From contig JACPOW010000042.1 in NCBI GenBank assembly GCA_016191335.1, positions 1-45,053 on the forward strand: a DNA stretch of 45,053 bases. Direction: 5' to 3'. The notes under the pieces are model-generated. The model searched no databases, was not told the origin of the DNA, and saw only the letters and a list, made by a program, of their open reading frames with translations. A program made the translations under genes and the position numbers. This DNA comes from Elusimicrobiota bacterium. GTDB taxonomy: Bacteria > Elusimicrobiota > Elusimicrobia > UBA1565 > UBA9628. Shown here piece by piece: positions 1-45,053 of this stretch; within the stretch, counting starts at the first letter, position 1, and each line of letters opens with the position of its first letter.

Positions 1-2
1 CG

Positions 3-845
3 CAGATCGCCGAAGCCGGCGTTCGCTGGCTCATGAGTTCTTTACGACGCGACGTGGAGCTCCAGTTCTTCGGCGGCGAGCCCCTGCTGGCGTTGCCGGT
101 CGTGCGCAAGGCGGTGGCCCTCGCCGAGACCTCGGCGCGCAACGCCGGCAAGACCGTGCGTTTCCTGCTCACCACCAACGGCCTGGCGCTCACCGAGGAG
201 GCCGTCTCGTTCCTCAAGGCGCACCGCTTTCATGTCGAAGTGAGCTGCGACGGCACGATGAGCGCCCAGGACGCCCAGCGCCCGACGGCGAAGGGGACGA
301 GCTCGTGGGCGGCGCTGCGCTCCGGCGTGGAGCGCCTGCGCAAGGCGGGCGTCCCGTACCAGGTCATCGCCGTCCTCCTGCCCGAGGACGCGTCCCGGGC
401 CGATGAGCGCGTGGCGGCGCTGGCCGCCATGGGCCACCGCCGCATCCAGATCAACTACGCGCTCGGCCGGCACTGGACCGACGCCCAGGCCGACGCCCTG
501 CGCGAGTCCATGGACCGCGCCGCGGCCGCAGCCGAGCGCCTCGGCGTCGAGCTGGTCAACCTCACGGTCAAGCGTCGCGAGCCGGTGGTCCTCAACAGCG
601 AGCTCACCGTGGACTGCGACGGCACGGTGTACCGCGAGACCGGCGTGTGCCTGGAGGAGGACTTCCAGGAGATGAAGAAGAGGTTCAAGGTGGCGGACAT
701 ACGCAACGCCGGCCTCTTCGAGACCTACGGCGCCACGCCGTTCGACAATTTCGCCATCCTCGCCTCGGCGTACGGCCGCGGCGAGATGCGCCGCACCTTG
801 CTGAGCAACCTCGAGCTGGGCCGGTCCTTCGCGGAGTCGAGATGA
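3..845 (+). CDS. Radical SAM protein, B-type (5' end outside window)
   Basis: The reading frame is open from the first bases, so the gene begins upstream. The N-terminal strand with the CxxxCxxC that binds the catalytic [4Fe-4S] cluster is not in the window. What remains starts just before the GGEP motif (QFFGGEPLL), followed by the TTNG strand and an SxDG loop, all typical of the rSAM TIM barrel. The tail carries the VDCDGTVY segment and an RRTLLSNLELGRSF motif seen in the other B-type enzymes here (7664, 17187, 34912 and the first half of 3018). There are no C-terminal auxiliary-cluster cysteines. It ends in an ATGA overlap with the next gene, so the two are probably co-translated. Family assignment is firm; the substrate is unknown. 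Confidence 0.85.
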   Translation, partial: QIAEAGVRWLMSSLRRDVELQFFGGEPLLALPVVRKAVALAETSARNAGKTVRFLLTTNGLALTEEAVSFLKAHRFHVEVSCDGTMSAQDAQRPTAKGTSSWAALRSGVERLRKAGVPYQVIAVLLPEDASRADERVAALAAMGHRRIQINYALGRHWTDAQADALRESMDRAAAAAERLGVELVNLTVKRREPVVLNSELTVDCDGTVYRETGVCLEEDFQEMKKRFKVADIRNAGLFETYGATPFDNFAILASAYGRGEMRRTLLSNLELGRSFAESR

Positions 846-3028
846 AGGTCCTCCTTCTGAACCCCCGAAATCCCGACCCGCCGCCGGTCTATTTCGGCGC
901 GCCCTACGGCCTGTCCTTGCTCGGCGCCATCCTGAAGACCAAGGGCGTCGAGGTGCTCGGCCGCGACTACACCCGATCCTCCTCGGAAGACATGCTCGCG
1001 GACGCGGAGAAGATCGTCCGCGCGGAGAAGCCCGACCTCGTCGGCATCTCCTGCCAGAGCTCCAACCGCGGCGCGGCCGCGGCGCTGGCGCGCCTGTTGA
1101 AGAAGACGAGGCCGAAGCTCCCGCTCGTCGTCGGCGGCCCCTTCGCCAGCACCGACCCCGAGCTCGTCCTGCGCCGCACCGGCGCCGACTGGGTCGCGGT
1201 CGGCGACGGCGAGGAGACCTTGCCGGAGCTCGCGGACGCGCTGTCCCGCGGCCAGGACCCCCGTCAGGTCGCCGGCCTGGTCTGGTCCGAGGGCGGCGAG
1301 GTCCGCCGCTCCGCCGAGCGCGAGCCCTTCTGCGACCTCGACTCCTTGCCCGACCCCGACTTCGACCTGTTCGACGCCGAGGCCGAGCTCGCCCGGTTCC
1401 GCCGCCCCCGCGCCCAGGACCTGGCCGCCCCCGTCGGCGCCGCCGGCCGCCCGTGCGCGGCGATGCACAGCGCCGTCATGCTCCTCAGCTCGCGCGGCTG
1501 CGTCTACCGCTGCGTGTTCTGCCCGATGAGCACCTTCAAGGGCAAGCCCCGCCTGCTCTCCGCCGGCCTTTTCGTGAGCCAGGTCGCGCGCATGGCCCGC
1601 CGCTACCGCTGGCGCGACTTCGTCTTCGGCGACAACTACTTCACGCGCGACCGGGCGCGCGTCCTCGAGATCTGCGCCGGCCTGCGCCGCGAGGCTCCCG
1701 GCATCCGCTGGATCTGCATGACCCGCGCCGACGCCATGGACCCTGCTTTGGCCCGGGAGATGGCGGCCGCCGGCTGCCGCGAGGTCTCCTACGGCGTGGA
1801 GAGCGGCTCGGCCAAGGTGCAGAAGGCCATCGGCAAGCGCCTGGACCTCGAGCTGGTGACCGCCGCGCTCGCCGCGACGCGCGAGGCCGGCATGCAGGCC
1901 GTGCTCATGCTCATGGTGGGCAACCCCGGCGACGACCTCGAGACCACGCGGGAGACCGCCGACTTCCTGCGCGGCCTGGAGCCCGACCGCGTCCAGGTGC
2001 ACACCACCAAGGTCTACCCCGGCACCGCCATCCACGCCAAGGCCGCCGCCGCCGGCGTGATCCCTCCCGGCTTCTACGACGGCGACGAGCACCGGCCCCC
2101 GCTGTACACCGTCGAGCGCACCGCCGCCCAGCTGGCGGAGATGCAGGTCCTCCTTCCCTCCCGCACCCATTACCTGGAGGCGGGCGCCGGCTGCGTCAAC
2201 GGCTGCTGCTCCCTGCGCAAGCCGGTCTCCAAGAACAAGGCCGTCCTCGCTTCCGCCCTGGCGCAGACCGCCTTCCGCGCGGAGCGCGGCGTCCTGGGCG
2301 GGGGGGAGTCCTTGCTCATCCCCGAGCTCGACGCCGTCCTCGACGACGCGGACGCCCTCCAGGTGTTCGACCTGAGCCTGTACACCACCGCCCGACCGCT
2401 GGCCGACGCCCGCCTGGTCTCCCGCCTGCGCGCCCGCAAGGACACGCGCCGCGTGGTCGTGCCGCTCCTCTCCCCCGACGCCTCCCGCCACGACGCCCGC
2501 GCGCGCGTCCCCGGGGCCCTGACGCAGACCACGGTCGGCCTGCGCCGCTGGGTGCAGAGCGGCGGCGAGGTCCTGGCCTGGCTGCTCCCGATGCCCGAAG
2601 ACCTACCCGGCCTCCCCGCCTGGACCAAGCGCCTCGCCGCCGAGGGCGTGCGCGAGGCCGTGCTCGTCCACCGCGAGCCTCCTCCCGGCTGGGGCGGCCT
2701 GCCCCTGGAGGACACGCCGCGTCTGCGCCCCTTCGCCGCCGCCGCGGCCGAGGCCGCCCTCGCCGCCGAGGACGCCGGCCTGGCCGTGTCCGTGTTCGGC
2801 CTGCCGCCTTGCCTCTGGGACGGCGCGTTGGCCCCGCGCCACGAGGACCGCGCGCTGTACGACGAGGCCGTCTCCGGCGCCGCCGCCCCGGTCACCACCC
2901 GCTCGCGCCGCGCCCCGCGCCAGGCCTTCGCCCCGTCCTGCGCGTCCTGCTCCCGCCGCGCCTCCTGCGACGGCGTCTGGGCCGACTATCTCGCCCGCCA
3001 CGGGGAGGGGGAGCTCCGTGCCCTCTAA
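842..3028 (+). CDS. Cobalamin-binding radical SAM protein with degenerate second rSAM-like half
   Basis: 728 aa starting at the ATG that overlaps the previous stop. Residues 1-150 form a Rossmann-like B12-binding domain (LLLNPRNPDPP, VVGGPFAST, GDGEET at 121-126) without a DxHxxG motif, as in BchE-type enzymes. Residues about 212-420 are an rSAM barrel with C220, C224 and C227 (SRGCVYRCVFC). Residues about 445-700 align by pattern with the A-type rSAMs of this cluster, but the cluster motif is broken (CVNGCC, 451-456) and GGEP is GGGES. The C-terminus keeps the four-cysteine set C657, C700, C703, C709. Known B12-rSAMs do methylations, ring contractions or cyclisations; which one applies here is unknown. 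A strong GGGGAGGGGGA near the 3' end probably serves the next gene. Confidence 0.9.
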   Translation: MKVLLLNPRNPDPPPVYFGAPYGLSLLGAILKTKGVEVLGRDYTRSSSEDMLADAEKIVRAEKPDLVGISCQSSNRGAAAALARLLKKTRPKLPLVVGGPFASTDPELVLRRTGADWVAVGDGEETLPELADALSRGQDPRQVAGLVWSEGGEVRRSAEREPFCDLDSLPDPDFDLFDAEAELARFRRPRAQDLAAPVGAAGRPCAAMHSAVMLLSSRGCVYRCVFCPMSTFKGKPRLLSAGLFVSQVARMARRYRWRDFVFGDNYFTRDRARVLEICAGLRREAPGIRWICMTRADAMDPALAREMAAAGCREVSYGVESGSAKVQKAIGKRLDLELVTAALAATREAGMQAVLMLMVGNPGDDLETTRETADFLRGLEPDRVQVHTTKVYPGTAIHAKAAAAGVIPPGFYDGDEHRPPLYTVERTAAQLAEMQVLLPSRTHYLEAGAGCVNGCCSLRKPVSKNKAVLASALAQTAFRAERGVLGGGESLLIPELDAVLDDADALQVFDLSLYTTARPLADARLVSRLRARKDTRRVVVPLLSPDASRHDARARVPGALTQTTVGLRRWVQSGGEVLAWLLPMPEDLPGLPAWTKRLAAEGVREAVLVHREPPPGWGGLPLEDTPRLRPFAAAAAEAALAAEDAGLAVSVFGLPPCLWDGALAPRHEDRALYDEAVSGAAAPVTTRSRRAPRQAFAPSCASCSRRASCDGVWADYLARHGEGELRAL

Positions 3029-4886
3029 GCCGCCCCTCTCGACGACGCGCTCGGTCATGCTGATGACCACCTACGAGTGCCAGCTGCGCTGCGCCTACTG
3101 CAACGTCTCGCGCGGGCCGCGGCGCATGGACGAGGAGACGGCCCGGCGCGGCGCCGACCTCCTCCTGTCCTCCCGCGCCGGCCACCTCCTCCTCAACTTC
3201 TTCGGCGGCGAGCCCCTCCTGGCCTGGGACCTGGTGAAGAAGACCGCCCTGTACGCCCGCGCCCGCCGCGGCGGCCGCCCTCTGCGCGTCAACCTCACCA
3301 CGAACGGCCTCCTCCTCGACGACGAGAAGATCTCCTTCCTTAAATCCGTGGATGGCTATGTCCACCTCAGCCTCGACGGCCCCGCGGACGCCAACGCCGC
3401 GCGCCTGGCCGGCACCGGCCCGGGCGCGCAGAAGGTGATGGAAGCCGCCCTGCGCCGTCTGGCGGAATCCGGTCTCCCTTATCATGTGAACGCCGTCGTG
3501 ACCCCCGAGCGCGCCGCCGCCTTCGACCAAGACCTCCTCGCCTTGGAGGCCCTGGGCGCTCGCCGCATCCAGTTCGGTTATAAGGTCGGCGTCCTGTGGA
3601 GCTCGGACGCCGTCGCCGCGCTCCTGCGCGCCCTCGACCGCTACGCCGCCCGCGGCAAGGCCGAGCTCAACAACCGCACCTCGGAGAGCGAGCCCGTCAT
3701 GCTCAGCCGCGAGACCATCGTGGACACCGACGGCGGCGTGTATTGGGATGGAGGTATTTTCCTCGAGGCCGCCTTGCCCAAGGCGCGCGCCGCCCTGCGC
3801 CTGGGCCATCTCGACGACGATTTGGATGTCGATTCCCTCGCCGACGATCCCCACAAACCCTACGAGCGCTTCCTCGAAGCGTACCCGGCCAAGACGGAAG
3901 GCCGGCATGTGATCCTCAACAACATCAAGGTCGGCCTCGCCCTCAAGCGCCACTGGACGGGCCAGCGCGGCAACGAGGATCCGGAGATCCGCCGCGGCGT
4001 CGTCCAGGCGGGCCTGGCCGAGCAGGACCGCTTCATCAAAAAGAACATGCCGGGCCTGGACCGCGTGTTCCTCTTCATGAAAGGCGGCTGCGACCTCGAC
4101 TGCCTGTTCTGTAAAAATAAGCCGGAGAAAGATCACCAGTCGCTCGACGAGATAACCGCCGTTTTGGACGAGAACGCCGTGCTGCGTCGAGACAAGATCG
4201 CCTTGGTCGGGAACGAGCCGTTGGCCCATCCGCGAATACTTGATGTCGTTAAGCTGTGCCGCAAGAAGGGCTTCACCGACATCGAGATCATGACCTCGGG
4301 AATGAGGCTCGAGGCCCTCGCCAAGCCGTTGGCCAAAGCGGGAGTCACCTCCTACGCCTTGGCCCTTCACGGCTCCACGGCGAAGATACACGACGCCGTC
4401 GTCCGCCGCCCGGGCTCCTACGCCGCGGCCCTCCGCGGCGCCGCGGCCGCCCAAGCCGCCGGCTCCAGGATCTATCTGCACGCCAGCGCCTGCCGTGACA
4501 ACCTCGCCGACCTTCCCTCTTTAGAGAAGCTCGCCCGCCGCCGCGGCTGGCCCTTCTCCATCCATCCCCTGCGCCCCAAGGACTCCGATGGGATGAATGT
4601 TCCTTACGAACAGATCGCCCCGGACTACGCCGAGCTGCGCGCCGCCCTGACCGGCCGCGTCACCTCGTTGACCGGCTTCCCGTCCTGCGTGGCCTCGCGC
4701 ATACAGGGCCTGGCCTCCTGCCCGGACGGGGAGGTGGCCGACTCCATGAGGCTGTACCTCCGCCACCAGGCCTTCGTGAAGCCCGAGGGCTGCTCCTCCT
4801 GCCCGGAGCGCGACGGCTGCGCGGGCACCTTCGAGGAGCACCTGCGCGCCCGTCCCGCGGAACGCGAGGAGCTCGCCCTCCCATGA
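3018..4886 (+). CDS. Tandem double radical SAM protein (B-type + A-type)
   Basis: 622 aa from a GTG at 3018, which has a strong purine-rich ribosome site just upstream and overlaps the previous gene by 11 bases. The first rSAM domain (about 1-310) has C21, C25 and C28 (CQLRCAYC), FFGGEPLL, LTTNGLLL and VDTDGGVY, but no auxiliary cysteines. The second (about 345-610) has C358, C362 and C365 (CDLDCLFC), GNEP in place of GGEP, and the auxiliary set C557, C592, C595, C601. Both halves look catalytically intact. Elsewhere in the window the same two types are separate neighbours (33593 and 34912), so this gene looks like a fused pair acting on one substrate. Confidence 0.9.
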   Translation: MPSKPPLSTTRSVMLMTTYECQLRCAYCNVSRGPRRMDEETARRGADLLLSSRAGHLLLNFFGGEPLLAWDLVKKTALYARARRGGRPLRVNLTTNGLLLDDEKISFLKSVDGYVHLSLDGPADANAARLAGTGPGAQKVMEAALRRLAESGLPYHVNAVVTPERAAAFDQDLLALEALGARRIQFGYKVGVLWSSDAVAALLRALDRYAARGKAELNNRTSESEPVMLSRETIVDTDGGVYWDGGIFLEAALPKARAALRLGHLDDDLDVDSLADDPHKPYERFLEAYPAKTEGRHVILNNIKVGLALKRHWTGQRGNEDPEIRRGVVQAGLAEQDRFIKKNMPGLDRVFLFMKGGCDLDCLFCKNKPEKDHQSLDEITAVLDENAVLRRDKIALVGNEPLAHPRILDVVKLCRKKGFTDIEIMTSGMRLEALAKPLAKAGVTSYALALHGSTAKIHDAVVRRPGSYAAALRGAAAAQAAGSRIYLHASACRDNLADLPSLEKLARRRGWPFSIHPLRPKDSDGMNVPYEQIAPDYAELRAALTGRVTSLTGFPSCVASRIQGLASCPDGEVADSMRLYLRHQAFVKPEGCSSCPERDGCAGTFEEHLRARPAEREELALP

Positions 4887-5824
4887 TCAAGATCGAGCCC
4901 GCCCGCCGCCTGGAGCTCCACCTCTCCTACACCTGCGGCCAGAAGTGCGGCTTCTGCTCGGAGAGCGTGCGCATGGACCGCTGGCGCCACGCCCCGCTCA
5001 AGGGGGAGGAGATCTCCGCGACCCTCCTCAAGCACCGCAAGGCCGGCTTCAACCATGTCACCTTCACCGGCGGCGAGCCCACGGCCCACCCGCTCCTGCC
5101 GGCCGCCCTCTCCGCGGCGCGCAAGCTCGGCTTCAACACCTACCTCACCACCAACGGCGGCCTGTTCGCGCAGGAGGCCTACGCCCGGGAGGTCCTTCCT
5201 CTCCTCGACGAGGTCTGCCTCTCCGTGCACGGCCCCGACGCCGAGACCCACGACGCCGCCGCGGCGACCCCCGGCTCCTTCGAGCGGGCGATGAAGGCGC
5301 TCGCCAATATCGAGCAGCACGGCGACCGCGTCTACCTCCTCACCAACACCGTCGTCACGCGCGCGAACTGGGGCAGATTAGAAGACACGCTGACTTTGCT
5401 CACCAAGCACCCGAAAATACGCCACATCCTCCTCTCGAGCGTCGCCCCCGAGGGCCGCGCCCTGAAGGACTACAAGGCCCTCGCCGTTCCTCTGTCCCAG
5501 TGGCGAGACCGCGTCCCCGCCCTCGCCCGTCCCTTCGAGACCAATGGGGTCGTGCTGCGGATGTTCGGTCTGCCCCTGTGCGTCCTCGACGGCCGCCCCG
5601 AGCTCTCCAACGACGCTCATTATTCTCCGCGCGTCACCGTCGAGCGCCGCGGCGCGAGATCCAAGCCCGGCCTTGTCGCCATCGCCAGCGCCGACGCCTC
5701 CCGCCGCCGCTCCAAACCCGTCGTCTGCCGCTCCTGCGACGACCGGGGCGACTGCGCCGGCGTCTTCGACCGCTACCTGGCCCTCCACGGCCCCGCGGAG
5801 CTCACTCCCCGGAGGTCCTCCTGA
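4883..5824 (+). CDS. Radical SAM protein, A-type with auxiliary FeS cysteines
   Basis: 313 aa; ATG in an ATGA overlap with the previous gene. C18, C22 and C25 (CGQKCGFC) bind the catalytic cluster, GGEPTAHP is at 63-70, and the TTNG and SVHG loops follow. C233 (LPLC) with C282, C285 and C291 (CRSCDDRGDC) can ligate one auxiliary [4Fe-4S] cluster of twitch or SPASM-like kind. The end motif, a Cys set followed by YLxxHGxxEL, recurs in most A-type enzymes of the cluster. Reaction unknown; rSAM enzymes cleave SAM to a 5'-deoxyadenosyl radical in the cytoplasm. Confidence 0.9.
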   Translation: MIKIEPARRLELHLSYTCGQKCGFCSESVRMDRWRHAPLKGEEISATLLKHRKAGFNHVTFTGGEPTAHPLLPAALSAARKLGFNTYLTTNGGLFAQEAYAREVLPLLDEVCLSVHGPDAETHDAAAATPGSFERAMKALANIEQHGDRVYLLTNTVVTRANWGRLEDTLTLLTKHPKIRHILLSSVAPEGRALKDYKALAVPLSQWRDRVPALARPFETNGVVLRMFGLPLCVLDGRPELSNDAHYSPRVTVERRGARSKPGLVAIASADASRRRSKPVVCRSCDDRGDCAGVFDRYLALHGPAELTPRRSS

Positions 5825-6765
5825 TGGCCACGCTCGCCTACCTCCAGGTCGCCCGCATCTGCAACCAGAAATGCCTGTTCTGCTCCAACCCGGAGAACGG
5901 CCGCGTGATCACCTGGCAGGAAGCCGTCGATCTGGTGGACTCCTTCGCCAAGACCAAGGCCGCGGGCGTCATCATCACCGGCGGCGAGCCCACCCTCTTC
6001 GACCGCCTCCCCGAACTCGTCGCCTACGCCCTCAAAAAGGGCCTTCCTCCTCGCCTCATCACCAACGGCCAGAAGGTCTGCCGCGCCGACTACCTCAAAT
6101 CCCTCGTGGACGCCGGCCTCGACCACATGCACATCTCCGTCCACTCGGCCAAGCCGGAGATCCAGGGCGAGCTCACGGGCAACAAGAACTCCCTTCCGAA
6201 CATACTCAAGGCGTTGGAGAACGCGGGCAAATACAAAGTGCGCGTGGACATCAACACCGTCATCAACGCCCGCAACGCCAACCACCTGTCCTTCACTCCC
6301 CGCTTCCTCGTCGAGCGCTTCCCGTTCCTCCACCACTTCGTCTGGAACAACCTCGACCCGCAGATGAACGCCGCCTCCCTCAACCCGGAATTGGTCCCCA
6401 AGCTCCGGGCCTTCGAGGTCGAGCTGCACAAGGCCATGACCTGGCTCACGAAAGCGGGCAAGAGCTTCCGCGTCGAGCGCGTTCCTCTCTGCTATATGTC
6501 CGATTTCATGCATTTCTCCACCGAGACGCGGAAGTTCGTCAAAGACGAGGGCCGGGACATCTATTTCCTTGACGAGAAGGGCCGCAAGCGTCAGGACAAG
6601 AGCTCCTGGAGCTACGAGAAATCGGAACGCTGCAAGATCTGCAGCGTCGAGAAGATTTGCGCCGGGCTTTACCAGATGGGCAAGTATTACTCGGCCGAGG
6701 AGCTGTGCCCGATCCTCACGCCGGCTGATACGGTCATCGCGAAAGTCCGCGCGGAGGCGTCATGA
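5824..6765 (+). CDS. Radical SAM protein, A-type (paralogue of the gene at 8652)
   Basis: 313 aa. ATG at 5824 sits in a TGATG overlap behind a GGAGGT ribosome site. C13, C17 and C20 (CNQKCLFC), TGGEPTLF at 52-59, ITNGQ at 79-83, auxiliary C223, C270, C273 and C279. It aligns without any gap over about 300 residues with the oppositely oriented gene 8652-9593 (both have CNQKC, WNNLDP, VPLC and IYFLDEKG at the same residue numbers), so the two are duplicates with probably related substrates. Confidence 0.9.
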   Translation: MATLAYLQVARICNQKCLFCSNPENGRVITWQEAVDLVDSFAKTKAAGVIITGGEPTLFDRLPELVAYALKKGLPPRLITNGQKVCRADYLKSLVDAGLDHMHISVHSAKPEIQGELTGNKNSLPNILKALENAGKYKVRVDINTVINARNANHLSFTPRFLVERFPFLHHFVWNNLDPQMNAASLNPELVPKLRAFEVELHKAMTWLTKAGKSFRVERVPLCYMSDFMHFSTETRKFVKDEGRDIYFLDEKGRKRQDKSSWSYEKSERCKICSVEKICAGLYQMGKYYSAEELCPILTPADTVIAKVRAEAS

Positions 6766-7667
6766 GCGATCGCGTCGATCTCAAGGTCGGGTTCCGCTGC
6801 AACAACTACTGCCACTTCTGCGTCCAGGGCGACAAGCGGGAACGCATGCCGACCAAGCCGGAAGCCGAGCTGATCAAGTCGCTCGAAGAGGGGCGCGCGG
6901 GCGGGGCCGTGGGCGTCGTCATCACGGGCGGGGAGCCGACCCTCCACAAAGACATCGTCAAGATCGCGCGCACGGCCCGCGACCTGGGCTACACCCTCAT
7001 CCAGGTGCAGAGCAACGGCCGCACCTTCTGCTACCCGGACTTCGTCAAGCGCCTCGTCGACGCCGGGGTCAACGAGTTCGGTCCTTCCCTGCACGGCTCC
7101 ACGGCCAAGATCCACGACTACCTGACCGGCTCGCCCGGGGCCTTCATGCAGACGGTCTCCGGCATCCGGAACATCAAAAAGCACAAGCAGCGCGTCGTCA
7201 TGAACTCCGTCATCACCAAGGTCAACTACCGGGACCTGCCGAACCTAGCCACCTTGCTCGTCGCCCTGGGCGCGGACCAGTTCCAGTTCGCCTTCATGCA
7301 CATGAGCGGCCGGGCGGGGGAGAACAAAGACTGGCTGACGGCTCGCAAGTCGCTGATCGAGCCGTACATCAAGAAAGCGCTCGATGTGGGCATCAAGGCG
7401 GGGAAGACGGTCATGACGGAGGCCATCCCGTACTGCTTCATGAAGGGCTACGAGAAATACGTGGCCGAACAGATCATACCGCGCACGCGCATCTATGACG
7501 CGGACTGCGTGATACCGGACTATACGCGCACGCGCATAGACGAGGGCAAGGCGCGGGGGCCGCTGTGCGCGCAGTGCGACTGGCACTCGCAGTGCGAGGG
7601 GCCTTGGCGGGAGTATCCGGAGCTGTTCGGGTGGGATGAGTTCGTGCCGGTTAAAAAAGCCAATTGA
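6762..7667 (+). CDS. Radical SAM protein, A-type
   Basis: 301 aa; ATGA overlap and a GGAGG four bases before the start. C13, C17 and C20 (CNNYCHFC) form the catalytic site; ITGGEPTLH is at 54-62; an SNGRTFC strand is followed by SLHGSTAKIHD, which recurs nearly letter for letter in the second half of the 3018 gene. Auxiliary cysteines are C225, C269, C272 and C278. Base composition at the 3' end is slightly less GC-rich than in its neighbours. Substrate unknown. Confidence 0.9.
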   Translation: MSDRVDLKVGFRCNNYCHFCVQGDKRERMPTKPEAELIKSLEEGRAGGAVGVVITGGEPTLHKDIVKIARTARDLGYTLIQVQSNGRTFCYPDFVKRLVDAGVNEFGPSLHGSTAKIHDYLTGSPGAFMQTVSGIRNIKKHKQRVVMNSVITKVNYRDLPNLATLLVALGADQFQFAFMHMSGRAGENKDWLTARKSLIEPYIKKALDVGIKAGKTVMTEAIPYCFMKGYEKYVAEQIIPRTRIYDADCVIPDYTRTRIDEGKARGPLCAQCDWHSQCEGPWREYPELFGWDEFVPVKKAN

Positions 7668-8521
7668 GAAACGAGAAGCTGCTGGTATTGGTCCTCACGC
7701 GCCGCTGTGAGCGGCGGTGCGGGTATTGTCCGCAGTTGTTCGACGACGCGGACATGTCGGAGGGGGTCTTGGACGCGGCCCTGGACCTCCTTCCGCGCCT
7801 TTCGGGGCCCGTCCGGCTCAAGCTGTTCGGGGGGGAGCCGCTCCTGCGTCCGGATCTCGTGAAGCGGGCCCTGTCGCGGGCTGCGGTGCTGGCGCCTGGC
7901 ATCTCGGTCGAGCTCCCGACGCACGGCAAGGGGCTTCCCGCGATCGCGGCGCTGTTGGCGCGCATGCCGCAGGTCGAGGTTTTCGTCAGCCGGCCCGACC
8001 CTCTGGCGGCTCGTTTGAGGGGGGTCGTGCACAACTTCCTCATCCCTCCCGGTGAGGCTCCGGCCTCCACGGCTCGGCGCCTGCTGCTGGCCCGCAAGCG
8101 GGGCTATGACCGGTTCAACTTCCTGCCCGCGTACTTCGTGCCGTGGACTGGCGAGCAGCTCAAGGGCCTGACGCGGTGCTTCTCGGCCGTGCGGCTCGTG
8201 CTGGACCGGTGGGCCAAGGCGGGGAAACCGGCGGTGGTGGTCAACCTGTCGCGCGTCGGGTCGACGCCGCTGTACAACGACGGGCTGGTGGTGGACACGG
8301 ACGGAGAGGTGTACAACTCGAACCTGATCCTGGCGGCCGCCGTGAGGCCGCACCGCGGGCGGCTGCGGCTGGGGCGGGTGCTGGAGCCGGAGGGGCTGAC
8401 CGCGCGGCCGTCGGCGGACGCGACGCAGGTGCTGAGGGATTCGTTTCCGGCCGAGGTGCTGGAGTCGACGAGCGCGGCGGACGCGGAGTTGACGGCGTTC
8501 TGTCGCGGCCTCTCCCGTTAG
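7664..8521 (+). CDS. Radical SAM protein, B-type, short and divergent
   Basis: 285 aa from a TTG at 7664 in a TTGA overlap with the previous stop. No other start lies before the conserved cysteines and no ribosome site is visible, so translational coupling is likely. C15, C19 and C22 (CERRCGYC) and FGGEPLL are intact. The usual TTNG strand has become LPTHG, the SxDG loop is missing, and the RRxxLxNLxxGR tail of other B-type members is absent, though VDTDGEVY remains. It may be a degenerating copy or a specialised partner. Last gene of the first block. Confidence 0.82.
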   Translation: MRNEKLLVLVLTRRCERRCGYCPQLFDDADMSEGVLDAALDLLPRLSGPVRLKLFGGEPLLRPDLVKRALSRAAVLAPGISVELPTHGKGLPAIAALLARMPQVEVFVSRPDPLAARLRGVVHNFLIPPGEAPASTARRLLLARKRGYDRFNFLPAYFVPWTGEQLKGLTRCFSAVRLVLDRWAKAGKPAVVVNLSRVGSTPLYNDGLVVDTDGEVYNSNLILAAAVRPHRGRLRLGRVLEPEGLTARPSADATQVLRDSFPAEVLESTSAADAELTAFCRGLSR

Positions 8522-8535
8522 GCACTCGGGTGCCT
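8520..8535 (+). other. Small stem-loop directly after the 7664-8521 gene
   Basis: The stop codon is followed by AGGCAC-TCGG-GTGCCT, a 6-bp GC-rich stem with a 4-base loop. No T-run follows. It may help RNA 3'-end formation together with the larger stem-loop at 8561. Confidence 0.4.
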
Positions 8536-8560
8536 CCTCCGCTTGACCGAGCCCTCTCGC

Positions 8561-8608
8561 AGCCTCTACCTGAGTAAGGTATTCAAATACCTTACTCAGG
8601 TAGGGGCT
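8561..8608. terminator. Long inverted repeat between convergent genes, probable bidirectional terminator
   Basis: Arms 8561-8583 and 8586-8608 pair over 23 bp with a single G-U wobble (on the RNA of the + strand) and only a 2-base spacer. The core reads ACCTGAGTAAGGTATT and its complement. It lies in the 130-bp gap where two operons converge, which fits a shared transcription stop. There is no flanking U-tract in either direction, so it would have to act as a strong hairpin or through Rho; a protein-binding site is an alternative. Confidence 0.6.
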
Positions 8609-8651
8609 CGATAGGGTGCTTCTTCCGCCGAACGCCGCGAACCTGCCGCCG

Positions 8652-9585
8652 CTACCCGTTGTCCTTCTCGATCCGGGACCGGACCTCGGCGGAGGGAAGC
8701 GCCGAAGGACACAGTTCCTCCATCGAATAATGTTTGCCCGCCATATACAGCCCCGCGCACACATCCGTGAGCGTGCATTCCTTACACCGCGGGCTCTTCC
8801 CATAGCTCCAATGCATCCCGCGCTGTTCCTGCAGCCCCTTCTCATCGAGGAAGTAGATGCTCCGCCCCTCTTTCTTGACGATGCGCCTCGTCTCGGTTGA
8901 GCACTCCGGATAATCCGACATGAAGCACAGCGGCACCCTCGCCACCCGGAATGTCCGCCCCGTCGACGCGAGATAGTCCATCGCCCGGTGCAGCCCCACC
9001 TCGAGATCCCGCAGCGTCGGCACCAGATCCGGCCCCAGATCGGCGCCGTTCATCAGCGGATCGAGGTTGTTCCACACGAAGTGGCGCAGATACGGCCACC
9101 GCGAGACGAGCCACACGACCAAGGTCCCCAACTCCGGCGCGTTGACCTTGGTGATGGTCGTGTTGATGTCCACCTCGAGCCCCAGCGCCCCCGCATGATC
9201 CAAGGTCTTGATGATGTTGGCCAGCGACTTGGGATTGCGCGAGAGCTTCGCCTGCGTGGCGGCCGAGGAGGAGTGCACGGACACATGCATGAGCCGAAGG
9301 CCCGCGTCGTACAGCGAGCGCAGGTATTTCTTGTCCGCGGTCTTCTGCCCGTTGGTGATGAGCCGCGGCGTCAGCCCCTTCGAGAGCGAATACGAAATGA
9401 GCGCCGGGAGCTCTTTGAAGACCGTCGGCTCCCCGCCGGTGAGGATGAGCCCGTCATGCTTCTTGGCCGCGAACCCGTCCACCAACGCCGTCGCCTCCGT
9501 CCAGGAAAGGACCTTGCCGTTGTCCGGATTGGAGCAGAAGGTGCACTTCTGATTGCACAGCCGGGACACCTGGAGATAGGCCATC

Positions 9586-9593
<8 letters not shown>
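8652..9593 (-). CDS. Radical SAM protein, A-type (paralogue of the gene at 5824)
   Basis: 313 aa. The ATG at 9593 follows an AGGAGGT five bases upstream and overlaps the stop of the preceding fusion gene by 8 bases. C13, C17 and C20 (CNQKCTFC), TGGEPTVF, ITNGQ and SVHSS; auxiliary C223, C270, C273 and C279. It is collinear with 5824-6765 and ends the long minus-strand operon, facing its sister block across the convergent terminator. Confidence 0.9.
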
Positions 9594-13074
<3,481 letters not shown>

Positions 13075-13095
13075 TCTCCTCGTTCGTCTGCTTCA

Positions 13096-13113
13096 ACTGT
13101 TTCCGGAAACAGT
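13096..13113. promoter_or_regulatory. 18-bp perfect palindrome before the fusion gene
   Basis: ACTGTTTCCGGAAACAGT is its own reverse complement and sits 22 bases before the ATG at 13074 and 7 bases after the stop of the 25-codon ORF. As RNA it can form a 7-bp stem with a CCGG loop. It could be an operator for a dimeric regulator, or an internal hairpin that lowers read-through into the large fusion gene. Confidence 0.5.
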
Positions 13114-13120
13114 CCTCCCT

Positions 13121-13198
13121 CTAGATCGCGGCCTTCACTCCCTTCTTCACCGGCTTCATCGCCTCAAAGCCCTTCTCCCGTATCTCCACCACGCTCAT
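13121..13198 (-). CDS. 25-codon small ORF, possible precursor peptide or leader
   Basis: An ATG at 13198 overlaps the stop of the preceding rSAM gene as ATGA, the junction used by most real genes in this cluster. The ORF encodes 25 residues beginning MSVVEIREKGFEAM and ending in a Lys/Val/Ala-rich tail that closes with AAI, rich in charged residues and lacking cysteine. No ribosome site of its own is visible. Peptide modification is a common rSAM role, and a tiny coupled ORF beside two rSAM genes, followed by a hairpin, fits a RiPP precursor. It could equally be the stub of a decayed gene or chance. Confidence 0.4.
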   Translation of the reverse strand: MSVVEIREKGFEAMKPVKKGVKAAI

Positions 13199-14115
13199 CC
13201 CGACGCACCGCAACGCGGCAGCGACCCGTTCTTGGTGAGCTCCTTCAGATCCACGCAGAAATCCCGCAGGAAGCAATGCTCGCACGAGTCCCCCGCGCAG
13301 CTGGGATCCTTCCCCGCGTTGAGATACCGCGCGAAGATGCGGCGCCGGCCGCGGACCTCGTCGAGGATCTTCGCCGGAGGCTGGATCAAGGACTCGAACC
13401 CCTCGAGGTGCTCCGGCCGCAGTCGGTTGGTCCAGATGTGCAGATCCTTGCGGCGGCTCAGTTCCAAGGCGCGGTGGAGGTGAGCGAGGTTCTCGGAGAC
13501 GGTGAAATCGCAGTGCAGCTCCTCGCGGTTCTTCCAGGCGTCGCCGAACGGCACCAAAGCGAGGAGGTCGAACTCGCCCACGCCCAGGCCGATGCAGAAG
13601 TCCAGGTGCTCGCGCAGGACCGGGAGGTTGAGCTTGTTGATGACGACGTCCACGCTGACGATGAGGCCGGGCGTGGCCAAGGCGTGGCGCAGGCCGGAGA
13701 GGGCCTGCACGAAGGAGCCGGGCACCTTGGTGAGATGGTCGTGCAGAGCGGGGGTGTTGCCGTGGAGGGAGAAGGTCACCTCCTTGAGGCCGGCGGCCAC
13801 GACCTTTTTGAGGAAGTCCGGGTAGCAGAACTTGCGGCCGTTGGTGATGGTCTGGATGTGGGTGTAGCCGAGCTCTCGCGCGAGGGCGACGATCTCCACG
13901 AACTCGGGGTGGACCGTGGCCTCGCCGCCGCTGAGGACCACGCGGGTGAGGCCCAGCTTGCGGCCGGTGAGCAAGGTGCGCTTGATCGAGGCCATGGGGA
14001 CCGTGCCGCCGGTCTGGGCGTAGCGGTCGAGGCAGAAGATGCAGCGCTGGTTGCAGTAGCGCGTGAGGCGGACCCAGTGGCGCTTCTCCGAGGCGCCGGT
14101 GCCGTTCTCGCTCAC
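13195..14115 (-). CDS. Radical SAM protein, A-type variant
   Basis: 306 aa from a GTG at 14115 in a GTGA overlap with the D-type gene before it, with GGAGG five bases upstream. C21, C25 and C28 (CNQRCIFC) form the catalytic site; SGGEATVHP has Ala for the usual Pro; ITNGRKFCYPDF closely resembles the 6762 enzyme. Auxiliary cysteines are C273, C278, C281 and C287, with the first close to the others rather than in a distant PxC, so the cluster pocket differs from other A-type members. It follows nitrogenase-like pair 1. Confidence 0.9.
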   Translation of the reverse strand: MSENGTGASEKRHWVRLTRYCNQRCIFCLDRYAQTGGTVPMASIKRTLLTGRKLGLTRVVLSGGEATVHPEFVEIVALARELGYTHIQTITNGRKFCYPDFLKKVVAAGLKEVTFSLHGNTPALHDHLTKVPGSFVQALSGLRHALATPGLIVSVDVVINKLNLPVLREHLDFCIGLGVGEFDLLALVPFGDAWKNREELHCDFTVSENLAHLHRALELSRRKDLHIWTNRLRPEHLEGFESLIQPPAKILDEVRGRRRIFARYLNAGKDPSCAGDSCEHCFLRDFCVDLKELTKNGSLPRCGASG

Positions 14116-15425
14116 GCGGCCTCCAGCTTCTCGAGGTTCAGGCCCTGCGAGACGCCGTTGGCCACGCGGGAGAGGAAGCCCAGGGCCCCCTGGAAGCCGA
14201 GGAACGGCTCGTCGCGCAGGAAGTGGGTGTCCTCGGAGGGGTAGCCGAACTCGAGGAATTTGGGGCCGCGGTGGATCTGGGCGAAGGCGAAGGCGCTGCC
14301 GACGACGAGGTCGGCCCCGCCCTCGCGCGCGCACAGCCCACCCCAGCGGTCGCGCAGCTCGCTCGGCAGGGGCTCGTAGACGGTGCCGGGGCGGCGGGAC
14401 ATGGCCTGGCGCTGGGCTTCGCTCAGGTGGTAGGCGCCGCCGATGACGATGGTGCCGGCGATCTTCCCGCCCAGGTCCTCGATCATCTCCGCGAAGGCGA
14501 CGGCGTAATGCGGGTCGCCGGAGAAGGCGAAGGTCCGGTCGAGGAAGACGTGGGGGACGCTCCAGGCCAGTCGCGGGGCGATCTCGCTGAGCTCGGCGGC
14601 GATGAAGGCCTTCGCGCGCTCCTCGTGGCCGAACTCCCGGCCGAGGAGCTCGACGAAGCGGCGCGTGGCCTCGATGCCGAAAGGAAGCTCGGCGTCCACG
14701 AGCTTGACGCCCAGGCGCGAGGCGAGTATCTTCGCGGCCTTGCGGCCATAGGGGAGGGAGATGACGGCGCCGGCGCGGCGCACCTCGCGCAGGTGCTCGT
14801 AGGGGCGGCCCGACAGCCAGATGGTCACCGGCTCCAGGCCGACGGCGCGCACGAGGCGCTCCAGCTCCTTGAGGTTGCCCTGGTGGTCGCCCTCGTTGCG
14901 GTCCATCAGGTTGCCCACGATGGCGACGTTCTTGTTCTTGGGGCGGGCGCCGTTGAGGTCCATGCCCGTCGCCATCGCCTCCAGGACCGAGGCGTAGCCG
15001 TCGAGCCAGTCCCCGGAGACGGCGGAGCGGCGCGGCATGGTGAAGGCGGGCTTGGCGTGGCCCGCCATGGCCGTGCGCAGGATGCGGTCGTAGTCGGTGC
15101 CGACGATGGAGCACATCGGCATCGAGCCCAGGAAGACGACGCCGCACTTGGGCAGGGCCGCCATGCTCCGCAGGGAGGCGACGATGTCTCCCTCGCAGTC
15201 GCCGGCGATGTTGAAGACGTTGACGCCCGTGTGCTGGATGCGGTGGCGGCTGTCGCAGGAGAGCAAGGTGGAGAACAGGTCGTGGCGGCCGTGGATGTGG
15301 GAGGCCTTGTCGAAGATGCACGAGGGGCCGTCGCCGAGGAAGAAGGCGTCGGGGACGGCGTTCAAGGCGAGGTAGGCTCCCTGGAGGAAGGGGATGTTGA
15401 CGCGGACTCCGATCTTATTCGACAT
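14112..15425 (-). CDS. Nitrogenase-like component 1, D-type subunit (pair 1)
   Basis: 437 aa, shorter than NifD (about 480-490). Belongs to the nitrogenase component-1 fold (NifD/NifK/BchN/BchB type). C36 in GDGPSC and C105 in SMPMCSIVGTDYDRI match two of the cluster-ligating positions of NifD; the first NifD cysteine is missing. C57 (LLSC) is shared only with pairs 4 and 5. Other marks are GDWLDGY, LMDRNEGDHQGN and the C-terminal EFGYPS..THFL..PFLGF. The NifD FeMo-cofactor context is not recognisable. AGGGAG precedes the ATG, which overlaps the K gene by 11 bases. Likely forms a heterodimer with the 15415 product. Confidence 0.88.
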   Translation of the reverse strand: MSNKIGVRVNIPFLQGAYLALNAVPDAFFLGDGPSCIFDKASHIHGRHDLFSTLLSCDSRHRIQHTGVNVFNIAGDCEGDIVASLRSMAALPKCGVVFLGSMPMCSIVGTDYDRILRTAMAGHAKPAFTMPRRSAVSGDWLDGYASVLEAMATGMDLNGARPKNKNVAIVGNLMDRNEGDHQGNLKELERLVRAVGLEPVTIWLSGRPYEHLREVRRAGAVISLPYGRKAAKILASRLGVKLVDAELPFGIEATRRFVELLGREFGHEERAKAFIAAELSEIAPRLAWSVPHVFLDRTFAFSGDPHYAVAFAEMIEDLGGKIAGTIVIGGAYHLSEAQRQAMSRRPGTVYEPLPSELRDRWGGLCAREGGADLVVGSAFAFAQIHRGPKFLEFGYPSEDTHFLRDEPFLGFQGALGFLSRVANGVSQGLNLEKLEAA

Positions 15426-17190
15426 GCGCGGCTCCCTGGGTCCCGGCGAGATAGGCGGCGTAGCGGCGGTAGAACGGCAGGCGGCACAAGGACAGGAGCC
15501 GGTCGAAGGTCTTGCGCGCTCCCTTGAGGCCCATCTCGAAGTCCTTGCTCCCGAAGCGGGCCTTGCCCGCCTTCATGACGCGCCAGTCGAAGACGATGTC
15601 GGAGTACGCGGCGCGGAAATCCCCGTCGGTCAGGGCCCTCTCGAGTTCCCATGGCGTTCGGAAGGTCGTGACCCGCGCGTCTTCGAGGCCTTTGGGCAGT
15701 TTGGGCGGCGCTCCGTGCAGATCGTAATAGATGATGTCGACCCCGAAGCCCATCTCCATGACCATGCGCGCCAGCGGCGCGCCGCAGCCGTAGCGCAGGT
15801 TCATCAGGCGCGGCAAGGTCGCCTCCGAGGCGACGAAGGCCAGGCGATAGCCCTGGGCCTCTTTCTTGAGGGCGGCCCACTCCTCGAGATAGGAAGCGGT
15901 CTCCTCCTTCCAGGCCTTCTCGAACGCCTTGACCTTCCCGGCGGCGACGGCGATGCCGCGCAGGCACTCGCGCGTGCCCTCCACGCCGTACGGCGCGGGC
16001 ACCGCGATGACGGGGCGGGAGGTCTTGGCGAGCAGGTCCTGGATCTTGGTCGGGTAGGAGGACCGGTCGCAGAAGACCTGCCAGACGGCCTTGGGCAGGT
16101 CGTCGAGGACGGAGAGGCGGATGTCGGGCATGACCGTGATGTTCGTGCGCAGGCCGATCCTCTCGAGGAAGGGCTTGAGCTCGCCCTCGCGGTAGGCGGG
16201 GGGGAAGTGGAACAGGTTCACGGCCGCGGCGTCGGCGGGGGCGTCGAAGAAGCCCGGGCGGCCCAGCAAGGAGCGGAAATGCTCCCCGAAGTTGTCGTTG
16301 TCGTCGCGGTCCTTCTGGCTCCAGCGCACCGAGGTGCCGTCCACCTCCTTCTCGCAGCGGCGCGCCAGGCCGGAGAAGTCCTCGCCCATGATGATGGGCG
16401 TGCACAGGTGGGTGAAGAGGAGGAAGTTGCCGTTCTTGGCGCGCTTGCGCACCTCTTCCACGAGGGCGTCGGCGCGCTCGCCGGTGCCCATGATCATGTC
16501 CCGCTCCTCGAGCTCGGTGACGATGGAGGAGTCCTCCCCGTCGTCGCGCACGCCGACCTCGCTTTCCTGGGGCCAGTCGAGGAAGGTCCACTTCTTGAAG
16601 CTGCGGTGCGGGCGGGCGTAGTAGCACTCGAGGTCGGCGTACTCGATGTTCACCGTGTGCTTGTCCGAGCAGGAGGGGACGCTGAGCAGGACCTCGAAGT
16701 CCTGGTCGGCGTAGAAGTTGCGCCAGCCGGCCTCGAGCAAAGAGATGGGCTGGCCGATGGCGGGGACCTTGACGCGGTCGCCCTCGAAGCCGGGGACGAC
16801 GTCCTCGGCGAAGGACAGCGGGTCGCTCTCGATGAGGCGCAGGAGGCCCGGGAAGCGGCGCGCGCCGAGACGCTTGGTCAGGACGGCGAGGAGCTTGACG
16901 ACCGAGGGGCCGGCGTCGCCCTCCGGCGTCAAGGACAGGCCGTGGGCGTCGCGGGGGACGATGGAGAAGGCCAGGCGGTGGGCGCCGGAGCGCAGGCGCA
17001 CGCTGACGCCGTCCCCGCCCGAGGCGCACAGGCCCGTCACGCGCCAAGCCTTCTCGTCGCCGCCGAGGCCGAGCACGGACTCGAGGGCGGCCATCGCCGC
17101 GGGTCCCGCGCTGATGTGGCGGACCTTGGGCGGGCCGCCGCGGGAGGCGGCGCCCGTGGACGGGCTCTTGGTGTCGGTCTCGGTGTTCAT
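15415..17190 (-). CDS. Nitrogenase-like component 1, K-type subunit (pair 1)
   Basis: 591 aa. The ATG at 17190 has GGGAGG nine bases upstream and overlaps the previous stop as ATGA. Residues about 30-125 form an accessory domain shared with other K-type subunits here (ESVLGLGG, then LIESDPLSFAED). The nitrogenase-like part begins at LLEAGWRNFYADQDFE (151-166). C189 (ADLEC) and C263 (THLCTPIIMGED) are at positions comparable to NifK/NifD cluster ligands. WSQKDRD..NFGEHFRSLL and YSDIVFDWRV..AGK recur in pairs 4 and 5. No substrate can be named. Confidence 0.87.
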   Translation of the reverse strand: MNTETDTKSPSTGAASRGGPPKVRHISAGPAAMAALESVLGLGGDEKAWRVTGLCASGGDGVSVRLRSGAHRLAFSIVPRDAHGLSLTPEGDAGPSVVKLLAVLTKRLGARRFPGLLRLIESDPLSFAEDVVPGFEGDRVKVPAIGQPISLLEAGWRNFYADQDFEVLLSVPSCSDKHTVNIEYADLECYYARPHRSFKKWTFLDWPQESEVGVRDDGEDSSIVTELEERDMIMGTGERADALVEEVRKRAKNGNFLLFTHLCTPIIMGEDFSGLARRCEKEVDGTSVRWSQKDRDDNDNFGEHFRSLLGRPGFFDAPADAAAVNLFHFPPAYREGELKPFLERIGLRTNITVMPDIRLSVLDDLPKAVWQVFCDRSSYPTKIQDLLAKTSRPVIAVPAPYGVEGTRECLRGIAVAAGKVKAFEKAWKEETASYLEEWAALKKEAQGYRLAFVASEATLPRLMNLRYGCGAPLARMVMEMGFGVDIIYYDLHGAPPKLPKGLEDARVTTFRTPWELERALTDGDFRAAYSDIVFDWRVMKAGKARFGSKDFEMGLKGARKTFDRLLSLCRLPFYRRYAAYLAGTQGAAHVE

Positions 17191-18209
17191 CGGGTGCTGC
17201 CTCCCAGCTCCGGGGCCGCCTTGGCGACGCGGCGGCGCAGGTCCATGAAGAACTCGCCGTACGCGCGCCCGAAACGGATGTTGTTGAGGAGGATGCGGCG
17301 CATGCGCGGGTTCCCGGCGTACATGACGAAGTGGGCGCGCGCGCAGTGAAAGCGATTGATGTACAGGGAGTCGTAGGGCGGAGCGTCCTTCACGTTGCCC
17401 AGGGGCCGCGGGGTCGGGGCCCCGGGGGGGACGACCTCGACGAGCCACTCGGTGAGCAGGCGGATGGTCCCGTCCGTGTCCACGGTGAACTCGGGGTTGA
17501 TGACGCCCGGCTCGACGTCGCCGCGCATGTTGCCGATGCGGATGTCGCCGACGGCCAAAGCGCGGCGGTGGCGGGCGGCGAAGCGGCGCATCTGGGCGAA
17601 GTACTCGGCCTGCGCCCCGGGGGGCCAGCAGGTCCCGATCGCGTAGTTGAGGTCGAAGGAGCGGATGCCGCGTTCGAGGAGATGCTCGAGGTTGCGGGCG
17701 AGGTTCTTGACGCTGCGCGGCGTGGCGACGGGGATCACCGAGCAGGCGACGCCCGACCTCAGGACCTTGTCCACCTTGCGGCGCAGGACCTCGTAGGTGT
17801 CGAGGCCGGCGCCGCCGGCGACGCGCTCCTCGTTGTGGGTCTTCGGGTCGCCGTCCCAGGACAGGACGACCAGGAACTTGCGCTCGGCCATCCAGGCGAG
17901 CTTCGCGTCGTCGAGGTTGAGCGCGTTGGTGGCGATGTGGAAGGAGAAGGTCTTCCCCCGGCGCCGGCCCTCGCGCCGGGCGTACTCGACCGTCTTCTTG
18001 AGCGTGTCCCAGGCGAGCAGGGGCTCGCCGCCGTAGAACTCGAGGGTCAGGTGCGGGCTGCGCGAGCCGAGGAGGAAGTCCACGCCCGCGAGCGCGGTGG
18101 ACAGCGGCATGTCGGAGTCCGTCTTGACCACCGGGCAGTAGCGGCAGCGCAGCTGGCAGCGCCGGGTCAGGAAGAGCTGCAGGCTCGCCTTCCAGTTGCG
18201 CAGTCCCAT
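17187..18209 (-). CDS. Radical SAM protein, B-type
   Basis: 340 aa; ATG at 18209 in a TGATG overlap, ending in an ATGA overlap with the pair 1 K gene. C18, C22 and C25 (CQLRCRYC), EFYGGEPLLAW, a degenerate IATNAL strand, LSWDGD, and the tail motifs VDTDGTI and RRILLNNIRFGRAYGEFF. There are no auxiliary cysteines. Layout resembles SPASM enzymes such as sulfatase maturases with the cluster ligands lost. Its direct coupling to the K-D pair suggests joint action. Confidence 0.88.
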   Translation of the reverse strand: MGLRNWKASLQLFLTRRCQLRCRYCPVVKTDSDMPLSTALAGVDFLLGSRSPHLTLEFYGGEPLLAWDTLKKTVEYARREGRRRGKTFSFHIATNALNLDDAKLAWMAERKFLVVLSWDGDPKTHNEERVAGGAGLDTYEVLRRKVDKVLRSGVACSVIPVATPRSVKNLARNLEHLLERGIRSFDLNYAIGTCWPPGAQAEYFAQMRRFAARHRRALAVGDIRIGNMRGDVEPGVINPEFTVDTDGTIRLLTEWLVEVVPPGAPTPRPLGNVKDAPPYDSLYINRFHCARAHFVMYAGNPRMRRILLNNIRFGRAYGEFFMDLRRRVAKAAPELGGSTR

Positions 18210-18673
18210 CACAGGGGCCTCAGGTCCTGATAGTCCGCGAAGCGCGCGACCGCCGCGCGCAACTCGGCCGCGCGGGCCGGCCGGCGGCGGGCGAGGGACA
18301 GGGTCTCGGCCTCGAGCAAGGCGTCGAGGAGCACGCGCTCGAACTCCTCGAGCCAGCCGACGGTCTCGGCCTTGGCGAGGCGCGCGAGGCACTCCCGCAC
18401 CAGGTGCTCCTTCGGATCCTTCGGGAACGGGGCGGGGCGCACCGTGAAGCCCTCGCCGCACAGGGCGGTCAGGCGCACGAGGCGGTACAGGTTCTCCAGT
18501 AGCTCCGCGACCGTCGTGCCGCGGGCGGCGACGACGATGCGGTGCTCCTGGCCGAGCCCCCGGGCGGCGAGCTCGAGGGCGGCCTTCTCGATGCGCGCGT
18601 AGCGCCCCGCCTTGCCCCGGCGCGCCAGCTCGGCGTCGCAGAAGCTGACCGTCTCGATGCCGATCGTCCTCAC
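18209..18673 (-). CDS. Uncharacterised 154-aa protein
   Basis: Starts with a GTG at 18673 in a GTGA overlap with the pair 2 D gene and ends in a TGATG overlap with the next rSAM gene, so its place in the operon makes it a real gene. It begins RTIGIETVSFCDAEL, then runs mostly in predicted helices rich in Leu, Arg, Glu and Ala. It has two cysteines, no signal peptide, no membrane segment and no motif I recognise. It may be an adaptor or peptide-binding partner of the rSAM enzyme; that is a guess from position. Confidence 0.75.
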   Translation of the reverse strand: MRTIGIETVSFCDAELARRGKAGRYARIEKAALELAARGLGQEHRIVVAARGTTVAELLENLYRLVRLTALCGEGFTVRPAPFPKDPKEHLVRECLARLAKAETVGWLEEFERVLLDALLEAETLSLARRRPARAAELRAAVARFADYQDLRPL

Positions 18674-19962
18674 GCGGGCGTCCTCTCCGAGACCGTCCGC
18701 ATGCGGGCGAGCATCAGGTTCTCCGCCATGCGGTCGGCGAACTCGAGGAAGCCGCGGAAGCCCAGGAACGGTCGCGAGGCCAAGGAATGATGGAAGTAGG
18801 AGGGGAAGCCGAATTCCATGACGGGCCCCGCCTCGAGGCCGAGGACCTGCCAGCCGACATTGTTGGTCACGCACAGGTCGTAGGGCGCGCCGGCCCCCGT
18901 CGCCGTCAGCCACGCCGTCTCTTCCGGTTCCTGCAGCGCGGCGTGCGCGAGGCCGCGCGGGCCGAGGCGCCCGGCGCGGGAGCACACGGCGGCGGACTCC
19001 AAGCGGGCGCCGAGCAAGGCGCTCAGCTCGGCGAAGCCCTCGAGCAGGTAGGGGTCGCCGAGGTACAGGAGCTTTTTATTGAGGAAGACCTGAGGAGCGG
19101 CCCATTCCAGCGGCGGCACCGCGCGGCGCAGCTCGGCGTCGATGAAGCGTTCACCGGCGGCCTTGCGGCCCGTCGCGGCGGCGACCGCCCGCACCCAGCG
19201 CTCGCTCGCGCCGAGGCCGAAAGGCAGCTCGGTCTCGATGAGGGGGACCTTCAGGCGCTTCGCCAAGGTCGCGGCGGCCTCGCGGGCGTAGGGAAGGCCG
19301 ACGACGAACGAGGCGCGGCGCGCCTCGCTCAGGGCGCCGTAAGGGCCGCCCGACGGCCAGGCGGAGACGAGGTCGAGGCCCAGCCCGCCGAGCATGCGCG
19401 CCAGCTCCGCCAGGTTCCCGTCCTGGTCGCCTTCGTTGCGGTCCATGAGGTGGCCCACGACGGCCACCGCGTTCTTCCGGGGCTTGGCGCGCGCCAGGTC
19501 CACGCTCTTCGCGAGCTCGCCCCACACGGACGCGTAGCCGTCGAGCCAGTCGTGGTCGAGCGTGTCGCAGCGGATCTCGAGGAAGGAGATCTTCGACTTC
19601 TTGCCGAACGGCTTGATGAGCCGGTCGTACTGGATCCCCGACAGGCCGCACATCGTCAGGGAGGAGACCATGACCAGGCCGGCGTCGGGGCGCGCGAGCA
19701 CCCGCTCGAGGAGGCTCTCGATGCGCTTCTCGCGGCTGAAGGTGACGGTGTCCCAGGTGGTGCCGGTCATGACGATGCGGTGGAAGCCCGACGGGTCGAG
19801 CAAGGACGAGCGCCAGTCGTGCTTGCCGGACAGGTGCTCGGCCTTGAACGAGACGCATTGGGGGCCGTCGACGAGGAGGTAGGCGTCGCGCACGGCGTTG
19901 ACCGCGGCGTAGACGCCGAGGAGGTAGGGGAGGTTGAGGCGCAAGGAGCGGCCGTCAGACAT
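18670..19962 (-). CDS. Nitrogenase-like component 1, D-type subunit (pair 2)
   Basis: 430 aa; ATG at 19962 behind GGAGGAAG, overlapping the NifH-K fusion by 8 bases. C36 (VDGPQC) and C105 (LTMCGLSGIQYDRL) are kept; the extra LLSC cysteine of pairs 1, 4 and 5 is absent (LLDP). HDWLDGY, LMDRNEGDQDGN and MEFGFPSYFHHSL are the recurring D-type marks. It is more distant from pairs 1, 4 and 5 than they are from each other. Expected partner: the component-1 half of the 19955 fusion. Confidence 0.86.
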   Translation of the reverse strand: MSDGRSLRLNLPYLLGVYAAVNAVRDAYLLVDGPQCVSFKAEHLSGKHDWRSSLLDPSGFHRIVMTGTTWDTVTFSREKRIESLLERVLARPDAGLVMVSSLTMCGLSGIQYDRLIKPFGKKSKISFLEIRCDTLDHDWLDGYASVWGELAKSVDLARAKPRKNAVAVVGHLMDRNEGDQDGNLAELARMLGGLGLDLVSAWPSGGPYGALSEARRASFVVGLPYAREAAATLAKRLKVPLIETELPFGLGASERWVRAVAAATGRKAAGERFIDAELRRAVPPLEWAAPQVFLNKKLLYLGDPYLLEGFAELSALLGARLESAAVCSRAGRLGPRGLAHAALQEPEETAWLTATGAGAPYDLCVTNNVGWQVLGLEAGPVMEFGFPSYFHHSLASRPFLGFRGFLEFADRMAENLMLARMRTVSERTPA

Positions 19963-22282
19963 GGTCTTCCTCCGCGAGGTAGCGGGCGTAGCCCTTGTAC
20001 AGCGGGAGCTCGGCCGTCCCGAGCAGGCGCTCGACGGTGCGCAGCGCGCCGTCGAGGCCGGGCTCGAAGTAGGGGAGGGAGAACTGGCTCTTGCCGGCCC
20101 GCGTCAGACGCGTGTCGAAGAACAGGTCCGAGTACACGGCGTCGATGGGCCGGGAGCGCAGGAGGGCGTCCAGTTCCTTTTTGGAGTGGAAGCGCCGGAT
20201 CGTCTCGCGCTCGCCGGCCTTGTCCTTCGCGGGGTGCTTGGTCTTGCCTCCGCACGGGCACCACAGCAGCCACTCGAGCCGGAAGCCCATCTCGCGGACC
20301 GCGGAGAGCAGCGGCACTCCCGCGCTGTGGCGGCAGTCGCGCAGCAAAGCCAGGCGCTCGGCGTCGCAGATGAAGCCGAGGGTGCGCCCGGCCGCGCGCG
20401 CGCGCAAGGCGTCCCAACGCGCGCGGTAGGGCGCGGACAGGGCGTCCCAGTCGAGCCGGAGCTCGAGGGACTTGGCGATCGCGGCGAGCCAGCGGCGCGT
20501 GCCCTCCACGCCGTAGGGCGGCTCGATGACGAGCGCGGGGACGGGGAGCTTGGCGAACAGGTCCGCGGTGAGGTCCTCGTAGGCGCGGTAGGGGCGTATG
20601 ACCTGGAGGTCGGCGTCGCCGTAGCGGGCGACGCTCTCCCGGTCGAACTCGGGGAGGAGGACGCTGTTGACCTCGACGCCGATCATGGCGAGCAGGGCCG
20701 TCAGCTCGGTCAGGCTCCGGTCGCGGGGGAACCCCACGAGGTTGACGCGCGGCCCCGCGTCGCGCCGCGCCGTCCTCGGCGCGAGGGCGAAGAGGTCGGC
20801 GAGCAGGTCGGTGTGCTGGTCTCGGTCGCGGTCGGGGAACAAGGTGGGGATGCCGGAGCGCAGTCGGAAGCGCTCCATCACCGCGGCGTTGTCGTCGCCG
20901 ATGACGACCGCGGGGCAGGAGGTGAGGAAGACGGCCAGCCCGGTCTTGCCCGGGTCCGCGGCGAGTCCGGCCATCGCCGCCTCCATCTTGCGCGAGCCGC
21001 CCATGATGACCTCGCCGTCCTTGATGTCGGCGACGAGCTGGCGCGAGCCCAGGCGCCGGAGCTCGAAGGGCAGGGGGAGCACGTTCGAGGTGTGGTCGGG
21101 CCAGGGGTGGTTGAAGAAGCCCGCGGTGCCGTCGTCGCTGCGCGCCTCGACGAAGAAGCACTCGAGCTCCTTCTGCACCACGAAGGCGGTGTCGCGCAGG
21201 AGCGGCTTGGCCGAGTTCAGCTCGAGCTCGGGGTTGGCGAAGAACTGACGCCACTGGTCCTCGACGCCCCAGGTCCACATCAGCCAGCGGGTGTAGGGAG
21301 GAGCGGGGGCGGCTCCGTCGGCGACGGCGTCGAGGTCTCGAGGCGGGGACGGCCTTTCCGGAGACGGCGCCTTCGCGGCTTCGCCGCGGACGGCGTCGGG
21401 GATCGTGCCTGAGACCGGCCCTCGCGCGGGGAGGGGACGGCGAGGCGAGGAGAAGCGATCGCGGTTCGCCTCGTAGAATTCGGCCTCGTCCATCGGCTCC
21501 GGGACCGTGAGCTTGTTCCGATCCATCTTGCGCAGCTTCTCGGCGATCTCCTCGAGGTTCTTCAGCGCCTTGGGGCGCGGGCGGATCTCGGTCAGGCAGC
21601 GCTCCCGGGACTCGGCCTCGCGGAAGGCGAGGTCCCGTCCCACGACGCCGACGACCGAGGTCCCGATGCGCGCGGCGAAGCGCTCGATGAGCCCCACGTC
21701 GGCGCCCGGGTCGCGCAGGTTGGCGACGAGGCCGCACAGGCCCACCCCGTTGCCGGAGTAGTTCCGCACCGCGTGGGCGATGTTGTTGGCGGCGTACAGG
21801 GACATCGCCTCCTCGCTGACGACGATGACGACCTTCTCGCCGAAGCCCAGGCGCAGCGGGGCGGCGAAGCCGCCGCAGACCACGTCGCCGAGCACGTCGA
21901 AGGTCACCACGTCGTAGCCGCCGCGCTCGATGATCCTGTCGCGGTGGAGGACCTCGATCATCTTGCTGATGCCGCGGCCGGCGCAGCCGACGCCCGGCTC
22001 CGGCCCGCCGGCCTCGATGCAGTCGAGCCCCAGGCGGCTGCGCATGAGGAACTCGGAGGCGGGGGCGACGCCGAGGTCCTCGCCTTGCCGGCTCAGGACC
22101 GAGCGGGCCTCGGGGCGCTCGACGAGCAAGGCGGTCGAGTCGCGCTTGGGGTCGCAGCCGACGTGGAGGACCTTGAGCCCGGAGCGGGCGTAGATCGCGC
22201 TCAGGTTCGAGGAGAGGGTGGATTTGCCGCTTCCGCCCTTCCCGAAGAAGACCAGCTTTTCCGGAGCGCGCGTGGTCGCCAT
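19955..22282 (-). CDS. NifH - component 1 K-type fusion protein (pair 2)
   Basis: 775 aa from ATG 22282. Residues 1-275 are a complete NifH-type iron protein: P-loop GKGGSGKST (14-22), CDPKRDST (43-50), and the two cysteines that bridge the dimer [4Fe-4S] cluster, C100 (GVGCAGRG) and C136 (LGDVVCGGF). Residues 278-330 are a Pro/Ala/Arg-rich linker. Residues 331-775 are a K-type component-1 subunit with C374 (KELEC) and C456 (TSCPAVVIGDD). The accessory N-terminal domain of other K subunits is missing. In known systems NifH is a separate, dissociating partner, so a covalent fusion is unusual. Confidence 0.88.
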   Translation of the reverse strand: MATTRAPEKLVFFGKGGSGKSTLSSNLSAIYARSGLKVLHVGCDPKRDSTALLVERPEARSVLSRQGEDLGVAPASEFLMRSRLGLDCIEAGGPEPGVGCAGRGISKMIEVLHRDRIIERGGYDVVTFDVLGDVVCGGFAAPLRLGFGEKVVIVVSEEAMSLYAANNIAHAVRNYSGNGVGLCGLVANLRDPGADVGLIERFAARIGTSVVGVVGRDLAFREAESRERCLTEIRPRPKALKNLEEIAEKLRKMDRNKLTVPEPMDEAEFYEANRDRFSSPRRPLPARGPVSGTIPDAVRGEAAKAPSPERPSPPRDLDAVADGAAPAPPYTRWLMWTWGVEDQWRQFFANPELELNSAKPLLRDTAFVVQKELECFFVEARSDDGTAGFFNHPWPDHTSNVLPLPFELRRLGSRQLVADIKDGEVIMGGSRKMEAAMAGLAADPGKTGLAVFLTSCPAVVIGDDNAAVMERFRLRSGIPTLFPDRDRDQHTDLLADLFALAPRTARRDAGPRVNLVGFPRDRSLTELTALLAMIGVEVNSVLLPEFDRESVARYGDADLQVIRPYRAYEDLTADLFAKLPVPALVIEPPYGVEGTRRWLAAIAKSLELRLDWDALSAPYRARWDALRARAAGRTLGFICDAERLALLRDCRHSAGVPLLSAVREMGFRLEWLLWCPCGGKTKHPAKDKAGERETIRRFHSKKELDALLRSRPIDAVYSDLFFDTRLTRAGKSQFSLPYFEPGLDGALRTVERLLGTAELPLYKGYARYLAEEDHV

Positions 22283-22284
22283 GG

Positions 22285-23649
22285 CTAGCAGAACTTCCTG
22301 CGCGGCTCCGCCGCGGCCTTCGGCCCGGCCCCCTCGAACACCGGGTTGCGCATGACCACGCCCCACGACCCGACGTCGCGGGACAAGGTCGCGTTGAGCA
22401 TGCGCTCGACGAGCTTGAGCGCGCCGGAGAATCCCAGGTAGGGCGCGGGGGTGAGCGCGTGGTAGCCGTAGGAGGGGTAGCCCAGCTCGACGTTCGCGGC
22501 CGCCGGCGACCCCTGCAGGTACAGGCTGTTGCCCAAGAGCAGGTCCACGCGCCCGGCCGCGGCGAGCTCGGCGGCCCACTCCCCGCCGGTGGGCTCGCAG
22601 AGGACGCGCGGCAGCTCGGGGAACTCCGCGCCGAGGCCCTTCGGGAGCTTGCCGCGGTGGGCCATGACGGCGCCGGCGGCCACCTCGAGGCCCAGGTCCT
22701 CGGCCAGGCGGACGAGGCCCGTGAACAGGTACGGGTCGGCGGCGAGCGCGACGCGCTTGTGGAGCAAGGCCTGGGGCACGACCCAGGCCAGCTGCTTGAG
22801 GACCGGGGCGAGCTCCGCCTCGATGAGCGCCTCCGCGGTCTTCCGGGGCCGGCCGCAGGCGTGGGCGACCTCGCGGACCCAGGCCTCGGAGCCCAGCAGG
22901 CCGAAGGGCAGCTCGAGCTCGACGACGGGGACCTTCAGGCGCTCGCCCAGGCGCTTCGCGGCCTTGCGGCCGTACGGCAAGGAGAGGATGACGCCCGCGT
23001 TCTTGACGTCGCAGAGCTTGCCGAAGGAGTCTCCGCCGAGCCAGACCGAGACCACCTCGAGGCCCAGCGCCGCGAGCAGGCGCCGCAGCTCCGAGAGGTT
23101 GCCGAGATGGTCGGGCTCGGCGCGGTCCATCATGTAGCCGACGAGCGCGACCTTCCTCGCGGCGGGCTTCGCGCCCTTCAGGTCGACGGCGTCGGCCAGC
23201 ATCGCCAGCGCGTCGGCGTAGCCGTCGAGCCAGTCGCCGGTCAGCGCGTCGGCGGGCAGGCGCAGGACGGGCTTGGCGCAATCGGCCGCGGCGGCCCGGA
23301 AGATGCGCTGGTAGTCCACGGCCAGGATGGAGCAGCACGGGCGCGGCGAGAAGAAGACGAGCCCGCAGTCGTCGCGGTCCATCAGCGCCTTCACGCTGCG
23401 GCCGATCTCGGGCTCGCGGTCGCGGACGATGTCGGCGAAGTCCTTGTAGGTGTGCGCGACGCGGTGCGCGCCCGCGGAGCTGAGCAAGGTCGAGGCGAGG
23501 TCGTGGTTGCCGTGGATGAACTCGGGCTTGGTCATCGAGCACTCGGCGCCGTCCATCAGGAAGTGGGCGTCGGGGATCGCGTTGACGGCGAGGAGCGCGC
23601 CCAGCGGGTACGGCGCGTTCAAGCGCTGCGTGGCGTCATTGCAGGCCAT
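22285..23649 (-). CDS. Nitrogenase-like component 1, D-type subunit (pair 3)
   Basis: 454 aa; ATG at 23649 with GGAGG close upstream, overlapping the fusion gene before it by 14 bases. C37 (MDGAEC), then a double cysteine C105-C106 (RPCCSILAVDYQRI) where other D subunits have one. GDWLDGY, MMDRAEPDHLGN and ELGYPSYGYHAL recur. It has a longer C-terminal tail than its paralogues, ending in a terminal Cys (RRKFC). Partner of the 23636 fusion. Confidence 0.86.
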   Translation of the reverse strand: MACNDATQRLNAPYPLGALLAVNAIPDAHFLMDGAECSMTKPEFIHGNHDLASTLLSSAGAHRVAHTYKDFADIVRDREPEIGRSVKALMDRDDCGLVFFSPRPCCSILAVDYQRIFRAAAADCAKPVLRLPADALTGDWLDGYADALAMLADAVDLKGAKPAARKVALVGYMMDRAEPDHLGNLSELRRLLAALGLEVVSVWLGGDSFGKLCDVKNAGVILSLPYGRKAAKRLGERLKVPVVELELPFGLLGSEAWVREVAHACGRPRKTAEALIEAELAPVLKQLAWVVPQALLHKRVALAADPYLFTGLVRLAEDLGLEVAAGAVMAHRGKLPKGLGAEFPELPRVLCEPTGGEWAAELAAAGRVDLLLGNSLYLQGSPAAANVELGYPSYGYHALTPAPYLGFSGALKLVERMLNATLSRDVGSWGVVMRNPVFEGAGPKAAAEPRRKFC

Positions 23650-26272
23650 GCTTCCTCCAGAGGCTTTCGTAGCGGCGATGCAGCGGCAGCTCGCAGATCC
23701 GCAGCAGGCGGCGCAGCGTGCGCAGGGCGCCGTCGAACCCGGGCTCGAAGCTGAACCGGGAGAAGCGGCTCTTCCCGTTGCGCAGCAGGCGGCGGTCGTG
23801 ATGGATGTCGCTGTACACCGCCGACAGCGGGAGCCCGGACAGGAGCTCCTCGAGCCGCTCCGGGGTGGTGAAGCGGTGTACGGTCGTCCCGGGCGCGAAC
23901 GCCTCCGGGCCGGCCGGGGCGGCGCCCGGCGGGGTCCACAACAGCAGGTCCACGCCGAAGCCCATCTCGCGCACCATGGGCAGCAGCGGCAGGCCGCCGA
24001 GGGAGCGCGCGCCCTCGAGCGAGGGCAGGTCGGCCTCGGTGATCACGAAGCCCAGGCGGTGCTTCGCGGCGCGGGCCCGCAAGGTCTTCCAGGTCCGGTG
24101 CAAGGCGCGGAAGCGCGGGCCCAAGGTCTTCTCGAAGCGCGGCGCGCCGCCCGCGGCGGCGTCGATCGCCTTCAGCCAGCTCCTGGTCCCGAGGAGCCCG
24201 TACGGCGGCGCGGGCGAGACGAACCTCATCGTCCCCTCCGCGGCGAAGGCGGAGAAGACCTCGGCGCAGTCCTGGCGGGGGGACAGGACCTGCAGGCCCG
24301 CGTCGCGCAGCCGCTCCAGGCCCGAGTAGGTCCAGCCCGGGATCAGGCTCTGCGCGACCTCGAGCCCCATCGTCCCGATGAGTCCGGCCAGCTCCTCGCG
24401 CGGGAGCCCGCTGGCGAAGCCGATGAGGTTCACCTTGTTTTGGTCGGGCGAGGCGTTCCGGAAGCGGGGGCTGGCGAAGGCCTGGGCGACGCAGCTCTTG
24501 AGGATGATCTCCTCGGGGTTGAGGCCGGTGGCGGTCGCGATGGCGAAGCCGTGCTTGCGCCGCAGCTTCTCTAGCACCCCCTCGACGTCGTCGCCCATGA
24601 TCATCGGCAGGCAGTAGGTGCGGATGACGAGCAGGTCGGGCTTCGGGTTCTCGCGGAGATAGCCCTCCACGGCGGCCTCGAGCTTCTTCGCGCCGCCCTC
24701 GAGCACGTCGTCGAGGCCGACGTCGGTGCTGCGGCCGATCACGGCCAGCTCGCCGTCGCCGCGCGTGGAGCCTTCGACGACGTTGCGCTCCCAGAAGCCG
24801 AAGGGGCCGTTGATGAAGACGAACCAGCACTCCCAGTCCCCGTGATGGACGAACAGCGAGCCCTGGGGCATGCCGCCGACGGCGGAGCACTCGTCGAAGA
24901 AGAACTGCAAAGACAGGTCGGTGAGCAAGGCGGGCGCGCCCGAGCGCGGCCCCGGGTCGTACGGCGCCGGCAGCCCGGTCCGCTTCTCTCGGGCGGGTCC
25001 GCCGCCCGCGGGGGAGGGGAGCGTGCCGACGGCCTCCGGGTCGCGCTCGATGAGGCGCTGGAGCGTCTTCAGCGGCACCGGGCCCAGGCGCGCGGCGGTG
25101 CGCCGGATCACGTCCTCCATCGCCGGCGTCACCGCGCCGGAGCCCTGGAAGCAGACGCCGAAGTTCGGCGTCCTGAGGAAGCCGCCCTCCCGGTCCGGCG
25201 GGCGGAGGAGCACGACCACGCCGGGGCGGTCGGGCTCCTTGACCCCGAGGCCGACGCAGCCGTCGGCCTGCAGGAAGGCGGACTCCAGGCTCCAGCGGTC
25301 GCCGAGCTGGAGCAGCTTGGAGAAATCCGCCAAAGAGCGCTGGCCGCCGAGGCGCGCGCCGTCGGGCTGGGCCTTGGCCGGAGCGGCCTTCACGGCGGCG
25401 GGGGCCGGCGCGAGCCGGGCGCCGGGCGGCGGATCGCGGAACTGGCGCAAAGAGAGGTCGGTGAAGATGTTCTCCGGGATCGGCGTCGGGACGGGCGTGG
25501 CGGCCGTGTCCACGGCGAGGACCTGCGCGGCCAGGGACTTGAACTGGGCGACGATGTCCGAGTCGGGCGCGTGCTCGAGCATGGTCTTGCGCAGGTACTC
25601 GGCCTGGCGCACGCCCGGGTCGCGGGGGATGAAGCCGAGTATGCGCGTGTTCAGCAGGCGCGCGAAGCGCTCCAGCATCTCGCGGTCCACCTCGGGGTCG
25701 CGCATGTTGACGATGAGCCCGCCCAGCACCGCGCCGTTCGACGAGTAGGTGCGCACCGCCTTGGCGATGTTGTTGGCCGCGTACAGCGCGGCCATCTCCT
25801 CGGAGACGATGATGAATATCTTCTCGGCGAAGCCCTGGCGCAGCGGCGCGGCGAAGCCGCCGCAGACGACGTCGCCGAGGATGTCGAAGACGACGGCGTC
25901 GTAGCGCTCGGGCTTCATCAGGTCGAGGCGGCCCAAGGTCTCCAGCAGCTGGGTGATGCCGTAGCCGGCGCAGCCGAGGCCCGGGTCGGGCCCGCCGGCC
26001 TCGACGCAGTCGATGCCGAACTTCCCCTTGGTCAGGAGCTCGGCCTCGGTGAGCTCGGTGTGATGCGCCGCCTCGTGGCGCTCCTTGAAGGTCGCGGTGG
26101 AGGAGTCGCCGGTCAGCATGACGGTGGAGTCGTGCTTCGGGTCGCAGCCGATGACCAGCATCCGGCGGCCCTCGGCGGCGAGGATGGCGGCCAGGTTGGC
26201 CGAGATCGTGGACTTGCCGATCCCGCCCTTGCCGAAGAAGACGAGCTTCTCCATCCGCCGGGAGGCCGTCAT
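23636..26272 (-). CDS. NifH - accessory domain - component 1 K-type fusion protein (pair 3)
   Basis: 878 aa from ATG 26272 (ATGA overlap, purine-rich ribosome site); an internal Met at residue 7 is an alternative. Residues 7-265 are a NifH-type reductase: GKGGIGKST (14-22), CDPKHDST (43-50), C101 (GLGCAGYG), C137 (LGDVVCGGF). Residues 280-312 are an Ala/Pro linker. Residues about 313-412 are the K-type accessory domain (FSKLLQLGDRWSLES, then LQRLIERDPEAVG), followed by component-1 sequence with C482 (GDWEC) and C554 (RTYCLPMIMGDD). Three modules in one chain. Confidence 0.88.
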   Translation of the reverse strand: MTASRRMEKLVFFGKGGIGKSTISANLAAILAAEGRRMLVIGCDPKHDSTVMLTGDSSTATFKERHEAAHHTELTEAELLTKGKFGIDCVEAGGPDPGLGCAGYGITQLLETLGRLDLMKPERYDAVVFDILGDVVCGGFAAPLRQGFAEKIFIIVSEEMAALYAANNIAKAVRTYSSNGAVLGGLIVNMRDPEVDREMLERFARLLNTRILGFIPRDPGVRQAEYLRKTMLEHAPDSDIVAQFKSLAAQVLAVDTAATPVPTPIPENIFTDLSLRQFRDPPPGARLAPAPAAVKAAPAKAQPDGARLGGQRSLADFSKLLQLGDRWSLESAFLQADGCVGLGVKEPDRPGVVVLLRPPDREGGFLRTPNFGVCFQGSGAVTPAMEDVIRRTAARLGPVPLKTLQRLIERDPEAVGTLPSPAGGGPAREKRTGLPAPYDPGPRSGAPALLTDLSLQFFFDECSAVGGMPQGSLFVHHGDWECWFVFINGPFGFWERNVVEGSTRGDGELAVIGRSTDVGLDDVLEGGAKKLEAAVEGYLRENPKPDLLVIRTYCLPMIMGDDVEGVLEKLRRKHGFAIATATGLNPEEIILKSCVAQAFASPRFRNASPDQNKVNLIGFASGLPREELAGLIGTMGLEVAQSLIPGWTYSGLERLRDAGLQVLSPRQDCAEVFSAFAAEGTMRFVSPAPPYGLLGTRSWLKAIDAAAGGAPRFEKTLGPRFRALHRTWKTLRARAAKHRLGFVITEADLPSLEGARSLGGLPLLPMVREMGFGVDLLLWTPPGAAPAGPEAFAPGTTVHRFTTPERLEELLSGLPLSAVYSDIHHDRRLLRNGKSRFSRFSFEPGFDGALRTLRRLLRICELPLHRRYESLWRKHGLQ

Positions 26273-27789
26273 CGGCCCCTCCACTCGTCCCACCGGCGCA
26301 GGAGGCGGTAGATCCATTCCGGCAGGCGCGGCTCGATCGTCTCCAGGACGCCGGGCTTGATGTTGAAGAACTCCGGGATGTTGGCGGAGAGGCCGTCCTC
26401 GTCCCGGAGGAAGGTCAAGGTGATGGGCGGGGAATCCCGGCCCTCGTCGTCGATGTGCGTCAGGAGGAGGTCGGTCTGCCGGCCGTTGCGCTTCGAGGAG
26501 AAGGTCAGCCAGCGCCCGTTGGGCGACCAGGCGTGCCAGGAGTCGGCGCGGCCGCTGTTGGAGCCGAGCCGGCGCGCCTTGCCGCCCTCGGCCGGGACGA
26601 TGTACAGATCGCTGTCCTCGCGCAAGGTCAGGGCGCCGTTGGCCGCCTGGACATAGGCCAGCCATTTGCCGTCCGGCGAGGCCCGCGGGAAGAAGTTGCT
26701 GCGGCCGTTGGCCGACGCGCCCTTCACCGGCTCCGGCGCGCCGCCCTTGCCGCCGTTGAACGGGACGCGGAAGACGTCGAACTTCATCGGGTAGATCCTG
26801 TCGAGCTCCCGCCAGCCCTGCGTCTTGGCCGCCTGGTTCTCCTTCTCGCCCGGAGCCTGGAGGTTGATCTTCTCGTACTGCGGGGTGATGGGCGCGCCGA
26901 AGTAATAGACGAAGCGTCCGTCGGCGCTCCAGGAGCCGGGGATATGGACGCGCTTCGGGTCGTCGGCCCCGGGCAGGGGCGCGATGGCCTTCGTCTTCGC
27001 GGAGCGCCAGGCGATGATCCCCTTGGTCGGGAAGCTGTAGCTGATCATGTCCTTGCACGGGGTGAAGGCGATGTTCATCAAGGAGGCGGCGCCGGTCACG
27101 ATGAAGCTCCCGTCGGGGGAGATCGTGGAGAGGGTCGCCTGGTTCTTGTCGCGCTCGGCGCGGGGGAGAAAGACGTTCCAGTCGAAGTAGTCCCGCCAGC
27201 GCAGGACCACGGCCTTGCCCGGGTCGCGGAAATGGAGGTAGGCGGTGCGGTCGGACTGGTTGTCCTCGGGGTTGACCTCGAAGCCGAAGGAGCGCCCGTC
27301 GTTGGACGAGGTGTGGCAGTTGAAGCAGCGGCGCTGCCCCGTCATCGCCGTCTTCGGCGGGTCGTACGACGAGAGCCAGGCGAGCTTCCACTTCACCCGG
27401 ACGAAGTCCGAGACGTCGGGGAACGGGTTGGGCACGGCGCGGAAGAAGATCGGCGCGCCGACCGGGTCCTTCGAGGTCGTGAAGGTCGCGCGCGCGCCGG
27501 CGACCTCGAAAGTCGCGGGCGAGCCCAGGGAGGCGGCCTTGATGAGCTCCCAATCCGCGCGCGAGGGCGTCCAGCGCGGGGCGTCGCTGACGAAGCGCAT
27601 CTCGGGCTTCTTGCTCGCGAAGGTGATGCGCAGGTTCCAGGGCTTCTTCCCGGCGCCGCCGTCCTCCCAGCGGAACTCCGGGGCGCGCAGGTCCGCGGGG
27701 AACAGCGCGCCGTCCGGCGGCTCCGTGACGCGCGCGGCGGCGGCCCCGGCGGGCGCGCAGGCGAGGAGCAGCGCGAGGAGCGCCTTCAT
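26269..27789 (-). CDS. Secreted c-haem / beta-propeller (TolB-like) protein
   Basis: 506 aa; ATGA overlaps at both ends. A short signal peptide (MKALLALLLACAPAGAAAA) directs it out of the cytoplasm; a lipoprotein Cys at 11 is possible but the signal would be very short. Residues 154-159 contain CFNCH, a CxxCH c-type haem attachment site, with the sequence RRCFNCHTSSNDG. Residues about 200-490 hold repeats of the (S/W)SPDGxWLxF kind typical of TolB/PD40 propellers. It is the only clearly exported globular protein in a cytoplasmic redox cluster, so it may bind a product or pass electrons outside. No function is assigned. Confidence 0.8.
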   Translation of the reverse strand: MKALLALLLACAPAGAAAARVTEPPDGALFPADLRAPEFRWEDGGAGKKPWNLRITFASKKPEMRFVSDAPRWTPSRADWELIKAASLGSPATFEVAGARATFTTSKDPVGAPIFFRAVPNPFPDVSDFVRVKWKLAWLSSYDPPKTAMTGQRRCFNCHTSSNDGRSFGFEVNPEDNQSDRTAYLHFRDPGKAVVLRWRDYFDWNVFLPRAERDKNQATLSTISPDGSFIVTGAASLMNIAFTPCKDMISYSFPTKGIIAWRSAKTKAIAPLPGADDPKRVHIPGSWSADGRFVYYFGAPITPQYEKINLQAPGEKENQAAKTQGWRELDRIYPMKFDVFRVPFNGGKGGAPEPVKGASANGRSNFFPRASPDGKWLAYVQAANGALTLREDSDLYIVPAEGGKARRLGSNSGRADSWHAWSPNGRWLTFSSKRNGRQTDLLLTHIDDEGRDSPPITLTFLRDEDGLSANIPEFFNIKPGVLETIEPRLPEWIYRLLRRWDEWRGR

Positions 27790-28319
27790 CGGCGGACCAT
27801 CGCCATGGCCTCGATCTCGACGAGCAGCTCCGGCCAGCACAGCTCGACCTGGATGCCCGTGCTCGCCGGGACCGGGTCGAGGCCGGCGGCCTTGAAGAAG
27901 GAGGTGCGGACCTCGTTGAAGGCGGCGTAGTCCCGCTTCATGCTCTTCAGGTAGCAGGTGCAGCGGACGACGTCGTGCCAGGTCGCGCCCTCGGCCTCGA
28001 GCAAGGTCGTCAGGTTCCTGTAGGTGCGCAGGCACTGCGCCCGGAAGTCCCCGGGGTGGGCGCATTTCCCGTCGGTGTTCACGGACGCGGTCCCCGACAG
28101 GAGGATCATCGACGCGCCCGGGAGCTCGACGCGCATGCCGCGGCTGAAAGACGACGGGCGCTTGTAGGCGGTCGCCTCGTTGAGCACGGCCGGCGCGCTG
28201 ATCGCGCGCTTGGGGAGGGACGCCTTGCGCCGGCGTCCGGCTTTCAGCGACGGCTCCAGCAGGCGCCATTCCTCGCGCGCGGCGGCGCTCAGGGAGGGGG
28301 GGACGGTGACGGTCTTCAT
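27786..28319 (-). CDS. RidA/YjgF-family protein with N-terminal extension
   Basis: 177 aa from ATG 28319 behind GAGGAG. Residues about 60-175 match the RidA fold pattern: LSGTASVNTDGKCAHPGDFRAQ, NLTTLLEAEGATWHDVVRCTCYLK, and the end VELCWPELLVEIEAMA. RidA enzymes hydrolyse reactive enamine/imine intermediates; relatives act in natural-product pathways (chorismatases, FkbO type). The conserved Arg of active RidA is not placed where expected (here STGIQVELC near the end), so deaminase activity is uncertain. The first 55 residues, basic and Pro-rich, are extra. Confidence 0.78.
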   Translation of the reverse strand: MKTVTVPPSLSAAAREEWRLLEPSLKAGRRRKASLPKRAISAPAVLNEATAYKRPSSFSRGMRVELPGASMILLSGTASVNTDGKCAHPGDFRAQCLRTYRNLTTLLEAEGATWHDVVRCTCYLKSMKRDYAAFNEVRTSFFKAAGLDPVPASTGIQVELCWPELLVEIEAMAMVRR

Positions 28320-28329
28320 CGGATTCTCC

Positions 28330-29370
28330 TCATGCGATGTGGATGCTCCCGCGGCGGGCCGACGGCGGCCTCCCGGCGACGGGCGCCAGCTCTCCGACGC
28401 CGTAATGTCCGGCGTAGGTGCGGCTCAGCCCCGCGCAGACGCCGTCGAGCGGGCAGGCGCGGCAGGCGCGCGCCTTGACGCGGACGGCCGTGGAGGGCGG
28501 GCGGCGGGCGGACGGCGACCAGCCCGCCGGCGCGTACCACACGGGCGTGTCCCAGCGCGCCGCGGGGACGAGCCCCGGGGCGGCTTCGGCCAGCCCGCCG
28601 ACGCAGACGGGGATGGCCCAGTTCCCCATGAACCGCGCCAGCGGCACCGCGCCTTCCGCGTGGGCGCGCAGCGCGTGGGGGACCGACGCGGAATGCGGGA
28701 CGCACAGGTCCTCCCAGCGCGGGTTCTCCTCCAGGGCGGAGAGGGAGAGGGTCAGCGGCGCGCGGGCGCGGGCGCGCGCGCGCAGGCGCGCGAGGAAGGC
28801 GGCGTGCGCCGGGATGTCGGCGTGGTTGTGACGGGTCAGCACCATGTTGCAGGTCACCTGCGCGAAGGGCAGGCGCAGCGCGTTGATCATGCCCCGGACG
28901 GCCAGGGGGAAGCGCCGGCGCGTCCCGGTGAGCAGGTCGTGGACCGCCGCGCGCGGGGAATGCAGGGACAGGAACAGGCGCCGGACCCCGGCCGCGTGGA
29001 CCGCCCGGGCGAACGCCGGGTCGGCGAAGCTCGCCGCGCTCGACAGCATGGTGACGGAGCGGAAGCCCAGCTTCCGCCCCAGCCGTGCCGTCTCGAGCAG
29101 GGACTTCGAGAGCGCGGGTTCGCCCCCGGTGAGGATGAGCTCCGTCTCGGCGAGCCGGCGCGCGCGGCGCCGGGCGTGGCCCCTCAGCGCCTCGGCCGCG
29201 GCGTCCGCGGAGAGGTCCCGGCCGGTGAGCGCGACGGGGCAGAACAGGCAGCGATGCCCGCAGCGCAGGGACAGGCTGACCTGGAAGTTCCGGGACGCCA
29301 CCGCCCCGCCGTCGAGGAAGGTGAGCTCCTCGACGGCCGCGTCGGCGATGTCCGGCGTGCTGGAGATCAT
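28330..29370 (-). CDS. Radical SAM protein, A-type; first gene of the minus-strand operon
   Basis: 346 aa; the ATG at 29370 has AGGAA eight bases upstream. C37, C41 and C44 (CGHRCLFC), LTGGEPALS (80-88), SLHSP, and auxiliary C256 (IPVC), C303, C306 and C312 (CRACPLDGVC) followed by the Y..HYGxGEL end motif. The TNG motif is replaced by LSSAA. A stretch at about 197-205 is Arg/Ala repeats (RARARARA) with a matching CGCG run in the DNA. It shares its control region with the divergent 29508 gene. Confidence 0.88.
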   Translation of the reverse strand: MISSTPDIADAAVEELTFLDGGAVASRNFQVSLSLRCGHRCLFCPVALTGRDLSADAAAEALRGHARRRARRLAETELILTGGEPALSKSLLETARLGRKLGFRSVTMLSSAASFADPAFARAVHAAGVRRLFLSLHSPRAAVHDLLTGTRRRFPLAVRGMINALRLPFAQVTCNMVLTRHNHADIPAHAAFLARLRARARARAPLTLSLSALEENPRWEDLCVPHSASVPHALRAHAEGAVPLARFMGNWAIPVCVGGLAEAAPGLVPAARWDTPVWYAPAGWSPSARRPPSTAVRVKARACRACPLDGVCAGLSRTYAGHYGVGELAPVAGRPPSARRGSIHIA

Positions 29371-29394
29371 TGCTGGGGTTCCTGGTGCCGACGG

Positions 29395-29409
29395 AGCTTA
29401 TATGCAACA
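29395..29409 (-). promoter_or_regulatory. GTTGCAT element upstream of the minus-strand operon
   Basis: On the minus strand the sequence reads GTTGCATATAAGCTC, 33 bases before the ATG at 29370 as counted to the motif's left edge. The same GTTGCAT followed by a T-A-rich, -10-like hexamer (TAAGCT here) precedes the other two transcription-unit starts in the window. No good -35 hexamer at 16-18 bp is seen, so it may be an activator- or alternative-sigma-dependent site. Confidence 0.5.
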
Positions 29410-29459
29410 CAACGGCCCGCTCCCGGCGTTCGTTCAGTCCCAACCCTGGAGGGGCCTCG

Positions 29460-29473
29460 GACGCCGCGGCGTC
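29460..29473. promoter_or_regulatory. 14-bp perfect palindrome in the divergent control region
   Basis: GACGCCGCGGCGTC lies between the two outward-facing GTTGCAT elements of the 29371-29507 spacer. Its position suits an operator acting on both operons, but GC-rich palindromes of this size arise fairly often by chance in such DNA. Confidence 0.35.
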
Positions 29474-29483
29474 TGGCCCTTCC

Positions 29484-29500
29484 GTTGCATATGTAAGTTC
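29484..29500 (+). promoter_or_regulatory. GTTGCAT element upstream of the plus-strand operon
   Basis: GTTGCATATGTAAGTTC, mirror of the minus-strand copy at 29395-29409. TAAGTT could serve as a -10 box. It ends only 7 bases before the ATG at 29508, and no ribosome site lies between, which suggests a leaderless or near-leaderless message or a start further in. Confidence 0.5.
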
Positions 29501-29507
29501 CTCGCAC

Positions 29508-30692
29508 ATGAAGCGGACAACTCGGAGCAGCCAACGCCCTCGACCGCCGCGTCTTTCCGCGCGTCCGGGCGAGACGACGGACCGCCGCTCTTTGGTGGGC
29601 CGCCTCGGACGGCTGGGCCTGCGGCCGCGGGACCCTTTCCACAGCGCGACCATCGGCGAGGTGTACCTGATGCTCACGATGGACTGCAACCTGCGCTGCC
29701 AGGCCTGCTCCCTGTGGGGGACCGGGGGGGCATGCCATTCCGAGACATATTACGAGGGCATCTCCGCCCCGGCGCCGCTGGAGCGCTTCCGCGCCTTCAT
29801 CGACGAATTGGCGGAGCTGAAGCCCGAATACGTCAACTTCGCGGGCGGCGAGCCTCTGATGAGCCGGCACTGGAAGGAGCTCGCCGCGCGCGCCAAGGAG
29901 CGCGGCCTGCGCACCATCCTGACGACGAACGGCGTGTTCCTCGACAAGTTCGCCGAGGACGTCGCGGAGAGCTTCGACCAGGTGAACATCTCCATCGCCT
30001 GCCCGCCCGCGATGAGCAAGGAGCTGCGCGGCGGCCCGGCCGGGCATTACCAGGTGATGATGCGCGGCCTCAAGCGCCTGGCGGCCCTGCGCGACCGGGG
30101 CGGGGGAAAGCCGGTCCTGCGCCTGATGTGCGAGGTGTTCGACTCCAACGGCGGCCACCTCATCTCCCTGATAGACCACCTCGCCGACGAGGGCGTGGCG
30201 TTCGACGAGATCTATTTCATGCACCTGATCTTCAACCGCCCGAGCGTGCTCGCGGCGCAGAAGCGGGTGTTCCGCGAGGAGTTCGGCCTTCCCGTCGGCC
30301 TGTGGAGCGGCTACGGCTACCTCCCGCACGCGATGGACTACGAGGCGCTCGACGCCGCCTTGGCCAGGCTGCGGGACTCTTTGCCCCACGCGCGCTTCAA
30401 CATCGACCTGCGCGGGGCGAAGGCCCTGCGCGACTATTACGAGGGGCGGAGGAAGGGACTCGGCGCGTCCTTCTGCGACGGCCCTTGGCGGCAGGTCAAC
30501 GTCTTCCCCAACGGCGAGGTGTGGGTGTGCCCGGACTACGTCCTCGGCGACCTCAAGACCGGCTCCTTCGCGGACATCTGGGACGGTCCCAAGGCCCGGG
30601 CCCTGCGCCGCCGCGTCTTCTCGAATATCTTCCCGTCCTGCCGCGGCTGCTTCTCGTTCTACGAGAAGGAGCAGCCCGTGGGGCCCGCGTGA
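29508..30692 (+). CDS. Radical SAM / SPASM-domain protein; first gene of the right-hand operon
   Basis: 394 aa from ATG 29508. A basic, Arg/Pro-rich N-terminal 45 residues precede the barrel, so a later start cannot be excluded. C60, C64 and C67 (CNLRCQAC), FAGGEPLMS, LTTNGV. The C-terminal SPASM-like region has C323 (FCDGPW), C341 (PNGEVWVCPDYVLGD), and C378/C381 (SCRGC), the classical spacing that the other rSAMs here lack. It is the only conventional SPASM enzyme in the window. GTGA overlap with the pair 4 K gene. Confidence 0.87.
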   Translation: MKRTTRSSQRPRPPRLSARPGETTDRRSLVGRLGRLGLRPRDPFHSATIGEVYLMLTMDCNLRCQACSLWGTGGACHSETYYEGISAPAPLERFRAFIDELAELKPEYVNFAGGEPLMSRHWKELAARAKERGLRTILTTNGVFLDKFAEDVAESFDQVNISIACPPAMSKELRGGPAGHYQVMMRGLKRLAALRDRGGGKPVLRLMCEVFDSNGGHLISLIDHLADEGVAFDEIYFMHLIFNRPSVLAAQKRVFREEFGLPVGLWSGYGYLPHAMDYEALDAALARLRDSLPHARFNIDLRGAKALRDYYEGRRKGLGASFCDGPWRQVNVFPNGEVWVCPDYVLGDLKTGSFADIWDGPKARALRRRVFSNIFPSCRGCFSFYEKEQPVGPA

Positions 30693-32302
30693 GGCACGCG
30701 ACGGCCGGGCCCGAGGCGCTGCGCGCCGTGTCCCGGCTCCTCGGGCTCGAGGCCAAGGGGCTGAGGCTCGACGGCCTGTGCGTCGAGGACGGCGCGCGCG
30801 CCCGCCTGTGGCTGCGCAAGGGCGAGGAGCGGCTCGAGTACAAGGCCGAGAAGCTCGGGCCCGCGCGGCAGAAGCGCGTGATCGGGCTCGTCGCTTCCGA
30901 TCCCGCCACCTTCGTCGAGGAGCTGGACCCCGCCTCCAACGGCGACCGCGTCCGGGTTCCCTACGTCGCCGGGCCGATGGGCCTACTGGAGGCGGGCTGG
31001 CGGAACTTCTTCGCCGACCAGGACTTCGAGATCCTGATGGAGGCTCCCGAGCCCACGCCCAACAACACGGTCACCGTCGAGTACGCCGACCTGGAGTGCT
31101 TCTGCGCGCGCCCCGACATCAGCTTCAGCCAGTGGAGCTTCCTCGACTGGCCGGACGAGTCGGTGGAGCTCGGCGAGGCCGGCGAGGACGCCTTCGTCGC
31201 CGTCGAGCTCCAGGAGCAGGACATGGTCATGGGCACCGGCGAGAAGGCCGACGAGCTCGTCTCCGAGGTGCGCCGGCTCGCCGACGCCGGCAACTACATG
31301 GTCGTCACCCACCTGTGCACGCCGATCGTGATGGGCGAGGATTTCCAGGCGCTGGCCAAGCGCTGCGAGGACGAGATCGGCGGCACCTCGGTGAGCTGGA
31401 GCCAGAAGGACCGCGACCGCGGCGACAACTTCGGCGAGCACTTCCGAAGCCTGCTCGCCCGCCCCGGCTTCCTCGACGGGCCCGGCGACGCCGCGGCGGT
31501 CAACCTGTTCCACGTCCCGACCGAGGTCCGCGAGGGTCAGCTGCGGCCGTTCCTGGAGGAGCTGGGACTGACGGTCGGCGTGACCGTCTTCCCCGTCGTG
31601 GACTTCCCGTCTCTCGAGCGCCTGCCGCGGGCGCGCTGGCAGGTCTTCTGGGAGAAGCCCTCCTACGCGGACAAGACCTTGGAGTTCATGCGCGCGGCCT
31701 CCCGGCCGGTGGTCATGGCCCGCGCGCCCTACGGCGTGCGGGGCGCGCGCGACTGCCTGCGGAGCATCGCCGTCGCCGTGGGCAAGGAAGCGGAGTTCGA
31801 GGCGGCGTGGGCCAAGAGGACGGCGGCCTTCCTCCCGTCATGGGAGGCGCGCCGCAAGGAGGCCGCGGCTTTTCGCCTCGCCTTCGTGGTGTCGGAGGCG
31901 ATCCTGCCGCGCCTGCTGGGGTTGCGCTACGGCCACGGCGCGCCGCTGGCGAGCATGGTCCGCGAGATGGGCTTCGGCGTCGACCTTCTGTACTTCGACC
32001 GTCATGGGAAGGCGCCCGAGCTTCCCGCGGGACTCGAGGGGGCCTCCGTCAAGACCTTCCGCAGCCCGGCCGAGCTGGAGGCTCTTCTGCGCGAGGGGGA
32101 ATCCCGCGCCGTGTACTCCGACATCTTCTTCGATTGGCGGGTCAGCTCCGCGGGCAAGTCGCGTTTCTCCAGCCGCGACTTCGAGATGGGGCTCGACGGC
32201 GCGAGCCGGACCATGGACCGCCTCCTCAACGCCTGCCGGCTCCCGTTTTATCGGCGCTACGGGGCTCGCTTGTCCAAGCTGGGCCGGAGGGTGAATGTCT
32301 AG
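30689..32302 (+). CDS. Nitrogenase-like component 1, K-type subunit (pair 4)
   Basis: 537 aa from GTG 30689 in a GTGA overlap. A short form of the accessory domain (LRAVSRLLGLEAKGLRL, residues 11-27, to ASDPATFVEEL) precedes LLEAGWRNFFADQDFE. C137 (ADLEC) and C210 (THLCTPIVMGED) are the conserved candidate cluster ligands. WSQKDRD..NFGEHFRSLL and YSDIFFDWRVSSAGKSRFSS closely match pairs 1 and 5, so these three arose by duplication. The last bases overlap the D gene by 8. Confidence 0.87.
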   Translation: MRHATAGPEALRAVSRLLGLEAKGLRLDGLCVEDGARARLWLRKGEERLEYKAEKLGPARQKRVIGLVASDPATFVEELDPASNGDRVRVPYVAGPMGLLEAGWRNFFADQDFEILMEAPEPTPNNTVTVEYADLECFCARPDISFSQWSFLDWPDESVELGEAGEDAFVAVELQEQDMVMGTGEKADELVSEVRRLADAGNYMVVTHLCTPIVMGEDFQALAKRCEDEIGGTSVSWSQKDRDRGDNFGEHFRSLLARPGFLDGPGDAAAVNLFHVPTEVREGQLRPFLEELGLTVGVTVFPVVDFPSLERLPRARWQVFWEKPSYADKTLEFMRAASRPVVMARAPYGVRGARDCLRSIAVAVGKEAEFEAAWAKRTAAFLPSWEARRKEAAAFRLAFVVSEAILPRLLGLRYGHGAPLASMVREMGFGVDLLYFDRHGKAPELPAGLEGASVKTFRSPAELEALLREGESRAVYSDIFFDWRVSSAGKSRFSSRDFEMGLDGASRTMDRLLNACRLPFYRRYGARLSKLGRRVNV

Positions 32303-33596
32303 CCCGGGCGTGCGCTTCAACCTCCCGTTCCTTCACGGGCTCTATGTCGCCTTCAACGCCATCCCCGACGCCTATTTCCTGGGCGACGGGCCGAGCTGCG
32401 TGTTCGCCAAGGCCGAGCACATCCACGGCCGCCACGACCAGTTCTCGACCTTGCTGTCCTGCGGCAGCGACCACCGCATCCAGTACACGGGCGTCAACGT
32501 CTTCAACATCGCCGGGAACATGGAGCCGGAGATCGCGGCGGGGCTGCGGCGCATCGCGGGCTGGCCGAGCTCCGGCGTGATCTTCACCGGGGCGATGCCC
32601 ATGTGCTCCATCGCCGGCACCGACTACGAGCGCATCCTGCGCGAGGCCCTGGACGGCTGCGGCAAGCCCGCCTTCCTGATCCCCCGGCGTTCCGCCGTCT
32701 CCGGCGACTGGCTCGACGGCTACGCGGGCGGCCTCGAGGTCCTCGCCGCGGGCATCGACCTCGCCGGGGCCGAGCCCAGGAAGGACTCCGCGGCGATCGT
32801 GGGCTACCTGATGGACCGAAACGAGGGCGACCATCAGGGCAACGTGCGCGAGCTCGAGCGCATGCTGCGCGCGCTGGGCGTCGAGCCGGTCTCGACCTGG
32901 CTGTCGGGGCGTCCCTTCGACCATCTGAGGGAGGTCCGCAAAGCCGGCGCGATCGTCTCGCTTCCCTACGGCCGCGCGGCGGCGAAGGTCCTGGCCCGGC
33001 GCCTGGGCGTGAAGCTCATCGAGGCCGAGCTCCCGTTCGGCCTGGAGGGCAGCCGCCGCTTCGTCGAGCTCCTCGGCCGCGAGCTCGGCCGCGAGGACGC
33101 GGCCCAGCGCTTCATCGACGCCGAGCTCGACGCCGTGGCGCCGCGGCTCGAGTGGACCATCCCGCACGCCTTCGCCAACCGCCGCTTCGCCTTCGCCGGC
33201 GACCCGCATCACGCCGAGGCCTTCGCCGACATGATCTCGGAGGTGGGCGGACGCCTCGTCGCGACGGTCGTCATGGGCCGGACCGGCCATCTGAGCGAGG
33301 AGCGCCGGCGCGCCCTGGAGGCCCGGCCCGGGACGGTGTTCGAGCCCGACCGCGCCCGCCTGCGGCGCCTGTTCGGGGCGACGACGCGCTGGGAGGTGGA
33401 CCTCCTCGTCTGCAACAGCCGCAGCCTCAAGTACCTCAACCCGAAGATTCCGTGGCTCGAGTTCGGCTTCCCGTCCGAGTTCACCCATTTCCTCGACGAC
33501 GCCCCTTTCCTGGGCTTTCGCGGCGCGCTCCACTTCCTCTCGCGCATGGCCAACGAGGTCGTCAAAGGCCTGCGCATGAAGGCGGGGGCGGCGTGA
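32295..33596 (+). CDS. Nitrogenase-like component 1, D-type subunit (pair 4)
   Basis: 433 aa; ATG 32295 behind GGAGG. C35 (GDGPSC), C56 (LLSC) and C104 (AMPMCSIAGTDYERI), HIHGRHDQFSTLL, GDWLDGY, LMDRNEGDHQGN and LEFGFPSEFTHFL. It is the closest relative of the pair 1 D subunit, including at DNA level around 32421-32460. Expected to form the heterodimer with the 30689 product, reduced by one of the NifH proteins. Confidence 0.88.
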   Translation: MSSPGVRFNLPFLHGLYVAFNAIPDAYFLGDGPSCVFAKAEHIHGRHDQFSTLLSCGSDHRIQYTGVNVFNIAGNMEPEIAAGLRRIAGWPSSGVIFTGAMPMCSIAGTDYERILREALDGCGKPAFLIPRRSAVSGDWLDGYAGGLEVLAAGIDLAGAEPRKDSAAIVGYLMDRNEGDHQGNVRELERMLRALGVEPVSTWLSGRPFDHLREVRKAGAIVSLPYGRAAAKVLARRLGVKLIEAELPFGLEGSRRFVELLGRELGREDAAQRFIDAELDAVAPRLEWTIPHAFANRRFAFAGDPHHAEAFADMISEVGGRLVATVVMGRTGHLSEERRRALEARPGTVFEPDRARLRRLFGATTRWEVDLLVCNSRSLKYLNPKIPWLEFGFPSEFTHFLDDAPFLGFRGALHFLSRMANEVVKGLRMKAGAA

Positions 33597-34924
33597 CGGA
33601 CGCCCGCGCTTTGCTCGCCGAGGGACGCCTCGAGGATTGCGCGCGCGAGGTCGCGCGGACGGTCTCCTCCGCGCCGAAGCGGCCCAAGGGCTCCTTGGTC
33701 GGCTCCGTCCAGGCCTTGCTGGCTGAGCGCGGCTGGACCTTGGGCGTGGCGGCGTCGCGCGGCAAGGTGGTGCTCGCGGTCCGGCGCGGCGCGCGGGTGA
33801 TCGCGGCGTGGGTCCTCGAGTACCGGGGCGGCGACGCGTCGGTCCCGGCCCTGTTCCACCTGCGCCGTCTTCCGGGGACGCGGTCGAGCGCGGCGGACGC
33901 CGCGGGGCTCGCCGCGCTGTCCACGGCTCTGTGCCTGCTGTTCGAGTCCCTGCGCGGACGCGCCGGCGGGAAGCTGGCGGTGAGGGCCGAGACCCACGAG
34001 GCGGGGCAGGGTCTCGAGCGCATCCTGCGCATCACCTCGGCCTGCAACCACCGCTGCCCCTTCTGCTTCGTCCCCGCGAACGCCGGCGGGGCCGATCGCG
34101 CGGAGCTCGAGCGGGAGCTCGACGCGCTCGCCTCCGAGCTCGGACCCGGCGGGACCTTGGTGCTCTCCGGGGGCGAGCCGACCGCCGACCCGCGCCTCGT
34201 CGAGCTCCTCGTCTCGGCCCGCGGCCGCGGCCTGAAGCGCTTCGTCCTGCAGACCAACGGCGCGGCCCTGGCCCGCCCGGGCTTCGTCGAAAGCCTGCTC
34301 GCGCTCGGCGTGGAGGGCTTCGACGTGTCCTTCCACGCGCACACGCCCGAGCTGCACGCCCGGATCACGGGCAGCCGGACCACCTTCCCGAAGGTCGTCG
34401 AGGGCCTGGGACGCCTGCTCGCCTCGGGGCGGGCCCGCGTGACGGCGTGCGTGCTGGTCCTCGCCGAGAACCACCGCGTCCTCCCGGAGCTCGTGGGCTT
34501 CCTGGGACGCCTGTCGCGCGAGAGGCTCAAGACAGGCGCCGCGCCCCTCGAGGTGGCCTTCTCGTTCCTGAACGGGGCGGGCATGGACGCCGCTCCGGAG
34601 CTGGCCGTCGATCTGAAGAAGGCCGCGCCCTATCTGCGGCGCGCTCTGGCGCGCTGCCGGAAGGAAGGGCTCGTCACCCAGCGCTTCACCGGGGAGACCG
34701 CGATGCCGCCCTGCCTCGTCGCGGACCCGGCGGCGTACGCGGGCGACATCGAGTTCTCCCAGGAGCGCGTGCGCTACGCGGAGGATTTCTCCGGCGAGAC
34801 CGGCGGCGTCGGGCGCGCCAAGCGCCCGTCCTGCCGGAGGTGCGCGTACGACGCGCGCTGCATGGGCGTGCCCGCGGAGTACGCGCGGCTGTTCGGCCTG
34901 GGGGCGCTGACATGCCCGGCGTAG
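33593..34924 (+). CDS. Radical SAM protein, A-type, with N-terminal accessory domain
   Basis: 443 aa from GTG 33593 (GTGA overlap). Residues about 35-125 (QALLAERGWTLGVAA, then SRGKVVLAVRRGARVIAAWVL split over two strands) resemble the accessory domain in front of K-type subunits, especially that of 40039. The rSAM barrel has C151, C155 and C158 (CNHRCPFC), LSGGEPTADP, QTNG and SFHAH; auxiliary C374 (PPC), C414, C417 and C423. Sharing a domain with K subunits hints at a common substrate or carrier. Confidence 0.87.
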   Translation: MTDARALLAEGRLEDCAREVARTVSSAPKRPKGSLVGSVQALLAERGWTLGVAASRGKVVLAVRRGARVIAAWVLEYRGGDASVPALFHLRRLPGTRSSAADAAGLAALSTALCLLFESLRGRAGGKLAVRAETHEAGQGLERILRITSACNHRCPFCFVPANAGGADRAELERELDALASELGPGGTLVLSGGEPTADPRLVELLVSARGRGLKRFVLQTNGAALARPGFVESLLALGVEGFDVSFHAHTPELHARITGSRTTFPKVVEGLGRLLASGRARVTACVLVLAENHRVLPELVGFLGRLSRERLKTGAAPLEVAFSFLNGAGMDAAPELAVDLKKAAPYLRRALARCRKEGLVTQRFTGETAMPPCLVADPAAYAGDIEFSQERVRYAEDFSGETGGVGRAKRPSCRRCAYDARCMGVPAEYARLFGLGALTCPA

Positions 34925-35916
34925 CCCGGCCCTTCCGGCTCGACCTGATCCTGACGCGCTCCTGCCCCCTGGACTGCGTGTACTGCCACATGGAGCGCCG
35001 GCCGGGCGTGATGAGCGCGGCCGTCTGGCGCGCGGCGGTGGACCTGCTGCTCCGCGAGGACGGGCCGCTCGAGCTCCAGCTCATGGGCGGCGAGCCCCTC
35101 GTCGAGTACGGCCTCGTGCGCGAGATCCTGGCCTACGCGGCCGCGGCCGCCGCCCGGAAGAAGAAGGACCTGAGCCTCGGGGTGACCACGAACGGCCTGC
35201 TGCTCACCGCGGACCGCGCGGCGGAGCTCGCCCGCCTCGGCGCGCGCGTGATGCTGAGCTTCGACGGCGACGAGGACGTGCAGACCGCGCAGCGCGGGGC
35301 CCGGTCCGCGGGAAAGAGGCTCTGGCCGGCGCTCGAGCGCAACCTGACGACCCTGGCGGGCGCGGGAGCGCCTTTTTTCGTGAACCTCGTCGTCACGCCC
35401 GAGTCCGCCGGGCGCCTGTCGAAGGGCGTCGCCTTCCTGCTCGGCCGGGGCGTGCGCGCCCTCCAGGTCAGCTACGCCCTGGGCGTGTTCTGGAGCGAGG
35501 AGCGGCGCGCGGCGCTGGAGGGGGAGCTGAGGAAGGCCTATCGCCTCGCCGACGCGGCGGTGCCGCCCGCCGAGGTGTTCAACCGGCGCAACGACGCCGA
35601 GCCGGTGCTGCTGAGCCCGCAGCACGTCGTGGACACGGACGGGGAGCTGTACGTCGGCACCTCGATCGTGCTCGAGCGGCTGTGGCCGGCCCTGCACGAG
35701 TCCTTCCGGGTCGGGCCCGTCGTCCAGCTGGAGCGCTTCCCGGGCCGGAAAGTCGGCCCGAAGGACCAGCTGCGCCGCCTGTCCTCGGCGAAGCTCGACG
35801 CGGCGTCGCGCCGGACCATGCTCAACAATCTGGCCGTCGGACGGCGGCTGCGCGAGTTCTGGACGAGCGAGGTCCTTCTCGCGCCGGGCGTCGCTCATCG
35901 CACGGGAGGCCGCTGA
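34912..35916 (+). CDS. Radical SAM protein, B-type
   Basis: 334 aa; ATG at 34912, overlapping the previous gene by 13 bases. C18, C22 and C25 (CPLDCVYC), LMGGEPLVEY, VTTNGLLL, LSFDGDED, VDTDGELY and RRTMLNNLAVGRRLREFW. No auxiliary cysteines. Next to an A-type enzyme, it repeats as separate proteins the domain pair fused in 3018-4886. TGATG overlap with the pair 5 K gene. Confidence 0.88.
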   Translation: MPGVARPFRLDLILTRSCPLDCVYCHMERRPGVMSAAVWRAAVDLLLREDGPLELQLMGGEPLVEYGLVREILAYAAAAAARKKKDLSLGVTTNGLLLTADRAAELARLGARVMLSFDGDEDVQTAQRGARSAGKRLWPALERNLTTLAGAGAPFFVNLVVTPESAGRLSKGVAFLLGRGVRALQVSYALGVFWSEERRAALEGELRKAYRLADAAVPPAEVFNRRNDAEPVLLSPQHVVDTDGELYVGTSIVLERLWPALHESFRVGPVVQLERFPGRKVGPKDQLRRLSSAKLDAASRRTMLNNLAVGRRLREFWTSEVLLAPGVAHRTGGR

Positions 35917-37649
35917 TGGCGTTCATGGCGCAGGTGCCGCATCTTCTGGCGGGCAAGAAGTCCACGGCGGCCTTCGCCAAGCTCCTGGGCCTGCCGGTCC
36001 GGTCCCTGTGCGGGGTCGGCGCGGCCGACGTGCGCGTCGCCCTGAGCAAGGGCGCGACGAAGGTCGCCTTCCACCTCCTTCCCAAGGGAGCGCCGGGCGC
36101 CGTCGCCGAGACCGCGGCGCTCGCGATCGCGCCCGAGGGAGACCCCGGGCCGGCGATGAAGCGCCTGGCCGCGGCGCTGGCCGCGCGGCTCGGGAAGCGC
36201 GCCTTGCCGGACCTGCTCGCGCTCATCGAGGAGGACGCCGGGACCTTCGTCGAGATGGTCCCGGGCGGGGGGCCGCAGAGCGGCCTGCGCGTGCCGCTGG
36301 CCGCGGGCCCGATCAACCTCCTCGAAGCCGGCTGGCGGAACTTCTTCGCCGACCAGGATTACGAGGTCCTCCTCGGCTATCCCGAGCTGAGGATGAACAA
36401 GACGATCTACGCGCGCTACTCCGACCGCGAGTGCCTGTACTCCTGGTCCGGCAACGACCCGCGCAAGTGGTCCTTCTTCGCCTATCCCGTGCGCGTGCCG
36501 TCGGACAGCTTCGGCGCGACGGTGTTCCGCACCGGGATCGTGATGGAGCTCGAGGAGCGCGACATGGTCCTCGGCGCGGTGGAGAAGGCCGACGCTTTGG
36601 TCGAGTCGGTGGCCAAGGCCTCGGTCGGCTCGGGCGCCGACTACGTCGTGTTCAACCACTTCTGCACCTCGATCGTCATGGGCGAGGACTCGGGCTCGAT
36701 CACGCGCCGCATCGAGGCGGCGAGCGGGCTGAAGACGGTGTGCTGGAGCCACGGCGACCGCGACCAGCTCAACAACTTCGGCGAGCACTTCAAATCCCTG
36801 TTCGCCCGGCCCGGCTTCTGGGACGCCGCGCCCGTCGCGCACGCGGTGAACCTGTTCCACTTCCCGACGGATTACCGCGACGCCGAGCTCGTCCCGCTGC
36901 TGGAGGAGATGGGCGTCGAGGCCAACACGCGCCTGTTCCCCGACGTGGATTTCCCGTCGATGGAGCGCATACCGCGGGCCGCCGCGCACGTCTTCGGCGC
37001 GGCGACCTCGTACCAGTCCAAGCTGCCCGAGCTGCTGGCGGGCGGGGCGCGGCCGGTGCTGACGGTGCGGGCGCCGTACGGCCTCGAGGACACGGGCGAA
37101 TGCCTGCGGGCCATCGCGCGGGCCGCGGGACGGGAGGAGCGCTTCGAGGCCGTCTGGAAGGAGAAGCTCGCCGCCCTGAAGCCCGAGTGGGAGCGGCTGC
37201 GGGACGAGGCCAAGGCCCACCGGCTCGCGTTCGTCGTGTCGGAGACGACCTTGCCGATGCTGTGGGAGCTGCGCCACGGCCAGGGCGCTCCGATGATGCG
37301 CATGATCGAGGAGATGGGCTTCGGCGTGGACATCCTCTACCACGACCCGCACGACGAGGCCCCGGAGATGGGACGGGACTCCCGCTGCGCCAGGCTCACG
37401 ACCTTCCGCACGCCGGATGACCTGACGCGCCTGCTCAAGGAGGGGGAGTTCCGCGCCGTCTACTCGGACATCTTCTTCGACTGGCGGGTGAGCGCGGCCG
37501 GGAAGGGGCGCTTCTCGAGCAAGGACTTCGAGATGGGGCTGGGCGGGGCGCTGCGGTCCCTGCGCCGCCTGCTCGCGGTGTGCCGCCTCCCGTTCTACGG
37601 GCGCTACGGCGAGCACCTCGCCTGCCTGCCCGGGAGGACTTTGTGCTGA
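35916..37649 (+). CDS. Nitrogenase-like component 1, K-type subunit (pair 5)
   Basis: 577 aa; ATG 35916 with GGGAGG five bases upstream. Accessory domain about 17-112 (FAKLLGLPVRSL, then LIEEDAGTFVE), then LLEAGWRNFFADQDYE. C173 (SDREC) and C250 (NHFCTSIVMGED) are kept. NFGEHFKSLFARPGF and YSDIFFDWRVSAAGKGRFSS tie it to pairs 1 and 4. Unlike other K genes it is not followed directly by its D gene: a DAHP-synthase-like gene lies between, overlapping it by 7 bases. Confidence 0.87.
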   Translation: MAFMAQVPHLLAGKKSTAAFAKLLGLPVRSLCGVGAADVRVALSKGATKVAFHLLPKGAPGAVAETAALAIAPEGDPGPAMKRLAAALAARLGKRALPDLLALIEEDAGTFVEMVPGGGPQSGLRVPLAAGPINLLEAGWRNFFADQDYEVLLGYPELRMNKTIYARYSDRECLYSWSGNDPRKWSFFAYPVRVPSDSFGATVFRTGIVMELEERDMVLGAVEKADALVESVAKASVGSGADYVVFNHFCTSIVMGEDSGSITRRIEAASGLKTVCWSHGDRDQLNNFGEHFKSLFARPGFWDAAPVAHAVNLFHFPTDYRDAELVPLLEEMGVEANTRLFPDVDFPSMERIPRAAAHVFGAATSYQSKLPELLAGGARPVLTVRAPYGLEDTGECLRAIARAAGREERFEAVWKEKLAALKPEWERLRDEAKAHRLAFVVSETTLPMLWELRHGQGAPMMRMIEEMGFGVDILYHDPHDEAPEMGRDSRCARLTTFRTPDDLTRLLKEGEFRAVYSDIFFDWRVSAAGKGRFSSKDFEMGLGGALRSLRRLLAVCRLPFYGRYGEHLACLPGRTLC

Positions 37650-38596
37650 TCCGCCTCGAGCCCGGCGCGGAGGCGGCGGCCTTGCGGGGACGCGTCGCCC
37701 GCCTGCTGCCCGGCGCGACGGTCCGCGCCGGGCAGGGCGTGCTGCGCGTCGCGACGCGGCGCCCCGAGCGCCTCGCCGACGCCCTGCCGCGCCTCGAGAG
37801 CCTGCCCGGCGTGGCGAGCGCGGAGCCGACCTTGGCGGAGGCCTGCCCGCGCGCCTCCCGGGCGAAGGCGCCGTCGCTGCGGGCCTTCCGCAAGGACGGC
37901 CCGATCCTCATCGCGGGGCCGTGCTCGCTCGAGGACGGGAAGTCCTATCTGGCGGCGGCGCGGCGGCTGAAGGCCGCGGGCGCCACCGCCCTGCGCGCGG
38001 GCGTGTTCAAGCCGCGCTCGTCGCCGTACGCCTTCCCGGGGCTCGGCGAAAAGGCCTTCCCCATCCTGCGCGAGGCCCGGCGCGAGACCGGCCTCCCGCT
38101 GGTCAGCGAGGTCCTGTCCGAGCGCCAGCTGGAGACGGTCCTTCCCTTCGTCGACATGGTCCAGATCGGCGCGCGCAACATGCGCAACTACGAGCTGCTC
38201 AAGGCGGCCGCCGCCGCGGGCCTGCCGGTCCTGCTCAAGCGCGCGCCCGGCGCCACGCTCAAGGACTGGCTGCTCTGCGCGGAGTATCTCCTGCGCTACG
38301 GCGACGGCGCGGTGGTGCTGTGCGAGCGGGGGGACTCCTACTCGGGCTCCGCCGCCCGCGGCCTGGACCTGGCGATGATCCGCGCCGCCGTCGCCGCGAC
38401 CGGTCTGCCGGTGATCGCCGATCCCAGCCACGCCAACGGCGAGCGCGCGCGCGTCCCGGGGCAGGCCCTGGCCGCCCTGCGGGCCGGGGCCGCCGGCCTC
38501 CTGATCGAGGCCTGCGCCGACCCCGTGGCCGCGCTCGTCGATGGCCGCCACACCATCTCGCTCGACGACTTCGGCGCGCTCGCCGGGAGGATATGA
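37643..38596 (+). CDS. DAHP synthase-like (class I beta, AroF/AroA-type) protein with altered active-site loop
   Basis: 317 aa from GTG 37643 behind GGGAGG. Residues 1-70 are a small regulatory-type domain; 80-317 are the barrel with AGPCSLED (91-98), KPRSSPYAFPGLGEK (123-137), QIGARN (174-179), LLKR (197-200), CERG (227-230) and DPSH (260-263). DAHP synthase joins phosphoenolpyruvate and erythrose-4-phosphate at the start of the shikimate pathway. The expected CERGIRT continuation is CERGDSYSGS, losing an Arg that binds phosphate in the family, so the substrate may differ. It lies inside a K-D pair, which argues for a role in the pathway of this cluster. Confidence 0.82.
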   Translation: MLIRLEPGAEAAALRGRVARLLPGATVRAGQGVLRVATRRPERLADALPRLESLPGVASAEPTLAEACPRASRAKAPSLRAFRKDGPILIAGPCSLEDGKSYLAAARRLKAAGATALRAGVFKPRSSPYAFPGLGEKAFPILREARRETGLPLVSEVLSERQLETVLPFVDMVQIGARNMRNYELLKAAAAAGLPVLLKRAPGATLKDWLLCAEYLLRYGDGAVVLCERGDSYSGSAARGLDLAMIRAAVAATGLPVIADPSHANGERARVPGQALAALRAGAAGLLIEACADPVAALVDGRHTISLDDFGALAGRI

Positions 38597-38597
38597 C

Positions 38598-39932
38598 ATG
38601 ACGGCCAAGGCTCCCGGCGTGCGCCTCAATCCCCCGTACCTCCACGGGGCCTTCCTGGCCCTCAACGCGATCTCCGACGCCTACTTCCTCGGCGACGGGC
38701 CGGACTGCATCCGCGCGAAAGGGGAGCAGATCCACGGCCGCCACGACCTGTTCTCGACCTTGATGTCGTGCAAGGGCGAGCACCGCATCCACTACACGGG
38801 GCTGAGCGTGTTCAACATCGCCGCGAACCTGGAGGGCGAGATCGCCGCGGGCCTCGAGCGCATCGGCCGGCGCGAGCACTGCGGCGCGGTGTTCATGGGC
38901 TCGGTGCCGATGTGCACGATCGCGGGGACCGATTACGACCGCATCGTGCGCCAGGTGTTCGCCGGCGGCTTCAAGCCCGCCTTCGTCGTGCCGCCCCAGA
39001 TCGGCCTGGCCGGGGACTGGCTCGACGGCTACTCCGCGGTGCTCGAGGCCATGGCCAAGGGCATGGACCTGGACGGCGTCGCGCCGAAGAAGAAGGCCGT
39101 GGCCGTCGTCGGCTACCTGATGGGGCGCAACGAGGGCGACCATCGCGGCAACGTCCGCGAGCTCCACCGCATCCTGCGCGCGCTGGGCCTCGACCCGGTC
39201 TCGACCTGGCTGTCGGGCGGCGACTACGAGTCCCTGCGCGCCGTGCGCGGCGCCGGGACGATCATCGCCTTCGGCCACGGCCGCAAGGCGGCGGCCATAC
39301 TGGGCAAGAGGCTGGGGGTCAAGGTCCTCGACTCCGAACTGCCCTTCGGACTGGCCGCGACGAAGCGTTTCGTCGAGGCTCTCGGCCGCGAGTTCGGCCG
39401 GGAGAAGGAGGCCGCGGCCTTCATCCGCGCCGAGCTCGGCGAGGTCGTCCCCGCTCTCGAGTGGGCGGTGCCCCACGCCTTCCTCGGCCGCCGCTTCGCC
39501 TACGTCGGCGACCCGCATTACGGGGCTCCCTTCGCCGAGATGATCGAGGAGCTCGGGGGGGAGCTCGCGGGGATGATCCTGCTCGGAGGCGAGCGGCATC
39601 TCCCGGCGCCGGCGCGCGCCGCGCTGTCGGCTCGCCCGCGGGTCGTCTTCGAGCCGATGCAGAACGACCTCGCGCGCGACTGGGCCGGCCTCAAGCGCAA
39701 GGACGCGGACGCGCTCGTGGCCACGACGATGGCCGTGGAATTCCTCAAGCCGGAGACGTCGTGGCTCGAGTTCGGCTATCCGTCGGACTACACGCACTTC
39801 CTCAAGGACGAGCCCTTCCTCGGGTTCCGGGGGGCGCTGGGCTTCTGCTCGCGGCTGGCCAACGAGGTGACCAAGGGCTTCTGCCAGGATTGGATGACCC
39901 CCGGGCAGCGGCGCGCCTCGGGCGGCGGCTGA
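38598..39932 (+). CDS. Nitrogenase-like component 1, D-type subunit (pair 5)
   Basis: 444 aa; ATG 38598 two bases after the previous stop, with GGGAGG upstream. C37 (GDGPDC), C58 (LMSC) and C106 (SVPMCTIAGTDYDRI), QIHGRHDLFSTLM, GDWLDGY, LMGRNEGDHRGN and LEFGYPSDYTHFL. Closest to the D subunits of pairs 1 and 4. Its partner is the 35916 K subunit, from which it is separated by the DAHP-synthase-like gene. A 106-base gap follows. Confidence 0.88.
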   Translation: MTAKAPGVRLNPPYLHGAFLALNAISDAYFLGDGPDCIRAKGEQIHGRHDLFSTLMSCKGEHRIHYTGLSVFNIAANLEGEIAAGLERIGRREHCGAVFMGSVPMCTIAGTDYDRIVRQVFAGGFKPAFVVPPQIGLAGDWLDGYSAVLEAMAKGMDLDGVAPKKKAVAVVGYLMGRNEGDHRGNVRELHRILRALGLDPVSTWLSGGDYESLRAVRGAGTIIAFGHGRKAAAILGKRLGVKVLDSELPFGLAATKRFVEALGREFGREKEAAAFIRAELGEVVPALEWAVPHAFLGRRFAYVGDPHYGAPFAEMIEELGGELAGMILLGGERHLPAPARAALSARPRVVFEPMQNDLARDWAGLKRKDADALVATTMAVEFLKPETSWLEFGYPSDYTHFLKDEPFLGFRGALGFCSRLANEVTKGFCQDWMTPGQRRASGGG

Positions 39933-39999
39933 GTGCCGACCGGGGCGCAGATGAGAATAGCCCGGCTCCGCCCGACGCGCTATCCTCTGTGGCAGCAGC

Positions 40000-40012
40000 G
40001 TTGCATTACACT
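40000..40012 (+). promoter_or_regulatory. GTTGCAT element upstream of the pair 6 unit
   Basis: GTTGCATTACACT, in the 106-base gap before the ATG at 40039. It shares GTTGCAT plus a following TA...T hexamer with the two elements of the 29371-29507 divergent region; motif-to-ATG distance equals that of the minus-strand copy (39 bases from motif start). It suggests an internal promoter, so genes from 40039 on may be a separate, co-regulated unit. Confidence 0.45.
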
Positions 40013-40038
40013 GAGGAGCTCGCCGATCCCGCGGTCCT

Positions 40039-41769
40039 ATGCTCGACAAAAATTCCGAGACTGAAGCGCCGCGATGCAACGGGACGGCCCGGCCCCCGCT
40101 CCGTCGTCTCGGCCGCGACGGCCTCGCCTACGCCCAGGAGCTGCTCGGCGGACCGCCCTCCGGCTGGTCCCTGGAGAAGGCCGCCCTGCGCGGGTCCGCG
40201 CTCGAGTTCTCCTTGGTCAAGGACTCGCGCCGCCTGGAGTTCCGGGCCGAGCGCGGCCCGGCCGGCGGGACGCGCCTCGACCGCCTCGGCCGCGGCGACG
40301 AACCGGCGGACGACGAGCGCGCGCTGGCGTCCGCCCTCGCCGCGGGGCTGGCCGCGACGGAGTTCGCCGGAGCGCTGGCGCGCCTGAGCCGGGACGCGCT
40401 GCACTACTGCGACTCCTCCGGCGGCTCGGTCCCGTCGCGCTTCGAGCGCTACTACCGCGTCGTGGACCACTCGGCGGGCTGGTGGAGGTTCGTCCATCCC
40501 GAGACCCGCTTCCTCGAGCAGGAGGTCCGCTTCGGGCGGCGCTACGCCCAGATCAGCCACGCGACGCTCGAGTGCAACCTCAACAACCCCAAGCTCGAGG
40601 TCGCGCCGCTGCGCTTCTTCGCCGGCGACGAGCGCCCGCGCTCGGCCGAGGGCGACTACTCGTACCACGACACGGACCTCGGCGAGGCGGACGTCGTCGG
40701 CGGACGGACGCAGGAGATCCTGGGCCAGGCGCTCGACAAGGTCGCCCGTGAGGAGAAGCCCGCCTTCATCCACCTGAAGACGACCTGCCTGCCCGAGCTC
40801 GTGGGGGACACCCCGGTCCCGTTCATGGCCCGCATCGAGTCCGAGCTGGGGGTGCCGGTGCTGTGGACCTCGAAGACGCACGACTCCGGCCCGGTGTACG
40901 AGGGGATGGTCGAGCGCCTCCTCGGCGAGATCGAGTTCTCGGCGGTCCGCGACCCCCGGGCCGTCCTGCTCGCCGGCGTCCCCTCGGCCCTGGCGCTCGA
41001 GGAGGCCGCGGAGCTGTGCGCCGAGGCGGGCCTGCGCGTGGCGGGCTCCGTGTTCCCGAACCTCGATTTCGACGCGTCCCCGGAGATGCGGTCCGCGAGC
41101 GCGGTCGTGTGGTACGACCCCGTGGGCTGGGCCAAGATCGACGACGGCGCGTTCCTGCGGCGCGGCCTGCGCGTCGTGCGCTTCCACCCGCCCTATGGCC
41201 TCGCCGGGACGCGCGCCTGGCTGCGGCGCATCGGCTCCGTGCTGGGCCTGGAGGGCGCGGGGGCCGGCGACCCTCCGTCCTTGCGCGCCGCCGCGGCCGA
41301 CTTCGAGGCGCTGGCCGTCCGGTGCCGGCGGCGCACCGTCGCGCTCGCGGGGGACGCGGCCGACGTCGAGCTGCTGACCTCGTCGGGACGCGCCTTCGGC
41401 TTCTCCGTCGCGGGGCTGCTCTGCGAGCTCGGCTTCAACGTGCGCTGCCTGGTCCATACGACGGCCCGGGGCGCGGCGGCGCGGGCGCTGGTCCGGCCGC
41501 GGACCGCCAGCGGGGCGGGGACCATCGAGTTCCGCCCGTTCTCGTCGCGCGCCGCGCTCGACCGGCAGCTCGGCCGGGGCGTCGACCTGGCCTTCACCCA
41601 CTTCAACCACGACCCGCGCCTCGAGGCGCACGGGCTGCGGGGCTTCAACGACCGCGCCTTCGAGCCCGGGCTCGACGGGCTGCTCCGGACCGGACGCGCG
41701 CTGCTCAGGCGGTGCGAGTCCCGTCCCTTCCCGCGCCATCGCGACGGGCTGGCGCCGTGGGCGTCATGA
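40039..41769 (+). CDS. Nitrogenase-like component 1, K-type subunit (pair 6)
   Basis: 576 aa from ATG 40039; the frame closes upstream at 40012 and no well-placed ribosome site is seen. Accessory domain about 27-118 (LAYAQELLGG, GWSLEKAALRG). C179 (ATLEC) and C250 (LKTTCLPELVGDT) match the K-type cysteines, with GDT replacing the usual GED/GDD. It lacks the GEHF and YSDIFFDWR motifs of pairs 1, 4 and 5. The most divergent K subunit, yet in the same K-then-D order. ATGA overlap with its D gene. Confidence 0.83.
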   Translation: MLDKNSETEAPRCNGTARPPLRRLGRDGLAYAQELLGGPPSGWSLEKAALRGSALEFSLVKDSRRLEFRAERGPAGGTRLDRLGRGDEPADDERALASALAAGLAATEFAGALARLSRDALHYCDSSGGSVPSRFERYYRVVDHSAGWWRFVHPETRFLEQEVRFGRRYAQISHATLECNLNNPKLEVAPLRFFAGDERPRSAEGDYSYHDTDLGEADVVGGRTQEILGQALDKVAREEKPAFIHLKTTCLPELVGDTPVPFMARIESELGVPVLWTSKTHDSGPVYEGMVERLLGEIEFSAVRDPRAVLLAGVPSALALEEAAELCAEAGLRVAGSVFPNLDFDASPEMRSASAVVWYDPVGWAKIDDGAFLRRGLRVVRFHPPYGLAGTRAWLRRIGSVLGLEGAGAGDPPSLRAAAADFEALAVRCRRRTVALAGDAADVELLTSSGRAFGFSVAGLLCELGFNVRCLVHTTARGAAARALVRPRTASGAGTIEFRPFSSRAALDRQLGRGVDLAFTHFNHDPRLEAHGLRGFNDRAFEPGLDGLLRTGRALLRRCESRPFPRHRDGLAPWAS

Positions 41770-42974
41770 CCACGGTCGAGGAGAGGGAGGAGGTCGTCCG
41801 CCTGCCGTTCCTCAACGGCGTCTACGTCGCCGTGGACGCGCTCTCCGACGCCTACCTCGTCGTGGACGGCCCGTACTGCGTCTTCACCAAAGCCGAGATG
41901 CAGTACTGCCACAACATCCGCTGCCGTCTGCTCCCGCCGGTCGGCCATCGCCGCATCGTGCACACCGGGCAGGTCCAGGACCGCGAGGAGGTCCGCAGCC
42001 TCTCCACCGACCGGAACGCCCAGGTCGACGCCGTCTTCGCGGGCGTCTGCGCACAGCCCGACGCGGGCATCGTGCTGTCGACGACCTTCGACTTCCACGA
42101 GCTCGTGGGCTTCCCGATGAAGGAGGTCGCGCGCCGTCACGCGCGGCCCGGCGGGCCGCTCACCTGCCACGTCCCGTCGCGCTCGCTCGGCGGCGGCTGG
42201 CTCGAGGGCTACGCGCGGACCTGCGAGGCGCTGGCCCGGAGCGTGGCCCTGCGCCCGGGGAAGCGCCGCAAGGGCTCCGTCGCGGTGGTCGGCTACCTGT
42301 TCGACCGCGACGAGCCCGACCACGCCGGCAACCTCCGGGAGCTGAAGCGGCTGCTGTCCGCCCTGGGCCTGCGCACGGAGTCGGTGTGGCTGTCCGGCGG
42401 AGGGCGCGCCGGGCTCGAGGCGGCGGAGCGCGCGGCCCTCATCGTCTCCTTGCCGTACGCCCGCGAGGCGGCCCGCGTCGTCGCCGGGCGCACCGGCGCG
42501 GCGCTCGTCGAGGCGGACCTCCCGCTCGGCCTCTCCGCCACCGACCGCTTCCTGCTCGCGGTCGGGGCCCGCTCCGGCCGCCGCCGCGAGGCCGCGTCGC
42601 TCGCCGCCGCGGAGAGCCGCTCCGCGGTGCGCGACACGCAGTCGCACGTGCTGCGCGTGATCGCCGGGAACGGCGCCGCGGTGCTGCAGGACGACCCGCA
42701 CCTCGACGCGCGCCTGCGCGAGCTGTGCGCGGAGCTGGGGATGGCCGTCGAGCCGCCGCCCGCCCCCGGCGCGGCGGACCGCCGCGTCCACTTCGCGCCG
42801 ACCGCGCAGGCCTTCCCGTCCGGGACACTGCACGTGCCGACCGGCTATCCGAACTACCTGGAGCACCCCGTGGCGGAGCGGCCGTTCCTGGGCTACGCCG
42901 GCTTCCGGCACCTCGTCGACCGCGTCGCCGCGCGCGTCCTCCTCGCCGAGACGCCCGAGGAGAGCCAGCCGTGA
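41766..42974 (+). CDS. Nitrogenase-like component 1, D-type subunit lacking one cluster cysteine (pair 6)
   Basis: 402 aa, the shortest D subunit. C38 (VDGPYC) is kept, but the second conserved cysteine (MC before the GTDYDRI-like segment) is gone: the region reads STTFDFHELVG. Extra cysteines occur after C38 (EMQYCHNIRC), which could substitute or bind something else. GGWLEGY, LFDRDEPDHAGN and PTGYPNYLEHPV follow D-type order. Overlaps the NifH-like gene as GTGA. Confidence 0.83.
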   Translation: MTTVEEREEVVRLPFLNGVYVAVDALSDAYLVVDGPYCVFTKAEMQYCHNIRCRLLPPVGHRRIVHTGQVQDREEVRSLSTDRNAQVDAVFAGVCAQPDAGIVLSTTFDFHELVGFPMKEVARRHARPGGPLTCHVPSRSLGGGWLEGYARTCEALARSVALRPGKRRKGSVAVVGYLFDRDEPDHAGNLRELKRLLSALGLRTESVWLSGGGRAGLEAAERAALIVSLPYAREAARVVAGRTGAALVEADLPLGLSATDRFLLAVGARSGRRREAASLAAAESRSAVRDTQSHVLRVIAGNGAAVLQDDPHLDARLRELCAELGMAVEPPPAPGAADRRVHFAPTAQAFPSGTLHVPTGYPNYLEHPVAERPFLGYAGFRHLVDRVAARVLLAETPEESQP

Positions 42975-43813
42975 AGGCCCGGCCCCTGACCATCGTCGTC
43001 TACGGGAAGGGCGGCGTGGGCAAATCCACCACCTGCGCGCATCTCGCGATGGCATTCGCCCGGGAGGGGCGCAAGGTGCTCCTGCTGGGCTGCGACCCCA
43101 AGGCCGACTCGTCGCTGCGCCTGCTCGGGGGCCGGCGCCCGCCGACCATCGTGGACATGGTGACGGGGCTCGAGGGCGAGGAGTTCCGCCGCCTGGTGAC
43201 GCGCAGCCGTCCCGGCCTGGACGTGCTGGAGACCGGCGGGCCGCCGCCGGGCCAGGGCTGCGGCGGCCGCAGCGTGGCCACCCTGTGCCAGTACCTCGAG
43301 GCGCACGCGCGCGAGCTGAGCGCCTACGACACCTTGATCTTCGACGTGCTCGGCGACCTCGTCTGCGGCGGCTTCGTCGCCCCGCTGCGCTTCGGCCTGG
43401 GCCGCGACGTGTACATCGTCTCCTCCGAGGAGACGGCGTCGCTGTTCGCCGCGAACAACATCGTCAAGGTGGCCTCCGCGCCCTACCACGAGGGGGTCTT
43501 CGTCGGCGGCATCATCTTCAACCTGCGCCAGAACGACGCGCGGCCCGAGCTGCTCGAGGCCTTCGCCGCCCGCCTCGGCGTCGGCGTCACGGCCGTCATC
43601 CCCCGCGACGAGGACATCCTCGACTCGGAGGAGCTCGGCCTCACCGTCTTCGAGCACGCGCCCAAGGGCGCGGCGGCCGCCCGCTTCCGCGCGCTGGCGG
43701 CGGCGATCCAGGCGCGGACGGGCGCGGTGCCCGGCGCCTCGGCGCGGGCGATGCCCCCCGACGAGTTCGCCGAGTTCACGCGCGGGCAGAGGATCTACAG
43801 GAGAGCGAAGTGA
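42971..43813 (+). CDS. NifH-type iron protein, divergent copy
   Basis: 280 aa from GTG 42971, with GAGGAG eight bases upstream. P-loop YGKGGVGKST (11-20), CDPKADSS (41-48), C97 (GQGCGGRSV) and C132 (LGDLVCGGF), the two cysteines that hold the cluster at the dimer interface. GCGGRS replaces the GCAGRG of the other three NifH domains here. MgATP hydrolysis coupled to one-electron transfer is the family role. Being coupled to pair 6, it may serve that pair. Confidence 0.92.
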   Translation: MKARPLTIVVYGKGGVGKSTTCAHLAMAFAREGRKVLLLGCDPKADSSLRLLGGRRPPTIVDMVTGLEGEEFRRLVTRSRPGLDVLETGGPPPGQGCGGRSVATLCQYLEAHARELSAYDTLIFDVLGDLVCGGFVAPLRFGLGRDVYIVSSEETASLFAANNIVKVASAPYHEGVFVGGIIFNLRQNDARPELLEAFAARLGVGVTAVIPRDEDILDSEELGLTVFEHAPKGAAAARFRALAAAIQARTGAVPGASARAMPPDEFAEFTRGQRIYRRAK

Positions 43814-44640
43814 GCATGGAAAACAACATCGTCGTGTTCGGGAAGGGCGGGATCGGCAAGTCCACCATCTCCTCGAACCTCAGCTCGGTCTACGCGCTGC
43901 AGGGCCTCAAGGTCCTGCACGTCGGCTGCGACCCCAAGCACGACAGCACGCTCGGGCTCGTCGACGGCGAGCTCATCGAGACCTTCATGGAGAAGTACTC
44001 CCGCATCTTCGGGGTGCGCGACCACGGCGAGCTCAAGGCGTCCGACCTCATCGTCAAGGGCCGCCTCGGCATCGACTGCGTCGAGGCCGGCGGCCCGGAG
44101 CCGGGCGTCGGCTGCGCGGGCCGGGGGATCTCCCTGATGCTCGAGGCGCTGCAGGACCTCGGCGTGCTGAAGGCCGGAGGCTACGACGCGCGCGTCTTCG
44201 ACGTCCTCGGCGACGTCGTCTGCGGCGGCTTCGCCGCGCCGCTGCGCAAGGGCTTCGCGGAGAAGATCGTCATCGTGGTCTCCGAGGAGCTGATGGCGCT
44301 GTACGCGGCCAACAACATCGCCAAGTCCGTGAAGACCTACTCCTCGAACGGCGTCTACCTCGCGGGCCTGGTGGCCAACCTCAAGGACGGCAAGGTCGAG
44401 CGCGAGAAGCTGGAGCGGTTCGCCGAGATCCTGGGCACCCGCATCCTGGAGTTCGTGCCCCGCGACCCGGCCGTGCGCAAGGCGGAGTTCGCCCGCAAGA
44501 ACACCGTCGTCGAGATGGCGCCGAAGAGCCCGTTCACGAAGAGCATCGAGTCCCTGGCGAAGAAGATCCTGGCGGTCCGCCGGGAGGACTGCCCGATCCC
44601 CACGCCGATGGACGACCGCCGGTTCTACAAGGGATGGTGA
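43810..44640 (+). CDS. NifH-type iron protein
   Basis: 276 aa. GTG at 43810 (GTGA overlap, AGGAG six bases upstream) is preferred over the ATG at 43816. GKGGIGKST (11-19), CDPKHDST (40-47), C102 (GVGCAGRG) and C138 (LGDVVCGGF), SSNGVYLAGLVANLKD, and a C-terminal PIPTPMDDRRFYKGW. Its sequence is close to the NifH half of the 19955 and 23636 fusions. It is the best candidate for the shared electron donor to the pairs that have no NifH of their own (1, 4, 5). Confidence 0.93.
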   Translation: MSMENNIVVFGKGGIGKSTISSNLSSVYALQGLKVLHVGCDPKHDSTLGLVDGELIETFMEKYSRIFGVRDHGELKASDLIVKGRLGIDCVEAGGPEPGVGCAGRGISLMLEALQDLGVLKAGGYDARVFDVLGDVVCGGFAAPLRKGFAEKIVIVVSEELMALYAANNIAKSVKTYSSNGVYLAGLVANLKDGKVEREKLERFAEILGTRILEFVPRDPAVRKAEFARKNTVVEMAPKSPFTKSIESLAKKILAVRREDCPIPTPMDDRRFYKGW

Positions 44641-44650
44641 GCGCGACGAC

Positions 44651-45053
44651 ATGACCGCTGTCCTCTACTACGGCGTCTTCGTGGGGCTGGCCTCGCTGAT
44701 CTCCTTCGAGGACTGGCGCACGCGCAAGATCCGCAACCGGCTGATCGCCGCGGGCCTGCTCGCCTGCGCGGCGGGCCTGCTGCTCCTCCTCGTCAACAGC
44801 CTGCTCGGCGCGCGCCACCTGCGCTTCGGGCCGCTGGGCGAGTACTCCCTGCCGCTGAGCTTCTACCCGAGGCTCGCGCTGCACGCCGTCCTGAGCCTCG
44901 CCGCGGGCGTCGGGTTCTGGCGCTGGGCGATCTGGCCGGCGGGGGACGCGAAGTTCTTCGCCCTGGCCGCGCTGTTCGCGGCGCTCATCGACCCGAACCT
45001 GCCCGGCTTCCCGCTGCTGCTGTTCCTGATCCTGCTCATCAACATCTTCGTGC
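44651..45053 (+). CDS. Prepilin-peptidase-like (A24) membrane protein, 3' end outside window
   Basis: ATG at 44651, open to the window end (134 codons seen). Hydrophobic segments at about 3-19, 32-52, 76-95 and 103-133. D21 in FEDWRTRKIRNRLI and D99 in PAGDAKFF fit the two catalytic aspartates of A24 aspartic peptidases (the second normally in GxGDxK). Family members cleave leader peptides of type IV prepilin-like proteins at the inner membrane. It may be an unrelated next gene, or process a peptide product of the cluster. Ten bases separate it from the NifH gene. Confidence 0.75.
   Translation, partial: MTAVLYYGVFVGLASLISFEDWRTRKIRNRLIAAGLLACAAGLLLLLVNSLLGARHLRFGPLGEYSLPLSFYPRLALHAVLSLAAGVGFWRWAIWPAGDAKFFALAALFAALIDPNLPGFPLLLFLILLINIFV

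What the first reader, a model, noticed from the sequence alone, without database searches (positions are those of the whole stretch)
1..45053. A single cluster with six nitrogenase-like K-D pairs, four NifH domains and 15 radical SAM genes
I count six complete K-D component-1 pairs, two NifH fused and two free, among 15 rSAM genes, all with tight overlaps. Known systems of this fold (Nif, DPOR/COR for chlorophyll, CfbCD for F430, methylthio-alkane reductase) use one or two pairs. No nifB, nifV or tetrapyrrole-building gene is seen. This looks like an assembly line for an unknown reduced metabolite or cofactor; the link to groundwater Elusimicrobia is from memory.
Basis: partly seen in the sequence, partly recalled or inferred. 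Interest (0 to 1): 0.93.

Follow-up and report, generated by a model that had tools for sequence, protein, structure and literature searches.

The report
Nitrogenase-like enzymes beside repeat-peptide machinery
An uncultivated bacterium carries at least seven pairs of nitrogenase-like enzymes next to genes for a histidine-serine repeat peptide and its modifying enzymes, which suggests that these enzymes help to build an unusual modified peptide rather than fix nitrogen or make a chlorophyll-like pigment.

Summary
In detail: six adjacent component-1 pairs, four NifH domains and 15 radical SAM genes on one Elusimicrobiota contig. A seventh pair lies on contig C95, placed at the right end by synteny. 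The family is in print as "group VI" nitrogenase homologues, tentatively linked to tetrapyrroles (passages of PMC11257099 and PMC9391474, citing Meheust 2020, not held). The pairs form two clades apart from the Nif and Bch references; the genome shows no NifB; FeMo-co ligands and most P-cluster cysteines are missing, so I infer one [4Fe-4S] cluster per pair. New here: the contig abutting the left end encodes a His-Xaa-Ser repeat precursor (HxsA4, 147 bits, cut-off 55) and its maturase HxsB (508, cut-off 370). HxsA4 occurs in 27 of 29 pair-bearing relatives against 25 of 118 others, and, over cut-off, in 33 of 35 against 21 of 74 relatives of a Myxococcales genome. Five pair-bearing genomes lack HemB and HemC yet match HxsA4. 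One genome without pairs keeps HxsA4, HxsB and similar radical SAM genes. Best reading: a RiPP-type His-Xaa-Ser system to which ATP-driven reductases were added. The chemistry, and action on the peptide, are inferred.

The parts
3..845 (+). r1, radical SAM (closest to a peptide maturase model), N-terminus on contig C56
   Evidence: Pfam 37 bits (read from 54); nif11 rSAM 118.9 bits, below cut-off; C56 tail encodes residues 1-111
842..3028 (+). r2, B12-binding radical SAM
   Evidence: ApyD 160.9 bits, below cut-off
3018..4886 (+). r3, tandem radical SAM
   Evidence: two CX3CX2C motifs
4883..5824 (+). r4, radical SAM, HxsC4-like
   Evidence: 100.5 bits, below cut-off
5824..6765 (+). r5, radical SAM, HxsC-like
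   Evidence: 89 bits, below cut-off
6762..7667 (+). r6, radical SAM, HxsC4-like over nearly its full length
   Evidence: 157.2 bits; cut-off 500
7655..8521 (+). r7, radical SAM
8652..9593 (-). r8, radical SAM, similar to r5
9586..13074 (-). NodU-type carbamoyltransferase + 4Fe-4S + radical SAM fusion
13195..14115 (-). r11, radical SAM, HxsC4-like
14112..15425 (-). S1, short (K-type) component-1 subunit
15415..17190 (-). Lg1, long component-1 subunit
17187..18209 (-). r14, radical SAM, PapB/HxsB-like
18209..18673 (-). unknown 154-aa protein with homologues in related loci
18670..19962 (-). S2, short component-1 subunit
19955..22282 (-). HLg2, NifH fused to long component-1 subunit
22285..23649 (-). 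S3, short component-1 subunit
23636..26272 (-). HLg3, NifH fused to long component-1 subunit
26269..27789 (-). PD40 beta-propeller protein with a CXXCH motif
27786..28319 (-). RidA family protein
28330..29370 (-). r22, radical SAM, HxsC4-like
29595..30692 (+). r23, radical SAM with SPASM domain
30689..32302 (+). Lg4, long component-1 subunit
32295..33596 (+). S4, short component-1 subunit
33593..34924 (+). r26, radical SAM, HxsC4-like
34912..35916 (+). r27, radical SAM, PapB-like
35916..37649 (+). Lg5, long component-1 subunit
37643..38596 (+). DAHP synthase family protein
38598..39932 (+). S5, short component-1 subunit
40039..41769 (+). Lg6, long component-1 subunit
41757..42974 (+). S6, short component-1 subunit
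42971..43813 (+). Ha, free NifH-like protein
43816..44640 (+). Hb, free NifH-like protein
44651..45052 (+). N-terminal third of a 400-aa prepilin-peptidase-like membrane protein; the rest appears to be on contig C95
   Evidence: Pfam 18.7 bits, below cut-off 26.5

Best explanation
The window is the middle of a His-Xaa-Ser (HxsA4/HxsB type) RiPP-like locus to which nitrogenase-like reductases have been added. Shown by sequence: the contig that abuts the window's left end encodes HxsB and a 189-aa HxsA4 precursor (leader plus repeats with 33 Ser-His-Gly units); the window holds 15 further radical SAM genes, 13 of the 14 scanned being closest to models of peptide-modifying systems, six S/Lg pairs and their NifH partners; a seventh pair follows on the right. 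Inferred: each S/Lg pair carries one [4Fe-4S] cluster at its interface (two Cys from Lg, one from S, perhaps an acidic or second S ligand) and, charged by its NifH with ATP, passes low-potential electrons to residues of the repeat peptide that radical SAM enzymes have cross-linked, methylated or dehydrogenated. The carbamoyltransferase and methyltransferase would add further groups, and the prepilin-peptidase-like membrane protein would cut the leader. Different pairs would act on different intermediates. Confidence: about 0.85 that the reductases belong to the HxsA4/HxsB system, about 0.6 that they act on the peptide.
For: HxsA4 and HxsB over curated cut-offs in the own genome, on contig C56, whose tail encodes residues 1-111 of the truncated r1 while the window encodes 126-404. 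G018:C25 and G016:C5 carry HxsB, HxsA4, a 154-like gene, an r14-like gene, r1, r2 and r3 in a row; in G016 the contig goes on through r4-r7, S3, HLg3, r22, r14, S2 and HLg2 (L034). HxsA4 (E <= 0.001) in 27 of 29 pair-bearing genomes against 25 of 118 others, Fisher 5e-13; over cut-off 26 of 29 against 20 of 118; within family f1 20 of 21 against 9 of 23, p 8e-5; in 15 of the 27 both lie on one contig, 1.2-25.6 kb apart. Relatives of a Myxococcales genome: over cut-off 33 of 35 against 21 of 74, p 2e-11, and 20 of 20 with S matches over 300 bits; at E <= 0.001 34 of 35 against 40 of 74, p 1e-6. Of 25 genomes behind 26 chosen loci, 24 match HxsA4, 22 over cut-off. HxsA4 and HxsB lie in the same stretch as a pair in L076 and L086. 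G005, 98% complete and without a PF00148 match, has HxsA4 and HxsB over cut-off and r7-, r4-, r11-, r5- and r6-like genes plus the peptidase-like gene. Five pair-bearing genomes lack HemB and HemC.
Against: Association does not show that the peptide is the substrate. HxsA4 is common without pairs, above all in the Myxococcales set (54 of 109 over cut-off). Two of 29 pair-bearing genomes (G023, 97% complete; G071, 73%), one Spirochaete (G165) and G214 have no HxsA4 match. Fisher tests ignore shared ancestry. Fifteen of the 35 S-match genomes in the Myxococcales set score only 67-211 bits and may hold other nitrogenase-like proteins. No window radical SAM gene scanned reaches any NCBIfam radical SAM cut-off; models of tetrapyrrole enzymes (AhbD, NirJ, AhbC) are among the next-best matches, for example 86 against 157 bits for r6. 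Only 6 of the 73 relatives' loci show four or more H-x-S repeats within the stretch held. No precedent is known to me for a nitrogenase-like enzyme acting on a peptide. In G000 the precursor is on another contig, placed by a split gene and synteny, not by sequence overlap; in G016 its repeat tract is frame-shifted in the assembly. DAHP synthase and RidA fit a small aromatic building block as well.
Confidence: 0.6

Rival explanations
1. The pairs reduce a tetrapyrrole, possibly forming a new cofactor (the published suggestion for group VI).
For: Homology to DPOR, COR and CfbCD; two papers repeat the suggestion (passages); a B12-domain radical SAM gene is in the window and some neighbours match BchE weakly over its N-terminal part; AhbD and NirJ models are among the next-best matches of several radical SAM genes; the own genome has HemB and HemC.
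Against: Five of 29 pair-bearing genomes, 92-100% complete, have neither HemB nor HemC yet match HxsA4. No tetrapyrrole-building gene is in the window; the TP_methylase-like gene beside pair 7 is closest to RsmI (67.3 bits, below cut-off 167.9). Salvaged tetrapyrroles are not excluded, and the five genomes are of one divergent family.
Confidence: 0.12
2. Two systems share a neighbourhood: a His-Xaa-Ser peptide system, and a separate pathway in which the pairs make a small reduced aromatic or other metabolite.
For: DAHP synthase and RidA genes here and side by side in G028:C57 near HxsA4 and a pair; carbamoyltransferase, methyltransferase and B12 radical SAM genes as in natural product clusters; HxsA4 often occurs without pairs.
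Against: Linkage recurs in Elusimicrobiota and Deltaproteobacteria/Myxococcota and beside a single pair in L132; no gene of the loci has the DAHP synthase as best match.
Confidence: 0.18
3. The repeat peptide is a histidine-rich metal, cofactor or electron carrier made for or used with the reductases, rather than their substrate.
For: Dozens of His-Gly-Ser repeats could bind metal; the prepilin-peptidase-like protein and TPR proteins fit an exported or assembled polymer.
Against: HxsA4, HxsB and similar radical SAM genes occur without any PF00148 match in G005.
Confidence: 0.15

Closest known systems
Group VI nitrogenase homologues of groundwater Elusimicrobia and Myxococcales (Meheust et al. 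2020, recalled; seen only as cited in passages of PMC9391474 and PMC11257099)
   Same: Nitrogenase paralogues with many radical SAM genes in Elusimicrobiota, and relatives in Myxococcales (recalled; taxa agree)
   Different: The published function guess is tetrapyrrole modification; here a His-Xaa-Ser precursor and HxsB are found with the cluster
His-Xaa-Ser system (HxsA/HxsB/HxsC; Haft and Basu, cited in a passage of PMC9062424)
   Same: HxsA4 precursor and HxsB maturase over curated cut-offs on the abutting contig; HxsC-like radical SAM genes
   Different: Many more radical SAM genes, none of those scanned in the window over the HxsC cut-offs, and nitrogenase-like pairs with NifH
DPOR / COR (BchLNB, BchXYZ)
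   Same: NifH-type ATPase plus a two-subunit component 1; few conserved cysteines
   Different: S and Lg are separate clades; component-1 NCBIfam scores are at most 46.4 bits against cut-offs of 324 and more
Methylthio-alkane reductase and isethionate reductase (MarBHDK, IsrBHDK)
   Same: Nitrogenase-like with a radical SAM gene; Mar (9FMG) is the best PDB match of the Lg profile, 104 bits
   Different: Mar holds P- and [Fe8S9C]-clusters and a NifB-like MarB (passages of PMC12552129); here most P-cluster cysteines and NifB are missing. Mar and Isr sequences were not in my tree
CfbCD (coenzyme F430)
   Same: NifH domains score 224-278 bits against the CfbC model, below its cut-off of 402
   Different: No CfbD match over cut-off in 147 genomes; here two different subunits, S and Lg

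Membership tests
Nitrogenase (Mo, V, Fe) | NifD/NifK clade | tested here: not met
   S 17 rows one clade 100/98, Lg 17 rows one clade 100/99, apart from the NifDKEN references (55 rows)
Nitrogenase (Mo, V, Fe) | FeMo-co ligands Cys275 and His442 of NifD (numbering recalled) | tested here: not met
   None of 14 own S/Lg proteins has them at the aligned columns; these loops align poorly and Mar uses another loop (passage of PMC12552129)
Nitrogenase (Mo, V, Fe) | Six P-cluster cysteines | tested here: not met
   Lg keeps two (17 of 17), S one (17 of 17, shifted one column); a second S Cys in 8 of 17
Nitrogenase (Mo, V, Fe) | NifB in the genome | tested here: not met
   G000 no match; over cut-off only in G084 of 147
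DPOR / COR | BchNB or BchYZ equivalog score and clade | tested here: not met
CfbCD | CfbD model | tested here: not met
   0 of 147 over cut-off; own genome 23.9 bits
Group VI nitrogenase homologues | Clade of the published group VI sequences | not testable with these tools
   Paper and its sequences not held
Group VI nitrogenase homologues | Groundwater Elusimicrobia and Myxococcales, many radical SAM genes | tested here: met
   the definition itself is recalled
His-Xaa-Ser system | HxsA repeat precursor | tested here: met
   L175:9554-10123, 147.4 bits, cut-off 55
His-Xaa-Ser system | HxsB maturase | tested here: met
   L175:8045-9541, 508.5 bits, cut-off 370
His-Xaa-Ser system | HxsC maturase | tested here: not met
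   Best of the 14 window genes scanned: r6 113.4 (HxsC, cut-off 267.9) and 157.2 (HxsC4, cut-off 500); rest of the genome not searched, so it is called a variant, not a canonical HxsABC member
His-Xaa-Ser system | Chemical modification of the repeats | not testable with these tools
   needs mass spectrometry

The most novel reading that the evidence does not exclude
The nitrogenase superfamily has a peptide branch: ATP-driven S/Lg/NifH reductases act on a ribosomally made His-Xaa-Ser repeat peptide, seven or more pairs serving successive reductions in one RiPP pathway, in Elusimicrobiota and Myxococcota.
Probability: 0.5. Interest if true: 0.95.

Novelty: new variant of a known kind. Interest (0 to 1): 0.84.

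Why it matters
Nitrogenase-like enzymes do some of the hardest reductions in biology, and one large group has had no function beyond a guess. Tying that group to a named precursor peptide and maturase gives a concrete substrate to test, would extend nitrogenase chemistry to peptides, and would give RiPP biosynthesis a low-potential, ATP-driven reductive step.

Tried and rejected
Tetrapyrrole reading: HemB and HemC absent in 5 of 29 pair-bearing genomes. The TP_methylase hit on C95 looked like support for it until NCBIfam put it nearest RsmI. NifH tree (24 rows): poorly resolved, group VI rows not one clade, no CfbC reference; not used. Small window ORF at 13121-13213: not in the 25 clusters printed by the small-ORF comparison; not used. 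Prepilin-peptidase-like protein: no convincing PDB relative by sequence; the GxGD reading rests on Pfam (one copy over cut-off), two conserved Asp and recall. Papers: Meheust 2020 not held; (at least one of His-Xaa-Ser, nitrogenase) lists 15 rows, all with nitrogenase alone; one search found two papers with His-Xaa-Ser and radical SAM, one of which (PMC9062424) has no 'nitrogenase' in its text, the other not opened; the ten rows listed hold no HxsA. First gene calls for some relatives were wrong and were redone with homology training. Rows dropped before the 29-genome count: of 38 genomes with PF00148 matches, nine (G032, G038, G042, G064, G068, G069, G086, G088 weak; G084 a true nitrogenase). 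Distances use only the PF00148 matches that one search listed; one search scored at most 11 candidates a genome, so pair counts per genome are lower bounds.
Full report
What is there. The window is a whole 45,053-base contig (C30) of a 3.66 Mb, 94% complete genome. My gene caller gave 35 genes (the starts at 13074 and 7655 were then corrected and relatives, and one 25-aa call was dropped), and Pfam confirmed six adjacent component-1 pairs, four NifH domains and 15 radical SAM genes. Each pair has a short subunit (S, 405-454 aa) and a long one (Lg, 537-878 aa); two Lg proteins begin with a NifH domain. Fourteen of the 15 radical SAM genes show CX3CX2C (one of them twice); the fifteenth, r1, is cut by the contig start. 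All four NifH domains keep the P-loop and two conserved cysteines at the cluster-ligand positions (positions recalled). Paralogous subunits are 25-63% identical in protein, and the 12 longest DNA self-matches are 71-76% identical, so this is not a repeat artefact.

Beyond the window. Contig C95 carries a seventh pair (S7 and a NifH-Lg fusion, HLg7) with TPR proteins, an RsmI-like methyltransferase and two radical SAM genes. The last window gene is the N-terminal part, and the end of C95 the C-terminal part, of a 400-aa membrane protein that is intact in relatives; no sequence overlap joins the ends. On the left, the tail of contig C56 encodes residues 1-111 of r1 and the window residues 126-404, each aligned to the intact gene of G016 (99 of 111 and 257 of 279 identical). 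So the order C56 - window - C95 reversed is well supported but not closed by sequence. One search scored only 11 of 18 candidates in this genome, so seven pairs is a lower bound.

Which family. S subunits form one clade (17 rows, 100/98) and Lg another (17 rows, 100/99), apart from NifDKEN, BchNB and BchYZ (55 rows; the tool warns of long branches for the Bch rows). Component-1 NCBIfam scores stay at or below 46.4 bits against cut-offs of 324 and more. Against PDB sequences the S profile is closest to an Fe-only nitrogenase beta subunit (73 bits) and the Lg profile to methylthio-alkane reductase (104 bits; 9FMG identified from a passage of PMC12552129). CfbD is not over cut-off in any of 147 relatives. 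CfbCD, Mar and Isr sequences were not in the tree. By taxon and make-up this is the group VI nitrogenase homologue that PMC11257099 and PMC9391474 (passages) cite from Meheust et al. 2020 as possibly involved in tetrapyrrole modification; that paper is not held, so I could not test its sequences. Named relatives (73 loci) are mostly Elusimicrobia, Myxococcales/Myxococcota and other Deltaproteobacteria, with one Spirochaete and one Bdellovibrio MAG.

Metal centre. At the aligned FeMo-co ligand columns none of the 14 own S/Lg proteins has the Cys or the His. Of the P-cluster cysteines, Lg keeps two in 17 of 17 and S one in 17 of 17, shifted by one column; a second S cysteine is in 8 of 17, and Lg6 alone of the Lg rows has a Cys in the first column. 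NifB is not found in the own genome and is over cut-off in only one of 147 relatives, G084, which has a true nitrogenase. I infer one [4Fe-4S] cluster per heterodimer, as in DPOR but with a different split of ligands (DPOR's ligands recalled). Caution: Mar binds its large cluster with a different loop (passage of PMC12552129).

The tetrapyrrole idea tested. HemC occurs in 83 and HemB in 82 of 147 relatives. In the own family 42 and 43 of 44 genomes have them, with or without pairs. But five pair-bearing genomes of family f15 (G094, G102, G118, G127, G143; 92-100% complete) have neither, while a sixth, G126, has both. De novo tetrapyrroles can therefore hardly be the general substrate; salvage is not excluded.

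The peptide. Comparing small ORFs around the loci, the largest cluster was a family of five: a charged leader (...SEEGK...), a hydrophobic stretch, then Ser-His-Gly repeats. NCBIfam calls them HxsA4; four of five pass the cut-off of 55 bits, the fifth has 52. The own genome has one on C56 (189 aa, 33 SHG units, 147.4 bits) next to HxsB (508.5 bits, cut-off 370), about 3.2 kb from the contig end that meets the window. A direct scan of the 73 loci found four or more H-x-S units in six. HxsA4 and HxsB also lie in the same stretch as a pair in two Deltaproteobacteria (L076: 62.8 and 511.8 bits; L086: 63.0 and 516.0), and HxsB in a third (L090, 527.3). In G016 the repeat tract is frame-shifted in the assembly.

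Association. In 147 relatives HxsA4 (E <= 0.001) is in 27 of 29 pair-bearing genomes and 25 of 118 others (Fisher 5e-13); over cut-off 26 of 29 against 20 of 118; within family f1 20 of 21 against 9 of 23 (8e-5); in 15 of the 27 both lie on one contig at 1.2-25.6 kb. Nine of the 38 genomes with any PF00148 match were left out as weak or, in one case, a true nitrogenase. Among 109 relatives of a Myxococcales genome, 33 of 35 with an S match (E <= 1e-10) have HxsA4 over cut-off against 21 of 74 (2e-11); at E <= 0.001 it is 34 of 35 against 40 of 74 (1e-6), so the background there is high. The 20 with S matches over 300 bits all have it over cut-off; the other 15 are weaker and may hold other nitrogenase-like proteins. 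Of 25 genomes behind 26 loci that I chose out of 73, 24 match HxsA4, 22 over cut-off; the Spirochaete does not. Exceptions in the first set: G023 and G071. These tests do not correct for ancestry.

Core and add-on. G005 (98% complete, no PF00148 match) has HxsA4 and HxsB over cut-off, genes like r7, r4, r11, r5 and r6 and the prepilin-peptidase-like gene in one stretch. So the peptide system is probably the core and the reductases the addition, from one pair in the stretch read (L132) to seven here. Of 14 window radical SAM genes scanned with NCBIfam, 13 have a model of a peptide-modifying system (HxsB, HxsC, HxsC4, PapB, nif11, mycofactocin, ApyD) as the best radical SAM match, one (r23) a tungsten-cofactor maturase; all are below cut-off, and tetrapyrrole enzymes such as AhbD and NirJ are among the next matches. 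r8 was not scanned.

How it may work (inferred). Radical SAM enzymes cross-link, methylate or dehydrogenate the His-Xaa-Ser repeats; NifH-charged S/Lg pairs deliver low-potential electrons to these products; a NodU-type carbamoyltransferase (in four other loci a family whose one scanned member is OTC-type) and methyltransferases decorate them; RidA clears reactive enamine by-products; the protease-like membrane protein, with two acidic residues conserved, trims the leader. Only the gene content and associations are shown.

Novelty. Both halves are described families. I found no held paper that connects them: one search's 15 listed rows hold nitrogenase alone, PMC9062424 does not mention nitrogenase, and one search's listed rows hold no HxsA; the searches are capped lists and Meheust 2020 was unread. 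I rate it a new variant of a known kind whose bold reading, peptide-acting nitrogenase relatives, would be a new functional branch.

Noticed in passing
window 44651-45052; L027:12087-12869; L032:17543-18745: A 400-aa prepilin-peptidase-like membrane protein (conserved Asp21 and WPAGDAK) occurs in many of the Elusimicrobiota loci read, also in L190 where the genome has no nitrogenase-like match.
   Followed up: partly
window 37643-38596 and 27786-28319; L180:1835 and 2971: A DAHP synthase family gene and a RidA gene lie in the cluster here and side by side in G028:C57 near HxsA4 and an S/Lg pair; possibly an aromatic building block.
   Followed up: no
window 9586-13074; L044:3088-4299 and its BLAST family in L113, L115, L118: Two unrelated carbamoyltransferase families (NodU type; OTC type by Pfam on L044) recur in different versions of the cluster, hinting that the product is carbamoylated.
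   Followed up: no
L036:14217-17304; L042:8443-14284: Other nitrogenase-like pairs, outside the S and Lg clades, occur in relatives G028 and G051 near the same kind of cluster.
   Followed up: partly
genome of L101 (G164): A Deltaproteobacteria MAG shows 16 matches to the S profile (where at most 16 candidates were scored).
   Followed up: no
window 26269-27789: PD40 propeller protein with a signal-like start and a CXXCH motif, a possible exported heme protein in the cluster.
   Followed up: no
L176, L187, L191; L136, L194: A second HxsA4 type with a C-terminal RGGWC sits with other radical SAM genes in stretches where no pair was called (L176, L187, L191), but also near pairs in family f15 (L136; G118:C42).
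   Followed up: no
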